Positions 1 through 64,000 of a DNA stretch of 64,000 nt are shown here, piece by piece (the stretch's first letter is position 1; each line of letters begins with the position of its first letter). The position numbers were made by a program, and so were the translations under genes. This DNA is from Prescottella equi. Its GTDB lineage: Bacteria; Actinomycetota; Actinomycetes; Mycobacteriales; Mycobacteriaceae. The notes below the pieces were generated by a model. The model was not told the DNA's origin. It saw only the letters and a program-made list of their open reading frames with translations, and searched no databases. The DNA lies in contig NZ_JAIVAH010000033.1 of NCBI RefSeq assembly GCF_020171745.1, positions 1-64,000 on the forward strand, read 5' to 3'.

Positions 1-47
1 GAATGTCACACGCGTTCAGTCTGAACGAACGTGTGTGACATTCGGCC
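1..47. repeat. Imperfect palindromic element, copy 1 (left edge)
   Basis: The left arm begins GAATGTCACACGCGTTCAG and the right arm ends GTGTGTGACATTCGGCC. It is an imperfect, diverged version of the two perfect 51-bp palindromes at 53028 and 54094. It may be cut by the window edge. It lies just past the stop codon of the thioesterase gene, which is the same kind of 3'-end position as the other copies. A terminator or REP-like role is inferred. Confidence 0.75.
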
Positions 48-62
48 GACGCGTTTCCGGGG

Positions 63-551
63 TCAGCGCAGGATCAGGCAGGTGGTCGACGCCGTCGCCA
101 GCAGGCGGTCCTGGCCGTCGCGGACCTCGGCACGGGCGGTCGCGGTGGTGCGGCCGGTGTGCTCCGAAAAACCGTGCACGCGAATGGATCCACCGTCGCC
201 CTTGATGCCGCGGATGTAGCGGACGGTGATGTCGAGGGTGGTATAGCCGACGCCGGCGGGCAGCGTGCTCGACACGGAGAATCCCATCGCGGTATCGATC
301 ATCGTGGCGATGACGCCACCGTGGACGCTGCCGACGGCGTTGTACTGCCACTCCTGCGGCTCCGCGGTGATCTCGACGAACCCCTCACGGGAGTCGGTGA
401 CGCGAAACCCCAGCGTCGATGCGGTGGGGTGGTGGGGAACCGTGCCGTCGACGAGTCCGCGGACGAACTCGAGACCGCTGAGGTTTCGGTTGGCCTCCGC
501 GATCGGGGTCGGGTCGTTCCAGGTATAGGTGCGCTGACGTTCGGTGGACAC
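63..551 (-). CDS. PaaI-type hotdog-fold acyl-CoA thioesterase
   Basis: This is a small hotdog-fold protein of about 162 residues, likely a cytoplasmic acyl-CoA thioesterase of the PaaI/YdiI type. The family signature VHGGVIATMIDTAMG lies near residues 76-90, followed by the TTLDITVRYIRGIKG strand that lines the CoA tunnel. The substrate cannot be told from sequence. The reading frame continues upstream to an ATG at 638. I prefer the GTG near 551 because the extra 29 residues look unlike the family and family members usually start close to the TYTW-type segment seen here. Neither start has a good ribosome-binding site, so the 5' end is uncertain. It is transcribed away from the Ig array, and its stop is followed at once by a palindromic element. 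Confidence 0.8.
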   Translation of the reverse strand: MSTERQRTYTWNDPTPIAEANRNLSGLEFVRGLVDGTVPHHPTASTLGFRVTDSREGFVEITAEPQEWQYNAVGSVHGGVIATMIDTAMGFSVSSTLPAGVGYTTLDITVRYIRGIKGDGGSIRVHGFSEHTGRTTATARAEVRDGQDRLLATASTTCLILR

Positions 552-814
552 GCCCCGGACGGTACTCGGGTCGGCCTCCCCGGGCACTCGACGAATACTA
601 GAATTCAATTCAGAAATTGAACCGGACTCGGGTTGCATTCAATTATTTGTTCGGTCGGAGATGTGCAATGAGGGCGTTTCGCCTGGGCCTGATCTCGCGA
701 CGACTCGGGGTTCCGGTGTGTGAAGTGCCGATATTCAGCTACCCGTAAGAGCGAGGGGTTAATTCGGGGGTGAAAGATCTCCGCCAGTCTGTAAACCCAA
801 AATCAGACATGGTA

Positions 815-836
815 CTGGACTAGTGTCCATAACTGT
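815..836 (+). promoter_or_regulatory. Array motif, copy upstream of Ig gene 1
   Basis: CTGGAC-TAGT-GTCC-ATAACTGT. It matches the motif found upstream of most Ig-array transcription units (GGAC, four or five bases, GTCC, then an AT-rich block resembling a -10 element). The role as operator or promoter is inferred. Confidence 0.5.
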
Positions 837-953
837 TAGTGCAGTTGAAGCCCGCAACGCACCCGACTTCGGGCGGCGGCGGCGGGCGGTGCGAGCCGAC
901 TTTCATTACTGGACAGTAGTCAAGCTCCGGAGTCGGCTAACTATCAGCAACAT

Positions 954-975
954 TTGGACGTTTGATTCGCAAAAG
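954..975 (+). promoter_or_regulatory. Array motif, second copy upstream of Ig gene 1
   Basis: TTGGACGTTTGATTCGCAAAAG shares its first eleven bases with the copies at 4841 and 14284, but the GTCC half is degraded. It lies about 90 bp before the start codon. Confidence 0.4.
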
Positions 976-1062
976 TGATACGCCGATGTAACGGCGTCGT
1001 TATGGTGTATCGACCTATGCGGATTCCCTCCCCCAACCGCAGCTTCTGAAAAGGAAGTATGT

Positions 1063-4000
1063 ATGCAGAATTCGATACTCAGGCGCTGTGCCGCCCCTGT
1101 AACAGGCGCAGCGCTCGTGGCAGGCGTGATGTTGGTCGGTGCCCCGGCCAATGCGGTGACCGCCACGGTCAGCTTCAAGAACACCTGCAAGGCGAGCGCC
1201 ATCATCACGGTGGACAAGACCGCCGATACGGGAATGACGATCGATGCGCCTGCATCTGTGGCTGCGGGCGCCACGTTTACCTACCGGATACAGCCAAGTG
1301 CGGGGTCGATCCCTGACAAGGAGTCAATCGCGACGACGGGCGACATCGTCCGAATGAAGGTCGACTACGCGATACCGGACAACGCCACCTTCGTCAGTGC
1401 TGCCGTGGTACCCGGCACGGCGACCGCCAACATCGACAACGCCAGCGGCGGTGACCTGAGTGTGTTGCGAGTCAACGACTCGGGTTCGGCCGACGCCAAC
1501 GGCAGCATCTTGCGGCTGTCCGGAAGCAATCAGCTGATCGCAAACAGTCCATCGACCGGGACGAGCGATGCAGGCATGCGCGTGCGCAAGACGAAGACCG
1601 ATCTCAGTGGAAACCCCACCGGCGGTGACACATGGTTCCGCCTGCCCGCGATCGACGTCACGATCACCGCGAACTCGCCTGGTGTGATCCAGCCGAAGGT
1701 GCGCACATCCGGGTCGGCCGCCACCTACGGAAACGATCAGAACTACTACACGTTCCAGGCGAAGTCGAGCGCCGGAAACGCGCCGACCAGGTGTACACCG
1801 CGTGACGGCAAGAGCAGTGCACTGAACGCCGGTGCCGGCCCGCTCGCAACGATCAACGTCGTTGCCGCGCAAGTGTCGACCACGACGACCCTGACGGCTC
1901 CGGGCACCGCGGAGACCGGTGCCCCGGTCACGCTGGCCGCCGATGTCGCGCCCAACAACGCGACGGGCTCGGTGCAGTTCAAGGACAACGGCACCGACAT
2001 CGGTTCGCCGGTGACGGTGGCCGGTGGCACTGCCAGCCTGGACCACACTTTCACCACGGCCGGTTCGCATTCGATCACCGCGGTGTTCACCGCGACCGGT
2101 AACTTCACCGGATCGACGTCGGCGGCTTCGGTCGTGGCCGTGACCGACCCGACTCCGGTCGACGTCGAGACCACGCTGGGGCTGACGGTTCCGCAGAACG
2201 CGGAGACCGGCGCGGTTGTCGATCTGACTGCCAACGTGACCCCGTCGAACGCGCAGGGCACGGTCCAGTTCAAGGACAACGGCACCAACATCGGATCCCT
2301 CGTGACGGTGGCGGCCGGCGCGGCGACGCTGTCCCACCCGTTCGCGGCGGCCGGTTCGCACAGCATCACTGCCGAGTTCACGGGCGCACCCGGCTTCACG
2401 GGTTCGGTCGCAGGTGCCCAGACCGTGACGGTCACCGACCCGGTGGTCCCGGATGTGGAGACCACCACGACGGTGTCGGCTCCGGCCAATGCCGCGACGG
2501 GCGCCTCGATCACGCTCACGGCCAACGTCGCACCCATCAACGCGTCCGGCACGGTCCAGTTCACCGCTAACGGCTCCGACATCGGTTCGCCCGCGACGGT
2601 GTCGAACGGTGTTGCGACGCTGCAGCACACGTTCTCCGCCGCCGGTGTCCAGGCGATCGGCGCCGTGTTCTCGGGTGACGCCGGATTCGCCGGCTCGACC
2701 GCGACGCAGACGCAAAACGTCACCGTGACGGATTCGGATGTCGCCACCACGACGTCGCTGACTGTTCCGCAGAACGCTGAGACGGGAACGGCCGTCGATC
2801 TGACGGCGAATGTGCTGCCTGCCGGCGCGACTGGCGCGGTGCAGTTCCAGGACAACGGCACGGATATCGGCGATGCCGTGACGGTGTCGAACGGTGTCGC
2901 AACCCTGTCGCATGCCTTCACGACGGCAGGTTCGCACAGCATCACCGCCAGCTTCAGCGGCGGTGCGGGGTTTGCGGGTTCGGCGGCTTCGGCTCAGACC
3001 GTGACGGTCACCGACCCGGCGGTTCCGGACACCGAGACCACGACGACGGTGACGGTCCCTGACACGGCTGAGACCGGTGCTTCGGTGACGCTGTCCGCAG
3101 CGGTGGCTCCGGTCCCGACTGGCGGCACGGTGCAGTTCAAGGTTGCCGGTGCCAACGTCGGCACTCCGGTGAACGTCGACGGATCGGGCCACGCGACGAT
3201 GCCGTACACGTTCAATGCAGCTGGCGCATACGATGTTTCGGCCGTGTACTCGGGTACCGCCGGGTTCGCGACGTCGACCGCGTCCGCGCAGTCGGTGACG
3301 GTGTCGGATCCGGTTGTGCCGGATACACAGACGGCGACGACGGTGTCGGTGCCAGCGACTGCTGAGACGGGTGCGTCGGTGATGCTGTCGGCTGAGGTGG
3401 CTCCGGTTCCGTCCGGTGGCACGGTGCAGTTCAAGGTTGCCGGTGCCAACGTCGGCACTCCGGTGAACGTCAATGCCTCGGGTAACGCGACAATGCCGTA
3501 CACGTTCAATGCGGCTGGTTCGTTCGCGGTGACGGCGGAGTTCTCGGGTACCAGCGGGTTCGCGGCCTCGACTGCGGGTGCGCAGACCGTGACGGTGTCC
3601 GATCCGGCTCCGTCGGATGTGGAGACGGCTCTGGAGCTGCAGGTTCCGGCTACGGCCGAGACCGGTGCCGACGTGGATCTGACCGCGACGGTGGCTCCGT
3701 CAAATGCTGCTGGCACGGTACAGTTCTCGGTGGACGGTAGCCCGGTCGGTGCTCCGGTGACGGTGTCCGGTGGTACCGCGACGCTGTCCTACCCGTTCGC
3801 TTCGGCCGGCACGAAGTCGGTGACCGCGGTGTTCACCGGTGGTGCAGGCTTCTTGAACTCGGCTGCGGGTGCGCAGTCGGTGACGGTCTCCGATCCGATC
3901 CCGGTCGATGTCGTCACCACGACGATGCTGAACGTGCCGGGTAACGCCAAGACCGGTGAGGCCGAGAACCTGTACGCCACCGTGTTCAACTCCACGACCT

Positions 4001-4578
4001 CGGAGGTCGTGCCGAGCGGCGGCACCGTCGAGTTCTTCGACGGCGCAACGTCGCTCGGAACCGCTCCGGTGGTCGACGGTGTCGCCACGCTGTCGCACAC
4101 CTTCACCACCGCCGGTACCCATAGCATCACCGCGACATTCAGTGGTGCCACCGGGTTCGCCGGATCCGATGCCGCGGCCAAGCAGGTCTCGGTCACGGTC
4201 CCGACGCCGGTGGACGTCGAGACGGCCACCGTCCTGACGGTGCCGGCCAACGCGGCCAAGGGTGCAGCGGTGCAGCTGTCGGTTCAGGTGACCGGTGCCG
4301 GTAATGCGCCGGTCAGTGGTACCGTCCAGTTCTTCGACGGGACCACCCCGATCGGGGACGCGGTGCAGGTTGTCAACGGCGTCGCGGTTCTGAACCACAC
4401 CTTCACCACGGCGGGTGCCCACAGCATCCACGCGGTGTTCAGCGGTGGTCAGGGCGTCGCGGACTCGACCTCGGGTTCGCAGACGATCCAGGTCACCGGC
4501 GGCAGCACGGGCGGGGGCCTGGGCAGCCTGAGCGGAATCTTGGGGGGCCTGCTCGGCAACCTGAACTTCGGCTCGTAA
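1063..4578 (+). CDS. Secreted Ig-like repeat protein 1 (N-domain class I)
   Basis: Exported repetitive protein of 1171 residues. A Sec signal peptide covers about residues 1-31 (ends GAPANA). Residues 32-270 form an N-terminal domain with two cysteines, one in FKNTCKAS and one in TRCTPRD, a probable disulfide. From about residue 272 come nine Ig-like domains of about 90 residues (Big_3-type; each has TLTVP near its start, GTVQFKDNG in the middle and HTFTTAGSHSITAVF near its end). The repeats contain no cysteine. The eighth and ninth use EFFDG/QFFDG instead of QFKDNG. The tail is Gly/Leu-rich and ends NLNFGS. There is no LPXTG signal or C-terminal membrane helix. AAGGAAG six bases before the ATG supports the start. 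The N-domain is shared only with the protein at 9812. Function unknown; a surface adhesin or stalk is plausible. Confidence 0.9.
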   Translation: MQNSILRRCAAPVTGAALVAGVMLVGAPANAVTATVSFKNTCKASAIITVDKTADTGMTIDAPASVAAGATFTYRIQPSAGSIPDKESIATTGDIVRMKVDYAIPDNATFVSAAVVPGTATANIDNASGGDLSVLRVNDSGSADANGSILRLSGSNQLIANSPSTGTSDAGMRVRKTKTDLSGNPTGGDTWFRLPAIDVTITANSPGVIQPKVRTSGSAATYGNDQNYYTFQAKSSAGNAPTRCTPRDGKSSALNAGAGPLATINVVAAQVSTTTTLTAPGTAETGAPVTLAADVAPNNATGSVQFKDNGTDIGSPVTVAGGTASLDHTFTTAGSHSITAVFTATGNFTGSTSAASVVAVTDPTPVDVETTLGLTVPQNAETGAVVDLTANVTPSNAQGTVQFKDNGTNIGSLVTVAAGAATLSHPFAAAGSHSITAEFTGAPGFTGSVAGAQTVTVTDPVVPDVETTTTVSAPANAATGASITLTANVAPINASGTVQFTANGSDIGSPATVSNGVATLQHTFSAAGVQAIGAVFSGDAGFAGSTATQTQNVTVTDSDVATTTSLTVPQNAETGTAVDLTANVLPAGATGAVQFQDNGTDIGDAVTVSNGVATLSHAFTTAGSHSITASFSGGAGFAGSAASAQTVTVTDPAVPDTETTTTVTVPDTAETGASVTLSAAVAPVPTGGTVQFKVAGANVGTPVNVDGSGHATMPYTFNAAGAYDVSAVYSGTAGFATSTASAQSVTVSDPVVPDTQTATTVSVPATAETGASVMLSAEVAPVPSGGTVQFKVAGANVGTPVNVNASGNATMPYTFNAAGSFAVTAEFSGTSGFAASTAGAQTVTVSDPAPSDVETALELQVPATAETGADVDLTATVAPSNAAGTVQFSVDGSPVGAPVTVSGGTATLSYPFASAGTKSVTAVFTGGAGFLNSAAGAQSVTVSDPIPVDVVTTTMLNVPGNAKTGEAENLYATVFNSTTSEVVPSGGTVEFFDGATSLGTAPVVDGVATLSHTFTTAGTHSITATFSGATGFAGSDAAAKQVSVTVPTPVDVETATVLTVPANAAKGAAVQLSVQVTGAGNAPVSGTVQFFDGTTPIGDAVQVVNGVAVLNHTFTTAGAHSIHAVFSGGQGVADSTSGSQTIQVTGGSTGGGLGSLSGILGGLLGNLNFGS

Positions 4579-4594
4579 GTAGCACCTGACGGTT

Positions 4595-4634
4595 GGGTGA
4601 GGTCCCGCCTCCACACGGAGGCGGGGCCTCACCC
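4595..4634 (+). terminator. Hairpin terminator after Ig gene 1
   Basis: GGGTGAGGTCCCGCCTCC, loop ACAC, GGAGGCGGGGCCTCACCC: an 18-bp stem with one G-T wobble, 17 bp after the stop. No T-run follows, which is common for actinobacterial terminators. Confidence 0.7.
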
Positions 4635-4727
4635 GATGTCGTTCATCGATGAGGTGGGTCGGCTGAACACCTCTGCGGTTCACGAGTTCTGTTGCGTAGG
4701 AGTAGAACAGGGCGGCTACGAACTCTG

Positions 4728-4775
4728 CTCGACAGCCTGAGCGGATTCTGCTTCGGTTCTTTGTTTAACGAGTGA
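4728..4775 (+). pseudogene. Fossil C-terminal tail of an Ig-array gene
   Basis: One frame reads LDSLSGFCFGS, then LFNE and a stop. At the DNA level 4728-4760 matches the last codons of the Ig gene ending at 9591 in about 27 of 33 positions (by eye), including GACAGCCTGAGCGG against GGCAGCCTGAGCGG and a shared TTCGGTTC. The normal stop after FGS is lost. No start codon or Ig domain remains upstream. I read this as the remnant of a deleted paralogue; the match is short, so chance or constraint is not excluded. Confidence 0.5.
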
Positions 4776-4840
4776 AAGCCTACGACCCCCCAGCGTAGTG
4801 TAGGGCGGGCCACAGACGTTTCCGGCCAATCGCCCGCGAC

Positions 4841-4862
4841 TTGGACGTTTGTCCGATAGAGT
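4841..4862 (+). promoter_or_regulatory. Array motif upstream of Ig gene 2
   Basis: TTGGAC-GTTT-GTCC-GATAGAGT, the cleanest example of the array motif. GGAC and GTCC form a short palindrome, and GATAGA resembles a -10 hexamer. It lies about 160 bp before the start codon. A GGAGTCGGGCT element follows at 4883. The stretch 4635-5022 holds nothing else that looks functional beyond these and the fossil tail. Confidence 0.55.
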
Positions 4863-5022
4863 TCGACTCGCATTTCAGACGCGGAGTCGGGCTGCGGATT
4901 GGCTGTAGGGGTGGCGTGGGCCCTGCAGCGCGCCCCAGTTCGGTACTCATCGGCGCAGTGTCCCAGGTCGAAACCTGATCCGTTGAGTTGACGGCCGTCG
5001 TCCGTCGTCGAAGGGGAAGTGC

Positions 5023-8000
5023 ATGGTTGGCAGGGGATTGCGCCGAGTAGTCGGCGGAATAAGTGTTTTCGCGATGGCCGCGGGATTCATGGCAATGACG
5101 GGCGCCGAGGCGGTGGGTGCTGTCGTCAATTCGCCGGTGTCCTGGTCGGATGGCAACAGCTCGTTCACACGTAGCGTCAGCAATACGACGCCGGCCGAGG
5201 GCGAGGTCGTCACGGTCTCGACCAAGTTCGAGCGAGGCATTTCCGTCGAGTATGTCCAGGCAGTCAAGGACATTCATCCGACGTGCCTGACGTATGTAGA
5301 CGGCTCCGCGAAGGTCGGGGGTTCGACCATCGGGGTCGAGAGTATGGCCGCCGACTTCGTACGAGTCGCAGGTAGCTGGGATGTCCGACCGTACGTCGAA
5401 CCCAAATCGCGAACGTTCTCGTTCTCGTATCTCGTAGGTGCGAATTGCGATCGGAATACTCCGCTGATGACGACCATGCATTACTCGGGAAGTCTCGGCA
5501 GCGGCACGTACCAGGACAAGGGTCCGACCATTTCCGTCCTGAAGACCACCACGACATCGCTGGCGTCGGTTGCCACACCGATGCTGACCGGGCAGGCGGT
5601 CACGCTGACCGCGACGGTCACCAACGGCGCACAGGGCAATCCAGTCGAGTTCTACGACGGATCGACGAAGCTCGGTGAGGGCACGCTGAACGCCGTGGGA
5701 GTCGGCACGTTCGTGTGGACGCCGACGACGGTGGGCGCACGGAGCCTGACTGCGAAATTCCCGCGAACGACGCTCGCAAACGTGTCGCAGTCGGCAGCGC
5801 AGAACGTGCAGGTGACTGCCCCCGTGTCCACCGGCGTCTCGGTGACGGCCCCGGGGACCGCAGTGACGGGCACGCCGGTGACACTGTCGGCATCGGTGAC
5901 CCCGCCGAATGCCGCGGGTACGGTGCAGTTCAAGGACAATGGGACGAACATTGGTAATCCGGTGACGGTCGCGGGCGGCCAGGCGATACTGCCGCACACG
6001 TTCACGACCACGGGCGTGCACAGCATCACCGCCGACTTCATCGCAGGGTCAGGGTTCGTGAACTCGTCGGCGCCGGCACAGACGGTGACGGTGAACGCCC
6101 CCACATCGACAACGCTGCAGGCGCCGACATCCGCGACGACGGGCACACCGGTGACGCTGTCGGCGTCGGTGACTCCGACGAATGCCGCGGGTACGGTGCA
6201 GTTCAAGGACAACGGAACGGACATCGGTACTCCGGTCGCTGTTGCCAGCGGCGCGGCGAGCCTGCCGCACACGTTCACGACCGGCGGCGCGCACGCCATC
6301 ACCGCGGTGTTCACCGGTAACGCGGGATTCGCGGGATCGACCGCGCCCGCACAGACCGTGAACGTGAGCGTTCCCGACGTTGCTACCTCGACGACGCTGA
6401 CGGTGCCGCAGACTGCGCAGACCAATCAGTCCGTCACGCTGTCCGCAACTGTTGCGCCGACGCCCACGTCCGGCACGGTCCAGTTCAAGGACGGAAGCAC
6501 GAACATCGGTGCACCGGTTGCCCTGGTGAACGGTGTTGCGACGCTGCCGCACTCCTTCGCGTCGGCCGGTTCGCCGTCGATCACTGCAGAGTTCAGCGGG
6601 TCGACCGGCTTCGCGTCGTCGGTCTCCGCGGCGCAGTCCGTGACCGTCACGGAACCGGATGTCGAGACGTCGCTGTCGGTGACGGCGCCGGCTTCGGCTA
6701 CGACCGGTTCGTCGGTGGATCTGACGGCGACGGTGTCGCCGTCGGGCGCGCAGGGCACGGTGCAGTTCAAGGTCAACGGCAGCCCGGTGGGTGCGCCGCA
6801 GACGGTGTCCGGTGGCGCGGCAAGCCTGCCGTACACGTTCAACGCGGCTGGTTCGTTCGCGGTGACGGCCGAGTTCGCCGGTGCTGCCGGGTTCACGAAC
6901 GCAACGGCTGCTGCTCAGGCCGTGACGGTGTCCGTTCCGGATGCGGTCACGTCGTTGACGCTGGATGTTCCGGCTACCGCGGTCACCGGTACCTCGGTGA
7001 ACCTGACGGCGGCGGTCTCGCCGTCCGGTGCACAGGGCGCCGTGCAGTTCACGGACGGCGGCACTCCGATCGGTGCTCCGGTTCCGGTGGTGAATGGTGT
7101 TGCGACGCTGCCGTACACGTTCAGTGGTTCGGGTTCGCACAGCATCGGTGCATCGTTCACGGGTGCTCCCGGCTTCGCGGATGCTTCTGCGACGTCGCCG
7201 GGGTCGATCGAGGTCAGTGATCCGGATCAGCAGACGACGACCACGGTGTCGGTGCCGGCTACAGCCCAGACGGGCACGGCGGTGACGCTGGAGGCGACGG
7301 TCGCTCCGGTTCCGACCGGTGGCACTGTGCAGTTCAAGGTCGGCGGCGTCGATGTCGGTGCGCCGCAGACGGTTTCGGTTGGTGCGGCGAGCCTGCCGTG
7401 GACGTTCAATGCCGCGGGTTCGTTCGAGGTGACGGCCGTGTACTCGGGTGTGACCGGTTTCGAGGGTTCGACGTCGGCTCCACAGTCGGTGACGGTGACC
7501 GTTCCGGATGTGGTGACGTCCTTGACGCTGGATGTTCCGGCGACGGCGGTCACGGGCGCCTCGGTGAACCTGACGGCGGCGGTCTCGCCGTCCGGTGCGC
7601 AGGGCGCCGTGCAGTTCACGGACGGCGGCACTCCGATCGGTGCTCCGGTTCCGGTGGTGAATGGTGTTGCGACGCTGCCGTACACGTTCAGTGGTTCGGG
7701 TTCGCACAGCATCGGTGCATCGTTCACCGGCGGTCCGGGCTTCGCAGATGCTTCTGCGACGTCGCCAGCATCCATCGTGGTCAGTGACCCGGATCAGCAG
7801 ACGACGACCGCGGTGACGGTGCCGGGTACGGCCCAGACGGGCACGGTGGTCACGCTGGAAGCGACCGTTGCCCCGGCTCCGACCGGTGGCACGGTGCAGT
7901 TCAAGGTCGACGGCAACCCGGTGGGTGCGCCGCAGGCGGTCTCGGGCGGTGCGGCGAGCCTGCCGTGGACGTTCGACGCTGCGGGTTCGTTCGCTGTGAC

Positions 8001-9591
8001 GGCCGTGTTCTCGGGTGCGACCGGTTTCGAGGGTTCGACGTCGGCTCCTCAGTCGGTGACGGTGTCGGCTCCGGACGTCACGACGTCGCTGTCGGTGACT
8101 GCTCCCGCTACGGCCACCACCGGTGAGTCGGTGGACTTCTCGGCGACGGTGTCGCCGGCGAATGCGCAGGGCTCGGTGCAGTTCATGATCGGTGGCGTGG
8201 CCGTCGGTGCTCCGCAGACTGTGTCCGGTGGTGCGGCCTCGCTGCCGCACATCTTCAACGCCGCCGGTTCGTTCGCGGTGACGGCGGAGTTCTCGGGTGC
8301 TGCCGGGTTCACGGATTCGGTTGCGTCGGCGCAGAACGTGACCGTGTCGGTTCCGGACCAGCAGACGTCACTGACGGTCGAGGTTCCGGGTTCGGCGGCG
8401 ACCGGTTCGTCGGTGAACCTGGTGGCGAATCTGACGCCGCCGAATGCTCAGGGCACGGTGCAGTTCACCGACAACGGCACTCCGATCGGTGCTCCGGCTC
8501 TGGTGGTGAATGGTGTTGCGACGCTGCCGCACACGTTTGCAGCGGGTTCGCACAGCATCGGTGCTTCGTTCACGGGTGGTCCGGGCTTCGCGGATGCGTC
8601 GGCGACCGTCCCGGGATCGATCGTGGTGTCCGACCCAGATCAGCAGACGTCGCTGTCGGTGACTGCGCCGGCCACGGCCACGACCGGTGATTCGGTGGAC
8701 TTCTCGGCGACGGTGTCGCCGGCGAATGCGCAGGGCACGGTGCAGTTCAAGATCGGTGGCGTGGCCGTCGGTGCTCCGCAGACCGTGTCCGCTGGTGCGG
8801 CGAGCCTGTCGCACACGTTCAACACGGCTGGCACGTTCGCGGTGACGGCTGAGTTCACCGGTGCTGCCGGGTTCACGAACTCGACTGCGGGTGCGCAAAC
8901 CGTGACGGTCACGGACCCGGCCCCGGTCGATGTCGCGACGTCAACTCTGGTCGGTGCTCCGGGTTCGGCGACGACGGGTGTGGAGACGACACTGTCGGTG
9001 ACGGTGCAGGCGCAGACGGGCACGGCGGTGCCGACCGGTTCGGTGCAGTTCCGTGAGAACGGAAGCCCGATCGGGTCGCCGGTGACGCTGGTGAACGGCG
9101 CCGCCTCGATCGGCCACACGTTCACTTCGGTGGGCACGCGCCAGGTTTCCGCGGTGTACACCGCGGACGCCGGGTTCGTGGGGTCGACGTCGGTCGACCG
9201 TCCGGTGACGGTGTCCGCTCCGAATCCGTCGGATGTGGTGTCGTCGGTGGTGATCGCGTCGACGCAGGCGCCGACGGCGGGCACGCCATACGTGTTGAAG
9301 GCGCAGGTGATCGGTGCGGCGTCGTTGCCGGGCACGGTGCAGTTCTTCGACGGTGGCGTGGCGATCGGTGCTCCGGTGCCGGTGGTCGACGGCTTCGCCG
9401 AGATCACGCACACCTTCACCCAGAGTGGGCCGCGTCTGATTCATGCGGTGTACTCGGGTGGTACGGGGGTGGCGGGGTCGACGTCGGAGACCCAGACCCT
9501 CGAGGTGGCGCAGTCCGGCGGCGGTGACACGGGTGGGTCGCTGGACTTCGGATCGCTCGGCAGCCTGAGCGGGTTGAGGTTCGGTTCCTGA
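5023..9591 (+). CDS. Secreted Ig-like repeat protein 2 (N-domain class II), largest of the array
   Basis: A 1522-residue exported protein. The signal peptide covers about residues 1-33 (GLRRVVGGISVFAMAAGF core). Residues 34-172 form a DUF11-like domain with KDIHPTCLTYVDGSAKV and a second cysteine in VGANCDRN. The first Ig domain is a divergent class-specific type (VEFYDG, WTPTTVGARSL). Thirteen more Ig-like domains follow, without cysteines. Domains of the VTSLTLDVPATAV and QTTT types alternate as a duplicated pair between about 6934 and 8067. The last domain uses VQFFDGG. The tail ends LSGLRFGS. The ATG is preceded by AAGGGGAAG. Hairpins bound the gene on both sides, so it is probably monocistronic. 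Function unknown; domain number suggests a long extended surface filament or adhesin. Confidence 0.9.
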   Translation: MVGRGLRRVVGGISVFAMAAGFMAMTGAEAVGAVVNSPVSWSDGNSSFTRSVSNTTPAEGEVVTVSTKFERGISVEYVQAVKDIHPTCLTYVDGSAKVGGSTIGVESMAADFVRVAGSWDVRPYVEPKSRTFSFSYLVGANCDRNTPLMTTMHYSGSLGSGTYQDKGPTISVLKTTTTSLASVATPMLTGQAVTLTATVTNGAQGNPVEFYDGSTKLGEGTLNAVGVGTFVWTPTTVGARSLTAKFPRTTLANVSQSAAQNVQVTAPVSTGVSVTAPGTAVTGTPVTLSASVTPPNAAGTVQFKDNGTNIGNPVTVAGGQAILPHTFTTTGVHSITADFIAGSGFVNSSAPAQTVTVNAPTSTTLQAPTSATTGTPVTLSASVTPTNAAGTVQFKDNGTDIGTPVAVASGAASLPHTFTTGGAHAITAVFTGNAGFAGSTAPAQTVNVSVPDVATSTTLTVPQTAQTNQSVTLSATVAPTPTSGTVQFKDGSTNIGAPVALVNGVATLPHSFASAGSPSITAEFSGSTGFASSVSAAQSVTVTEPDVETSLSVTAPASATTGSSVDLTATVSPSGAQGTVQFKVNGSPVGAPQTVSGGAASLPYTFNAAGSFAVTAEFAGAAGFTNATAAAQAVTVSVPDAVTSLTLDVPATAVTGTSVNLTAAVSPSGAQGAVQFTDGGTPIGAPVPVVNGVATLPYTFSGSGSHSIGASFTGAPGFADASATSPGSIEVSDPDQQTTTTVSVPATAQTGTAVTLEATVAPVPTGGTVQFKVGGVDVGAPQTVSVGAASLPWTFNAAGSFEVTAVYSGVTGFEGSTSAPQSVTVTVPDVVTSLTLDVPATAVTGASVNLTAAVSPSGAQGAVQFTDGGTPIGAPVPVVNGVATLPYTFSGSGSHSIGASFTGGPGFADASATSPASIVVSDPDQQTTTAVTVPGTAQTGTVVTLEATVAPAPTGGTVQFKVDGNPVGAPQAVSGGAASLPWTFDAAGSFAVTAVFSGATGFEGSTSAPQSVTVSAPDVTTSLSVTAPATATTGESVDFSATVSPANAQGSVQFMIGGVAVGAPQTVSGGAASLPHIFNAAGSFAVTAEFSGAAGFTDSVASAQNVTVSVPDQQTSLTVEVPGSAATGSSVNLVANLTPPNAQGTVQFTDNGTPIGAPALVVNGVATLPHTFAAGSHSIGASFTGGPGFADASATVPGSIVVSDPDQQTSLSVTAPATATTGDSVDFSATVSPANAQGTVQFKIGGVAVGAPQTVSAGAASLSHTFNTAGTFAVTAEFTGAAGFTNSTAGAQTVTVTDPAPVDVATSTLVGAPGSATTGVETTLSVTVQAQTGTAVPTGSVQFRENGSPIGSPVTLVNGAASIGHTFTSVGTRQVSAVYTADAGFVGSTSVDRPVTVSAPNPSDVVSSVVIASTQAPTAGTPYVLKAQVIGAASLPGTVQFFDGGVAIGAPVPVVDGFAEITHTFTQSGPRLIHAVYSGGTGVAGSTSETQTLEVAQSGGGDTGGSLDFGSLGSLSGLRFGS
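6934..8067 (+). repeat. Tandem two-Ig-domain duplication (period about 567 bp)
   Basis: The segment starting at 6934 (GTTCCGGATGCGGTCACGTC) recurs at 7501 with few substitutions, a period of 567 bp or 189 codons, which is exactly two Ig domains. Further diverged copies of the domain types follow to about 8935. In-frame duplication or unequal crossing-over within the gene is the simple explanation. Confidence 0.8.
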
Positions 9592-9616
9592 TGGTCTGAC
9601 CGCAGTCTGACCGCAC

Positions 9617-9657
9617 AAAGGGTGTGCTCCTGCCGAAAGGCAGGGGCACACCCTTTT
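9617..9657 (+). terminator. Rho-independent terminator after Ig gene 2
   Basis: GGGTGTGCTCCTGCC, loop GAAA, GGCAGGGGCACACCC, then TTTTG. A 15-bp stem with one wobble pair, a GNRA-type loop and a T-run. Confidence 0.85.
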
Positions 9658-9699
9658 GTCGTTCCGGGCGGGGGCGTCTTCGAGAGATCCGAGAATTAA

Positions 9700-9721
9700 T
9701 TGGACACTTGTCCTGCAAAAC
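9700..9721 (+). promoter_or_regulatory. Array motif upstream of Ig gene 3
   Basis: TTGGAC-ACTT-GTCC-TGCAAAAC. It keeps the GGAC/GTCC palindrome but has a weaker downstream block. Just after it, AAAACTG and CAGTTTT form a 7-bp inverted repeat around ten bases (about 9717-9740), a possible second operator. Confidence 0.45.
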
Positions 9722-9811
9722 TGACACACGTACCAGTTTTGACGTCTATCGTGCTCGGCTTGGGAGCTTCGATTCCGCGGCATCCCTCAATCGTTTGTTT
9801 CAGGGAGTGCG

Positions 9812-12118
9812 ATGAGTTCCTCGTTACGGAGACGCTGCGCAGCGGCGTTCACCGGTTCCGTGCTGTTATCCGGATCGTTCCTGCTCGCCCAACCGGTGAA
9901 CGCCGCACCGTCAACGGTCGACTTCAAGACCACGTGCCGGGCCAACGCCATCAAGACTGTCGACAAGATCACCCAAAGTTCCGTCGCCGTCGATGCGCCC
10001 GCGACCGTTGCGCCGGGTGAGCAGTTCACCTTCCGGCTGCAGACGAACGGTCAGGCCTACCCGAACTCCGATTCGGGTGCGACCACGACGAGCCTGTCCC
10101 GGCTCAAGAACGACTTCGAGATCCCCGCGAACGCTACCTTCGTCAGCGCGACGATCGTGCCGAACTCCGGCATCAACATCGACGGCGTGGCACCGAGCGT
10201 GATCCGCGTGGGCGACAACGGCCTTGCCGATCCGAACGGTCCGATCCTGCGGATCTCCGGAAACAACGAGGTCATCGGCAACGGTGCGTCCACCAGCACC
10301 AACAGCGAGGGCGGCATCCGGGCACCCAAGTGGAAGAAGAACCTCGACGGCAGTACGAATGGGTCCGGCGACTCGTGGTTCCGGATGCCCGCCATCGACG
10401 TGACGATGGTGGCCGGCCAATCCGGCGTCGTCCAGCCCAAGATTCGCACCAGCGGCGACGCCGGCAGCTTCAACAACGACAGGAACTTCAGTACCCAGCT
10501 CGCGCGCGCGTCGTTCCTGGGTGACCAGTGGGCGCCCACCAAGTGCAGTCCACGAGATTCCACTTCGGCCGGACTCAACGCCGGCGCCGGCCCGCTGGCG
10601 ACCATTCGGATCGCCGTGCCGGACGCCGCGACCACCACGACGCTCACCGTCCCGGACACCGCCGCGACCGGCACGGCCGTGCAGCTCACCGCGACGGTGG
10701 CGCCCGCAGGGGCGTCCGGCACCGTGCAGTTCAAGGACGACGGCACGAACATCGGCGCGGCCGTGCCCGTGACCAACGGGTCGGCGAGCCTGACGTACGC
10801 ATTCGGATCGCTCGGCGCCCACAGCATCACGGCGGTCTACTCGGGTTCTTCCGGGTTCGCGTCGTCGACGTCGGAGGCTCGGACGGTGACGGTGACGCCG
10901 CCGGTAGTGGCCACGACGACGACGGTCACGGTGCCGCCGACCGCCACCACCGGGCTTGCGGTGGATCTTGTTGCGGCCGTGAGCCCGGCCGGTGCCACAG
11001 GTACGGTGCAGTTCAAGGACGGCGCCGCGAACCTCGGGGCACCGGTTCCCGTCGCCGGCGGTGTCGCGACACTGTCGCACGCCTTCGCAGCGACCGGCGC
11101 CCACAGCGTCACCGCGGTCTACTCGGGCGGCACCGGCTTCGCCCCGTCGACGTCGACCGCGCGGACGGTGACGGTGTCGGAGCCCATGCCCGACGCCGTC
11201 GCGACCACCACCACGCTGACCGCCCCCGCCACCGCGGAGGTCGGGACGGCGGTCACATTCTCGGCCACCGTATCCCCGACACCTGTCGACGGCACCGTGC
11301 AGTTCCGGGACGGCGCGACGAACCTCGGTTCGCCGGTGCTCGTTTCGGGCGGGGTCGCCAGCCTGTCCCATGCCTTCGCCCGGGGTGGATCGCACGTGAT
11401 CACCGCGGTCTACAGTGGCGGCGTGGGCTCGCTCGGCTCGGCGGCGACCTCGAAGACCGTGGCCGTAACGGCGTCGAACATCGGCACCGTCACCCTGCTC
11501 AACGCGCCCGGTGAGGCGAAGGCCGGTCAGTCGGTGGACCTGTGGGCCAGCGTGTTCGACCTGGTCGACGGAGCCCCCGCGCCGGCCGGCGGCACCGTGC
11601 AGTTCCGTGACGGCGCCACGTCGATCGGAAACGCGATCCCCGTCGTCGACGGCTTCGCCAAGCTGACGCACACCTTCGGTGCGACAGGCGCCCACTCGAT
11701 CACGGCTGTCTTCACCGGATTCGGCGCCTACACGGCCTCGACGGCGGACGGCCAGGGCATCAACGTGACCCTCGCGTCGGTCGCGGATCTCGCGACGGCC
11801 ACCGAGTTGGTGCTGCCCCGCACCGGCACACCGGGCACGCCCGTGACCCTGTCGGCGCGGGTCGTCGCCCCGCAGACCCCGCGCGGCACCGTGCAGTTCT
11901 TCGATGGCGACAAGCCGCTCGGTGAGGCCGTCGATCTCGTCGACGGGCGTGCGAGCCTCATCCACGCGTTCAGCGGAACCGGCTCGCACACGATCACCGC
12001 GAAGTACAGCGGGGCAGAGGGATTCATCGCGTCGGCTTCGGTCCCGGGCACGCTTTCGATCGCCACTCCGGGCGGAACCACGGGTGGCGGCACCGGCAGC
12101 CTCTCGTTCGGCTCGTGA
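9812..12118 (+). CDS. Secreted Ig-like repeat protein 3 (N-domain class I)
   Basis: A 768-residue exported protein, paralogous to the one at 1063. Signal peptide about residues 1-31 (LRRRCAAAFTGSVLLSG, ends QPVNA). The class I N-domain spans about 32-270 with one cysteine in FKTTCRAN and one in TKCSPRD, matching the pair in the first protein, and keeps the NAGAGPLATI junction. Five Ig-like domains follow. The fourth has the variant LWASVF...GGTVQFRDG, the fifth VQFFDGD. The tail is GGGTGSLSFGS. Start ATG with AGGGA upstream. The stop is directly followed by the next Ig gene with no hairpin between them, so the two are probably co-transcribed. Codons here are more uniformly G/C-ending than in the previous gene. 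Confidence 0.9.
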   Translation: MSSSLRRRCAAAFTGSVLLSGSFLLAQPVNAAPSTVDFKTTCRANAIKTVDKITQSSVAVDAPATVAPGEQFTFRLQTNGQAYPNSDSGATTTSLSRLKNDFEIPANATFVSATIVPNSGINIDGVAPSVIRVGDNGLADPNGPILRISGNNEVIGNGASTSTNSEGGIRAPKWKKNLDGSTNGSGDSWFRMPAIDVTMVAGQSGVVQPKIRTSGDAGSFNNDRNFSTQLARASFLGDQWAPTKCSPRDSTSAGLNAGAGPLATIRIAVPDAATTTTLTVPDTAATGTAVQLTATVAPAGASGTVQFKDDGTNIGAAVPVTNGSASLTYAFGSLGAHSITAVYSGSSGFASSTSEARTVTVTPPVVATTTTVTVPPTATTGLAVDLVAAVSPAGATGTVQFKDGAANLGAPVPVAGGVATLSHAFAATGAHSVTAVYSGGTGFAPSTSTARTVTVSEPMPDAVATTTTLTAPATAEVGTAVTFSATVSPTPVDGTVQFRDGATNLGSPVLVSGGVASLSHAFARGGSHVITAVYSGGVGSLGSAATSKTVAVTASNIGTVTLLNAPGEAKAGQSVDLWASVFDLVDGAPAPAGGTVQFRDGATSIGNAIPVVDGFAKLTHTFGATGAHSITAVFTGFGAYTASTADGQGINVTLASVADLATATELVLPRTGTPGTPVTLSARVVAPQTPRGTVQFFDGDKPLGEAVDLVDGRASLIHAFSGTGSHTITAKYSGAEGFIASASVPGTLSIATPGGTTGGGTGSLSFGS

Positions 12119-12132
12119 CGGCGGAGACGACA

Positions 12133-14220
12133 ATGCGACAGCGAAACGCCGAGACGGCGCGAGAAGAACGGACGATCAGCATGACGAGCAGGACCAGGCG
12201 GCGACTGACCGCCGCGGCGGGGGTGGCCGCGCTGTCGGTGGCTCTCACAGCGACCTTGGGGTCGGGGGTGGCGGATGCGGTCGCGGTGACCGAAGGGAAG
12301 TACACCTTCACCCGCACCACCGATGTCGATTCGCCGCGCGTGGGTGAGACCGTCACCTACACGACAGTGGTGTCGAAGACCGGCGTCGACGGCTACATCA
12401 ACACTCTCGTCGACGTGCATCCGGCATGTCTCACGTATGTTGCCGGTTCCGCCAAGGTGACCGTCTTCAAGGTCGGCTCCGGGCAGACCGAGTCGTCGGC
12501 GGACCCGGAGGTCGGCGCGACCACGACCAAGGTGACTTCCGGAGGCTGGCTGGTGAATTCGAGTAATTCGCTGACGCTGAAGGCCAGCTATCGGGTGTCC
12601 GATAGCTGCGCGATCGGTGCGGCGGGCAGCGGCATGACCGCGAAGGGCACCGTGATGGGGAACGGATTCCAGTCGTCGACGGACCAGTCCTCGATGGGCC
12701 CGTCGGTGACCGTGCGCCAGGCGACGACGTCGACGACCGTGACGGCACCGCCGACTGCCCTGACGGGCACATCTGTCACCCTGTCCGCTGCAGTCGATCC
12801 CGCGACGGCAACCGGTACCTTGCAGTTCAAGGACAACGGTACGAACATCGGCGTCCCGGTTTCCGTGGCATCGGGCGCGGCATCGATGCCGTACACCTTC
12901 ACGGGCCCGGGTGCGCACAGCATCACCGCGGTGTACTCGGGTGCCACGGCATACGAGGGATCCACCTCGGCCGCACGGACGGTGAACGTGTCGGTGCCGG
13001 ACGTTCCGACCACCACCTCGCTGACGGTCCCCCCGAGTGCTCTCACCGGAACGTCGGTGACATTGTCCGCGGAAGTGGCCCCGAGTAACGCGTCGGGCAC
13101 GGTGCAGTTCACGGACGGAAACACGAACCTCGGTGCACCGGTAACCGTTTCGGGCGGCGTCGCCACGTTGCCGCACACGTTCACGACGGCGGGCACGCAC
13201 CCGATCTCCGCGGTGTTCACCGGAGCCGGCTTCGTAACCTCCACGGCCGGACCGCAGGCGGTCACGGTGACGGTTCCCGATCTGGCCACGACCACCACGG
13301 TAAGCGCGCCGGCGTCGGCGCAGACCGGTGCGCCGGTGGCGCTGTCGGCGTCGATCAGCCCGGCACCGAACGGTGGCACGGTGCAGTTCAAGGACGGTGT
13401 CACGCTGATCGGCGGACCGATCGATATCGCTGACGGCACGGCAACGCTCGAGCACACGTTCGCATCCGTCGGTAGCCACTCCATCACCGCGGCGTACTCG
13501 GGCGCAGCAGGATTCGAGCCGTCGGGTTCGGTCGCCAGGTCCGTGTCCGTGACGGATCCGGTGGTCACCCTGCGGAGCACCGTCACCTTGCTCAGCGTGC
13601 CCGGCGAGGCCAAGACCGGTGCAATCACCGATCTGTGGGTGACCGTTCGCAATTCGGCCGGTGCTCCCGTCGACGGCGGCACCGTCCAGTTCCGTGACGG
13701 CGGCCAGGAGATCGGAGACCCGGTTGCGGTGAATGCGGGCGTCGCACGTCTGCCGCACACGTTCACCGTGGCGGGCGCGCACTCCGTCTCGGCGGTGTTC
13801 TCGGGCGTCCCCGCGCTGGACGGTTCGACGGCGGCCACGCGCATCGTGAACGTGACGACCCCGGCGTCGACCGATGCCGAGACCGCGACGGCGCTGACCG
13901 TGCCGGCCTCGGCGGCCAGTGGCGCCACGGTGACGCTGTGGGCATCCGCGGTGTCGTCGGGCCCGGTTCGCGGGACGATCCAGTTCTTCGACGGCGCCAC
14001 CCCGATCAGTGAGGCGGTGGAACTGGTCGACGGCGTCGCGACGCTGGAACACTCCTTCACCACATCCGGTGCGCACGCGATCACCGCGGTCTACTCGGGT
14101 GCGGAGGGGTTGAGGGGGTCGACCTCCGAGGCGCGGACCGTCGACGTCACCGCCATCGATTCGACGCCGGGAGGCACCACGGGAACCGGCAGTCTCGCCG
14201 GGCTGCCCTTCGGCTCCTGA
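12133..14220 (+). CDS. Secreted Ig-like repeat protein 4 (N-domain class IV)
   Basis: About 695 residues, second gene of a two-gene operon with the Ig gene ending at 12118. I chose the ATG at 12133 because GGCGGAG lies six bases before it. An ATG at 12181 (MTSRTRRRLTAAAG) gives a more typical signal peptide length and cannot be excluded; a GTG at 12115 overlaps the upstream stop. After the signal peptide (ending SGVADA), a DUF11-like domain carries YINTLVDVHPACLTYVAGSA and a second cysteine in VSDSCAIG, related to the class II domain but distinct. Five Ig-like domains follow; the fourth (LWVTVRNSAG) and fifth (IQFFDGA) parallel the last two of the preceding gene. The tail ends AGLPFGS. Confidence 0.88.
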   Translation: MRQRNAETAREERTISMTSRTRRRLTAAAGVAALSVALTATLGSGVADAVAVTEGKYTFTRTTDVDSPRVGETVTYTTVVSKTGVDGYINTLVDVHPACLTYVAGSAKVTVFKVGSGQTESSADPEVGATTTKVTSGGWLVNSSNSLTLKASYRVSDSCAIGAAGSGMTAKGTVMGNGFQSSTDQSSMGPSVTVRQATTSTTVTAPPTALTGTSVTLSAAVDPATATGTLQFKDNGTNIGVPVSVASGAASMPYTFTGPGAHSITAVYSGATAYEGSTSAARTVNVSVPDVPTTTSLTVPPSALTGTSVTLSAEVAPSNASGTVQFTDGNTNLGAPVTVSGGVATLPHTFTTAGTHPISAVFTGAGFVTSTAGPQAVTVTVPDLATTTTVSAPASAQTGAPVALSASISPAPNGGTVQFKDGVTLIGGPIDIADGTATLEHTFASVGSHSITAAYSGAAGFEPSGSVARSVSVTDPVVTLRSTVTLLSVPGEAKTGAITDLWVTVRNSAGAPVDGGTVQFRDGGQEIGDPVAVNAGVARLPHTFTVAGAHSVSAVFSGVPALDGSTAATRIVNVTTPASTDAETATALTVPASAASGATVTLWASAVSSGPVRGTIQFFDGATPISEAVELVDGVATLEHSFTTSGAHAITAVYSGAEGLRGSTSEARTVDVTAIDSTPGGTTGTGSLAGLPFGS

Positions 14221-14226
14221 GGGAAT

Positions 14227-14254
14227 GGGGGCGGACGTGTGAGCGTCCGCCCCC
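14227..14254 (+). terminator. Hairpin terminator after Ig gene 4
   Basis: GGGGGCGGACG, loop TGTGAG, CGTCCGCCCCC: a perfect 11-bp GC stem six bases after the stop, without a clear T-run. Confidence 0.75.
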
Positions 14255-14283
14255 AGCCCGTCTGTAACGAAAACTGTCCGATC

Positions 14284-14305
14284 TTGGACGTTTGTTCTAT
14301 AAAGT
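14284..14305 (+). promoter_or_regulatory. Array motif upstream of Ig gene 5
   Basis: TTGGAC-GTTT-GTTC-TATAAAGT. The first eleven bases are identical to the 4841 copy. TATAAA here is a good -10 candidate. A GGAGTCGGGCCG element follows 53 bp later at 14359. Confidence 0.55.
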
Positions 14306-14409
14306 CCGAAAGGCTCGGTGCGCCGCAATCGCGGGACATCGAGCGCTGTCGAACAACCGGAGTCGGGCCGGGTATCGGCAGGTACGCAAACGCTCTGGAA
14401 GGAGTCGAA

Positions 14410-15669
14410 ATGGCCCGATCGGTCATGCGGCGAGCTGTCTCGAAGGTACTCGTGGGTGCAATGGCTGTCGCCGCGCTCGGAGTCGGCCAGGTTGCACTCG
14501 GAAGTGGTGTCGCATCCGCGGCGCCGGTGTCGCAGACGGTTACTGCTTCGAACATTAGCGCCACCAAATCCGTTGACAAGGCGAACCCCTTTCCCGGTGA
14601 CACCGTGGTGTCGACCGTGACTCTCGGGGCCAGCGGAGTCGACCGGTACATGCAGACCTTCACCGATCTCCCGCCGGCGAACTACGTCCTGCAGAGTGTC
14701 AACGCCGACGTGTGGCGAGGTGACGGCGTGTCGGGCGGCCGCAACAAGTCGGGTCCGTTCGACGGCGACGCGTCCCAGGATCCCGTTTCCGGTGCGGTTC
14801 GGCTGGACTGGAAGGGATCGGGAAACTGTGTCGCCGCATGGTGCCGACTGGGGCTGCTGAACAAGAACGCGACGCTGACCTTCACCTACAAGGTCGCCGC
14901 GAACGCTCAGCCGGGACCGCGGACCACCGGTATGGAGTTCGACATCTACTCCTTCCAGACGACGCAGCGCTGGCACCCGCTGGATCAGTTGAACCTGTCC
15001 GTTCAGCAGCCGACCACGTCGACCACCACCACGTTGATCGTTCCGCCGAGCGCCAAGACGGGTGACACGGTGCAGCTTTCGGCAAAGGTGTCGCCGGCGA
15101 CCGCGACCGGTTCGGTGCAGTTCAAGAACGGCAACACCAACCTCGGCGCGCCGGTTTCCGTCGTGAACGGTGTCGCGTCGCTGCCTTGGTCCTTCGCTTC
15201 GCCGGGTCCGCAAGCGATCACGGCCGCCTTTTCCGGAACCAACGGCTTCACCAACTCGAACTCCCCCGGACTGATCGTGGACGTGTCGGCTTCCAGTGAC
15301 GACGACGTGGAGTCGAACACGATCATGACCGCGCCGCAGACCGCGACGGTGGGCAAGGCGGTGCGACTGTCGGCTCAGGTGTCGTCGACTGCCCAGTCAC
15401 TTCCGGGCACGGTTCAGTTCTATGACGGCGGCACTCCCATCGGTCCGCGACTCCAGGTCGGAAACGGGGCCGTCGCACTCGACTACGTCTTCGACGTCGC
15501 GGGTCCGCACGAGATCAGCGTCGCGTACACCGGTGGCGCCGGAGTGGACGGTTCTGCCTCCCAGGCTCAGACCATCCAGGTAGCGGAGGCGCCTGCGCCC
15601 CCCGGACCGGCCGGCAGCCTGGGCAGCCTCGGAAGTTTGGGCGGCGGCAGCCCGATCTTCGGGTCCTGA
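14410..15669 (+). CDS. Secreted Ig-like repeat protein 5 (N-domain class III), shortest
   Basis: A 419-residue exported protein. The ATG at 14410 has GGAAGGAG upstream and begins MARSVMRRAVSK, a normal Sec signal ending GVASA at about residue 37; the frame extends upstream but without signal-like sequence. Residues 38-197 form a DUF11-like N-domain (NISATKSVDK, FTDLPPANYVLQSV, LTFTYKVAANAQPG, MEFDIYSFQTT) with a close cysteine pair, NCVAAWC. Two Ig-like domains follow, the second of the terminal type (VQFYDGG). The tail is repetitive (GSLGSLGSLGGGSP) and ends IFGS. The N-domain is shared with the protein at 23334. With only two Ig domains it shows the minimal architecture of the array. Confidence 0.9.
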   Translation: MARSVMRRAVSKVLVGAMAVAALGVGQVALGSGVASAAPVSQTVTASNISATKSVDKANPFPGDTVVSTVTLGASGVDRYMQTFTDLPPANYVLQSVNADVWRGDGVSGGRNKSGPFDGDASQDPVSGAVRLDWKGSGNCVAAWCRLGLLNKNATLTFTYKVAANAQPGPRTTGMEFDIYSFQTTQRWHPLDQLNLSVQQPTTSTTTTLIVPPSAKTGDTVQLSAKVSPATATGSVQFKNGNTNLGAPVSVVNGVASLPWSFASPGPQAITAAFSGTNGFTNSNSPGLIVDVSASSDDDVESNTIMTAPQTATVGKAVRLSAQVSSTAQSLPGTVQFYDGGTPIGPRLQVGNGAVALDYVFDVAGPHEISVAYTGGAGVDGSASQAQTIQVAEAPAPPGPAGSLGSLGSLGGGSPIFGS

Positions 15670-15678
15670 AGTACCTCG

Positions 15679-15720
15679 ATCGGGGCTCCTCGCGTTTGAC
15701 GCGAGGGGCCCCGATTCGTT
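15679..15720 (+). terminator. Terminator after Ig gene 5
   Basis: ATCGGGGCTCCTCGCG, loop TTTGA, CGCGAGGGGCCCCGAT, then TCGTTTG. A 16-bp stem with one wobble and a short T-rich tail. Confidence 0.8.
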
Positions 15721-15741
15721 TGTAGGCCATTCCGTAACAAC

Positions 15742-15763
15742 CTGGACGCACGTCCGATACAGT
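15742..15763 (+). promoter_or_regulatory. Array motif upstream of the fossil start and Ig gene 6
   Basis: CTGGAC-GCAC-GTCC-GATACAGT, with GGAGTCGGGCCG 53 bp further at 15816. The same spacing is seen before Ig genes 5 and 9, so this is a complete leader that now precedes a broken gene start. Confidence 0.55.
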
Positions 15764-15908
15764 GGGGCGCGCTCCTTTCGGTACATCCGTGTCGAATGGA
15801 ACGAGCCGGGTAGTCGGAGTCGGGCCGAGACCTGGGCGGAACAACATGCGGAGCCGGTGACGAGAAGATCCGGTGCCGCGGTGACCGTGCTCTGAAGGGA
15901 GTCGGAAA

Positions 15909-15989
15909 ATGGCCCGATCGACGTCGCCGTCGCGCGCATCGACCGTATACACCGGCAATGGCCGGGTCCACGGGTCGTCTCACCGATAG
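15909..15989 (+). pseudogene. Fossil start of an Ig-array gene (26-codon remnant)
   Basis: GAAGGGAGTCGGAAAATGGCC carries a good ribosome-binding site and a start identical in its first codons (MARS) to the Ig genes at 14410 and 19867. The frame runs only 26 residues, MARSTSPSRASTVY and onward, to a TAG at 15987. No signal-peptide core or Ig domain follows. The surrounding 15670-16090 stretch thus holds a terminator, a leader with the array motif, this broken start, and then the true start at 16091. It may still be translated as an upstream ORF of the next gene. Confidence 0.6.
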
Positions 15990-16090
15990 CAGCCTTCTCA
16001 CTGGTCCATCCATGCCCAATCCGCTAGTCGCCGCGGCTGATGACGTCGTCGGGTTGGCATCCATCGAGGTTCGGCGTCGAGAGGAAATGC

Positions 16091-17548
16091 ATGTCTGACA
16101 GGAACATCCGTCGCGTTGTCGGGGGACTGAGTGCCTTCGCGGTTGCTGCCGGATTCGCAGCCACCGCCGGAGTCGGTGTGGCCGGTGCGGCGTCGCAATC
16201 GGTGAATTGGTCTGACGGTAGTAGCAAGTTCACTCGGACGATCAGCGACGTGAATCCCAAAGAGGGGGACATCATCACGTCGAAGACTGCTTTCCAGCGC
16301 AGTAGCGGCGCTGTCGTGGAGTACATCTATGCCGTCAAGGACCTGCATCCGACGTGCCTGACGTACGTCGAGGGTTCGGCGAAGGTGGACGGCTCGCCGC
16401 GTGGTCTCGAGAGCAAGGGGGCTGATTTCGCTCGTGTAGAGGGAAGCTCGATCGAGTGGCCGGTGCGTGGGATCGCGAATCCGAATACGCGCACGTTCGA
16501 ATTCTCGTATCGGGTCGGTGCGGACTGTGCCCGGGACGTGGCGCTGATGACGACGATGCACTACAGCGGATCGCTCGGTAGCGGCACCTACAGCAACAAG
16601 GGGCCGACGATCACGGTCAGCAAGAACGTCACGGCGACGACTTTGGCCGCAGTGTCCGGAGCTCAGGTTGGGCAGGTCACCAACCTCGCCGCGACGGTGA
16701 CTGGTGGCACTCAAGGTGACACCGTCGACTTCCTCAGCGGTGGCAGCAAGATCGGTTCTGGCACTCTCAACGCTAACGGCACTGCGACCCTCGCATGGAC
16801 GCCCACGACAAAGGGCACGCAGCAAATCATGGCGAAATTCCTTGCGACGTCCAAGGCCAACGCCTCGCAGTCGGATCCGCAGAGCGTCGATGTGGCGCAG
16901 GTTGATGCCGTTTCGACCACCACGATCGCCGACGTCACGGGCGCGCAGGTGGGGCGGGCATCCGGCCTCGAAGTGACCGTTTCACCGGCCGCCGCAGGTG
17001 GCAGCGTGCAGTTCAAGGACGGTGCCACACTGCTCGCCGATGTACCCGTCAACGGCAGCGGCAAGGCCACGTACCAGTGGACTCCGACGGTCGAAGGCTC
17101 CCACTCGATCTCCGCGGTGTTCTCCGGCCGCGACGGTGTAGCCGGGTCGACCGGGACGAAGACGGTGAACGTTGCTGCGAAGCCGGTCCAGAACACCGAT
17201 TCCACCACCGAAATCTCGGTCGGCAACGGTCAGGCCGGTGTGGCTCAGACGATTTCGGCTCAGGTGACCAATGGTGCTGGTGGCACAGTGACGTTCAAGG
17301 ACGGCAACACCGTCATCGGGACGGCGACGGTCGACGGCAACGGACGGGCCTCGATCTCGTGGACGCCTGCCGTCGAGGGTCAGCGCACCGTCCGCGCCGA
17401 ATACTCGGGAGCCGGCACCGTCAACGCCTCCTCCGACGCGATGTCGGTCGTGATTGCGGCCCCGAACGGCGGCGGTGACGGCGGGACTGATGGTGGCACC
17501 GGCAGCCTCGCTTCGCTCGGTGGCGGCTTCGGCTCGCTCGGCGGCTAA
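16091..17548 (+). CDS. Secreted Ig-like repeat protein 6 (N-domain class II, divergent Ig domains)
   Basis: A 485-residue exported protein. The ATG at 16091 follows GAGAGGAAA; the signal peptide ends GVAGA near residue 33. Residues 34-175 form the class II DUF11-like domain (SDVNPKEGDIITSK, KDLHPTCLTYVEGSAKV, VGADCARDVALMTTM), nearly identical to those at 17662 and 19867. The three Ig domains are all of the divergent kind seen only as the first Ig of other class II proteins: they end each unit with WTPTVEG-like segments rather than HTFTTAG. The tail ends GGFGSLGG, one of two tails in the array not ending FGS. It is probably transcribed from the leader of the fossil gene upstream. Confidence 0.88.
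   Translation: MSDRNIRRVVGGLSAFAVAAGFAATAGVGVAGAASQSVNWSDGSSKFTRTISDVNPKEGDIITSKTAFQRSSGAVVEYIYAVKDLHPTCLTYVEGSAKVDGSPRGLESKGADFARVEGSSIEWPVRGIANPNTRTFEFSYRVGADCARDVALMTTMHYSGSLGSGTYSNKGPTITVSKNVTATTLAAVSGAQVGQVTNLAATVTGGTQGDTVDFLSGGSKIGSGTLNANGTATLAWTPTTKGTQQIMAKFLATSKANASQSDPQSVDVAQVDAVSTTTIADVTGAQVGRASGLEVTVSPAAAGGSVQFKDGATLLADVPVNGSGKATYQWTPTVEGSHSISAVFSGRDGVAGSTGTKTVNVAAKPVQNTDSTTEISVGNGQAGVAQTISAQVTNGAGGTVTFKDGNTVIGTATVDGNGRASISWTPAVEGQRTVRAEYSGAGTVNASSDAMSVVIAAPNGGGDGGTDGGTGSLASLGGGFGSLGG
16199..16569 (+). repeat. 371-bp near-identical block, copy 1
   Basis: It encodes the class II N-domain from SVNWSDGSS to MHYSG. It is colinear and nearly identical, by eye, with 17767-18137 and 19975-20345, while sequence on both sides diverges. 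Recent duplication or gene conversion is inferred. Confidence 0.85.
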
Positions 17549-17570
17549 CCAGCCTCGAGGCCTCATACCT

Positions 17571-17607
17571 CGTCCGGTCCGGAACTGATCTCGCGGGCCG
17601 GACGGGG
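17571..17607 (+). terminator. Hairpin after Ig gene 6
   Basis: CCTCGTCCGG and CCGGACGGGG pair across about 17 bases, with one mismatch. It overlaps the array motif at 17599, so terminator and downstream promoter elements may share sequence. Confidence 0.5.
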
Positions 17608-17622
17608 TGTCCGATATCGATT
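17599..17622 (+). promoter_or_regulatory. Array motif upstream of Ig gene 7
   Basis: CGGAC-GGGGT-GTCC-GATATCGAT: the GGAC/GTCC palindrome with a five-base spacer and the GATA block. Only about 40 bp separate it from the start codon, the shortest leader in the array. Confidence 0.45.
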
Positions 17623-17661
17623 GCAGGACGGTCGGCGCTGCCTGCCGTCGAAGGGGAACCT

Positions 17662-19674
17662 ATGTCTGACAGAAGAATTTGCTGGCTGGCGGTGGGTGCT
17701 GCCAGTGCGGTTGCTGTGGGTTTTTTGGTGACGGTGGGTGTGGGTTCGGCGGGTGCTGCAGAGCAGTCGGTGAATTGGTCTGACGGTAGTAGCAAGTTCA
17801 CTCGGACGATCAGCGACGTGAATCCCAAAGAGGGGGACGTCATCACGTCGAAGACTGCGTTTCAGCGCAGTAGCGGCGCTGTCGTGGAGTACATCTATGC
17901 CGTCAAGGATCTGCATCCGACGTGCCTGACGTACGTCGAGGGTTCGGCGAAGGTGGACGGCTCGCCGCGTGGCCTCGAGAGCAAGGGGGCTGATTTCGCT
18001 CGTGTCGAGGGAAGCTCGATCGAGTGGCCTGTGCGTGGGATCGCGAATCCGAATACGCGCACGTTCGAATTCTCGTATCGGGTCGGTGCGGACTGTGCCC
18101 GGGACGTGGCGCTGATGACGACGATGCACTACAGCGGGTCGTTGGGTTCGGGAACGTACTCGGACCAGGGTCCGGCGATCACGGTCAACAAGAACGTCAC
18201 GACCACAACGCTGGCGGCGGTGTCGGGTCCGGTGACGGCGGGTCAGTCGGCAACGTTGAGCGCCACGGTAACCGGTGGCGCGCAGGGTGATTCGGTCGAC
18301 TTCTACGACGGCGCCACGAAGCTGGGTTCGGCAACGTTGAATGCGTCCGGAGTGGCGACGTACGCGTGGACGTCCACGTCGCCGGGCGCGCACCCGTTGC
18401 AGGTGAAGTATCTGGGCACCGCGAAGGCGAATCCGTCGGAGTCGACGCAGCAGTCGGTGTCGGTGGTGGTTCCGACGTCGATGACGGTGTCGGCGCCGTC
18501 CACGGCGCTGACGGGCACCGCAGTCACACTGACCGCCAACGTGACGCCGTCGAGCGCGTCGGGCACGGTGCAGTTCAAGGACAACGGTACGAACATTGGT
18601 TCGCCGCAGCCGGTGTCGAACGGCGCGGCGTCGATGCAGTACACGTTCACGACGGCCGGCAATCACAACATCACGGGAACCTTCACGTCCGGTTCCGGCT
18701 TCGCGGAAGCGACGTCGGCGCCACAGCCTGTGGCAGTCAGCGCTCCTGCCGTGCCGACGACACTCGCAATGCAGATGCCCTCGACCGTCGAAACCGGAAC
18801 CGCGGTGACGTTGACGGCCAATCTCACGCCGGCCAATGCCTCCGGAAAGGTGCAGTTCAAGGATGGCGGCACCGACATCGGCTCGTTGGTCACCGTGTCG
18901 GCCGGCAAGGCGCAACTCAGCCACACCTTCACTACCGCGGGCAACCACTCCATCTCCGCCGTGTTCACCGGTGACCCGGGATTCCTCGGATCGACCGCGA
19001 CCGCGAAGCAGGTGATCGCGACCGACCCGCAGGTTCCCGACGTCCAGACCACCACGGCGCTGACGGCCCCGGCGACCGCCCAGACGGGGGCGGCGGTGGC
19101 GCTGAGCGCCACGGTTACTCCCGCCAACGCCTCCGGGACCGTGCAGTTCAAGGACGGCAGTGACCCGATCGGATCGCCGGTCGACGTGGTGAACGGTACT
19201 GCTGCCCTGCTGTACACATTCCAGGCCTCCGGATCGCATTCGATCACCGCGGTCTTCACCGCCGGTCCAGGGTTCGCCAGTTCCACCTCGTCGGCACAGT
19301 CGGTTCAGGTGTCGGACCCGGCGCCCGGCGACGTGGTGACGTCGACGGCACTGACCGTTCCGGGCACCGCCACGGTCGGGCAGCAGGCCAATCTGTCGGC
19401 CCGGGTCACCGGCAACGGGTCGCTGACCGGCACGGTCCAGTTCTACGACGGGTCGACGCCCCTCGGGACCGGTGTCCAGTTGGAGAACGGTGTGGCGGTC
19501 CTCCCGCACACCTTCGCCACGGCAGGTCCGCACGAGATCACGGCGGTCTACTCCGGTGGCGCAGGGTCTCAGGCGTCCACGTCGGCCCCGCAGACCGTCC
19601 AGGTGGCCGCCTCCGGCGGAGGTGACGGGGGCGGCACGGGCTCGCTCGGCTCGCTGAGCGGGTTCGGTTCCTGA
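17662..19674 (+). CDS. Secreted Ig-like repeat protein 7 (N-domain class II)
   Basis: A 670-residue exported protein with AAGGGG before the ATG. The signal peptide (MSDRRICWLAVGAASAVAVG) ends GSAGA near residue 32. The class II DUF11-like domain spans about 33-172 with cysteines in HPTCLTYV and GADCARD. Five Ig-like domains follow: the first is the class-specific divergent type (VDFYDGATKLG, WTSTSPG), three are standard (VQFKDNG, HTFTTAGNHSI), and the last is the terminal type (VQFYDGS). The tail is GGGTGSLGSLSGFGS. The first Ig domain and N-domain are closely similar to those of the protein at 19867, whose gene lies directly downstream; the two look like recent duplicates that differ in Ig number. 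Confidence 0.9.
   Translation: MSDRRICWLAVGAASAVAVGFLVTVGVGSAGAAEQSVNWSDGSSKFTRTISDVNPKEGDVITSKTAFQRSSGAVVEYIYAVKDLHPTCLTYVEGSAKVDGSPRGLESKGADFARVEGSSIEWPVRGIANPNTRTFEFSYRVGADCARDVALMTTMHYSGSLGSGTYSDQGPAITVNKNVTTTTLAAVSGPVTAGQSATLSATVTGGAQGDSVDFYDGATKLGSATLNASGVATYAWTSTSPGAHPLQVKYLGTAKANPSESTQQSVSVVVPTSMTVSAPSTALTGTAVTLTANVTPSSASGTVQFKDNGTNIGSPQPVSNGAASMQYTFTTAGNHNITGTFTSGSGFAEATSAPQPVAVSAPAVPTTLAMQMPSTVETGTAVTLTANLTPANASGKVQFKDGGTDIGSLVTVSAGKAQLSHTFTTAGNHSISAVFTGDPGFLGSTATAKQVIATDPQVPDVQTTTALTAPATAQTGAAVALSATVTPANASGTVQFKDGSDPIGSPVDVVNGTAALLYTFQASGSHSITAVFTAGPGFASSTSSAQSVQVSDPAPGDVVTSTALTVPGTATVGQQANLSARVTGNGSLTGTVQFYDGSTPLGTGVQLENGVAVLPHTFATAGPHEITAVYSGGAGSQASTSAPQTVQVAASGGGDGGGTGSLGSLSGFGS
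17767..18137 (+). repeat. 371-bp near-identical block, copy 2
   Basis: Same block as 16199-16569, encoding the class II N-domain. Only a few single-base differences are visible between the copies. Confidence 0.85.
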
Positions 19675-19678
19675 CCTC

Positions 19679-19716
19679 CGATACGGGTCCCGGCCGCAGG
19701 GGCGGGACCCGTATCG
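19679..19716 (+). terminator. Hairpin terminator after Ig gene 7
   Basis: CGATACGGGTCCCGGCC, loop GCAG, GGGCGGGACCCGTATCG: a long GC-rich stem a few bases after the stop. Confidence 0.8.
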
Positions 19717-19866
19717 ACAGGCGATCACATAGTCGTTCAACAAGTTCGAAGCTTCCGCGCCCGGGGTCGGGCCGGCGTGGGAGGTGTCACCCGAGGCGAT
19801 CACTCGAACGGTCGGGATTTCGAAATCCGATGGGCCGAAGAGTGCTCTGGAGAAGGAGAAAGCGAA

Positions 19867-22800
19867 ATGGCCCGATCGAGAACGCGGACAATTGTGGCGG
19901 CGGGAGCTGCCACCGCGATTGCTGCGGGTTTTGTGGTGACGGTGGGGGTGGGTTCGGCCGGTGCGGCGGCGCAATCAGTGAGTTGGTCTGACGGTAGTAG
20001 CAAGTTCACTCGGACGATCAGCGACGTGAATCCCAAAGAGGGGGACATCATCACGTCGAAGACTGCTTTCCAGCGGAGTAGCGGTGCTGTCGTGGAGTAC
20101 ATCTATGCCGTCAAGGACCTGCATCCGACGTGCCTGACGTATGTCGAGGGTTCGGCGAAGGTGGACGGCTCGTCGCGTGGTCTCGAGAGCAAGGGGGCTG
20201 ATTTCGCTCGTGTAGAGGGAAGTTCGATCGAGTGGCCGGTGCGTGGGATAGCGAATCCGAATACGCGTACGTTCGAATTCTCATATCGGGTCGGGGCGGA
20301 TTGTGCCCGTGATGTGGCGTTGATGACGGCGATGCATTACAGCGGGTCGCTCGGTTCTGGTGAGTACAACGACAAGGGTCCGGCGATCACGGTCTCGAAG
20401 AACGTCACGACGACCACGCTGGCGGCGGTGTCGAGTCCGGTGATGACGGGCCAGTCGGTGACCTTGAGCGCGACGGTGACCGGTGGCACGCAGGGTGATC
20501 CGGTCGACTTCTACGACGGGGTCACGAAGCTGGGCTCGGGAACCCTGAATGCTTCCGGTATCGCGACGTTCGCGTGGACGTCTACAACGCAGGGTTCGCA
20601 TTCGCTGCAGGCGAAGTATCTGGCCACCGCGAAGGCGAACCCGTCGGATTCGGCGTCGCAGTCGGTGTCGGTGGTAGTCCCGACATCGATGACGGTGTCG
20701 GCGCCGTCGACGGCTTTGACGGGTACCGCGGTGACGTTGTCGGCGAACGTGACTCCGTCGAATGCTTCAGGGACGGTGCAGTTCAAGGACAACGGTGCGA
20801 ACATCGGTTCGCCGGTGGCGGTGTCGAACGGTGCGGCGACGATGCAGCACACGTTCACGGCAGCCGGAAATCGCAGCATCACAGCAGAGTTCATCGGCGC
20901 GGGCTTCGTGAACTCGTCGGCTGCGCCGAAGACCGTGTCGGTCAGCGTCCCTGATCAGGCGACCACGACGACACTGACCGTTCCGCCGACCGCGGAAACG
21001 GATCAGCAGGTCACGCTCACCGCGAACCTCGATCCCACGAACGCCTCCGGAACGGTGCAGTTCAAGGACAACGGTGTGAACATCGGTTCGCCGCAGTCGG
21101 TGTCGAACGGTGCCGCCACGTTGCAGCACACCTTCACCACCGCCGGTAGCCACAGCATCACCGCGGACTTCAGCGGCGCCGGCTTCGTGAGCTCGTCGGC
21201 TCCCGCGCAGACGGTCAACGTCAACGTCCCCGACCAGGCGACCACGACAACCCTGACCGTCCCGCAGACCGCGCAGACCGGTACCGAAGTGACCCTGTCG
21301 GCCTCCGTCGCACCGAATCCCGGTGGCGGCACCGTGCAGTTCAAGGACAACGGGACGGATCTCGGTGCGCCGGTGCCGGTCTCGAACGGCGCCGCGCAAC
21401 TGCCGCACACCTTCTCGTCCGCAGGACAGCACGGCATCACGGCCGTGTTCTCCGGTGCCCCCGGGTTCACGACCTCGAGCGCCGCGACCCAGACGGTGAC
21501 TGTCAGCGTCCCCGATCAGGCGACCGCCACGACGCTGACCGTTCCGCCGACCGCGGAAACGAATCAGCAGGTCACCCTCACCGCGAACCTCGACCCGACG
21601 AACGCGTCCGGCACCGTCCAGTTCAAGGACAATGGCAACAACATCGGCTCCGCGGCTCAGGTGACCAATGGTGTCGCCACCCTGCCGCACTCGTTCACCG
21701 CGGCCGGCAGCCACAGCGTCACGGCGGTGTTCACGGGCAACGCGGGCTTCTCGAACTCCTCGGCGACGGCGCAGACCGTCAACGTGACCAACCCTGTGGT
21801 CCCGGACGCCCAGACCACCACCACGCTGGGAGTGCCGGCGCAGGTGGTGAAGGGAACGACCACGACGCTCAGCGCGACACTCACCCCGGCAAACGCGTCC
21901 GGCACCGTCCAGTTCCTGGACGGCCAGACGCCGATCGGCGGCCCGGCCACCGTGACGAACGGAATTGCTTCCGTCCAGCATTCGTTCGCGACCTCCGGTA
22001 ACCACAGCATCAACGCCGTGTTCACCGGCGGCCCGGGCTTCTTGGGCTCGACGGCGACGGCCAAGTCGGTCATGGTGACCGAGCCCGCGGTCGTCGACGT
22101 GGCGACCACGACCACGCTCACCGCTCCGTCGACCGCGGAGACCGGCCAGCAGGTCACGCTCACGGCGAACCTGAATCCGGCCAACGCTGCGGGCACGGTG
22201 CAGTTCAAGGACGGCGCCACCAACATCGGTGGCCCGGTGACCGTCACGAACGGCACGGCGACGACGCAGACGACATTCTCGGCGGCCGGCAGCCACAGCA
22301 TCACCGCGGTGTTCGCCGGTAGCACCGGCTTCAAGGCATCGACGTCGTCGGCGCAGACGGTGACGGTCAACGCTCCTGTGGTGCAGACGTCGCTGACGCT
22401 GTCGGCGCCGTCGGACGCGCAGACCGGATCCGAGGTCACCTTCACCGCGACGGTGGCGCCCGCGAATGCGTCCGGCACGGTGCAGTTCACTGTCGACGGC
22501 ACCAACGTCAGTGGCCCCGTCACGGTCTCGAACGGTGTGGCGACACTGCCGCACCCCTTCACCGCCGCGGGACCGCACACCGTCGGTGCAGCGTTCACCG
22601 GTGCGCCGGGCTTCACGAATGCGACGGCAACGACACAGACCGTCCAGGTGTCGACCCCGACCCCGGAGGACGTCGTGACGACGACCGCAGCCACCGTCCC
22701 CGGGGCGGCGACCGTCGGGCAGCAGGTGACGCTGTCGGCGAACGTTTCCGGTGGCACCAACCTGCCCGGCACCGTGCAGTTCTTCGACGGTGACACCCCG

Positions 22801-23055
22801 ATCAGCGGCAACGTCGACCTCGTCGACGGCGTCGCGACGGCCCAGCACACCTTCACCACGACCGGCGCGCACGTGATCACCGCGCGCTACTCCGGCGGCC
22901 AGGGCGCGAAGGCGTCGATCTCGCCGGCGCAGACGGTCCAGGTGGCCCCGGCCGACGACGGCGGCGGAGACGGTGGCGGCACCGGCAGTCTGGGCTCGCT
23001 CGGCAACCTCTTCGGTTCCCTGAGTGGAGTGGGCCGTTCGGGATCCGGATCCTGA
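19867..23055 (+). CDS. Secreted Ig-like repeat protein 8 (N-domain class II)
   Basis: About 1062 residues. The frame opens upstream at 19777, but the ATG at 19867 has GGAGAAGGAGAAAG before it and starts a normal signal peptide (MARSRTRTIVAAGAATAIAAG, ending GSAGA). The class II N-domain follows, almost identical to those of the two preceding genes. There are nine Ig-like domains: the first divergent, seven standard, and a terminal one (VQFFDGD). Several standard domains begin TLTVPPTAET and look like internal duplicates. The tail ends GVGRSGSGS rather than FGS, although NLFGSLSG lies shortly before, as if the tail had been extended. The leader (19717-19866) has a GGGTCGGGCCG element at 19764, but I see no clear GGAC/GTCC motif. 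Confidence 0.9.
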   Translation: MARSRTRTIVAAGAATAIAAGFVVTVGVGSAGAAAQSVSWSDGSSKFTRTISDVNPKEGDIITSKTAFQRSSGAVVEYIYAVKDLHPTCLTYVEGSAKVDGSSRGLESKGADFARVEGSSIEWPVRGIANPNTRTFEFSYRVGADCARDVALMTAMHYSGSLGSGEYNDKGPAITVSKNVTTTTLAAVSSPVMTGQSVTLSATVTGGTQGDPVDFYDGVTKLGSGTLNASGIATFAWTSTTQGSHSLQAKYLATAKANPSDSASQSVSVVVPTSMTVSAPSTALTGTAVTLSANVTPSNASGTVQFKDNGANIGSPVAVSNGAATMQHTFTAAGNRSITAEFIGAGFVNSSAAPKTVSVSVPDQATTTTLTVPPTAETDQQVTLTANLDPTNASGTVQFKDNGVNIGSPQSVSNGAATLQHTFTTAGSHSITADFSGAGFVSSSAPAQTVNVNVPDQATTTTLTVPQTAQTGTEVTLSASVAPNPGGGTVQFKDNGTDLGAPVPVSNGAAQLPHTFSSAGQHGITAVFSGAPGFTTSSAATQTVTVSVPDQATATTLTVPPTAETNQQVTLTANLDPTNASGTVQFKDNGNNIGSAAQVTNGVATLPHSFTAAGSHSVTAVFTGNAGFSNSSATAQTVNVTNPVVPDAQTTTTLGVPAQVVKGTTTTLSATLTPANASGTVQFLDGQTPIGGPATVTNGIASVQHSFATSGNHSINAVFTGGPGFLGSTATAKSVMVTEPAVVDVATTTTLTAPSTAETGQQVTLTANLNPANAAGTVQFKDGATNIGGPVTVTNGTATTQTTFSAAGSHSITAVFAGSTGFKASTSSAQTVTVNAPVVQTSLTLSAPSDAQTGSEVTFTATVAPANASGTVQFTVDGTNVSGPVTVSNGVATLPHPFTAAGPHTVGAAFTGAPGFTNATATTQTVQVSTPTPEDVVTTTAATVPGAATVGQQVTLSANVSGGTNLPGTVQFFDGDTPISGNVDLVDGVATAQHTFTTTGAHVITARYSGGQGAKASISPAQTVQVAPADDGGGDGGGTGSLGSLGNLFGSLSGVGRSGSGS
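19975..20345 (+). repeat. 371-bp near-identical block, copy 3
   Basis: Third copy of the block at 16199 and 17767, the most diverged of the three but still with only scattered substitutions. Confidence 0.85.
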
Positions 23056-23081
23056 TCGACGACGGCCCGAGCTGCTAGTCA

Positions 23082-23116
23082 ACGAGACCCCCGACCCATC
23101 AGGTCGGGGGTCTCGT
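23082..23116 (+). terminator. Hairpin terminator after Ig gene 8
   Basis: ACGAGACCCCCGACC, loop CATCA, GGTCGGGGGTCTCGT: a perfect 15-bp stem 26 bases after the stop. Confidence 0.8.
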
Positions 23117-23152
23117 GCGTGTTGTGCCGGATCGAACTGTTTTCCCTCCTCG

Positions 23153-23174
23153 TCCGGACTCGCGTCGATACAGT
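23153..23174 (+). promoter_or_regulatory. Array motif upstream of Ig gene 9
   Basis: TCCGGAC-TCGC-GTC-GATACAGT. One base of GTCC is missing, but GATACAGT is identical to the copy at 15742. A GCAGTCGGGAGA element lies about 53 bp downstream at 23228. Confidence 0.45.
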
Positions 23175-23333
23175 GTGAGCGCACATCACTCGTCGGGGCA
23201 GTTGGGGTGAGGCGCGGCGGGCGTTCGCAGTCGGGAGAGCGTCGGCCGAGTTCGGCAAACGTGTTCTCCTGAGCGCGGTTCCGGCATGCGTCAACCCCCG
23301 GGGCTGCACTCTCCTGCGACGAGAGGAGTGCTT

Positions 23334-24845
23334 GTGACCCGATCCATCACCCGACGACTGGTGTCCACAGTCGTTGCGGGGGCCATGGCCGCGAGCGTGG
23401 TCGCTGCCGGGCAGATTCTGTGGGGCGTCGGAAGTGCAACGGCCGCACCGGTCTCGCAGACGATCACCACCAGCAACATCGTTGCGACCAAGACGGTGAG
23501 CCCAGCGGTCGCGCATCCCGGCGAGACGGTGACGTCCACCATCACGTTCAAGACGAACGGCGGGGTCGACCGCTACCTGAACAACCTGACCGACCATCCC
23601 CCGGCTGGGTACCAGTTGCAGAGCGTGGCCGGCAACGTCTGGCGGGGCGCCGGAGCGAACCTGAACAATCCGTCGGTGTTCGACGGTGCGGCCGTACAGA
23701 ATCCGACTACCGGTGCGGTGACCGTGAAGTGGACAGACGCCTTCCTTGCGCTGGGACTGATTCCCGGCCTCGGGAACGGCGACATGCACCCGACCCTGAC
23801 ATTCACGTACAAGGTGCCCGACAATGCCCAGCCGGGCCAGCGCAGCGCCGGGATGAGTTTCGACATCTACTCGTTCGCGACATATCAGTCGTTCAATCCC
23901 ATGGCGGGACTGGCTGTTTCGGTCGATCCGCTGGCCACGACCACCACCGTGTCGGCGCCGTCGAGCGCGATCACCGGGGCGCCGGTGACTCTGTCTGCGA
24001 ACGTGACGCCTGCGAACGCGCCCGGCACGGTGCAGTTCCAGGAGAACGGCACGAACATCGGCTCGCCGGTTCAGGTTTCGGGTGGAGTCGCTTCGATGCA
24101 ACACACCTTCCAGGCGACGGGCTCGCGAAGCATCTCCGCGACCTTCACCGGTTCCACCTCGACGTACGCCACGTCGAACGCGCCGGCCCAGACCGTCTCG
24201 GTGACCGCGCCCGACGCCCAGACGTCGACGTCGCTGACCGTGCCGACCGATGCCAAGACCGGCACGTCGGTGTTGCTCACGGCGAATGTGACGCCCGCCA
24301 ACGCGACCGGCTCGGTGCAGTTCCGTGACAACGGTGCCGACATCGGCACCCCGATCCAGGTCTCCGGGGGCGCCGCGAATCTGCAGCACACCTTCACGAC
24401 GGCGGGCACGCACAACATCGTGGCGGTGTTCACTGCGGGCAACGGCTTCGTCGGTTCCACCTCGCCGGTGCGCGCCGTGGCCGTGACCGAGCCGGCCCCG
24501 AGCGATGTCCCCACGACGACTACGCTCACTGTCCCCGGGACTGCGACGACGGGCCAGCCCGTGCAACTCTCGGTCCAGGTGGCCGGGGCGGCGACCCTGC
24601 CCGGCACGGTGCAGTTCTACGACGGCAACACCGTGGTCGGGACGCCCCTCGTTCTGGTCGGAGGCCAGGCGTCGGTGACCCACACGTTCACTACACCGGG
24701 CGCGCACCAGATCGTGGCCGTGTACTCCGGCGGTCCGGGCGTTACCGGGTCGTCCTCGGTACCGCAGCCCGTGCAGGTCACGAACGCGGACGGCACCGGC
24801 AGCGCCGGGTCGCTCGGTGGCGGCACCCCGATGTTCGGGTCCTGA
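23334..24845 (+). CDS. Secreted Ig-like repeat protein 9 (N-domain class III)
   Basis: About 503 residues. I chose the GTG at 23334, which follows GAGAGGAG and begins VTRSITRRLVSTVVAG, a clear signal peptide ending GSATA; the frame extends upstream to 23286 without support. The class III N-domain (NIVATKTVSP, LTDHPPAGYQLQSV, LTFTYKVPDNAQPG, MSFDIYSFATY) matches that of the protein at 14410, but the cysteine pair there is absent here. Three Ig-like domains follow, the last of the terminal type (VQFYDGN). The tail is GSLGGGTPMFGS, very like GSLGGGSPIFGS of its paralogue. It is the last gene of the array; a hairpin separates it from the acyltransferase. Confidence 0.9.
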   Translation: MTRSITRRLVSTVVAGAMAASVVAAGQILWGVGSATAAPVSQTITTSNIVATKTVSPAVAHPGETVTSTITFKTNGGVDRYLNNLTDHPPAGYQLQSVAGNVWRGAGANLNNPSVFDGAAVQNPTTGAVTVKWTDAFLALGLIPGLGNGDMHPTLTFTYKVPDNAQPGQRSAGMSFDIYSFATYQSFNPMAGLAVSVDPLATTTTVSAPSSAITGAPVTLSANVTPANAPGTVQFQENGTNIGSPVQVSGGVASMQHTFQATGSRSISATFTGSTSTYATSNAPAQTVSVTAPDAQTSTSLTVPTDAKTGTSVLLTANVTPANATGSVQFRDNGADIGTPIQVSGGAANLQHTFTTAGTHNIVAVFTAGNGFVGSTSPVRAVAVTEPAPSDVPTTTTLTVPGTATTGQPVQLSVQVAGAATLPGTVQFYDGNTVVGTPLVLVGGQASVTHTFTTPGAHQIVAVYSGGPGVTGSSSVPQPVQVTNADGTGSAGSLGGGTPMFGS

Positions 24846-24859
24846 TCTCCTGACGTCGT

Positions 24860-24892
24860 AGTGGCCGGGGACGCGAAGTGTCCCCGGCCACT
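24860..24892 (+). terminator. Hairpin terminator at the end of the Ig array
   Basis: AGTGGCCGGGGAC, loop GCGAAGT, GTCCCCGGCCACT: a perfect 13-bp stem 15 bases after the stop. Confidence 0.75.
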
Positions 24893-24915
24893 CCGCGCCG
24901 ACTACGCTGCACACT

Positions 24916-25674
24916 GTGGAACCCTTCTACCGAACGATCATCGGCGTCGCCCGCGCAGTGTTCGCAGGCCAGGGGCTGAAATTCACCGTCACCGGCGCGG
25001 AGCACGTCCCCGCGTCCAAGGGGGCGGTGATCGCGATCAACCACACCGGCTACATGGACTTCACGTATGCGGGGCTGCCGGCCCGCGCCGTCAAGCGGTA
25101 CATCCGCTTCATGGCGAAGAACGAGGTCTTCGTCAACAAGATCTCCGGCCCGATGATGCGGGCCATGAAGCACATTCCCGTCGACCGGGCGGCCGGCGCC
25201 GACTCGTACCGCGTGGCCGTGCAGGCGTTGCGCGACGGCGAACTCGTCGGCGTCTTCCCGGAGGCGACGATCAGCCGCAGCTTCGAACTCAAGGAGTTCA
25301 AGTCGGGGGCGGCGCGGATGGCGCTCGAGTCCGGCACCCCCATCGTGCCGATGGTGATCTGGGGCTCGCAGCGGGTGTGGACCAAGGGGTTCCCGAAGCG
25401 TCTGGGCCGGACCAACACCCCCATCTCGATCGCCGTCGGTGAGCCGATCCCGCCGTTCGAGCCGGCGTCGGAGATGACGGCGCTGCTGCACACCCGCATG
25501 GAGGAACTGCTCCGCGGCGTGCAGGCGAACTACGAGCACCCGGCCGGCGAATACTGGGTGCCCGCCCGGCTCGGCGGCGGCGCCCCGACGCTCGAGGAAG
25601 CGAACCGAATGGACGCCGAGGAGGCCGAGGCCAAGGCCGCGGCCCGGCGCGCCAGGGAGACCGGCGGAGCCTAG
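24916..25674 (+). CDS. PlsC-type 1-acyl-glycerol-3-phosphate acyltransferase
   Basis: A 252-residue membrane-associated acyltransferase expected to transfer an acyl chain to lysophosphatidate or a related lipid. The catalytic HX4D is H43-TGYM-D48, and the glycerol-phosphate-binding motif is FPEAT at 114-118. The C-terminus is an Ala/Glu-rich tail (EEAEAKAAARRARE). The GTG at 24916 has no ribosome-binding site and only about 20 bases after the hairpin, which suggests leaderless translation. In M. tuberculosis acyltransferases of this kind (Rv3814c-Rv3816c) precede the HAD protein Rv3813c, and the next gene here is a HAD protein, so the synteny holds. The exact acceptor is not known. Confidence 0.9.
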   Translation: MEPFYRTIIGVARAVFAGQGLKFTVTGAEHVPASKGAVIAINHTGYMDFTYAGLPARAVKRYIRFMAKNEVFVNKISGPMMRAMKHIPVDRAAGADSYRVAVQALRDGELVGVFPEATISRSFELKEFKSGAARMALESGTPIVPMVIWGSQRVWTKGFPKRLGRTNTPISIAVGEPIPPFEPASEMTALLHTRMEELLRGVQANYEHPAGEYWVPARLGGGAPTLEEANRMDAEEAEAKAAARRARETGGA

Positions 25675-25684
25675 ATCGGGCGGC

Positions 25685-25712
25685 CCACCGGTGAAATAGC
25701 GCTCACCGGTGG
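25685..25712. terminator. Hairpin between acyltransferase and HAD gene
   Basis: CCACCGGTGA, loop AATAGCGC, TCACCGGTGG: a perfect 10-bp stem 11 bases after the acyltransferase stop. The next gene's promoter must lie in or after it. Confidence 0.6.
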
Positions 25713-25756
25713 CTATGGAGAGGCCGTTTGTCGTCCCAAAGGGGCAGAATGGCCCG

Positions 25757-26581
25757 GTGTCCACCGAACTGCCCAGCCTCGTCGCCAGCGATGTCGACGG
25801 CACCCTGATCGACGACGCCGAACGCGTGACCGCCCGGACCCGGGCGGCCGTGCAGACCGTCGTCGAGTCCGGAACGCCCTTCGTCCTCGCCACCGGACGG
25901 CCGCCGCGTTGGCTCGCCCCGGTCGTCGACGGACTGGGGTTCGCGCCGCTCGCGGTGTGCGCGAACGGCGCGGTGCTCTACGACGCCGACGCGGACCGGG
26001 TGATCAGAGCGTCGACCCTGTCGGTGGAGACCCTCGCGTGGCTGGCCGACCTCGTCGACTACGAGCTTCCGGGAGCCGGACTCGCGGCCGAGCGCATCGG
26101 TGCCACCGCACACGACACCGCGACCGCCCAGTTCGTCAGCGCTCCCGGCTACGAACACGCCTGGCTCAACCCCGAGCACACCGAGATGGCGCCCGAGGAC
26201 CTGCTGTCCGCGCCCGCCGTCAAGATGCTCATCCGCCTGCCCGGGGCGAGCAGCGCCGACATGGCCGCCAAGCTTCGCCCGCTGGTGGGGGAGCGGGCCG
26301 ACCTCACCTACTCGACGAACAACGGCCTCATCGAGGTGTCGGCGCCGGGGGTGACCAAGGCGTCGGGGCTGAAACTGATGGCACAGCATCTCGACGTGGC
26401 CCACGACCGGATCGTCGCGTTCGGCGACATGCCCAACGACATCCCGATGCTGACGATGGCTGGTCACGGCGTCGCGGTCGAGAACGCCCACCCCGAGGCG
26501 AAGGCGGCGGCCGACGAGGTCACCGCCACCAACTCGGCCGACGGCGTCGCGCTCGTGCTCGAGAGGCTTTGGAAGAACTGA
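25757..26581 (+). CDS. HAD-superfamily hydrolase, Cof type (Rv3813c-like)
   Basis: A 274-residue cytoplasmic phosphatase of the Cof/type IIB HAD family. Motif I is DVDGT near residues 12-16, with the nucleophile and the acid/base aspartate. The C-terminal motif FGDMPNDIPML carries the magnesium-binding aspartates, and VTKASGLKLM contains the usual motif III lysine. The GTG at 25757 is preferred: CAGAAT eight bases upstream looks like a -10 box for a leaderless message, and the 16 extra residues from a GTG at 25709 do not resemble the family. The substrate is unknown. The position next to an acyltransferase and before an amidase matches Rv3813c. Confidence 0.88.
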   Translation: MSTELPSLVASDVDGTLIDDAERVTARTRAAVQTVVESGTPFVLATGRPPRWLAPVVDGLGFAPLAVCANGAVLYDADADRVIRASTLSVETLAWLADLVDYELPGAGLAAERIGATAHDTATAQFVSAPGYEHAWLNPEHTEMAPEDLLSAPAVKMLIRLPGASSADMAAKLRPLVGERADLTYSTNNGLIEVSAPGVTKASGLKLMAQHLDVAHDRIVAFGDMPNDIPMLTMAGHGVAVENAHPEAKAAADEVTATNSADGVALVLERLWKN

Positions 26582-26608
26582 GCTTCGGCTCCGACAAGAC
26601 ACAGAAAA

Positions 26609-26646
26609 GGCCTGCCCTCCACGAAACCGTGGAGGGCAGGCCTTTT
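26609..26646. terminator. Bidirectional terminator between HAD and amidase genes
   Basis: AAAA precedes GGCCTGCCCTCCACG, loop AAAC, CGTGGAGGGCAGGCC, then TTTT. A perfect 15-bp stem with A- and T-runs on either side serves both convergent genes. Confidence 0.92.
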
Positions 26647-26656
26647 CGTCGAACGG

Positions 26657-28726
26657 TCAGTTGATCGCGACCGGAGCCTCGGACACCGCGTCCGCCGGAG
26701 CCGGAGCGGGGGCCGCAGCCGGAGCGGCCGCGTCGTTCATGATCGTGGTGACCTGGCCGGTGGCCTCGTCGAAGATCATCGAACCGCGCTCGAAGTCGGA
26801 GCGCTTGCCGCCGTCCACCGCGTACTCGTCGCTGATCGGGAGGCCGATGTCACCCATCACGCCGCCGGCCGCGGTCCACTGCTCGAAGATCTTGCCGATC
26901 GTCGTGACCACTCCACCGAGGGGCGAGGTGAAGATGCCGCCGTTCTGGAAGAACGCGTACACCTGGCCGGTCGCCGTGGTCAGCAGGCCGGTGATCGCGT
27001 CACCCACCATGCTGCGGTTGCCGCCCATCGCGAGCCACTGGCGGGCGATCGGGTTGGAGTCGGCGATCGACAGGATGCCGTTCACCACCGCCGGGATCTG
27101 CGCATTCAGGTCGAGCGACCCGGCCGGGTTGGCGCCACCGTTGTTGCCGCCGCCGTTGCTGGGGTTGGTCGGCGGCGTGTTGCCGCCGCCACCACCGGTG
27201 CTGCCGCCGTAGTTCGCCGCGGCGATGTTCCGAATCTGGTCCATCTGGGCGTAAGCGGCACTACCCGGGCACTCGGTGTAACCGACGTCGCGGTGGGCGA
27301 AGATCGTCGGCAGGACGACCCGCTGGCCCAGCGCGTACTTCGAGTACTGCGTGCCCTCGGAGTACATGGTGACCTGACCCTTGGGGTTCAGGTTCGCGAG
27401 CTTGAGGCGCCAGCCCAGGTACTTGCCCACCGACTCGATCGTGGCCGCCGGCGCCGGCTCGTTCACGAAGTTGCCCATCATGGCGATACCGACGGTGTTC
27501 TCGTTGAAGCCACCGGCGTGCGCGCCCTGGACGGGGCGGTCGAGTCCGCCGAAGCGACCCTCGAAGATCTGGCCGAAGCGGTCGACCAGCACGTTGTAGC
27601 CGATGTCGCACCAGCCGAGCGACTGCGCGTGGTAGGCGTAGATGCCGCGCACGATGCCCGCCGACTGCTCGCGCGTGTAGTTGTTGGTCTCGGCCGTGTG
27701 GTGCACCGTCGCGCCACCGGTGGAGTCGTCGTAGACCGCGCCCTGGCAGCGGATGCCCTCGTTCGCGCCCCACGCCTTACGGGAGATGATGTTGATGCCG
27801 TTCACCGATGTCGGCGTGGCGATGTCGTCGAGGTTCGCGTCCTGCGGTCCGCTACCGGGATTGATGAGTACCGCCGCGATGTCGTTGGCGGTCAGGGCTG
27901 CGTCCCGCAGCGGCTTCGACACGGCCGCGGGGGTGTAGCCGAGCGGCTGGGTGGCTTCGGAATCCGACTGGGGAGCAGGCGTTTCGGTGGCCGGAGCCCC
28001 CGGAGTCTCAGGAGCCTCCGGAGCGCGGTGGGCCGGGTCCGTGGGGTCCGTGGGGGCCGGTGCGGAGTCCGTGCCTGCAGCGCCGGCCGTTCCTTCCTTG
28101 GGCGTCACCAGGATCTGCACGGCGTTCGTGTCGCCGACGAAGACCGGCTCGGTGCCCTGCTTACCGCTGATGCTGCCGTCGACGAGATCCGGCGTGATCC
28201 ACTCGCCCCACGAGCCGTCCGCGAGCTTCGCGCGCAGCTGGGTCACCGACGACTCGAGGTTCGCGGCCGTGACGCCGACCATCGAGAACGGGGTGTCCTG
28301 CGTGACCTCCTTGACCGTCGCGCCGAGGGTCTCCGGGGAGACTTCGCCCGGGGCGGACGGCGCCGGAACGGGATCGGAGATGTCGCTCGGGGCCGTCGAC
28401 GGCGTCACCGACGGCGCCAGCGGCGTGAGCGACGGAAGCGTCAGCGTTCCTCCGCCCGGGAGAGGGATCTCGTGCGGGAGCGGAAGGTCACCGAGGCGGA
28501 TGTCGGGCAGGTCCAGGCCCGTCAGTTCCTTCAGGGGGATGACGATGTCCGGAACCGACGCGAGCACGACCTCCGCGATCTGCGTCTCGATCGACGGTGC
28601 CGAATCGCTTGCCGACAGGACGTCCGAAGGCTCGCTGTTCAGTGCCTGAACGGCGAAGGGGGTGGCAACGGCGACTGCTGCGACTGCGGCCAGGACTATC
28701 GAGTTCTTCGGTCGACGGTGCGGCAA
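26657..28726 (-). CDS. Secreted PGRP-domain N-acetylmuramoyl-L-alanine amidase with LGFP-like C-terminus (Rv3811-like)
   Basis: About 689 residues. The frame opens at 28873, but the TTG at 28726 follows GAGGAGA and begins with a compact signal peptide (PHRRPKNSIVLAAVAAVAVA). Residues 35-310 are a Pro/Ala-rich region and a domain typical of actinobacterial PGRP proteins. The PGRP/amidase_2 domain covers about 312-490. Likely zinc ligands are the histidine of GATVHHTAE, the histidine of FAHRDVGYTEC, and the cysteine in that segment. A Gly/Asn-rich linker follows, then a region at about 570-689 resembling LGFP repeats (GDIGLPISDEYAV, FERGSMIFDEATG). It should cleave the amide bond between muramic acid and the stem peptide outside the membrane. 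Its homologue Rv3811 also lies near glf. Confidence 0.9.
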   Translation of the reverse strand: MPHRRPKNSIVLAAVAAVAVATPFAVQALNSEPSDVLSASDSAPSIETQIAEVVLASVPDIVIPLKELTGLDLPDIRLGDLPLPHEIPLPGGGTLTLPSLTPLAPSVTPSTAPSDISDPVPAPSAPGEVSPETLGATVKEVTQDTPFSMVGVTAANLESSVTQLRAKLADGSWGEWITPDLVDGSISGKQGTEPVFVGDTNAVQILVTPKEGTAGAAGTDSAPAPTDPTDPAHRAPEAPETPGAPATETPAPQSDSEATQPLGYTPAAVSKPLRDAALTANDIAAVLINPGSGPQDANLDDIATPTSVNGINIISRKAWGANEGIRCQGAVYDDSTGGATVHHTAETNNYTREQSAGIVRGIYAYHAQSLGWCDIGYNVLVDRFGQIFEGRFGGLDRPVQGAHAGGFNENTVGIAMMGNFVNEPAPAATIESVGKYLGWRLKLANLNPKGQVTMYSEGTQYSKYALGQRVVLPTIFAHRDVGYTECPGSAAYAQMDQIRNIAAANYGGSTGGGGGNTPPTNPSNGGGNNGGANPAGSLDLNAQIPAVVNGILSIADSNPIARQWLAMGGNRSMVGDAITGLLTTATGQVYAFFQNGGIFTSPLGGVVTTIGKIFEQWTAAGGVMGDIGLPISDEYAVDGGKRSDFERGSMIFDEATGQVTTIMNDAAAPAAAPAPAPADAVSEAPVAIN

Positions 28727-28900
28727 GGCGAATCTCCTCGTGGTAATGCGCGGGGTGTCTTCGTGCGCTGCGAGCGACCTCTCGGCCGGCCGATTCCGGG
28801 CGGTTCGGTATCGGACTGAATCCTGAGGGCTCCCTTGGGAGGAAGTCCACAGCCCATCCGAGGATGTCTGCAACTTGTGATGCAGATGTTACCGGTGTGA

Positions 28901-28915
28901 CTGAAGTTACTTCAG
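28901..28915. promoter_or_regulatory. Perfect palindrome in the divergent amidase/SpoIID promoter region
   Basis: CTGAAGT-T-ACTTCAG lies in the region between the divergent amidase and SpoIID genes. A GTTAC upstream at about 28888 and another within the palindrome form a direct repeat. It is a plausible operator for one or both wall-remodelling genes; the regulator is not known. The 28727-29099 stretch holds no other gene that I can support. Confidence 0.4.
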
Positions 28916-29099
28916 TGGCGGATGTTGCCAACAGCAGTCACAGTTGCCACACTAGTCGCAACATCCTTAACGCTCAACCTTAGCTTGAGCCTTTGGGTGA
29001 CTGTGCTGGTCGGGGCCGCTTCGCTCCCGTTCCATTGCCCGCTCCGGACTCTGCACAGGCCCGCACGGCCCCCAGACCCCAGTGATGAGGAGCGAGCCT

Positions 29100-30833
29100 A
29101 TGGCGACCCCCCGCCTTCGCATTTCCGCAGATCGTGTCCTGCGTCGTCGACGCATCGGCGGACGCCCGTCGCGCTCCCTGGCCAGGCTCGCCGCCCTCGG
29201 CCTGGTGCCGGCCCTCGCCGCGGGCGCCGCGATCGGGCTGGCCGTCGTCGATCGCGGCCCGGACTCGGAGATCGCCAACGTCGTCGCGGCCGGCACTCCT
29301 ATCAATCTGTACGGGCACGGCTACGGGCACGGCCGCGGCATGAGTCAGTACGGCGCCTACGGCTACGCGAAGAACTTCGGGTGGACCGCGGAGCGCATCG
29401 TCGGGCACTACTACGGCAACACCCAGCTCGGTCAGGTCGCCGATCCGTGGGTCGCGGTGCGTCTCATCGGCCGCGACGACAAGCGGCTCGACGTCTACTC
29501 GGAGACCGGTCTCAACGTCGCCGGCCTCTACTTCGGACCGAACTCGGCCGCGCATCTCGTCCCGACGGCCGGTGGCGCCGATGTCACCGTCACCGACGGG
29601 TGCACCGGCCGCGAGATCTGGCGCGGCTCCACCAGCCATCCCTGGGTCGACCCGGTGAACCTCGGCGCGAACCGTCCGGCCAAGGAACACCTGCGCCTGT
29701 GCGACGGCAACGTCCCGTATCGCGGCGCGATGAACGCCACCCGCGACGGCAACGGTGCCTGGCGGACCGTGAACCGCGTGCTGATGGAGGACTATCTCCG
29801 CAGTGTCGTTCCCGCCGAGTCGATCCCGTCGTGGGCCGATTCCGGCGGCCGGGAGGCGCTGCGGGCGCAGGCGATCGCGGCCCGTTCGTACTCCGCGGCC
29901 GAGCGCCGCTACGGCTACGCGCAGACCTGCGACACCCAGTCCTGCCAGGTGTACCGCGGATCGTCGAACGAGGACTGGCGGACCAACGACGCCGTCGGCT
30001 CCACGTCGGGCACCGTCATCAAGCGTGGCAACCAGATCATGGCGGCCGAGTTCTCGTCGTCGTCGGGCGGTTTCACCGCCGGTGGCGTCTTCCCGGCCGT
30101 GATCGACGAGGGCGACGCGGTGTCTCCGAACCGCAACTGGCAGCAGACCGTCACCGCCGGAGCCATCGCGAACGCGTACGGCGTCGGCGAACTTATCTCC
30201 TTCGACGTCATCGGCCGTAACAACCTCGGCGCCGACGGCGGCCGCGTGACCCGCGTCAAGGTCGTCGGGACGTCGCGCACGGTGGAGGGGTCGGGCGACG
30301 AGGCCCGCTGGAAGCTCGGCCTCAAGTCGGACTGGTTCACCGTGGGCGCCCCCGGCCCCGGTACCCCCGGACCCATCCCGGGTCTGCCGCTCCCGCCGGG
30401 CTCGCTCGAGTCGCTGCCGCTGCCGGAGTTGCCGCCGCTGCCCGAGATCACCCCGGGGTCGGTGGAGTCGCTCCTGCCGCAGTTGCCGCCGCTTCCTCCG
30501 CTGCCGCCCCTGCCGCCGGGCTCGGCCGCACCCCTCCCGTTCGCTGCTGCCGCGGGTGACGCGATCGCCGAGCCGATCGCCGCTCCCGCGGAGGAAACCG
30601 CCGCAGTGGCGGAGGAGTCGCCGATCGACGCCAAGTATCGGGAACTGGGCGGACCGGCCGGAGCGCTCGGTGAGCCGACCGGCCCCGAGCTGATGCTGGC
30701 CGACGAGTCCGGCAAGTTCCGGACCTACACCGGCGGCACCATCTTGTGGACACCGACGCTCGGCACGCAGGTCGTCGACTCGAACGTCGTGCTGCAGCCG
30801 GTGGCGGCGGAAACGGACGTCGTCGCCGGGTAG
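29100..30833 (+). CDS. SpoIID/LytB-domain protein with Pro-rich linker and C-terminal LGFP-like segment
   Basis: About 577 residues. The ATG at 29100 has GATGAGGAG upstream; an in-frame ATG at 29082 is also possible. After an Arg-rich start and one hydrophobic segment (LAALGLVPALAAGAAIGLA), a SpoIID-type domain spans about 60-430: GHGYGHGRGMSQYGA, EDYLRSVVPAES (the family's catalytic glutamate region), and ALRAQAIAARSY. SpoIID proteins cleave peptidoglycan glycan strands. A proline-rich stretch (LPPLPPLPPLPPGS) then leads to an LGFP-like segment (YRELGGPAGALGEPTG) that would hold it to the arabinogalactan wall. It lies divergent to a PGRP amidase, so the two may act together in wall remodelling. 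A terminator follows. Confidence 0.88.
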   Translation: MATPRLRISADRVLRRRRIGGRPSRSLARLAALGLVPALAAGAAIGLAVVDRGPDSEIANVVAAGTPINLYGHGYGHGRGMSQYGAYGYAKNFGWTAERIVGHYYGNTQLGQVADPWVAVRLIGRDDKRLDVYSETGLNVAGLYFGPNSAAHLVPTAGGADVTVTDGCTGREIWRGSTSHPWVDPVNLGANRPAKEHLRLCDGNVPYRGAMNATRDGNGAWRTVNRVLMEDYLRSVVPAESIPSWADSGGREALRAQAIAARSYSAAERRYGYAQTCDTQSCQVYRGSSNEDWRTNDAVGSTSGTVIKRGNQIMAAEFSSSSGGFTAGGVFPAVIDEGDAVSPNRNWQQTVTAGAIANAYGVGELISFDVIGRNNLGADGGRVTRVKVVGTSRTVEGSGDEARWKLGLKSDWFTVGAPGPGTPGPIPGLPLPPGSLESLPLPELPPLPEITPGSVESLLPQLPPLPPLPPLPPGSAAPLPFAAAAGDAIAEPIAAPAEETAAVAEESPIDAKYRELGGPAGALGEPTGPELMLADESGKFRTYTGGTILWTPTLGTQVVDSNVVLQPVAAETDVVAG

Positions 30834-30853
30834 ATCCGACACAACTCGGGATC

Positions 30854-30892
30854 GGGCAGGACCACCGCACCGTGCGGTGGTCCTGCCCTTTT
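30854..30892 (+). terminator. Rho-independent terminator after the SpoIID gene
   Basis: GGGCAGGACCACCGC, loop ACCGT, GCGGTGGTCCTGCCC, then TTTTC. Confidence 0.9.
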
Positions 30893-30919
30893 CTCGTTTC
30901 GCGTGAATTCCCCTTGACC

Positions 30920-30934
30920 TTGACGCAGCGTCAA
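30920..30934 (+). promoter_or_regulatory. MerR-type operator
   Basis: TTGACGC-A-GCGTCAA is a perfect palindrome immediately downstream of TTGACC (30914), a -35 candidate. MerR regulators bind such palindromes between -35 and -10, so the downstream regulator probably controls its own gene here. Confidence 0.7.
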
Positions 30935-30972
30935 CCTGCAGGCTGGGTGTACCGACGCATCGAGGAGGCGAC

Positions 30973-31731
30973 GTGAACCGGACCGGAGAGTGGTCGATCC
31001 AGCAGCTCGCGCGGATCACCGGGACCACGAGTCGGACGCTGCGGCACTACGACAGCATCGGCCTGCTCGCCCCCAGTCGGATCGGGACCGGCGGCTATCG
31101 CCACTACGACCAGGCGGCGCTCGTGCGGCTGCAGCGGATCCTGCTGCTCCGCGAGCTGGGGCTGGGGCTGACGGCGATCGCCGAGGTGCTGGCCGGCGAC
31201 ACGGACCCGGGGTCGGCGCTCGCGACGCACCTCGACCTGCTCGAGCAGGAGCAGGAGCGGCTGCGGCGTCGCATCGCGTCGGTACGCACCACGCTGGACA
31301 AGACGAGGAGAGGTGAGCCACTGATGGCCGAGGAGATGTTCGACGGATTCGACCACACGCAGTACGAGGAGGAAGTGGTCGAGCGGTGGGGGCGGGAGGC
31401 CTACGACCGCGGTGACGGCTGGTGGCGGTCGCTGTCCGATGCCGACAGGACCGGCTTCCAGCAGGACCAACTGGACATCGCCGCAGCCTTCGGGCGCGCG
31501 CACGCCGCCGGACTCGCCCCCGACTCGCCCGAGGTGCAGGAGATCACCCGACGGCACTACGCGTGGGTCGCGGCAGGCTGGCAGGGCCGTCGACCCACGG
31601 CCGACGCCTTCGCGGGCCTGGGGGAGATGTACGTGTCCGATCCGCGGTTCGCCCGGAACTACGACCGGCACGGGCCGGGCACCGCCGAGTTCGTCCGGGA
31701 CGCGATGCTGGCCTTCGCGCTGAACCTGTAG
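30973..31731 (+). CDS. MerR-family transcriptional regulator with TipAS effector domain
   Basis: A 252-residue regulator. The GTG start follows CGAGGAGGCGAC. Residues 7-75 are the MerR winged helix (SIQQLARITGTTSRTLRHYD, IGTGGYRHYDQAALVRLQRI), then a dimerisation helix (LDLLEQEQERLRRRIASVR). From about 120 to 252 it matches the TipAS domain (FDHTQYEEEVVERWG, HYAWVAAGWQGRRPTADAF, YVSDPRFARNYDRHGPG), which in TipAL binds thiopeptides and other ligands. It probably regulates itself through the palindrome at 30920. No other obvious target is adjacent; a hairpin separates it from glf, so a role in wall-gene control is not supported. Confidence 0.92.
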   Translation: MNRTGEWSIQQLARITGTTSRTLRHYDSIGLLAPSRIGTGGYRHYDQAALVRLQRILLLRELGLGLTAIAEVLAGDTDPGSALATHLDLLEQEQERLRRRIASVRTTLDKTRRGEPLMAEEMFDGFDHTQYEEEVVERWGREAYDRGDGWWRSLSDADRTGFQQDQLDIAAAFGRAHAAGLAPDSPEVQEITRRHYAWVAAGWQGRRPTADAFAGLGEMYVSDPRFARNYDRHGPGTAEFVRDAMLAFALNL

Positions 31732-34857
<3,126 letters not shown>

Positions 34858-34874
<17 letters not shown>

Positions 34875-35373
34875 GGTCCGGATCCTGCAGACCGTCCAGG
34901 GCACCATCGGCGCCCAGCCCGCGGTCGTCAAGGCGGCCCGGGGCATGTCGCACTTCGGTGAGCACGCCCTCGGCTGGGTCGCCGTCGCCGGTATCGGTGC
35001 CGCGCTGGACAAGCCGCGTCGCCGCCGCTGGGCCGGTGTCGCGGTGGGTGCCGTCGGCGCCCACGCCGCGTCGATCGTCATCAAGCGTGTCGTGCGACGT
35101 CCGCGCCCGAACGACCCGTCCGTCCAGGTCAACGTGTCGACGCCGAGCAAGCTCAGCTTCCCGTCGTCACACGCGACCTCCACGACGGCGGCGGCGGTGC
35201 TGCTCGGCCGGCTCACCGGGCTACCCTTGCCTGCGGTACTGGTCCCGCCGATGCTGCTCTCACGCCTCGTCCTCGGAGTGCACTATCCGACCGACGTGCT
35301 TGCGGGGTCGGCACTCGGCGCCGTGTCCGCCGCCGCCGTGCTGCGGGCCGAGCAGAAGTTTGGAGTGAAATGA
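34858..35373 (+). CDS. PAP2-family phosphatase (Rv3807c-like)
   Basis: A 171-residue integral membrane phosphatase. The three PAP2 motifs are present: KRVVRRPRPND, FPSSHATST (PSSH in place of the more common PSGH) and SRLVLGVHYPTDVLAG. About four hydrophobic segments are present. Located between glfT2 and the phosphoribosyltransferase gene, it most likely removes the 5-phosphate from decaprenylphosphoryl-5-phosphoribose on the way to the arabinose donor, as proposed for Rv3807c. The GTG start lies inside the end of glfT2, and its stop overlaps the next start (ATGA), so translation is coupled. Confidence 0.9.
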
Positions 35374-36275
35374 GCGAGGAGCCTGCCGTCGTCACCGGGC
35401 CCCCGAAGACCCTGGCCGGCGGCATCGTCAAAGCCGTCCGCCCGCGTCAGTGGGTCAAGAACGTGCTCGTCCTCGCCGCACCGCTCGCGGCCGGGTCCGT
35501 TACCGAAGCCGACGTGCTGCTTCCGGTCGCACTCGCGTTCGTCGTGTTCTGCATGGCCGCGTCCGGCATCTATCTCGTCAACGACGCGATGGACGTCGAG
35601 GCCGACCGCGCCCACCCGACCAAGCGCTTCCGGCCCATCGCGGCCGGTGTGCTGCCGGTCAACATGGCCTACGCGATGGCGGCCGTGCTGCTCGCCGGCT
35701 CGATCCTGCTGTCGTTCGTCGCGAACTGGCAGCTGGCCGTCGTCATGGCCGTGTACATCGCGATCCAGCTGGCGTACTGCTTCGGGCTGAAGCACCAGGC
35801 CGTGCTCGACATCTGCATCGTCTCGTCCGGCTTCCTGCTGCGCGCGATCGCCGGCGGTGTCGCCGCGGAGATCCCGCTGTCGCAGTGGTTCCTGCTGATC
35901 ATGGCGTTCGGCTCGCTGTTCATGGCGGCCGGCAAGCGGTACGCCGAGCTGCAGCTCGCGGAGCGCACCGGTGCGAAGATCCGCAAGTCGCTCGAGTACT
36001 ACACCGGCACCTACCTGCGGTTCGTGTGGACGCTGTCCGCGACCGCGGTCGTGATCTGCTACGGCCTGTGGGCGTTCGAGCAGGATCGCGCCAACGACAC
36101 CAACTGGTTCGCCATCTCGATGGTGCCCTTCACGATCGCGATCCTCCGGTACGCGGTGGACGTCGACGGTGGCGAGGCGGGCGAACCGGAAGAGATTGCA
36201 CTGGGTGACCGGGTGCTCCAGTTCCTCGCGATTGCCTGGATCGGAGTAGTAGGTGTCGCTGTCTACCTCGTCTGA
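35370..36275 (+). CDS. Decaprenyl-phosphate phosphoribosyltransferase (UbiA family, Rv3806c-like)
   Basis: A 301-residue polytopic membrane enzyme of the UbiA prenyltransferase superfamily. It transfers 5-phosphoribose from PRPP to decaprenyl phosphate, the first committed step to decaprenylphosphoryl-arabinose. The aspartate-rich motif NDAMDVEADRAHPTKRFRP near residues 70-88 is characteristic, as is VRPRQWVKN near the N-terminus. A second conserved loop reads RYAELQLAERTGAKIRKSLE. About nine hydrophobic helices are visible. The ATG overlaps the stop of the phosphatase gene, and the 3' end overlaps aftB by 23 bases. Confidence 0.96.
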   Translation: MSEEPAVVTGPPKTLAGGIVKAVRPRQWVKNVLVLAAPLAAGSVTEADVLLPVALAFVVFCMAASGIYLVNDAMDVEADRAHPTKRFRPIAAGVLPVNMAYAMAAVLLAGSILLSFVANWQLAVVMAVYIAIQLAYCFGLKHQAVLDICIVSSGFLLRAIAGGVAAEIPLSQWFLLIMAFGSLFMAAGKRYAELQLAERTGAKIRKSLEYYTGTYLRFVWTLSATAVVICYGLWAFEQDRANDTNWFAISMVPFTIAILRYAVDVDGGEAGEPEEIALGDRVLQFLAIAWIGVVGVAVYLV

Positions 36276-38160
36276 GCCGACTTCTGCCGCCGACGAGACC
36301 GACACCGAGTCGCGCCCCCTGGGGGAGCGGATCTCGCGTGCGGTCTTCGTCGGCGGCGTCGCGCTGACGGCTCTCCTCTTCGCGTGGGGGGCGTGGCAGC
36401 GCCGGTGGATCGCCGACGACGGGCTGATCGTGCTCCGCACGGTCCGCAATCTGCTGGCCGGCAACGGCCCCGTGTTCAACGCGGGCGAGCGGGTGGAGGC
36501 CAACACCAGCACGCTGTGGACGTACGTCGTCTACGCGGTCGGATGGGTCACCCAGGCTCGGCTCGAGTACGTGGTGCTCGGTATCGCGCTCGTGCTCTCC
36601 ACCGCCGCGATCGTGCTGGCGATGGTGACGGCGAAACGTCTCTACGCGGACAGGATCTCCGGCACCACCGTGCTGCTGCCGGCCGGTGCGCTGGTCTACA
36701 TCGCGCTGGTCCCGGCACGGGACTTCGCGACCTCCGGGCTCGAAACCTGCCTGGTCATCTTCTGGATCGCGCTGCTGTCGCTGCTGCTGACGCGGTGGGC
36801 GCAGGCGTCCGTGCCGTCGACGCCGTCGATCCTCGTCCTGGCCTTCGTCGCCGGGCTCGCTCCGCTGGTCCGACCGGAGATGGCGCTGCTCGGTGCCGCC
36901 GCGCTCCTGATGGTGCTGCTGGCCACCGGGATCGACTGGCGGCTCCGGGTTGCCGTGATCGCGGTCGCCGGCGCGGTGCCGGTGGCGTATCAGATCTTCC
37001 GCATGGGCTACTACGGGCTGCCCTACCCGAACACTGCGGTGACGAAGGAAGCCGGCGGCTCCAAGTGGGGCAAGGGCTTCGACTACCTGCAGAATCTGGT
37101 CGACCCCTACAAGCTGTGGGTCCCGATCCTCCTCCTCTGCGTCGCCGGGCTGGTCCTCTGGCTGCTGCGCCGTCCCGCGCCGGCCGGGCCGCCCGCCGGC
37201 GCCGACTCCTCGCGCGTGCGCCGGTTCCGGGCCTGGCTCCGCAGCCCCTCCGCCGCAGTGGCCTTCATGCTCGGCAGCGGGATCGTGTCGGCGGCGTACT
37301 CGATTCGCGTCGGTGGCGACTTCATGCACGGCCGCACGCTGCTGCCCGCGCTGTTCTGCCTGCTGCTGCCCGTCGCCGTCGTGCCGGTGCGGTTCCCGAG
37401 CCGCCGCGACCGGGGGGACCGCCGCGCGACGATCGCAAGTGTCGTCTCCCTGGCTACATGGGTGGGCGTCGTCGGATGGGCGCTGTGGGCGGCGAACTCG
37501 GACGGCATGCCGAACGGCACCGTCGTCGGCCGGAACGGAATCGTCGACGAGCGGGCGTTCTACTCCCTCGAAACCGGTCACGAGCATCCCATCCGGGCCG
37601 AGGACTACCTCGACTTCCCGAGGGTGCGGGCCATCGCCGAGTCGATCGCCGCCAGCCCGGACGGCGGCGTCGTCATCTCCGCCGGCAACCACGACTTCAT
37701 GTACGTGGTTCCGCCGCCGGGCATCCCGCCGGAGGGCGGCGCCCCGCACACCGTCTTCTTCCCGATGCTGGGCATGGCCGCGATGAACACCTCGCTGGAC
37801 GTGCGAGTCCTCGACAACATCGGGCTGGCGAACCCGATTGCCGCGCACACCGATCGGATCGAGGACGGGCGCATCGGTCACGACAAGGACCTGGCACCCG
37901 ACTGGATCGTCGCCGACGCCGGCATGGTCGGCCTGCATCCGTGGATTCCGCCGTTCATGGACGAGCGCTGGGTGGCGGATGCTCGTGTGGCGCTGACCTG
38001 CCCGGAGACGCAGGACCTGCTCGCGTCGTACCGGTCGGAGCTGACCTGGGCGCGATTCAAGCAAAACCTACGCCGGTCGTTCGAGTTCGCCGACTATCGG
38101 ATCGACCGGGTTCCGGTCTACGAGATCCAGCGGTGCGGCCTCGAGGTTCCGCAGTCCTGA
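36253..38160 (+). CDS. aftB: Terminal beta-1,2-arabinofuranosyltransferase AftB
   Basis: A 635-residue GT-C membrane enzyme that adds the terminal beta-1,2 arabinofuranose residues of arabinogalactan, the sites later mycolylated. The first periplasmic loop carries WIADDGLIVLRTVRN with the expected catalytic aspartate pair and NAGERVEANTSTLWTYV. About ten membrane helices lie in the first 400 residues, followed by a soluble C-terminal domain facing outside. The GTG start lies within the end of the previous gene. It closes the overlapping block; the following 290 bp carry a promoter region for the mycolyltransferase. Confidence 0.95.
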   Translation: MSLSTSSEPTSAADETDTESRPLGERISRAVFVGGVALTALLFAWGAWQRRWIADDGLIVLRTVRNLLAGNGPVFNAGERVEANTSTLWTYVVYAVGWVTQARLEYVVLGIALVLSTAAIVLAMVTAKRLYADRISGTTVLLPAGALVYIALVPARDFATSGLETCLVIFWIALLSLLLTRWAQASVPSTPSILVLAFVAGLAPLVRPEMALLGAAALLMVLLATGIDWRLRVAVIAVAGAVPVAYQIFRMGYYGLPYPNTAVTKEAGGSKWGKGFDYLQNLVDPYKLWVPILLLCVAGLVLWLLRRPAPAGPPAGADSSRVRRFRAWLRSPSAAVAFMLGSGIVSAAYSIRVGGDFMHGRTLLPALFCLLLPVAVVPVRFPSRRDRGDRRATIASVVSLATWVGVVGWALWAANSDGMPNGTVVGRNGIVDERAFYSLETGHEHPIRAEDYLDFPRVRAIAESIAASPDGGVVISAGNHDFMYVVPPPGIPPEGGAPHTVFFPMLGMAAMNTSLDVRVLDNIGLANPIAAHTDRIEDGRIGHDKDLAPDWIVADAGMVGLHPWIPPFMDERWVADARVALTCPETQDLLASYRSELTWARFKQNLRRSFEFADYRIDRVPVYEIQRCGLEVPQS

Positions 38161-38451
38161 CCGGCGTCGACTGCCTGTCGGACCTGCGAATATGTCTCTT
38201 TTGTGTAACGCAGACGTCGGCGGTGTCGATGATCATCCAGTGACGAGACGTCGGCATCGGATGCCTCCGTTGTCGTTTCGAGGGCATTTGTCTATGTGCA
38301 CCGCGTGACATAAAGTCCTCCGAGCGCAGTGTGACCTGAAACAGGATCGTTATCTCCCTCCGGGGTGATGCGGCCCTGCTTCCCCGACGGAATCGGGTCG
38401 GCACCCTCCTGGAGCGGTGCCGCGGACGAAGACGAAGAGAGAGCAGTATCC
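38161..38451. other. Intergenic promoter region before the mycolyltransferase genes
   Basis: No gene is seen. CATAAAGT near 38308 is a -10 candidate with TTGTCT about 20 bases earlier. There is no clear terminator after aftB, so read-through is possible. AGAGAGCAG before 38452 is a moderate ribosome-binding site. Confidence 0.45.
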
Positions 38452-39450
38452 ATGCGTTTTGATCGACAGAGGCTTACTCGGCGCCTCAAGCAGCGCTTGC
38501 TCGGCGTGTCCGCCGCAGCGCTGGTCCTGCCGGTGGTCGCCGGAATTGCCGGCACCGCCGTCGCGTCGGCCGCGCCCGTCGTGCACCGTGCCCCGGCCGG
38601 TGGCTACGAGGAAGTCTTCGTCGACTCGAGCATGGGGCCGATCAAGGTCCAGATCCAGTGGGCCGCACGGGGCGGCGACGCCGCCCTCTACCTGCTCGAC
38701 GGACTGCGGGCACGCGAGGACGCCAACGCGTGGACCTTCGAGACCAACGCGCTCGACCAGTACCGTCTCGACAACCTCACTCTCGTGATGCCGGTCGGCG
38801 GCCAGTCGAGCTTCTACACGGACTGGTACGCGCCCAGTAACTTCAACGGTCAGAAGATCACCTACAAGTGGGAGACGTTCCTGACCAAGGAACTTCCCGC
38901 CTACCTCGAGACCCGTGGCGTCTCGCGTACCAACAACGGAGTCCTCGGACTGTCGATGGGCGGCTCGGCGGCCCTGACTCTCGCTGCGTACCACCGCGAT
39001 CAGTTCAAGTTCGCCGGATCGCTCTCCGGCTACCTGCACATCTCGGCGCCCGGCATGCGTGAGGCGATCCGCATCGCGATGCTCGACGCCGGTCGCTTCA
39101 ACGTCGATTCCATGTGGGGTCCGCCGTGGAGCCCGAACTGGCTGCGCAACGACCCGTTCGTCTTCGCGCCCAAGCTCGAGGGCCTGTCGATGTACATCTC
39201 GGCCGCGAGCGGCCTTCCGGGTAAGTACGACAACCCCAAGAAGGCGATCGACTACTACAACGCTGCGAACGCAATGGGTCTGGAAGCCCTGTCGCTGGCC
39301 AACACCCGCGCCTTCCAGCTCAAGCTCGCCACGCTGAAGATCCCCGCGACCTACAGCTTCCCGGCCAACGGCACCCATGCGTGGGGCTACTGGTCCGACG
39401 AGCTGTGGAAGGCCCGCGGCCAGATCCTGAACACGCTGAACGCGTGGTGA
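38452..39450 (+). CDS. Mycolyltransferase (antigen 85 family)
   Basis: A 332-residue secreted alpha/beta-hydrolase-fold mycolyltransferase that moves mycolic acids from trehalose monomycolate to arabinogalactan or to a second trehalose monomycolate. The signal peptide covers about residues 1-41 (LLGVSAAALVLPVVAGIAG, ending VASA). The nucleophile elbow is LGLSMGG with Ser168; the catalytic histidine is His309 in GTHAWGYW; the acidic residue probably lies near Glu278. SMGPIKVQIQW and YWSDELWKAR are family segments. The ATG at 38452 is favoured over upstream starts since it begins the signal peptide. It matches Rv3804c (fbpA) in position; I do not assign a specific fbp letter. Confidence 0.95.
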   Translation: MRFDRQRLTRRLKQRLLGVSAAALVLPVVAGIAGTAVASAAPVVHRAPAGGYEEVFVDSSMGPIKVQIQWAARGGDAALYLLDGLRAREDANAWTFETNALDQYRLDNLTLVMPVGGQSSFYTDWYAPSNFNGQKITYKWETFLTKELPAYLETRGVSRTNNGVLGLSMGGSAALTLAAYHRDQFKFAGSLSGYLHISAPGMREAIRIAMLDAGRFNVDSMWGPPWSPNWLRNDPFVFAPKLEGLSMYISAASGLPGKYDNPKKAIDYYNAANAMGLEALSLANTRAFQLKLATLKIPATYSFPANGTHAWGYWSDELWKARGQILNTLNAW

Positions 39451-39470
39451 CACCCCATGACGTGACGTGA

Positions 39471-39509
39471 GACGCCTTCCCCCGCACACCCTGTGCGGGG
39501 GAAGGCGTC
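39471..39509. terminator. Hairpin between the two mycolyltransferase genes
   Basis: GACGCCTTCCCCCGCACA, loop CCC, TGTGCGGGGGAAGGCGTC: a perfect 18-bp stem 20 bases after the stop, without a T-run. Confidence 0.8.
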
Positions 39510-39666
39510 CCGCGTTCGGGTGCGGATGCGCGCCCGGCCCCGGCTCGATAAATTCACTTACCGCCCCAGCGAGGCAACCCCGGATCGTCCCTTCCGCCGT
39601 GTAGTAAGGAAGCGACGAACTCGGCCCCGAGGGGGGCGCCCGCCACGACGAAGGAGAGTTGTCCCC

Positions 39667-41556
39667 ATGCGATCAGGTCTCGAGCGGTCGTCGTACCGCG
39701 CCGGCACCGAAGGTAGGTGGCGGAGGAGGGCGCTCAGCGTCGCCGCAGCCGCGCTTGTCATGCCGATCGCGGCGGGCATCACCTCGGTCGGTACCGCCGG
39801 TGCACAGTCCCTCGGCACTCCCGGTGGCACGCCCTCCGTGCAGGCGGGTGCTCCGGGAGGTGTCGCCAAGGTCGAGTGGCTCACCGATCGCCGCGTCGCG
39901 GTGTGGGTCAACTCGCCGTCGATGGGTGTGCCGATCCAGGTGCAGCTGCTGCTCGCGCGCGACTGGAACGCCAAGCCCGACGCCAAGTTCCCGGCAGTCT
40001 TCATGCTCGACGGCATGCGCGCGCGGGACGACGAGAACGGCTGGACGCTCGAGACCGACGCCGAGGCCTTCTACGCGGACAAGAACGTCAACGTCGTCAT
40101 GCCGATCGGTGGCAACTCCAGCTTCTACGCCGACTGGCTCGACCAGAACAACGGTCACAACTACCAGTGGGAGACGTTCCTCACCAAGGAGCTCCCGCCG
40201 ATCCTCGAAGGCCAGTGGCGCACCACGCAGACGCGCGGCGTCGTCGGCCTGTCGATGGGCGGCACTTCCGCGATGATGCTGTCGGCCCGCAACCCGGGCT
40301 TCTTCAAGTTCGCGGGTTCGCTGTCGGGCATCCTCACCACCACCACGCTCGGTATGCCGCAGGCCATCTCGTACGCGATCAGCGACGCCGGCGGATTCGA
40401 CGCCGACGCCATGTGGGGTAATCCCACCAACGACGCATGGGCCGCACACGATCCGTACCTGCTGGCCGACAAGCTCAAGGGCATGAGCCTCTACGTCTCG
40501 AGCGGTAGCGGCACCACCGGTCCGTACGATCAGCCGTCCGGGATCCCGGGCATCAGCACCAACTACGCGGGTATGGGTCTCGAGATCCTGTCGCGTCTGA
40601 CGTCGCAGACGTTCACCACCAAGCTGCGCAAGCTGAACATCCCCGCGACGGTCAACTACCGTCCGTCGGGCACGCATTCGTGGCCGTACTGGGAGTTCGA
40701 GATGCACCAGCTGTGGCCCCAGCTCGCCACCGCGCTCGGTGTCGAGGCCGACAAGCCGGGCTGCGGCGTGGGTGGTGCGATTGCACCGGTCGCGAACGGC
40801 AACAACTGGATCGGCGACTGCCTCACCGGCGAGTACTCGGTGCCCGGCGGTGTCGCGCAGGACTTCCGCTTCGGACGCATCTTCTTCTCGCAGAGCTCGG
40901 GTGCACAGCCCGTCGCGGGACGCATCGGTGGCACCTACCAGGGCGCGAACGGACCGGCCGGCGTGCTCGGGTTCCCGACCACCCAGGAGTACGGCACCCC
41001 CGACGGCCGTGGCCGCTTCAACCACTTCCAGAAGGGCTCTATCTACTGGACGCCGCAGACCGGCGCCCACGCGGTGAGCGGTCCGGTCAAGGACGAGTGG
41101 GTCAAGCAGGGCTACGAGGGTGGCCCGCTCGGCTACCCGCGGGCCGACCAGACCAAGCTGCAGGGTAAGGACGGCCTGGTCCAGGACTTCGAGAACGGTT
41201 CGATGTACTGGAGCCAGCCGACCGGCACGCACGCGGTCCGCGGCCTGATCATCAAGAAGTACGGCGAGCTCGGCTGGGAGGGTGGCCTGCTCGGCCTCCC
41301 GCTGACCAGTGAGATCGGTCTCAGGGACTTCGGCGCCTTCAACCGCTTCGAGAACGGCAACATCTACTGGAGCCCCGCGAGCGGCGCCTGGGCGGTCCGG
41401 AACGGCCCGATCTTCGACGCCTGGGCGAAGGAGAACTACGAGAACGGTCGACTGGGCTACCCGATCGGCGACCAGTTCGACGTTCCGGGCGGCGTGCAGC
41501 AGAAGTTCCAGCACGGCGTCATCACCATCAAGGACGGAAAGGCGACCATCGCCTGA
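39667..41556 (+). CDS. Mycolyltransferase with C-terminal LGFP repeats
   Basis: About 629 residues. The ATG at 39667 follows GAAGGAGAG; upstream in-frame sequence is Arg-rich and not signal-like. The signal peptide covers about 1-47 (LSVAAAALVMPIAAGI, ending AGAQ). The antigen-85-type catalytic domain spans about 65-365 with nucleophile Ser196 in VGLSMGGTS and the histidine near 337 in SGTHSWPYW. From about 410 to the end are four to five LGFP repeats (GVLGFPTTQEYG, PLGYPRADQTK, LLGLPLTSEIG, RLGYPIGDQFD), each with a FENGSMYW-like strand. LGFP repeats occur in mycolyltransferases of corynebacteria and rhodococci and are thought to hold the enzyme at the arabinogalactan surface. The catalytic domain is paralogous to the preceding gene. 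Confidence 0.95.
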   Translation: MRSGLERSSYRAGTEGRWRRRALSVAAAALVMPIAAGITSVGTAGAQSLGTPGGTPSVQAGAPGGVAKVEWLTDRRVAVWVNSPSMGVPIQVQLLLARDWNAKPDAKFPAVFMLDGMRARDDENGWTLETDAEAFYADKNVNVVMPIGGNSSFYADWLDQNNGHNYQWETFLTKELPPILEGQWRTTQTRGVVGLSMGGTSAMMLSARNPGFFKFAGSLSGILTTTTLGMPQAISYAISDAGGFDADAMWGNPTNDAWAAHDPYLLADKLKGMSLYVSSGSGTTGPYDQPSGIPGISTNYAGMGLEILSRLTSQTFTTKLRKLNIPATVNYRPSGTHSWPYWEFEMHQLWPQLATALGVEADKPGCGVGGAIAPVANGNNWIGDCLTGEYSVPGGVAQDFRFGRIFFSQSSGAQPVAGRIGGTYQGANGPAGVLGFPTTQEYGTPDGRGRFNHFQKGSIYWTPQTGAHAVSGPVKDEWVKQGYEGGPLGYPRADQTKLQGKDGLVQDFENGSMYWSQPTGTHAVRGLIIKKYGELGWEGGLLGLPLTSEIGLRDFGAFNRFENGNIYWSPASGAWAVRNGPIFDAWAKENYENGRLGYPIGDQFDVPGGVQQKFQHGVITIKDGKATIA

Positions 41557-41573
41557 CGATGGTCCGACCACGC

Positions 41574-41615
41574 GCGGGGCGGTGACCGGATCCACGGATC
41601 CGGGCGCCGCCCCGC
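41574..41615. terminator. Hairpin after the LGFP mycolyltransferase
   Basis: GCGGGGCGG pairs with CCGCCCCGC around an inner CCGGATCC/GGATCCGG stem, 18 bases after the stop. Confidence 0.65.
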
Positions 41616-41671
41616 GTCGTATGTAGCCTGTTTCAAGACATCGTTTCGACACAGCAAACTCGAGGACTGAC

Positions 41672-42226
41672 ATGTCGCACTTCTCCCGTACCCGCTCCGC
41701 GCTCGCCCGCACCATTGCGACGAGCGCGCTCGTAGTCGCCGCCGGCGGACTGCTGGTCGCCTGCGGCGACGACGACTCGTCGGCCACGGGGGAGCCGTCG
41801 ACCACGTCCGCCGCTGCGTCCACCACCAAGACGACGTCGAGCAAGACGACGGGTGACGCCGCGGCGCCTGCGCCTTCCGGTGGCGGCAGCCAGGCCACCA
41901 CCGACGCCGTCGAGCAGCAGCAGTCCGTGCCGAGCGGGTTCCCCGGCCCCACCGAGGTGCCGATCGACCCCCGCGGTCAGGCGTTCCTGGACGGTCTGAA
42001 GAAGGAAGGCATCACGCCCGCCGGCAACGGCCAGATCGCCGTCTCGACCGCCGACTACATCTGTGCCGCGAAGGAGCAGGGCAGCTCCAACGAGGAGATC
42101 TCCACGTTCGTCACCGCGGCCGTCGGCAGCGAGGCGATCGCGTCGGGCCAGGAGATCTCGCCCGAGCAGGCCGGTAAGAACGCGGGCATCTACATTCAGG
42201 TCGCCCAGGCCGAGTACTGCCGGTAG
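41672..42226 (+). CDS. Lipoprotein with DUF732-like domain
   Basis: A 184-residue predicted lipoprotein. The lipobox LLVAC places the acylated cysteine at residue 31 after a typical signal (TIATSALVVAAGG). A Ser/Thr/Ala-rich low-complexity linker (TTSAAASTTKTTSSKTTGD) covers about 35-85. The C-terminal part (GQAFLDGLKKEGI, ADYICAAKEQGSSNEEI, YIQVAQAEYCR) fits the actinobacterial DUF732 family, including its cysteine pair. Function is unknown. It lies seven bases before the cutinase gene and is probably co-transcribed with it; this gene is not part of the M. tuberculosis Rv3804c-Rv3802c order. Confidence 0.88.
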   Translation: MSHFSRTRSALARTIATSALVVAAGGLLVACGDDDSSATGEPSTTSAAASTTKTTSSKTTGDAAAPAPSGGGSQATTDAVEQQQSVPSGFPGPTEVPIDPRGQAFLDGLKKEGITPAGNGQIAVSTADYICAAKEQGSSNEEISTFVTAAVGSEAIASGQEISPEQAGKNAGIYIQVAQAEYCR

Positions 42227-42232
42227 TCGCGC

Positions 42233-43219
42233 GTGAGTGTGAGCGGCCGCGGAACGCGGAAGTCCGGGAAGAACCGGGGGCGTAGGCGCTTCGGACTCGT
42301 CGCAGTGCTCGCGACGATCCTGGTGCTCGTCATCGTCGCGATCTGGTACCTGCTGGCCGGGCGAGTGCCCGAGCCGGCGCCGCCGACGCCTCCAGGGCCG
42401 ACACCGCCGAGTGCGCAGCCGGCGGATTGTCCGGACGTCCAGGTGATCTCGGTACCCGGAACCTGGGAGTCGAACGCCGCGGACGACCCGCACAACCCGA
42501 CGGCCAACCCCGCGTCGCTCATGCTCAACGTGACTCGGCCGCTGCAGGAGCGTTTCTCGCCGCAGCGGGCCGACGTCTACACCGTCCCGTACGTCGCGCA
42601 GTTCTCCAATCCGGTCGCGCTCCCGCCGGACGGCCAGGAGTCGTACAACAATTCGCGCGCAGCCGGGACGGCGGCGACGATCGACCTGATCGAGCGTCGG
42701 CACGCGGAGTGCCCGCTCACGACGTATCTACTCACCGGCTTCTCGCAGGGCGCAGTGATCGCGGGCGATGTCGCGGCGCGGATCGGTGCCGGCGACGGCC
42801 CGGTGTCGCCCGACCTCGTGCTGGGCGTCGGCGTGATCGCCGACGGCAGGCGCGATCCCGCGGCCGCACCGACGATCGGTCCGCCGGTCGCCGGTGTCGG
42901 TGCGGAGCTGTCGCTCGCGGGCCTGAAGCTGCCGGGCATCACGATGACGGGTGTGCGTCCCGGCGGCTTCGGTGCGTTGGCGGATCGCACCGTCCAGATC
43001 TGTGCCCCCAGCGACGGAATCTGCGACGCGCCCGCAGAGGCGCTCAAGGTCGGCAACTGGCTCAGCAGTGCGTCACGACTGACCGAGTACTACAACAATC
43101 CGGTCCACGCGATGTACAACTCGTTCGTCGTCGACGGCAACGGAACCACCGCCACACAGTGGATCACGAACTGGGCGGTCGACCAGATCGACGCGGCGCC
43201 CGAGCCCGCGCACGAGTGA
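42233..43219 (+). CDS. Culp6-like cutinase-family lipase/thioesterase (Rv3802c-like)
   Basis: A 328-residue envelope enzyme anchored by an N-terminal helix (LVAVLATILVLVIVAIWYLL, about 22-41), followed by a Pro-rich linker. The catalytic triad fits Ser171 in LTGFSQGAV, Asp265 in DGICDAP, and His292 in NNPVHAMY. Cysteine pairs 66/160 and 257/264 match the two disulfides of cutinases. The homologue Rv3802c is essential in M. tuberculosis, has phospholipase and thioesterase activity, and lies beside fadD32-pks13-accD4. A role in mycolate metabolism at the envelope is inferred. The GTG start is six bases after the lipoprotein stop. Confidence 0.93.
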   Translation: MSVSGRGTRKSGKNRGRRRFGLVAVLATILVLVIVAIWYLLAGRVPEPAPPTPPGPTPPSAQPADCPDVQVISVPGTWESNAADDPHNPTANPASLMLNVTRPLQERFSPQRADVYTVPYVAQFSNPVALPPDGQESYNNSRAAGTAATIDLIERRHAECPLTTYLLTGFSQGAVIAGDVAARIGAGDGPVSPDLVLGVGVIADGRRDPAAAPTIGPPVAGVGAELSLAGLKLPGITMTGVRPGGFGALADRTVQICAPSDGICDAPAEALKVGNWLSSASRLTEYYNNPVHAMYNSFVVDGNGTTATQWITNWAVDQIDAAPEPAHE

Positions 43220-43381
43220 TCCGCCGAAAGTCGTAGTCCGAACCGACTCCTCAGTAGCCTCACGAGCGGTAATGTCCGTGCTCGCGACCCGATCACGGGT
43301 AACGGGGGTGGATCCCTATGCTTGATTGGTTGTGCCTGAACGGGCCGGGGGCTGCATGCGTGAACGAGGAAGAAGGCTTTG

Positions 43382-44383
43382 ATGGGTTCCACCGACGTCT
43401 CGGACGTCCGCGCGCCGCGTAAGTTCCGGTTCGCGGCCGGTGGCGAGGGTAATGCCGAAGAGGGCGGTGCTCGTCGATTCCTCAAGCTCGCGCAGAAGGC
43501 CGAGGAGCTCGGCTACGACAGCTTCATGATCCCCGACCACCTGGGCAATCAGGTGGGGCCGATCGCGGCACTGGGCGCACTTGCCGTCGCGACCGACAAG
43601 ATCCGGTTGGGCACGGCCGTTCTCGCGAACGGTTTCCGGCACCCCGCGGTGCTCGCCAAGGACGCCGCCACGATCGACGTCCTCTCGGGTGGCCGTCTGG
43701 AGCTCGGCATCGGCGCCGGATGGATGAAGGAAGAGTTCGACAAGGGTGGCATCGAGTACGAGCGCCCCGGTGTCCGAATTGCGAAACTCGAGGAGTCCCT
43801 GCAGATTCTGGACACGCTGCTGCGTGGCCAGGAGTGCAACTTTGAGGGTGAGCACTACCGGATCAGCGGACTCAAGGGCAGCCCCCGTCCGCGGCAGGGC
43901 CCGCGCCCGCCGATCGCGGTCGGCGGCGGTGGCCCCAAGATGCTGGCCCTGGCGGCCAAGTACGCCGACATCATCTCGGTGGCCACGCCGACCAGCAAGG
44001 ACGGCCGTCTGCTGCTGTCGGGCATCACGATGGAAAAGACCATCGAGCGGGTCGAGCGGATCCGGGACGCGGCCGGCGACCGGTTCGACGACATCGAACT
44101 GAACTGGACCATCACCACGATCATGGTCACCGACGATCGAGAGCAGGCCGCCGAGATGGCTCTGGCCGCGCTCGGCCAGGGGTTCCCGCCGAACATCGAG
44201 GTCGACACCGCGTTGTCGGTCGAGGAACTCCTGAACTCGCCGTACCTGGCGATCGGCACGTACGACGAGATCGCAGATCAGATCCGTAACGTGCGGGAGA
44301 AGACGTCGATGTCATATGTGGGCGTCTTTCCGACTCAGATGGAAGCATTCGCGCCGGTGATCCCATTGCTCCGGGGCGAGTAG
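43382..44383 (+). CDS. LLM-class F420-dependent oxidoreductase
   Basis: A 333-residue luciferase-like monooxygenase-fold protein, probably using coenzyme F420. The TIM-barrel signature includes AEELGYDSFMIPDHLGNQVG, TDKIRLGTAVLANGFRHPA, LSGGRLELGIGAGW and PPIAVGGGGPKML. It resembles the TIGR03621 group; its substrate is unknown. The ATG at 43382 follows GAGGAAGAAGG; a TTG one codon earlier is less likely. It sits between the cutinase and fadD32 genes, where M. tuberculosis has no such gene. It has its own upstream gap of 160 bp, so I do not infer a mycolate function from position alone. Confidence 0.9.
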   Translation: MGSTDVSDVRAPRKFRFAAGGEGNAEEGGARRFLKLAQKAEELGYDSFMIPDHLGNQVGPIAALGALAVATDKIRLGTAVLANGFRHPAVLAKDAATIDVLSGGRLELGIGAGWMKEEFDKGGIEYERPGVRIAKLEESLQILDTLLRGQECNFEGEHYRISGLKGSPRPRQGPRPPIAVGGGGPKMLALAAKYADIISVATPTSKDGRLLLSGITMEKTIERVERIRDAAGDRFDDIELNWTITTIMVTDDREQAAEMALAALGQGFPPNIEVDTALSVEELLNSPYLAIGTYDEIADQIRNVREKTSMSYVGVFPTQMEAFAPVIPLLRGE

Positions 44384-44466
44384 ACGATGCGCATCTGTAA
44401 CATGTTGCTGGTTTCGAGTCGATGGACCGACTCGTAGGCGTGTCGTCTACGTCCCGGAAGTTGCGA

Positions 44467-44493
44467 GTGGCTACAAAGGAAAAAGGTAGCCAC
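44467..44493. other. Hairpin between the LLM oxidoreductase and fadD32
   Basis: GTGGCTAC and GTAGCCAC pair across an A-rich 11-base loop. A second short stem (CGAGTCG/CGACTCG) lies just upstream near 44417. The 44384-44620 gap holds these and a possible 15-codon ORF at 44542-44589. Attenuation or termination before fadD32 is possible but unproven. Confidence 0.4.
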
Positions 44494-44620
44494 GAGCGAC
44501 GACAAGAAGCAGGCCACGACCGACGAAACAGAGAACTAACGATGAATCCGCGCGGCGAAGGAAGTCTGGGGCGCAACTATGTCGGTTGATGGTTGTGTGA
44601 TCGCTTCGACAGGAGAAGGA

Positions 44621-46516
44621 ATGAACGCGATGTTCGACGACTACCTCGACGAACACGGCCACATCCGGCTCACGCCGGGGCACACGCTGATCGACTACGT
44701 CGATGAGCACACGCGCAACAACGCGGGTGACCTGGTGTACCGCTATGTCGACTACTCGCGCGAGCGTGACGGCGAGGCGCAGGAGTTGACCTGGGGCCAG
44801 TTCGGTCTACGCCTTCGTGCCGTCGCAGCCCGCCTGCAGCAGGTCACCGAGTACGGCGACCGTGTCGCGATCCTCGCGCCGCAGGGCCTCGACTACGTGA
44901 CGTCCTTCTTCGCGGCAATCCACGCGGGTCGGATCGCGGTCCCGCTGTTCGATCCGGACGAGCCCGGTCACACCGACCGCCTGCACGCGGTTCTCGGCGA
45001 CTGCGAGCCCGCCGCGATCCTGACGGCGACGTCGTCGGCGGCCGGAGTCCGTCAGTTCTTCCGTTCGCTGCCCGCCGCGAAGCGTCCCCGGATCATCGCG
45101 GTCGACGCGATCCCGGACAGCGTGGGCGACACGTGGGTCCGTCCCGCGATCGAACTCGACGACATCGCGTATCTGCAGTACACGTCCGGCTCCACCCGGA
45201 CGCCGGCCGGTGTCGAGATCACGCACCGTGGTGTCGCCACCAACGTGCTCCAGATGGTCGACTCGCTGGGGCTCAGCGAGAACTCGCGCGGTGTCACCTG
45301 GCTGCCGCTCTACCACGACATGGGTCTGCTGACGGTGATCCTGCCCGCGCTGGGCGGCCAGTACATCACCATCATGAGCCCGCGCGCGTTCGTGCAGCGT
45401 CCGTACCGCTGGATCAAGGAACTCGCGGCGATCTCCGACGGCGCCGGAACGTACGCCGCGGCCCCCAACTTCGCCTTCGAGCACGCCGCGGTCCGCGGTC
45501 TGCCGAAGGAGGGCGAGCACCTCGACCTGAGCAACGTGATCGGCCTGATCAACGGCAGCGAGCCGGTCACGGTGGCGTCGATGCGCAAGTTCAACGACGC
45601 GTTCGCGCCGTACGGCCTGCCCAAGACCGCGATCAAGCCGTCATACGGCATGGCGGAGGCCACGCTGTTCGTCTCGACCACGCACCCGTCGGACGAGGCC
45701 AAGGTCATGTATGTCGACCGCGACCAGCTCAACGCCGGTCGCATGGTCCAGGTCGACCAGGACGCGCCGGGCGCGGTCGCGCAGGTCGCGTGTGGCGCCA
45801 TCTCGCGTAGCCAGTGGGCCACGATCGTCGATCCGGAGGCCGCCGCCGAGCGTCCCGACGGCTACGTCGGCGAGATCTGGCTGCACGGTGACAACATCGG
45901 CCAGGGCTACTGGGGTCGCGAGCAGGAGACTGCCGAGACCTTCCACAACAAGCTGCTCGAGCGTCTGCCCGCGAGCTCGCACGCCGAGGGCGCGCCGGAC
46001 GACGCCAACTGGCTGCGCACCGGCGACTACGGCGTGTTCGTCGACGGCGAGCTCTACATCACCGGCCGCGTCAAGGACCTGGTGATCGTCGACGGTCGCA
46101 ACCACTACCCGCAGGATCTCGAGTACTCGGCGCAGGAGGCCAGCTCCGCGCTGCGTCCCGGTTTCGTCGCCGCGTTCGCGGTCCCGGCGAACCAGCTGCC
46201 GACGCAGGTGTTCGAGAACTCGCACTCCGGACTGGTCTTCGACCAGGACGACGCCTCCGAGCAGCTGGTCGTCGTCGCGGAGCGCGCGCCGGGCGCCGGT
46301 AAGGCCGACCCGCAGCCGATCGCGGACGCCGTCCGCGCCGCCATCTCGTCGCGTCACGGTGTCACCGCGCGCGATGTGCTTCTGGTTCCGGCCGGCTCGA
46401 TTCCTCGTACGTCCAGCGGCAAGCTGGCCCGCCGCGCGTGCAAGGCGGCGTACGTCGAGGGGACGCTGCGTGGCGGCCACATCCAGACCGCGTTCCCGGA
46501 CGCCGTTTCCGACTAG
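44621..46516 (+). CDS. fadD32: Long-chain fatty-acyl-AMP ligase FadD32
   Basis: About 631 residues, close to the 637 of the M. tuberculosis enzyme. It activates the meromycolic chain as acyl-AMP and loads it on the N-terminal ACP of Pks13. The adenylation motif [18 protein letters not shown] begins near residue 187; further core motifs are [19 protein letters not shown] and [21 protein letters not shown]. The ATG at 44621 has AGGAGAAGG directly before it; an ATG at 44579 in the same frame has no such site. It is followed 31 bases later by pks13 and then accD4, the conserved mycolic condensation operon. Confidence 0.97.
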
Positions 46517-46547
46517 ATCCTTTTCTGACGGATAGCTTGGTGAGTTG

Positions 46548-49500
46548 ATGGCTGAACACGAGATGACGGTCGCGCAGCTGCGCGAGTGGATGCGCAACTG
46601 GATCGCAGAGGCTACCGGGCAACCGGCGGCGGCGATATCCGACGACCGACCGTTGGAGGAGTTCGGTCTCTCCTCCCGTGACGCAGTCGCGTTGTCGGGG
46701 GAGATCGAGGACCTCGTGGGGGTCACGCTCTCCGCCACGGTCGTGTACCAGCATCCGACCATCGCCTCGTTGGCCACCCGCATCATCGAGGGTGAGCCGG
46801 AGCTGCCCGGAGACGGCGACGACGCCGCGTACTACCGCGGCGGCGTCCCGGCCGGGCAGTCGCACGACATCGCGATCGTCGGTCTGGCGTCGCGGTTCCC
46901 GGGCGCCGGGCACACCCCGCAGGAAATGTGGAAGCTGCTGATCGAGGGCCGCGACGCGGTCACCGACCTGCCCGAGGGCCGCTGGGCGGAGTTCACCGCC
47001 GATCCGTACGTCGCGGCCGCCGTCGAGAAGGCCGCCACCAAGGGTGGCTACCTCGACGACGTGCAGGGTTTCGACGCCGAGTTCTTCGCGATGTCGCCGC
47101 TCGAGGTCCAGAACGTGGACCCGCAGCAGCGACTGGCGCTGGAGCTGACGTGGGAGGCGCTCGAGCACGCGCACATTCCGGCGAGCGCGCTCAAGGGCCG
47201 CGAGGTCGGTGTGTTCCTCGGCTCGTCGGCCAACGACTACCAGCTGCTCGCGGTGAGCGACCCGGCGTCGGCGCATCCGTATGCGCTGACCGGCACGTCG
47301 ACCGCGATCGTCGCGAACCGCGTCTCGTACTTCTACGACTTCCGCGGCCCGTCCATCGCGCTCGACACGGCGTGCTCGTCGTCGCTCGTGGCGGTGCACC
47401 AGGCGGTGCGCAGCCTGCGTTCGGGTGAGTCCGAGATCGCGCTGGCCGGCGGTGTGAACATGCTGCTCGCGCCGCCCGCGACCCTCGGGTTCGACGAGGG
47501 CGGTGTCCTCACCGAGGACGGCAAGATCAAGGCCTTCTCGTCCGATGCGAGCGGCATCGTCCGCGCCGAGGGTGGCGGCATCGTCGTCCTCAAGCGTCTC
47601 GAGGACGCCGAGCGGGACGGCGACACGATCCTCGCGGTCGTCGCCGGTTCCGCCGTCAACCAGGATGGCCGCTCCAACGGACTGCTCGCGCCCAACCCGG
47701 ACGCGCAGGCCGACTGCCTGCGCCACGCCTACCGCGACGCGGGCATCGCGCCGTCCGGCGTCGACTACATCGAGGCGCACGGCACCGGCACGATCCTCGG
47801 CGACCCGATCGAGGCGGACGCGCTCGGACGCGTCGTCGGCCGCGGCCGGGACGACGACAAGCCGGCGCTGCTCGGTTCCGCCAAGACCAACTTCGGCCAC
47901 CTCGAGGCCGCCGCGGGCGCCGCGGGCCTGATCAAGGTCGTGCTCGCGCTGCAGGAGGACGTCATCCCGGCGTCGCTCAACTACGCGGGCCCCAACCCGT
48001 ACATCCAGTTCGACAAGGCGCACCTGCAGGTCGTCCCGGAGGCGACGGCGTGGCCGCGCTACACGGGTCAGGCCGTCGCGGGTGTGTCCGGCTTCGGTTT
48101 CGGTGGCACCAACGCGCACGTCGTGGTCCGGGAGTACGTCAAGGCTCCGGCGCAGACGGTGTCCGAAGACGCCGTGGCCGATCTGGACCACGAGAACACC
48201 ACCATCGAGGCCGAGGCCGAGCGGATGCTCGCCGAGGCCGCGGCGTCGGTCGGGCTCGACGAGGCGTCGGACGCCGTCGAGGTCGCGGAGACCGCGGTCC
48301 TGCTCGCGGTGTCGGCGTCGATGCCGTCGCGCCGTCGCCGCGCCGCCGAGGATCTGGCCAACTGGCTCGAGACCGAGGAGGGCAGCCGGACGCCGCTCGC
48401 CGACGTCGCGCGCACCCTCGCCAAGCGCAACCACGGCCGCTCCCGCGCCGTCGTGATCGCGAAGAACCGTGCCGAGGCCGTCACCGGTCTGCGCGCCGTC
48501 GCCGCCGGCAAGCCCGCCCCGGGCGTGCTGACCGCCGACGCGCCCGCCGCGAAGGGCCCGGTCTGGGTGTTCTCGGGCTACGGCTCGCAGCACCGCAAGA
48601 TGGCCAAGCAGCTGTACATCGAGAACTCGGTGTTCCGCGCGGCCGTCGACGAGGTCGACGCGCTGATCGAGGACGAGGCCGGCTACTCCATGAAGGAGAA
48701 GTTCCTCGACGACTCGCTCGACTACGACGTCGAGACCTCGCAGGTCGGTATCTTCACGATCCAGGTCGCGCTCGCGAAGATGTTGCGCCACCACGGCGCC
48801 GAGCCGTCGGCGCTGGTCGGGCACTCGATGGGTGAGGCCGCCGCCGCGTACGTGTCGGGCGGCCTGTCGCTCGAGGATGCCGTCCGCGTCATCTGCTCGC
48901 GCTCGCGCCTGATGGGCGAGGCCGAGGGTCTGCTCGAGGGCGACGCCATCCGTCTGATGGCGCTCGTCGAGTACAGCTCCGAGGAGATCGAGAAGGTCCT
49001 GCCGGACTTCCCGAACCTCGAGGTGTGCGTCTACGCGGCCCCCACCCACACCGTGATCGGTGGCCCCGAGCCCGAGGTGAACGCGATCGTCGCGCGCGCC
49101 GAGTCCGAGGAGAAGCTGGCCCGCGTCCTGCAGACCAAGGGCGCGAGTCACACGTCGCAGGTCGATCCGCTGCTCGGTGAGCTGGCGGCCGAACTGGCCG
49201 GCATCGAGCCGCACAAGCTGAAGGTCGGGCAGTACTCGTCCGTCGATCAGGACGCGTTCTACCCGGCGGGCCACGCCCCGATCCATCCGGTCGAGTACTG
49301 GACCAAGGGCCTACGCCACAGCGTGTACTTCACCAATGCCGTCAAGGCCGCGGTCGACGCCGGACACACCACGTTCGTGGAGCTGGCGCCGAACCCGGTG
49401 ACGCTGATGTCGGTGGCCGCGACCGCGTGGGCCGCGGGCATCGCCGACACCCAGCTGATCCAGACGCTCAAGCGCAAGGAGGACGAGCCGCTCGGCGTGC

Positions 49501-51470
49501 TGACCGCCCTCGCGCAGCTGTACGTCCACGGGCACGCCGTCGACCTGCCGTCGTTGCTGCCGTCCGGCGACTTCGCCGACCTGCCGCGCACCGCGTTCCT
49601 GCGCAAGCGGCACTGGATCGACGCACGCGTGTCGTCGGCGGGCAACACCCGGGTTCCGGGTGCGCACGTCGCGCTGCCCGACGGCCGTCACGCGTGGGAG
49701 GTGCAGGCGTCCGCCGTCACCGACCTCGGCGCACTCGTCACCGCGGCCGCGTCGCAGCTGTTCGCGGACGTCGCGCTGACCGGCGCTGTCGCGCACGGTG
49801 AGGTGCCGTCGGCCGGGACCCTGACCACGACGCTCGTCCCGCATCTCGGTGGTGCGTCGGTGCAGGTGCACGCCAAGACCGGCAACGCGTTCTCGCTGGT
49901 GTACGACGCCGTCGTGTCGTCCGGTGAGGCGCTGCCGGAGCCGGTCGTCGCGGCCGTCGCCGCCAAGCCCGCGGCGTCCGACGAGGTTTCGACCGAGTCC
50001 GCCGAGACCTTCGGTGACCGTTGGGATCCGGAGAGCTCGCAGTCGCTCGAGGACCGCCTGACGATCGTCGTCGCGGAGTCGATGGGCTACGCGCCGGAGG
50101 ATCTGCCGGGCGAGATCCCGCTGATCGAGCTGGGTCTGGACTCGCTGATGGCGGTGCGGATCAAGAACCGCGTCGAGTACGAGTTCGACATCCCGCAGCT
50201 GCAGCTGGCGGCGGTGAAGGACGCGAGCCTGCACGACGTCGCGAAGTACCTGCGCTACGCGGTGGAGAACCGCGAGGAGGTCGCGGCCATGGCCGCGCAG
50301 CAGCAGTCGGAGAAGGATGCCGGCGATGCCGTTTCGGAGGTTGCGGCTCCGGTCGTCGAGTCCGAGGAGAAGGCTCCGGCCGAGTCCGACGAGGTCGGCG
50401 TCCCCCCGCGTGACGCGGCGGAGCGTCTGACGTTCGCGTCGTGGGCGGTCGTGACGGGCAAGTCGGCGCCGGGCATCTTCGGCACGCTGCCGATCCTGGA
50501 CGACGAGTCCGCCGAGAAGCTGGCGACGCGGCTGACCGAGCGGTCCGGCGGCGAGATCACCGTCGACGACGTGCTCGACGCCGAGACGATCGAGCAGCTC
50601 GCCGAGACGGTGCGTCAGCATCTCGAGGACGGCCTGAAGATCGACGGCCTGGTCCGCACGCTGCGGCCGCGGGCCGAGGGCTCGGATGCGGTGCCGGTGT
50701 TCGTGTTCCATCCGGCGGGTGGCTCGACGGTGGCGTACGAGCCGCTGCTCAAGCGTCTGCCCGCGCACACGCCGATGTTCGGTCTCGAGCGGGTCGAGGG
50801 CCCGATCGACGAGCGCGCCGCGGCATACGTGCCGCTGCTGCGCGAGATCCAGGGCGACGGCCCGTACGTGCTGGCCGGCTGGTCGCTCGGCGGCGTGCTC
50901 GCCTACGCGGTGGCCCGCCAGCTGCGCGAGCAGGGTGCCGACGTCCGCATCGTCGGCCTGATCGACACCGTCATGGCGGGCGAGCACGTCGAGGACACCC
51001 CCGAGGAGATCCGGGCCCGCTGGCAGCGGTACGCCGCCTTCGCGAAGGAGACGTACGGCGTCGACGCCCCGTTGCCGTTCGATCGGCTCGCGGCGGCGGG
51101 CAGCGACGAGGAGCAGATCGGGATCCTGATGGACCTGCTCAAGCTCAGCGGCGCGAAGATCCCCGGCGGCATCATCGAGCACCAGCGCACGTCGTGGCTC
51201 GACAACCGCGCCATCCAGACGGCGGACCCGCAGCAGTACGACGGCGATGTCGTGCTGTACATGGCGGACAGCTACCACGACGGGGCGATCGAGCTCGAGC
51301 CCGCGTTCGCGACCCGTCAGCCCGACGGCGGCTGGGGTGAGGTGGCGAAGAACCTGGAGGTCGTCTACATCGGTGGCGACCACATCCAGATCGTCGACGA
51401 GCCCTACATCTCCAAGGTCGGCGCGGACCTGTCGAACAAGCTGACCGAGATCGAGAAGCGGAGCAACTGA
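46548..51470 (+). CDS. pks13: Polyketide synthase Pks13, mycolic acid condensase
   Basis: A 1640-residue type I polyketide synthase that joins the meromycolate and the carboxylated alpha chain into a beta-ketoacid and passes it to trehalose. Domain order: N-terminal ACP (about 1-85; GLSSRD with the carrier serine at about 43); ketosynthase (about 105-530; DTACSSSL with Cys276; EAHGTGT; KTNFGHLEAAAG); acyltransferase (about 650-1000; GHSMGEAA with Ser760); C-terminal ACP (LGLDSL, Ser1199); thioesterase (about 1370-1640; GWSLGG with Ser1446). The layout equals that of M. tuberculosis Pks13 (1733 residues). The ATG at 46548 is used; the frame opens one codon earlier with TTG. It ends directly before accD4. 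Confidence 0.98.
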   Translation: MAEHEMTVAQLREWMRNWIAEATGQPAAAISDDRPLEEFGLSSRDAVALSGEIEDLVGVTLSATVVYQHPTIASLATRIIEGEPELPGDGDDAAYYRGGVPAGQSHDIAIVGLASRFPGAGHTPQEMWKLLIEGRDAVTDLPEGRWAEFTADPYVAAAVEKAATKGGYLDDVQGFDAEFFAMSPLEVQNVDPQQRLALELTWEALEHAHIPASALKGREVGVFLGSSANDYQLLAVSDPASAHPYALTGTSTAIVANRVSYFYDFRGPSIALDTACSSSLVAVHQAVRSLRSGESEIALAGGVNMLLAPPATLGFDEGGVLTEDGKIKAFSSDASGIVRAEGGGIVVLKRLEDAERDGDTILAVVAGSAVNQDGRSNGLLAPNPDAQADCLRHAYRDAGIAPSGVDYIEAHGTGTILGDPIEADALGRVVGRGRDDDKPALLGSAKTNFGHLEAAAGAAGLIKVVLALQEDVIPASLNYAGPNPYIQFDKAHLQVVPEATAWPRYTGQAVAGVSGFGFGGTNAHVVVREYVKAPAQTVSEDAVADLDHENTTIEAEAERMLAEAAASVGLDEASDAVEVAETAVLLAVSASMPSRRRRAAEDLANWLETEEGSRTPLADVARTLAKRNHGRSRAVVIAKNRAEAVTGLRAVAAGKPAPGVLTADAPAAKGPVWVFSGYGSQHRKMAKQLYIENSVFRAAVDEVDALIEDEAGYSMKEKFLDDSLDYDVETSQVGIFTIQVALAKMLRHHGAEPSALVGHSMGEAAAAYVSGGLSLEDAVRVICSRSRLMGEAEGLLEGDAIRLMALVEYSSEEIEKVLPDFPNLEVCVYAAPTHTVIGGPEPEVNAIVARAESEEKLARVLQTKGASHTSQVDPLLGELAAELAGIEPHKLKVGQYSSVDQDAFYPAGHAPIHPVEYWTKGLRHSVYFTNAVKAAVDAGHTTFVELAPNPVTLMSVAATAWAAGIADTQLIQTLKRKEDEPLGVLTALAQLYVHGHAVDLPSLLPSGDFADLPRTAFLRKRHWIDARVSSAGNTRVPGAHVALPDGRHAWEVQASAVTDLGALVTAAASQLFADVALTGAVAHGEVPSAGTLTTTLVPHLGGASVQVHAKTGNAFSLVYDAVVSSGEALPEPVVAAVAAKPAASDEVSTESAETFGDRWDPESSQSLEDRLTIVVAESMGYAPEDLPGEIPLIELGLDSLMAVRIKNRVEYEFDIPQLQLAAVKDASLHDVAKYLRYAVENREEVAAMAAQQQSEKDAGDAVSEVAAPVVESEEKAPAESDEVGVPPRDAAERLTFASWAVVTGKSAPGIFGTLPILDDESAEKLATRLTERSGGEITVDDVLDAETIEQLAETVRQHLEDGLKIDGLVRTLRPRAEGSDAVPVFVFHPAGGSTVAYEPLLKRLPAHTPMFGLERVEGPIDERAAAYVPLLREIQGDGPYVLAGWSLGGVLAYAVARQLREQGADVRIVGLIDTVMAGEHVEDTPEEIRARWQRYAAFAKETYGVDAPLPFDRLAAAGSDEEQIGILMDLLKLSGAKIPGGIIEHQRTSWLDNRAIQTADPQQYDGDVVLYMADSYHDGAIELEPAFATRQPDGGWGEVAKNLEVVYIGGDHIQIVDEPYISKVGADLSNKLTEIEKRSN

Positions 51471-53015
51471 GTGAGCACCACCACCGCGGAAAAGCTTGCG
51501 GAACTGCACGAAAAGCTCGAGCGGTCGAAGGCCCCGGGTAACCCGAAGGCGATCGCGCGGCGCGCGGAGAAGGGCCTGCCGACGCCGCGTGAGCGGATCG
51601 ACATGCTGCTCGACCCGGGCACGTTCGTCGAGATGGGCCAGCTGGCCCGCCAGCCCGGCGACGAGTCCAACCCGTACGGCGACGGCGTCGTCACCGGCCA
51701 CGGCCTGGTCGACGGCCGTCCGGTCGCGGTTTTCGCGCACGACCAGACCGTCTTCGGCGGTGCAGCCGGTGAGATCTTCGGCCGCAAGGTCGCGGCCATC
51801 GGGGACTTCGCCATCAAGATCGGTTGCCCGGTCGTCGGCATCAACGAGTCCGCCGGCGCCCGCATCCAGGACGCCGTGACGTCGCTCGCGTGGTACGCCG
51901 AGATGGGCCGCCGCCAGGAGCCGCTGTCGGGCATGTGCCCGCAGATCTCGATCATTCTGGGCAAGTGCGCCGGCGGTGCCGTCTACGCGCCGATCAACAC
52001 CGACATCGTGATCGCGACCGAAGAGTCGTACATGTTCGTCACCGGACCGGACGTCATCAAGTCCGTGACCGGCGAGGACGTCAGCCTCGACGAGCTGGGC
52101 GGCGCCCGAAACCAGGCGCAGTACGGCAACGTGCACCACGTCGCGGCCGACGAGAAGGCCGCGTTCGAGTACGCGCGCCAGTACCTGAGCTACATGCCGT
52201 CGAGCTGCACCGAGCAGCCTCCGATCATCAATCCGGGTCTCGAGCCGGAGACCACCGAGGACGACCTGTCGCTCGACTCGTTCATGCCCGACGCCGACAA
52301 CGCCGGCTACGACATGCACGACATCCTGATCAAGATCTTCGACGACGGTGAGTTCCTCGAGGTCCGGGCGGAGTCGGCGCAGAACATCATCACCGGATAC
52401 GCCCGCGTCGACGGCCGTCCGGTCGGCGTGGTCGCGAACCAGCCGATGCATCTGTCGGGCGCGCTGGACGCGGCGGCGTCGGACAAGGCCGCGCACTTCG
52501 TGCGGGTCTGCAACGCGTACGACATTCCGCTTGTGTTCGTCGTCGACACCCCCGGCTTCCTGGTCGGTGTCGAGCAGGAGAAGATCGGCGTCATCAAGCG
52601 TGGCGGCCGCTTCCTGTTCTCGTATGTCGAGGCGAGCGTGCCGAAGGTGACTGTCGTGGTGCGCAAGTCGTACGGCGGCGGCTACGCGGTGATGGGCTCC
52701 AAGCAGCTCGGCGCCGACGTGAACCTGGCGTGGCCCACGGCCCGCATCGCGGTGATGGGTGCCGAGGGTGCCGTCAACATCATCGGCCGCAAGCAGCTCG
52801 AGGCCGCCGGTGACAACGCCCCCGCGGTCCGCGCGCAGCTGATCAACTTCTACAACGAGTTCGTCGCCACGCCGTACATCGCGGCCGAGCGCGGCTACGT
52901 CGACGCCGTCATCGAGCCCTCGGCCACCCGCCTCGAGATCCGCAAGGCGCTGCAGCTGCTCCGCGGCAAGAAGGTGTTCAAGAACCCGCGCAAGCATCAT
53001 CTGCTCCCGTTCTGA
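51471..53015 (+). CDS. accD4: Acyl-CoA carboxylase beta subunit AccD4
   Basis: A 514-residue carboxyltransferase subunit that, with an AccA3-type alpha subunit, AccD5 and AccE in M. tuberculosis, carboxylates the long acyl-CoA that becomes the alpha branch of mycolic acids. Two crotonase-fold halves are visible; key segments are [63 protein letters not shown] and [16 protein letters not shown]. The GTG start abuts the pks13 stop codon with no spacing, so translation is likely coupled. The gene is followed by a perfect 51-bp palindrome that probably ends the fadD32-pks13-accD4 transcript. Confidence 0.97.
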
Positions 53016-53027
53016 TCCTCTCGTGTG

Positions 53028-53078
53028 GCCGAATGTCACATGCGTTCAGTCCAACTGAACGCATGTGACATTCGGCCG
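53028..53078. repeat. Perfect 51-bp palindromic element, copy 2
   Basis: Two 24-base arms that begin GGCCGAATGTCACATG and end in CAGT, around a CCA loop. It is identical to the copy at 54094. It sits between convergent accD4 and the AbiEi/DUF559-type gene and encodes the last residues (NVTCVQLD) of the latter. A bidirectional terminator or REP-type mobile repeat is inferred. Confidence 0.9.
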
Positions 53079-54005
53079 TTCACGTTCGAGGCCCTGCTCG
53101 TACGCACTGACGAGGTCGGCGATCACTGTCCGAGGGTCGCGTCGGATCTGCTTCGGCAGGGTGGCTACCACGATGATTCCGTGGCGCTGCATCCTCGCGC
53201 GGCGTAGGAGTGTCGCCTCGTGCGCCTGGGCGGTGAAGTGGTGCTTCAAGGAGTCGATTTCCCAGGCGACCGCGACGTCGTCGATCCACCCGTCCGGGCG
53301 AGCGATCCATTCCCCGTCCGCGGCGACGATGTCCTTGTTGTGGCGCATCCGCGGTAATGCCGTTGTCGCATACAGCTTCTGCGCCTCGACCTCGGCGACG
53401 GAGTGTGCGTCGTCCGACAGTTCACGCACGACACGGCGCGGTAGGGCGCTGCCGCGACAGCTGCCGTTGTCGAGTTCCTCGGCGAGGTCGGCGACCTCGA
53501 CGTCGCCGCGTTGAACTGCCCCGACCAGCAGTGCGCGGCACGAGTCGGGTCGCGACGTACGCCGGGCCGCGTCGAGCAGACTCCGGGAGATCGGTGCGAT
53601 TCGCAGTGAGCCCTTCGGGATGGGTGTGGGCATGCGCCATGTCCGCTCGACGGTGACGAACGAGAAATCCCTGCGGTGTTTGGTCGACGGGACGAGAAGG
53701 AGCACGTCGCCTTTACTCGCAGAGTGGTCGTAGCCGTGGATTCCCAGCGCTGCATGACCGGACAGGACTGCCGATGGGCCGCCGTAGACGAGGGCAGCCG
53801 TATTGCGCTGCAGCGTGCTGAGCGGAGCGTTTTGCAGCGCAACGACTCCGGGCAGCACCCGCTGCCACGGTCCACCCTGCCGGCACCGCCCGGAGATCGT
53901 CCCGCGCGCGACGCCGGCGTCGAGCAGCGCCTGGGTGCGCACGATCCCGTTGGTGCCCAGCTCGAACAGCCCGGCCGGATCGTCTGCCCATGCTCCGCGT
54001 CTCAT
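53046..54005 (-). CDS. AbiEi/DUF559-type protein with winged-helix and nuclease-like regions
   Basis: A 319-residue cytoplasmic protein of a family common in actinobacteria. The N-terminal part (GIVRTQALLDAGVARGTISG, VLPGVVALQNAP) looks like an AbiEi-type winged helix. The C-terminal part (RPDGWIDDVAVAWEIDSLKHH) resembles the DUF559/Vsr-like PD-(D/E)XK nuclease fold, with the D...E-x-D acidic pattern. No toxin partner gene is next to it, so calling it an antitoxin would be unsafe. The stop codon lies inside the left palindrome, and an identical palindrome lies about 90 bp upstream of the start. Codon use is less biased than in the neighbouring wall genes. Function unknown. Confidence 0.78.
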   Translation of the reverse strand: MRRGAWADDPAGLFELGTNGIVRTQALLDAGVARGTISGRCRQGGPWQRVLPGVVALQNAPLSTLQRNTAALVYGGPSAVLSGHAALGIHGYDHSASKGDVLLLVPSTKHRRDFSFVTVERTWRMPTPIPKGSLRIAPISRSLLDAARRTSRPDSCRALLVGAVQRGDVEVADLAEELDNGSCRGSALPRRVVRELSDDAHSVAEVEAQKLYATTALPRMRHNKDIVAADGEWIARPDGWIDDVAVAWEIDSLKHHFTAQAHEATLLRRARMQRHGIIVVATLPKQIRRDPRTVIADLVSAYEQGLERERPNVTCVQLD

Positions 54006-54093
54006 CCCGTCATGCTCGCCGCCCTGGAGCGGGTTTCGACGGGCTCACCCGGATCTGTGGATAGCCGCGACGGTTATCCACAACCCCCCGAAC

Positions 54094-54144
54094 GGCCGAA
54101 TGTCACATGCGTTCAGTCCAACTGAACGCATGTGACATTCGGCC
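54094..54144. repeat. Perfect 51-bp palindromic element, copy 3
   Basis: Identical to copy 2 (24-base arms, CCA loop). It lies 17 bases after the stop of the minus-strand arabinosyltransferase gene and upstream of the AbiEi/DUF559-type gene, so it could end the arabinosyltransferase transcript. Confidence 0.9.
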
Positions 54145-54161
54145 AAACAGGCCAAACGGGT

Positions 54162-57100
54162 TTACGGCTCGTACACCCTCATGGTGCCCGGCGACCAGAG
54201 GCCGGAGCGGGTGACCTGCTGGGTCTCGACGGTGACGGGCTGGGCATTGGGGTAGTGCCGGTCGTACCGTTCGAGCGAGCCCCAGTCCCGGCCCCAGTCG
54301 TGGTTCAGGTAGGTCGGGATGGCGGTGGCGCTGGCGAGCATCTCGGTCCAGCCGAGCGGGCCGCCGTTCTCGAGGGACTGCCAGGTGTCGGTGGAGCTGA
54401 CCGCGAGGGGCCGGTCCGGCAGGATCCGGTACTCGGGCATCTCGGCGACGCCGTTGAGGTGGTCGAACGGGCGCTGGCACGGGAACTGCAGTCCGACGGC
54501 CCAGTCCAGCAGGACGGGCTGCTGGGTGCCGACGACGGTACCGAGCGACTCGAGCTTCGGCACGCGCGGCGGCGTGAAGGCGAGCCACTGGTCGCCGGTG
54601 AGGTTCGGGTCGCTGGCGCTGATCCGCACGACGTCGGTGTCGGCGGGCAGTTCGTCGAGCGGGACGCGCAGGTTCCGCCACGACGGGGCGGGGCCGATGT
54701 CGCGGGGCACGTAGGTGCCCTGGATGTCGACGGTGCCGTCGGCCTGCCGCTTGCCGTATTCGACGACGAGGGCCTGGCCGTAGTTGGTCTGTCCGCTGAT
54801 CTGGTCGACGGAGAAGATGCGGCCGGCGGCCGACAGCACGATGAGCGGCGCGTCGTCGCTGCGTTCGGGCAGCTGGTACCAGCTGGAGACGACCGAGGCC
54901 GACTGCTGGATGCCGTCCTGGTAGCTGCCGAGGACGGGGGTGCGGGCCGGGTCGAGCCCGAACGGCAGTTTGACGGTGCTGCCGTTGATGCCGAGCGCGC
55001 CGACGCCGCCGGTGGTGCCGGAGCCGGAGCCGGTCTCGAAGCTGGGCCCGATGCTCTGGCTGTCGGTGTTGCCCATGCCGGCCTTGACCTCGACGAAGTC
55101 GGCGGTCAGGTCGTCGGGCACACCGTTGGGGGTGAAGCCGACGGGCTTGCTGCCGCCGAGGGGGTCGTTCGGGTCGGCGAGCGGGTTGGCGGGGTCGGCG
55201 ATCGGGGTGAGGGCGCCCGCGTTGGGGTTCGATTCGACGAGCACGTCGTCGGCGAGACCGCACGACCTGCCGGCGAGTGCCTCGACGTTGGAGCGGCCCA
55301 GCGAGTACGCCGGGTACTGCGACACGGCGCCCTTGAGCATCGACAGGACCTCGAACAGCACCATGGCGCCGGCGATGACGGTGAGCGGTGCGGCCGCGAA
55401 CTTGCGGATCCGTCGGCCCTTGGCGGTGCCGGGCTTCTCCGGTGGCGGCGCATAGCCCTCACGCAGGTACTGCCAGGCGACGAGCGCGACGGACAGGCCG
55501 AACAGCGCCAGGAACAGGGTGCTGGATTCGCGGCCGCTCATCTGGACGGTCTTGTCGAACCACGGCACGCCGTAGCTGGAGACGTACCAGTAGCCGTTGA
55601 TGCCGGAGAACGACAGCGCCAGCACGAACAGCAGTCCGGCGAGGAACATCGTGCGGTTGCGGCGGGAGCGCAGCGCGCTCGCGGACACGACGACGGCGGT
55701 CAGCGCGGCCAGGGAGCCGGCGATGCCCGCATAGGCCCCGAAGTGGTGGGTCCACTTCGTGGGGTTGAACATCATGAAGAACATCGTTCCGAAGACGATG
55801 CCCATCAGACGCCACGACGGTCCGGCCGCGACGCCGGGGATCCGCTTGCGGCGCAGGAACACGAACAGCACCGTGAACAGGCACAGCAGCATCGTCAGGA
55901 AGGCGAAGCGGCGGGCCAGCGAGCCGTCGGTGGTCTGGACGAACAGGAAGTAGTAGCGCTGGTAGTCCTGGAACCACTCGAGGTTCGGGCCGATGATGGT
56001 GCGGACGCGGGTGGCCTCCATGACGGCCGCCCACGTCTGGTCGGCGAACACGGCGACCAGCACCAGCGTGCCCGCCGCGGCGAGCGGCAGCAGCTGCGAG
56101 AAGGTGCCGACCTCGCGGCGGCGCCGGACGATGAGCCGGGTGATGGGGCGCAGGCCGGCCAGCAGGGCGGCGATACACATCAGACCGGTCGGGGCGGCGG
56201 CGAGCGTGAACGCGCCGATGAGGGCGGCGATCGCGGCGGGCAGCAGACGTCGGGTCGCGATGGCGCGTTCGATCGAGCACCACGTCAGCAGCGCGCCGAC
56301 GGCGACGATCGGTTCGGGGCGCAGGCCGTTGTTGTAGGGCAGCCAGAACGCGAGGAAGACCAGTCCACCGGTCCACAGGGCGACCCGGTTGTGGCGCACC
56401 GCGCGGCCCAGGCGCGGCAGCACCTCGCGGCTGATGACCATCCAGCACAGGATCGCGGCGAGTAGCGCGGGCAGGCGCATCCACGGGCTCGCGGTGGAGA
56501 TCTTCGCCATGAGGGCGAGGACGTCGTAGTACCAGCCGAACGGCGCCTCGGGGACGCCGAACCAGCGGAAGTAGTTGGCCATGTAGCCCGAGTGCTCGGA
56601 CGCGCGGGCCATCGTGAGCAGGTAGCCGTCGTCGGCGGTGTTGGCGCCGAAGAAGTGCCAGCCGACGAGGGTGCCGACGACGACGCCGTCGACCGCGGTG
56701 ACCTTCCACCAGCGGGCCGGCAGGAAGCGGCGGGCCCGGCGGCCGTCCGCGCCGTCGAGGCGGTGCAGCGCGACCAGCGAGATCAGGGTGGCGAGGATCG
56801 CGCCGATCATCGCGATCAGCTTGACCGGCGTCGGGCTCGACGAGAACCGGGAGTCGATGTCCATCGAGAACTGCAGACCGGGGACGGTCTTGCCGGCGAG
56901 GTCGGTGAAGATACCGACGACCTGCGGCCGGTAGTCGAACATCATCTCGCCGACGAGGGGCTTGCCGTCGTCGTCGGTGAGGCCGACGAACTCGGCGGTG
57001 GTGCCGTTCACGTCGGATGCGATCGAGATCTCGGTGCAGCCGGATTCGACGTCGTCGCGCGACGCGGTGGCGATGACGACGTTCCGGTTGAGGACGTCGA

Positions 57101-57482
57101 CGGACTCGCTGGACACGCGCACGAACATCGCGTTGACGGGCGCGTCCTCGCCCTGGGGCGGCGCGGTGGCGAGCAGGATGCCGCCGGCGTCGGGCATCTC
57201 GGCGACGGCCCGGCAGGGGATCGTCGCGGACAGCGACGTCGGCACCTGCGACATCAGCGGCGCCTCCACGTTGGCGGCGACGCCGTTCTCGGGCCACGAC
57301 ACGCTCGCCGCGGTCTGGGTGACCGGCAGGAACGGTGTCGCGAGCGCCAGCAGCAGGCCGATCAGGCCGGTGACCATTGCGATCAGCCGAGCGTTGCGGA
57401 GGTCCGCTTTTCGGGGTCGGGAAGCCGGCGGTACGTCGCCGGCTTCGGGTCCGGGCGCGGGAACTGTCACAACGTCGGGCAC
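54162..57482 (-). CDS. Arabinosyltransferase, EmbB-like (second of two)
   Basis: A 1106-residue GT-C membrane enzyme that transfers arabinofuranose from decaprenylphosphoryl-arabinose to growing arabinan. One helix near the N-terminus is followed by a periplasmic domain (about 55-215), a bundle of helices (to about 720), and a C-terminal carbohydrate-binding domain. ANTADDGYLLTMAR near residue 284 carries the catalytic aspartate and the methionine corresponding to EmbB Met306, the site linked to ethambutol resistance in M. tuberculosis. The following GYMANYFRWFGVPEAPFGWYYD is EmbB-like (given here in part: NYFRWFGVPEAPFGWYY). Start GTG at 57482. It lies 73 bases after the first copy in the same operon. 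Confidence 0.93.
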   Translation of the reverse strand: MPDVVTVPAPGPEAGDVPPASRPRKADLRNARLIAMVTGLIGLLLALATPFLPVTQTAASVSWPENGVAANVEAPLMSQVPTSLSATIPCRAVAEMPDAGGILLATAPPQGEDAPVNAMFVRVSSESVDVLNRNVVIATASRDDVESGCTEISIASDVNGTTAEFVGLTDDDGKPLVGEMMFDYRPQVVGIFTDLAGKTVPGLQFSMDIDSRFSSSPTPVKLIAMIGAILATLISLVALHRLDGADGRRARRFLPARWWKVTAVDGVVVGTLVGWHFFGANTADDGYLLTMARASEHSGYMANYFRWFGVPEAPFGWYYDVLALMAKISTASPWMRLPALLAAILCWMVISREVLPRLGRAVRHNRVALWTGGLVFLAFWLPYNNGLRPEPIVAVGALLTWCSIERAIATRRLLPAAIAALIGAFTLAAAPTGLMCIAALLAGLRPITRLIVRRRREVGTFSQLLPLAAAGTLVLVAVFADQTWAAVMEATRVRTIIGPNLEWFQDYQRYYFLFVQTTDGSLARRFAFLTMLLCLFTVLFVFLRRKRIPGVAAGPSWRLMGIVFGTMFFMMFNPTKWTHHFGAYAGIAGSLAALTAVVVSASALRSRRNRTMFLAGLLFVLALSFSGINGYWYVSSYGVPWFDKTVQMSGRESSTLFLALFGLSVALVAWQYLREGYAPPPEKPGTAKGRRIRKFAAAPLTVIAGAMVLFEVLSMLKGAVSQYPAYSLGRSNVEALAGRSCGLADDVLVESNPNAGALTPIADPANPLADPNDPLGGSKPVGFTPNGVPDDLTADFVEVKAGMGNTDSQSIGPSFETGSGSGTTGGVGALGINGSTVKLPFGLDPARTPVLGSYQDGIQQSASVVSSWYQLPERSDDAPLIVLSAAGRIFSVDQISGQTNYGQALVVEYGKRQADGTVDIQGTYVPRDIGPAPSWRNLRVPLDELPADTDVVRISASDPNLTGDQWLAFTPPRVPKLESLGTVVGTQQPVLLDWAVGLQFPCQRPFDHLNGVAEMPEYRILPDRPLAVSSTDTWQSLENGGPLGWTEMLASATAIPTYLNHDWGRDWGSLERYDRHYPNAQPVTVETQQVTRSGLWSPGTMRVYEP

Positions 57483-57555
57483 GGTGATCGATCGTAGGCG
57501 AGATGCTTTCGTTATCCGAACGAGGTCACCGGCTCTCAGTTACTTCACAGGCTGG

Positions 57556-60500
57556 TCAGGCGGGTGGCGTCTCCCGGATCGGGCCGGGTGACCACAGCCC
57601 GGAGCGGGTGACCTGCTCGACGTCGACCTGCGCGGGCTGCGCCGATTCGACGATCGGGGTGAATCGTTCGAGGGAACCCCAGTCCCGCCGCCAGTCGCCG
57701 TCCAGGTAGGTCGGGATGGTCTCGGCGTTCAGCAGCAGCGACGTCCAGCCGAGCGGTCCGCCGCCGATCGCGTCCTGCCACGCGTTGGTCGCCTGGGCGC
57801 CCACGCGGTCGGGCAGGATGCGGTACTCGGGGACCTCGGCGACGCCGTCCTTGTGGTCGAACGGACGCTGGCACGGGAAGGCCAGGCCCACCGACCAGTC
57901 GAGCAGCACCGGCGCGCTGCTGCCGACCACGGTCTGCAGGGTCTGCATGTGCGGCACGCGCGGCGGGGTGACGGCGAGCCACTGGTCCGGCGCGAGCCCG
58001 GTGTCGGACGCGACGAGCCGGACGGCGTTCGCGCCGGCAGGCAGCTGGTCGAGCGGCACCCGCAGGTTCCGCCACGACGGTGCGGGCCCGATGTCGATGG
58101 GTGCGATGCGGCCGAGGGCCTCGACGCTGCCGTCGGCCTGCCGCGTGCCGTATTCGACGTCGAGGAGCTGGCCGTCGGTGACGATGCCGTCGGGGTCGAC
58201 GGAGTGGATGCGTCCGGCGGCCGCGATCGTGAGGATCGGGGCGTCGTCGCTGCGGTCGGGGAGGCCGTACCAGCCGGTGACCAGTTCGGAGGTTTCCTGC
58301 GCGCCGGACTGGTAGCTGCCGAGTACCGGGGTGGTGGACGGCGACAGCCCGAACGGCAGCGACACCGAGCTGCCGTTGACGCCGGTGGACGCCTCGGTGC
58401 CGCCGCCCGTGCCGGCCCCGGTTCCGGTGGTGGTCTGGCCCGAATCGGAGTCGGCGTCGACGGAGTTGGCGCCGCCGGTCGCGACGGCCTCCTTGTCGGC
58501 GGTCAGGTCGCGGGCGACGCCGTTCGCGGTGAAGCCGGTCGACTCGGTCGCGCCGAACGCGCCGGCGCCCGCGAGGTCGGTCGGCTGGTCCAGTAGCCGC
58601 AGCACGGAGGCGTTCGTGTCGTCCTCGACGAGGACGTAGTCGGCGAGCGCGCACGAGTTGCCGGTCGCCGAACGCAGGTTCGCGTGCGCGATCGAGTACG
58701 ACGGGTACTGCGCGACGGCGCCCTTGAGGAGCGAGAGCACCTCGAACAGCACGACGGCGGCCGCGGCCAGTGTCAGCGGTGCGGGTGACCAGCGGCGGAT
58801 ACGGGCGAGCCGACCGTTGCCGTTGGGCGCGGTGTCCGTGGCGTCCTTCGCATTCTTGGCCCGCTCGTAGGGCTCGCGAATGTGGTACCAGGCGGCGAGC
58901 AGCAGCGTGAGCACGGTCAGCCCGAGCAGCGCGGTGGCGAAACTCTTGCCGCCGATGGACGGCGGCTTGTCCCACCAGGGGACGCCGAAGCTGGACACGT
59001 ACCACCAGCCGTTGGGCCCGGTGAACGACATCGTGAGGATGAACAGCACCGCCGCGGCGAACAGTGTGCGGTTGCGCTTGGAGCGCAGGCTGGCGCCGGC
59101 GACGGCGACGGCTGCGAGGGCGGCGACGGATCCGGCCAGGCCCGCGTACACGCCGAAGTGGTGGGTCCACTTCGTCGGGGTGAAGCTCATCAGCAGCAGT
59201 GACGCGAAGATGATGCCGAGGATGCGGCGGGACGGCCCGGTCGCGGTGCCGGGGATCTTTCCGCCGCGGCGCAGCAGCATCAGGATGCACACGATCAGGC
59301 ACAGCAGCATCGCGAAGACCGCGAAGCGGCGGGCCAGCGAGCCGTCGGGCGAGATGTTGAGCAGCGCGTCCCAGCGCACCCGCTCGTCGAACCAGGCGAC
59401 GTTGGGGCCGACGGCGGTGCGCACCCGCGTCGCCTCGAGCACCGAGGCGAGGGTCTGGTCGGCGAACACGGCGACCAGCACGACGGTGCCGGACGCGAGG
59501 ATCGGCGCGATCTGGCCGAAGACGCCGACCTTCGGGGCGCGCCGGACCGCGATCTGCACGATCGACCGGGCGCCGGCGATCAGCGCGGCGATCGCGATCA
59601 GCCCGGACGGTCCGGCGGCGAGGGAGAACGCGGCGATCAGCACCGCGACGGCGGCGGGCAGCATTCGTCCGGTCGCGATCGCGCGTTCGATCGAGCACCA
59701 GGTGAGCAGCGCGCCGAGCGCGATGATCGGTTCGGGGCGCAGGCCGTTGTCGAACGGCAGCCAGAACGCCAGGAACACCAGACCCGCGGTCCACATCGCG
59801 ACGGTGTTGCGGCGGACCATCCGGCCGAGGCGGGGGATCACCTCGCGGCTGATGATCATCCAGCAGAGGATGCCGGCGATCAGCGCGGGCAGGCGCATCC
59901 ACATGCTGGCGGTGCTCACCTTCGTGAACAGCACGAGCACGTCGTAGTACCAGCCGAAGGGCGCCTCGGGGACACCGAACCAGCGGAAGTAGTTCGCCAT
60001 GTAGCCGGCGTGCTCGGAGACGCGGGCCATGTTGAGCAGGTAGCCGTCGTCGGACGTGTTGGCGCCGATGACGTGCCACACCAGCAGGCCGCCGATCACG
60101 ACCGCGTCGATGCCAGTGAATCGCCACCAGCGGGCGGGCAGGAAGCGGCGGGTGCGGCGGCCGTCGACGCCGTCGAGGCGGTGCAGTGCGACCAGCGAGA
60201 CGATCGTGGCGAGCACCGCGCCGATCATCGCGACCAGCTTGATCAGGGTGGGGCTCGACGAGAACCGGGAGTCGAGGTCGGCGCGGACGTCGAGACCGGC
60301 GGGCGGGGTGCCCTTCAGGTCGGTGAAGACGCCCACCATCTGCGGGCGGACGTCGCCGTCGACGACGGTCGCCTCCTGGTCGGGGAGGCCGGCGACCGCG
60401 GCGGTGGTGCCCTGCGGGTCGGACGTGACGACGATCTCGGTGCAGCCCTGCAGGTCGTCGACGGGCACCGAGAGCAGTGCGGTGTCGCGCAGGATCGCCC

Positions 60501-60879
60501 GCAGCCGGGCGGGTTCACCGTTCGACGCGGCGTCCACCTTGATCACGAGGCCGTCGGCCTCGACGCGCCCGGCGGACGTCGGTGCCGTCGCGACGAGTGC
60601 GCCGCCGTTCTCCGTCAGCTGCCCGACGGCGCTGCACGGGATGCTCACGTTCAGCTGCTGCGGCGTGTAGGAGACGAGCGGCGCCTCGACGCTGGTGAGG
60701 CTGCCGTTCTGGGGCCAGCTGATCGATGCCGCGTCCTGCTGGACGGGCAGGAACGGGGTGGCGATCGCGAGGATCGCGCCGAGTAGGCCGGTGACGATCG
60801 CGACGAGGCGGGCGGTTCGAACCCCGCGCGCCTTGGCGCTCGAGTCGACCTGGGCGGGGGCTGTCACGTCGTCTGGCAC
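57556..60879 (-). CDS. Arabinosyltransferase, EmbB-like (first of two)
   Basis: A 1107-residue paralogue of the enzyme encoded at 54162, with the same layout: an N-terminal helix (LVAIVTGLLGAILAIATPF), a periplasmic domain with cysteines at IPCSAVG and LQGCTEI, a helix bundle, and a large C-terminal domain. NTSDDGYLLNMAR at about residues 275-287 holds the catalytic aspartates 277/278 and the EmbB Met306 equivalent. Both copies look EmbB-like in this segment, so I do not assign embA, embB or embC. The GTG start is 28 bases after the stop of the upstream glycosyltransferase gene, indicating one operon of three genes. Confidence 0.93.
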   Translation of the reverse strand: MPDDVTAPAQVDSSAKARGVRTARLVAIVTGLLGAILAIATPFLPVQQDAASISWPQNGSLTSVEAPLVSYTPQQLNVSIPCSAVGQLTENGGALVATAPTSAGRVEADGLVIKVDAASNGEPARLRAILRDTALLSVPVDDLQGCTEIVVTSDPQGTTAAVAGLPDQEATVVDGDVRPQMVGVFTDLKGTPPAGLDVRADLDSRFSSSPTLIKLVAMIGAVLATIVSLVALHRLDGVDGRRTRRFLPARWWRFTGIDAVVIGGLLVWHVIGANTSDDGYLLNMARVSEHAGYMANYFRWFGVPEAPFGWYYDVLVLFTKVSTASMWMRLPALIAGILCWMIISREVIPRLGRMVRRNTVAMWTAGLVFLAFWLPFDNGLRPEPIIALGALLTWCSIERAIATGRMLPAAVAVLIAAFSLAAGPSGLIAIAALIAGARSIVQIAVRRAPKVGVFGQIAPILASGTVVLVAVFADQTLASVLEATRVRTAVGPNVAWFDERVRWDALLNISPDGSLARRFAVFAMLLCLIVCILMLLRRGGKIPGTATGPSRRILGIIFASLLLMSFTPTKWTHHFGVYAGLAGSVAALAAVAVAGASLRSKRNRTLFAAAVLFILTMSFTGPNGWWYVSSFGVPWWDKPPSIGGKSFATALLGLTVLTLLLAAWYHIREPYERAKNAKDATDTAPNGNGRLARIRRWSPAPLTLAAAAVVLFEVLSLLKGAVAQYPSYSIAHANLRSATGNSCALADYVLVEDDTNASVLRLLDQPTDLAGAGAFGATESTGFTANGVARDLTADKEAVATGGANSVDADSDSGQTTTGTGAGTGGGTEASTGVNGSSVSLPFGLSPSTTPVLGSYQSGAQETSELVTGWYGLPDRSDDAPILTIAAAGRIHSVDPDGIVTDGQLLDVEYGTRQADGSVEALGRIAPIDIGPAPSWRNLRVPLDQLPAGANAVRLVASDTGLAPDQWLAVTPPRVPHMQTLQTVVGSSAPVLLDWSVGLAFPCQRPFDHKDGVAEVPEYRILPDRVGAQATNAWQDAIGGGPLGWTSLLLNAETIPTYLDGDWRRDWGSLERFTPIVESAQPAQVDVEQVTRSGLWSPGPIRETPPA

Positions 60880-60907
60880 GAGACTCGACTCTAGGTGAGC
60901 GCGCGGG

Positions 60908-62716
60908 TCACGTCAGATTCCGCACGTCCCACAGCCAGACGCCGTCCACCCAGCGGCCGTCGACGCCGAGGAGCCGTTCGATGGTGGTGTGCAACGCCTG
61001 CTGGTTCTTCCCCGGCGGCAGCACCACGACGTCGGCGTTCCAGAACCGCAGGTCGGCGAGTGCGGTGGCGCGGGTGGCATCGTCGATCGCCGGCACCGAG
61101 CCGGTGCCCTGCGTCTTGGCGAGCAGCAGCGCGGTGGGGCGGTCGTCGGGGCCGTACTTGCCCTTGTCCTCGGGGCCGGCGGGGCCGACGAAGTAGCCGC
61201 CCGCGATCGGATAGCCGAATCTCTGCCCCACCTGCCACTGCAGCGCCTTGGCGTCCTCGGGCCGGGGGAGGGGGACGGTGACGACGGATCCGTCGGACAC
61301 GTAGGAGCGCCAGGTGCCGTCGGCGAAGAACGCCGGCACCGGGGCGCGGTGCGCGACCTCGAGCGGGGCCGGGGCGAGCGGCAGCAGCGAGACGGCGAGC
61401 CAGCCCAGCCACAACAGGGTGGTGGAGCGCTGGCCGACGCGTCCGGCCGCGATGGCCCGGTCGGTGCCGAGCGCGAGGAGGATCGCGATGGCGGGGATGC
61501 AGCCCATCGCGAAGCGGGACTCGAGGACCGATTCGAGCAGCGGCAGCTTCGCGAACAGCGTCCACGGCAGCGTGATCCCGGTGTCGGTGTGCGCGACGGT
61601 CAGTTCCACGCCGAGCGAGAGGACACCCATCACCGCGACGGTCGCGGCGGCGGCGCGGGCCATCGGCACGCGCCACAGCCAGATCGCGGTCATCGCGACG
61701 AGCAGCAGCAGCGGCCAGCCGAAGAATGCGTTCTCCTCGGTGGCGTTCATCGACAGGCCGACCGCGGAGCCGGGATCACCGGCGAGGGACTGGGTGGGGA
61801 AGCGGGTGAAGGCGTTGACGTCGTTGCCGACCGGGCCGTGCTCGATCGAGTGGTAGCTCTGCGGACCGAGGAACTGCCACCACAGCGGGAGCGCGACGAT
61901 CGCGAGTGCGACGCCGCCGGCGACGCACAGACCCTTGAAGCCGCGCTTGGCCGCGGCGATCGCCGCGCCGGGGTGCGATGCGCCGTAGGCGATCCCGAAG
62001 ACCACGAACGCCATCGAATAGATCAGCAGCGGCTCTTCGCCGAGGAAGATCTGGTACGCGACCGCGAGTCCGAGCAGCACGCCGTTGCGGATCGGGCGTT
62101 CGCCGCTCGCGAGTCGGATGACCAGCAGCGCGATGAACGGCAGCAGGAACAGCGCCACGAAGTTGGGGTGGCCGTTGGTGTGCGAGATCATCGCTGGCGC
62201 GAAGCCGCAGAAGACGCCGCCCACCGCTGCCGCGAACCGGGACTGCACGACGCGCCGCGACAGCACCCAGTACCAGGCGGTCGCGGTCCCGGCGAGGCCG
62301 AGCGTGAGCGCGAGCGTGAATGTCACGGTGGGGCCGAAGATCAGCGTGATCGGCGCCAGCGGGACGCTGACGCCGAACATTGCGGTGTTGGCCATCAGGT
62401 TCACGCCGAGCGGGTAGTTCTGCAGCGTGCTCGAAAGCGGATTCTCGAAGTTCGCGAGGGAGTGCGCGGTGACCGCGAAGAACCACTCCCACATCGTCTG
62501 GTCCTGGCCGCTGCGGACCAGGTAGCCGTCGCCGAGGTGTTTCCACTGGCGTCCGAGCACGAACACTGCCAGCGCGAGGAACGATGCCGCGGCGACGAAG
62601 TCGGTCGGTGTGATCCGGATCCGTCGGGCCCGGGTGGCGACCGACTGCGTCGTTGTGGTCGCCGGCGTCGCCGTGGACGACGTGGTCCCGTCTGACAGTT
62701 CCAGAATTTCGCTCAC
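60908..62716 (-). CDS. GT-C-type membrane glycosyltransferase, specificity unknown
   Basis: A 602-residue polytopic protein. A Thr-rich cytoplasmic N-terminus is followed by about eleven hydrophobic helices and a soluble C-terminal domain of about 130 residues. The first outer loop (WKHLGDGYLVRSGQDQTMWE) has acidic residues where GT-C enzymes keep their catalytic aspartate. GTATAWYWVLSRRVV, HTNGHPNFVALFLLPFI and LGEEPLLIYS are further conserved-looking stretches. The GTG start follows GGAAGGGG. It heads the operon with two arabinosyltransferases, where M. tuberculosis has aftA; it does not look like AftA to me. A role in arabinogalactan, lipoarabinomannan or another wall glycan is inferred from context only. 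Confidence 0.78.
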   Translation of the reverse strand: MSEILELSDGTTSSTATPATTTTQSVATRARRIRITPTDFVAAASFLALAVFVLGRQWKHLGDGYLVRSGQDQTMWEWFFAVTAHSLANFENPLSSTLQNYPLGVNLMANTAMFGVSVPLAPITLIFGPTVTFTLALTLGLAGTATAWYWVLSRRVVQSRFAAAVGGVFCGFAPAMISHTNGHPNFVALFLLPFIALLVIRLASGERPIRNGVLLGLAVAYQIFLGEEPLLIYSMAFVVFGIAYGASHPGAAIAAAKRGFKGLCVAGGVALAIVALPLWWQFLGPQSYHSIEHGPVGNDVNAFTRFPTQSLAGDPGSAVGLSMNATEENAFFGWPLLLLVAMTAIWLWRVPMARAAAATVAVMGVLSLGVELTVAHTDTGITLPWTLFAKLPLLESVLESRFAMGCIPAIAILLALGTDRAIAAGRVGQRSTTLLWLGWLAVSLLPLAPAPLEVAHRAPVPAFFADGTWRSYVSDGSVVTVPLPRPEDAKALQWQVGQRFGYPIAGGYFVGPAGPEDKGKYGPDDRPTALLLAKTQGTGSVPAIDDATRATALADLRFWNADVVVLPPGKNQQALHTTIERLLGVDGRWVDGVWLWDVRNLT

Positions 62717-62968
62717 ATCGCCCCTTCCGCGTTGCTGGACGGCGGGGCGTGGCGCCGCGCAGCCGTCGGTTGGCCGGAGGCGAGAATACCGCAGCTAGCT
62801 GGGTCCTACCTGTGAGAAGCGGTGGGCCCCGGGGGCGTAACGGGCATAGGGGACGACGTGGTCGGCGTTCTCGCGACGCCGGAGAGACTGCAACCAGGGG
62901 GTTGCGAATAGGGGTAGTTGGTGCAAGTCTGGGGTTGCAGGTATTACCGAACCGGAGGGATGGAACCG

Positions 62969-63427
62969 ATGGAACCGATGGACGTGATGGACCGAATCGA
63001 ACGGACGATAGAGATCGACGCCCCGGCGGCGCGGGTGTGGAAGCTCGTCAGCGAACCCGGCTGGTACATCAACGGCGAGCAGATCGTGGAGCACCGGATC
63101 GAACGTCGCGGCGAGCTGGACGTCGTGCACGATCCCGTACACGGCGAGTTCGCCTTCGCGACCGTGCAACTGGACGAACCCCGCTACGCGGCCTTCCGCT
63201 GGCTCGCCGATTCCGGTGTCGCCGACGGCCCGTCGACGCTCGTGGAGTTCACGATCGTGGAGACGTCGCCCGGCAGGGTCGCGCTGACGGTGGTCGAGAC
63301 GGGCTTTGCATCGCTGCCGGGCACCGAACTGGAGCGCCGCGAGAAGTACGACGGCAACGTGGCGGGCTGGGCGATCGAGATGGCGCTCGCGAAGGGTCAC
63401 CTGGAGGCCGTGGATGCCGTCGGGTGA
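62969..63427 (+). CDS. SRPBCC-domain protein (AHSA1 type)
   Basis: About 152 residues forming a START/SRPBCC fold (IERTIEIDAPAARVWKLVSE, WYINGEQIVEHRI, STLVEFTIVETSPGRVALTV, KYDGNVAGWAIEMALAKGHLE). Such proteins bind small hydrophobic ligands and often pair with an ArsR regulator. The start is uncertain: in-frame ATGs at 62960, 62969, 62978 and 62987 follow one another, the first two within a tandem ATGGAACCG repeat. GGAGGG at 62954 gives the best spacing to 62969. The stop overlaps the next gene by 14 bases. The 62717-62968 gap to the divergent glycosyltransferase operon should hold promoters for both directions; I could not place them. Confidence 0.88.
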   Translation: MEPMDVMDRIERTIEIDAPAARVWKLVSEPGWYINGEQIVEHRIERRGELDVVHDPVHGEFAFATVQLDEPRYAAFRWLADSGVADGPSTLVEFTIVETSPGRVALTVVETGFASLPGTELERREKYDGNVAGWAIEMALAKGHLEAVDAVG

Positions 63428-63749
63428 AACCCCCACTGCTCCCGTGGTGTTCGCGGCGCTCGCCGATGACACCCGCTGGGACATCCTGCTGCGCCTCGGG
63501 CGGTCCCCGGCGTCGGCGTCGGCGCTGGCGCGGGAACTCCCCGTGTCGCGGCAGGCGATCGCGAAGCACCTCGCGGTGCTGCAGGAGGTCGGCCTGGTCA
63601 CCCCCCAGCGCGACGGACGTGAGGTGCGGTTCGTGGCGGTCGGTGCGCGGCTGAGCGAGGCGGCCGCTCAGCTCGAGCGGATCGCGTCCGGCTGGGATCG
63701 TCGCCTCGCGCGGATCAAGATGCGCGCCGAGGCGCCCGATCCGGACTGA
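63414..63749 (+). CDS. ArsR-family transcriptional regulator
   Basis: A 111-residue winged-helix regulator (FAALADDTRWDILLRLGRSP, ALARELPVSRQAIAKHLAVL, GLVTPQRDGREVRFVAVG). No metal-binding cysteines are seen, as in the ArsR/SRPBCC group. The ATG at 63414 has GGAGG six to seven bases upstream and lies within the end of the SRPBCC gene, so the two are translationally coupled. It probably represses its own operon in response to an unknown ligand. Its 3' end overlaps the convergent XRE gene by 35 bases. Confidence 0.92.
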   Translation: MPSGETPTAPVVFAALADDTRWDILLRLGRSPASASALARELPVSRQAIAKHLAVLQEVGLVTPQRDGREVRFVAVGARLSEAAAQLERIASGWDRRLARIKMRAEAPDPD

Positions 63750-63996
63750 CCGCGGCGGGGTCGAGGGCGGCGGTGATGTCGTCGAGGGAGAGGTCGAGGA
63801 CGCGCGCGACGGCGGCGATCGTGAAGAACGCCGGCGTCGCGATGCGTCCGGTCTCGATCTTGCGGAGGGTCTCGGTGGAGATCCCCGCCTCGAGTGCGAC
63901 CTGCACCATGCTCGTCTCGCCTCGGGCGGATCGCAGCAGGTCACCGAGCCGCCGGCCCCGTTCGAGTTCCTCCGCCGTCAACGGCTCGCGCACCAT
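63715..63996 (-). CDS. XRE-type helix-turn-helix regulator
   Basis: A 93-residue Cro/CI-type DNA-binding protein: LGDLLRSARGETSMVQVALE and AGISTETLRKIETGRIATP are the first helices and the recognition helix, and FFTIAAVARVLDLSLDDITA completes the fold. The ATG at 63996 is four bases from the window edge, so a start further upstream cannot be ruled out. It is convergent with the ArsR gene and overlaps its last 35 bases. Targets unknown. Confidence 0.82.
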   Translation of the reverse strand: MVREPLTAEELERGRRLGDLLRSARGETSMVQVALEAGISTETLRKIETGRIATPAFFTIAAVARVLDLSLDDITAALDPAAVSPDRAPRRAS

Positions 63997-64000
63997 GATG

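Follow-up and report, generated by a model that had tools for sequence, protein, structure and literature searches.

Introduction

The closest described counterparts of the proteins considered here are fibrillar adhesin-like (FA-like) proteins, periscope proteins, which carry sortase anchors, and O-mycoloylated proteins; O-mycoloylation and targeting are reportedly the subject of a 2017 PNAS paper. In the available text of two studies, FA-like proteins are exported and combine an N-terminal functional domain, stalk repeats and a C-terminal base (PMC8286594; PMC9210967), and nearly half of them have no known anchor according to the accessible part of the first (PMC8286594). Periscope proteins are described there as carrying highly identical repeats (PMC9210967), and their stalks differ in length among relatives, which would determine the reach of the head (PMC8201768). 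O-mycoloylated PorH, PorB and ProtX, which are substrates of Cmt1/MytC, have a serine at the extreme C-terminus (PMC5310785; PMC11066868; PMC11927696; PMC12632848). The accessible part of PMC11066868 gives no strict consensus for the modification and reports internal sites in Cmt1, and that of PMC12632848 reports that PorH carrying S56A alone is still surface exposed.

Here we describe a nine-gene array in a window of 64,000 nucleotides from Prescottella equi, the window being the whole stretch of DNA that was analysed. Export, repeated stalk domains and an N-terminal head were all found in the array proteins, which thus share the plan of FA-like proteins as far as that is set out in the available text, together with a candidate C-terminal base (PMC8286594; PMC9210967); neither a known adhesive domain over cut-off nor a known anchor was seen in them. 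On balance, we lean towards reading them as exported surface fibrils in which the C-terminal tail would serve as a mycomembrane base, with O-mycoloylation as its most likely chemistry.

Architecture of the array

The array comprises the following genes.

1063-4578, + strand: Ig protein 1; class I head at 1147-1890, 9 Big_3_5 domains, tail ..LLGNLNFGS
5023-9591, + strand: Ig protein 2; class II head at 5131-5571, 14 Big_3_5 domains, tail ..LSGLRFGS
9812-12118, + strand: Ig protein 3; class I head at 9899-10642, 5 Big_3_5 domains, tail ..GTGSLSFGS
12133-14220, + strand: Ig protein 4; class IV head (a divergent class II) at 12277-12747, 5 Big_3_5 domains, tail ..GSLAGLPFGS
14410-15669, + strand: Ig protein 5; class III head at 14530-15024, 2 Big_3_5 domains, tail ..GSPIFGS
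16091-17548, + strand: Ig protein 6; class II head at 16187-16660, 3 Big_3_5 domains, variant tail ..GFGSLGG
17662-19674, + strand: Ig protein 7; class II head at 17755-18228, 5 Big_3_5 domains, tail ..GSLSGFGS
19867-23055, + strand: Ig protein 8; class II head at 19963-20433, 9 Big_3_5 domains, variant tail ..GRSGSGS
23334-24845, + strand: Ig protein 9 (GTG start); class III head at 23454-23942, 3 Big_3_5 domains, tail ..GTPMFGS

All nine same-strand reading frames lie where the first-pass annotation had placed them, and the Ig counts it gave (9, 14, 5, 5, 2, 3, 5, 9 and 3 for genes 1-9) were reproduced exactly by matches to Pfam Big_3_5 (PF16640), which scored over cut-off in every protein (E 4e-29 to 2.6e-205). 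It had also called the proteins exported, and an export signal is visible by eye at the start of all nine and was found by a simple computed rule, with ten hand-picked cytosolic proteins as background, in the seven that end in FGS. No NCBIfam family scored over cut-off for any array protein, and therefore none of its described sorting-domain models fits the tail. The literature within our search scope, outside which most subscription papers fell, gave nothing on these proteins in Rhodococcus among the titles listed and only reviews on the tail or mycoloylation there.

Across a wider set of related proteins the stalk consists of 1-14 Ig domains, their number differing between species. Variation in stalk length among relatives is shared with periscope proteins (PMC8201768), but the latter have highly identical repeats and sortase attachment, whereas the tandem DNA arrays found here match at 67-81% and no sortase motif was seen.

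The four N-domain classes proposed earlier hold as sequence clusters, with identities of 53% for the class I heads (1063, 9812), 63-96% for class II (5023, 16091, 17662, 19867) and 50% for class III (14410, 23334); the class II heads of proteins 7 and 8 are 96% and 94% identical to that of protein 6. As domain types, however, they reduce to two. The class IV head (12133) is matched by a class II head (E 2.6e-12, 36% identity), and comparing profiles shows homology between classes II and III (probability 96.8, E 2.3e-10), so that we group II, III and IV as a DUF11-like type and set class I apart, profiles giving no link between the two. A check of the N-domains against Pfam, as the annotation had suggested, and against NCBIfam showed no family over cut-off. 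DUF11 (PF01345) reached 17.3 bits against a cut-off of 24.6 in protein 9 (class III), and 18 of 32 class II/IV members matched it (best E 7.2e-5); the DIP2116-like domain (PF22089) stayed below cut-off, with at best 15.3 bits against 27 in five class I proteins, and matched 3 of 24 class I members at E up to 0.1 (best 0.016).

No solved (PDB) sequence relative of the class I and II heads was found at E up to 1. In fold, the class I head resembles a DIP2116-like N-terminal domain over most of its length, with a Foldseek TM-score to 3lso of only 0.48; we take 3lso, a C. diphtheriae putative membrane anchored protein, to be DIP2116. That protein has a putative membrane anchor, whereas the class I array proteins have an Ig stalk and an FGS tail. 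In four loci, one of them in R. ruber, homologous class I heads carry a TM helix together with a basic end. The head folds also resemble adhesin and pilin beta-sandwiches (EbpB, Sgo0707, RrgB), from which, as from DUF11, class II differs by two invariant cysteines.

The array is syntenic across relatives, with two genes at the site in G208, and is flanked as follows.

63-638, - strand: 4HBT thioesterase, left flank, syntenic in relatives
24916-25674, + strand: PlsC-type acyltransferase, right flank
25709-26581: HAD, after the PlsC-type acyltransferase
26657-28873, - strand: amidase-LGFP, after HAD
29082-30833: SpoIID-LGFP, after amidase-LGFP
31741-53015, + strand: arabinogalactan-mycolate cluster with GLF, GlfT2, UbiA, DUF732, cutinase and a luciferase-like protein

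The cluster also encodes two mycolyltransferase-type esterases, one with LGFP. A cluster ORF with no Pfam match presumably occupies the place of aftB, and other proteins stand, by position as in M. tuberculosis, where FadD32, Pks13 and AccD4 would be expected.

The C-terminal tail

FGS forms the exact C-terminus of seven of the nine array proteins, and the other two end in GSLGG and GSGS. The conserved C-terminus had been overlooked in the first-pass annotation, whose statement that there is no known anchor is literally true but leaves out the best anchor candidate, this strongly conserved tail. Phe-Gly-Ser stands exactly at the end of 107 of 221 Ig-protein ends, which are distinct by their last 200 residues yet related in sequence, and all of which were kept although a few are truncated or out of frame; one set of matches behind the counts comprised the best 80 of 86. 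The remaining 114 end in LGG (29), FGF (6), GSS (6), LFG (4) and others. Among other ORFs of the same loci, only 7 of 3597, a number that includes spurious frames, end in FGS: four are the same heads without Ig domains, one is an exported protein at the L239 locus, and L170 and L177 account for the other two. In the 107 FGS tails, Gly and Ser together make up a median of 48% of the final 25 residues, which include at least two serines. No LPxTG-type motif occurs in the last 60 residues of any of the 221 ends (LPxT[GAS]), and none of the 107 FGS ends has a TM-like stretch, in agreement with the earlier statement that sortase signals and C-terminal helices are lacking; we reject LPxTG or TM anchoring of FGS-tailed proteins on these grounds.

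The tail extends beyond Ig proteins. A search of the same genome for TTC-GGN-TCN-stop, which covered TTC for Phe and TCN for Ser, returned 14 ORFs of at least 150 residues, all of which look exported, and at least two further FGS-ended ORFs (in L001 and L010) fall outside these 14 because the search was limited to TCN serines. FGS tails are thus also carried by unrelated exported proteins, for example PhoX and small secreted proteins. Summed over 149 of 201 genomes from 11 genera (the other 52, some of them with ratios near 1 to 2, as in g68 and g73, were left out), the tail pattern was counted against a control pattern that differs in composition, giving 94/26 in g5, 39/18 in g6, 57/29 in g84, 94/67 in g3 and 153/119 in g4; g2, with a ratio of 1.0, is the better control, and in-frame use of the pattern was checked only in the genome that holds the array and in G303. 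The excess in g5 occurs although few g5 genomes have class II heads, whereas g63 genomes, probably Corynebacterium, have no FGS excess even though mycoloylation would be expected there.

We also considered PorA/PorH-like micropeptides ending in FGS, and rejected them: the other 13 genomes from this genus contain no relative of L246, a small, signal-less, FGS-ended ORF, and NCBIfam returned nothing over cut-off for L246, L252 or L253.

Proposed anchoring model and alternatives

The putative fibril consists, in order, of a signal peptide, a DUF11-like or DIP2116-like beta-sandwich head, a stalk with a variable number of Ig domains and a flexible Gly/Ser/Leu tail that mostly ends in FGS. Acting as the base, the tail would be recognised once the protein has been exported and would retain it at or within the mycomembrane; the length of the stalk would then decide how far outward the head, which may bind ligands, reaches. 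Chemically, the likeliest attachment would be O-mycoloylation of serines in the tail, catalysed by an enzyme of MytC/Cmt1 type; PorH and ProtX are modified in this way close to their extreme C-terminus. Two predicted enzymes of this type, L215 and L216, are encoded in the same genome, with Cmt1 as their best solved relative (E 2.7e-81 and 2.7e-65); Cmt1 and MytC appear to be one enzyme (PMC11066868; PMC11927696).

As far as the available text on the O-mycoloylated proteins goes, FGS tails share with them the serine at the extreme C-terminus and a flexible, Ser/Gly-rich context, flexibility here being judged from composition, and phenylalanine stands two residues before the last in both the PorH NFSS end and the xFGS tail. 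In the same sources PorH, PorA and ProtX are tiny and lack a signal peptide, whereas the array proteins are large and carry Sec-type signals. The serine of FGS is the last, not the penultimate, residue, which counts against mycoloylation. The 114 Ig-protein ends of other kinds, the continued surface exposure of PorH with S56A alone and the missing FGS excess in g63 likewise speak against the model.

More tentatively, the GSL...FGS tail may serve in the Rhodococcus-Prescottella-Dietzia part of the mycolata as a general sorting signal that has not been described before. MytC-type mycoloyltransferases, or else a receptor dedicated to it, would recognise this signal and direct large proteins exported by Sec and Tat, among them Ig fibrils and phosphatases, to the mycomembrane. 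The signal would thus do for this outer membrane what LPxTG or the lipobox does elsewhere. An anchoring tail would also offer a sequence handle for surface-proteome prediction in these bacteria. It makes a sharp prediction, namely that retention is lost when the tail is truncated or F, G or S is mutated. The tail could also be an export or chaperone signal, or simply a flexible end.

A somewhat doubtful alternative gives the tail a role in binding or assembly: it would dock non-covalently to a mycomembrane protein, arabinogalactan or the next subunit, and the proteins would form a coat or polymer. Since the available text of PMC11066868 gives no strict mycoloylation consensus, the FGS rule is not demanded by known biology, and an exact tripeptide with Phe in 107 of 221 ends is more than a plain acyl-acceptor stretch should need; docking would also accommodate the 29 LGG and 6 FGF ends, which have no terminal serine. 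Unrelated proteins, PhoX among them, have the tail as well, however, which argues against docking between subunits. It is unlikely that the proteins are secreted and only loosely held, acting in the medium or biofilm matrix, with the tail aiding mycomembrane passage or guarding the C-terminus. The lack of TM-like stretches and LPxTG motifs would suit this, and a soluble state is conceivable for PhoX and the small secreted proteins that end in FGS, but class I homologues with a TM helix and basic ends in four loci suggest that attachment is a common need.

These ends, the export signals, the order of head, stalk and tail and the site beside the mycolate cluster support a surface system of the mycolate envelope, as proposed in the first-pass annotation. 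Of the two options named there, surface layer and adhesin, variable stalks and different heads would point to a family of the fibrillar adhesin-like kind more than to an S-layer protein that forms a lattice. An S-layer-like lattice would be compatible with the size and export of the proteins and with their multi-gene array close to genes for the cell wall. However, the stalk varies from 1 to 14 Ig domains, the heads differ, the genes form about eight transcription units and only two genes stand at the site in G208, which makes a lattice highly improbable; given this variation in stalk length, gene number and transcription units, we keep it as no more than a weak rival.

Candidate regulatory elements and transcription units

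Operator-like palindromes and a terminator-like hairpin were located in the array.

816-832, + strand: operator-like palindrome TGGACnnnnGTCC, upstream of gene 1, 2 mismatches to the extended form
4579-4648, + strand: terminator-like hairpin after gene 1, z -7.4
4842-4858, + strand: extended motif TGGACnnnnGTCCnATA, upstream of gene 2, 0 mismatches
9701-9717, + strand: extended-motif match, upstream of gene 3, 2 mismatches
14285-14301, + strand: extended-motif match, upstream of gene 5, 1 mismatch
15743-15759, + strand: extended-motif match, upstream of gene 6, 0 mismatches

With up to two mismatches, the extended form has 9 matches in the whole window against 3.0 expected (0 of 100 shuffles reach 9), which correspond to seven places because palindromic sites may count on both strands; one of the seven lies outside the array (36517). 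The short form GGACnnnnGTCC shows no enrichment over the window as a whole (7 sites where 4.4 are expected, with 18 of 100 shuffles reaching 7) and occurs in 36 of 221 upstream stretches, with start codons set by a crude rule, against 3.2 in mononucleotide shuffles. Other GC-rich palindromes are similar in raw counts, for example CGGCnnnGCCG with 38. A sigma-70 promoter scan of 640-20000 gave 0 sites (shuffles 1.4), and a terminator scan by pattern was at chance (9 against 9.3). When the 70-80 bases that follow each stop codon were folded, hairpins with z from -3.6 to -6.1 appeared after genes 2, 4, 5, 6, 7, 8 and 9; with the one after gene 1, strong hairpins follow eight of the nine genes. 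Genes 3 and 4, separated by a 14 bp gap with no hairpin, are probably co-transcribed, and the array comprises about eight transcription units.

A conserved C-terminal tail on the Ig proteins

First, our analysis establishes that the Ig-protein system is real and conserved, and that its interest exceeds the account of the first-pass annotation, owing to the tail and not to the array. All nine array genes were recovered as open reading frames (ORFs) where that annotation had placed them, and Pfam Big_3_5 returned the same Ig-domain counts (9, 14, 5, 5, 2, 3, 5, 9 and 3). As a protein type, they work like a fibrillar adhesin-like family, with a base that was previously undescribed. Among 221 distinct but related Ig-protein C-termini pooled across loci, 107 end exactly in FGS and 29 in LGG, the rest in FGF, GSS, LFG and similar, and 204 carry GS directly before L, A, V, I, M, F or S within the last 25 residues. 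The Gly and Ser codons of the tail vary, so that its conservation lies at the protein level.

An FGS end is found on 7 of the 3597 other ORFs of the same loci, spurious frames included, and four of these seven are class I or II N-terminal heads fused to the tail without Ig domains. A class II head of this kind lies on contig C11 of the source genome (L010), and class I heads of this kind lie between HAD and plsC in R. oryzae and R. maanshanensis (L138, L160). Since heads can bear the tail without Ig domains, head and tail appear to form the core, and the Ig stalk, which ranges from 1 to 14 domains, appears to be a variable spacer. At four loci (L143, L146, L152, L155), instead of the FGS tail, a class I head with one Ig domain carries a C-terminal transmembrane helix and an Arg/Lys-rich end.

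The tail on other proteins and in other genera

Second, the tail extends beyond Ig proteins. In the source genome (5.49 Mb, 46 contigs), TTCGGNTCNTRR gave 48 matches vs 32 for a reversed control. A true stop is present in 25 of the 48, and 14 of these are in-frame ends of ORFs of at least 150 aa: seven array proteins, one further Ig protein, PhoX and five small exported or secreted proteins (a tandem secreted pair and three other exported ones). A simple export-signal rule accepted all 14 and rejected each of 10 chosen cytosolic proteins. At least two more FGS-ended ORFs (in L001 and L010) lie outside this search.

L248:49-1509, Tat-type PhoX alkaline phosphatase, C-terminus ending in GFSFGSLDLPFGS, a tail as in the Ig proteins
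L249:1504-2598, minus strand, two small tandem secreted proteins of 178 and 183 aa, both ending TGSLGSLSFGS; no Pfam family found

Of the remaining 11 true-stop matches, eight end shorter or no ORFs and three end signal-less, FGS-ended ORFs of 63, 51 and 30 aa (L246, L252, L253), reminiscent of small mycomembrane peptides; no relative of L246 was found in the genus.

In another genome, G303, 18 of 30 examined loci encode Ig proteins, 12 of which end in GSxGNxFGS, and two further loci encode propeller-like repeat proteins, as judged by eye. Counted with TTC for Phe and TCN for Ser only, tail-pattern matches exceed control matches in Prescottella (166/18) and the genera g79 (92/12), g64 (95/18), g5 (94/26) and g80 (244/69), weakly so in g84 (57/29), g6 (39/18) and g3 (94/67), with no clear excess in g4 (153/119), g2 (66/66) or g63 (39/46).

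Mycoloylation as a candidate mechanism

Third, work on C. glutamicum offers precedents. PorH is mycoloylated at Ser56 within a C-terminal NFSS and ProtX at the penultimate Ser37, and PorB also ends in NFSS (PMC5310785); the PorB sites are Ser-7 and Ser-98, and mycoloylation sites are Ser/Gly-rich and flexible, without strict consensus (PMC11066868). Ser-98 of mature PorB is possibly the penultimate Ser of its NFSS end. MytC is sufficient to mycoloylate PorA in vitro (PMC11927696), and Nocardia, Gordonia and Rhodococcus have mytC orthologues, some being inactive in C. glutamicum (PMC5310785). According to that paper, the MytC loop has not been shown in any Mycobacterium enzyme, which is consistent with g2 having no excess of the tail, provided that g2 is, as we infer, Mycobacterium. 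Of three mycolyltransferase-type proteins searched in the source genome, two have Cmt1/MytC and one Ag85C as best solved relative.

The Phe of FGS lies as far from the C-terminus as that of NFSS, in a Ser/Gly-rich context; together with these precedents, this makes the FGS end a plausible candidate for an acyl acceptor or recognition signal. However, its Ser is terminal and not penultimate, many other tail variants exist, g63 lacks an FGS excess, and PorH S56A alone is still surface exposed in a 2025 preprint (PMC12632848), all of which count against this reading.

Genomic setting and regulation

Finally, the array is flanked by a 4HBT thioesterase on one side and plsC-HAD-amidase on the other, followed beyond the amidase by SpoIID-LGFP, a TipA-like regulator, glf, glfT2 and mycolate genes, in that order.

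Window 30973-31731, gene for a TipA-like MerR regulator, bordering the arabinogalactan cluster and lying between SpoIID-LGFP and glf
Window 816, 4842, 9701, 14285 and 15743, palindrome TGGACnnnnGTCC, upstream of five array genes and also of homologues

Our comparison set for the genus comprised 14 genomes, source included, among them Prescottella equi, P. agglutinans, P. defluvii (two), P. subtropica, R. xishaensis, R. spongiicola and R. sp. OK519. The thioesterase-array-plsC order is conserved with two Ig genes in G208 (L095, L091), four in P. subtropica (L147) and about eight in R. xishaensis (overlapping loci L137, L126), vs nine in the source genome, and Ig genes still adjoin plsC at R. 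erythropolis-type loci (L113, L182, L184, L185). Four more Ig-protein loci (L001, L002, L003, L004) lie outside the array on source contigs C11, C12, C29 and C4. In one P. defluvii assembly (SampleD3_15, G202, 79% complete), several Ig or class I genes have short frames and one internal stop, reflecting either gene decay or sequencing error.

Within the array, a strong hairpin follows the stop codon of eight of the nine genes and none separates gene 3 from gene 4, 14 bp downstream, so that the array probably comprises about eight transcription units. The palindrome lies upstream of genes 1, 2, 3, 5 and 6, in many cases has a TATA-like end, and looks like a putative repressor operator; its short form occurs in 36 of the 221 upstream stretches of pooled Ig genes, many near -180.
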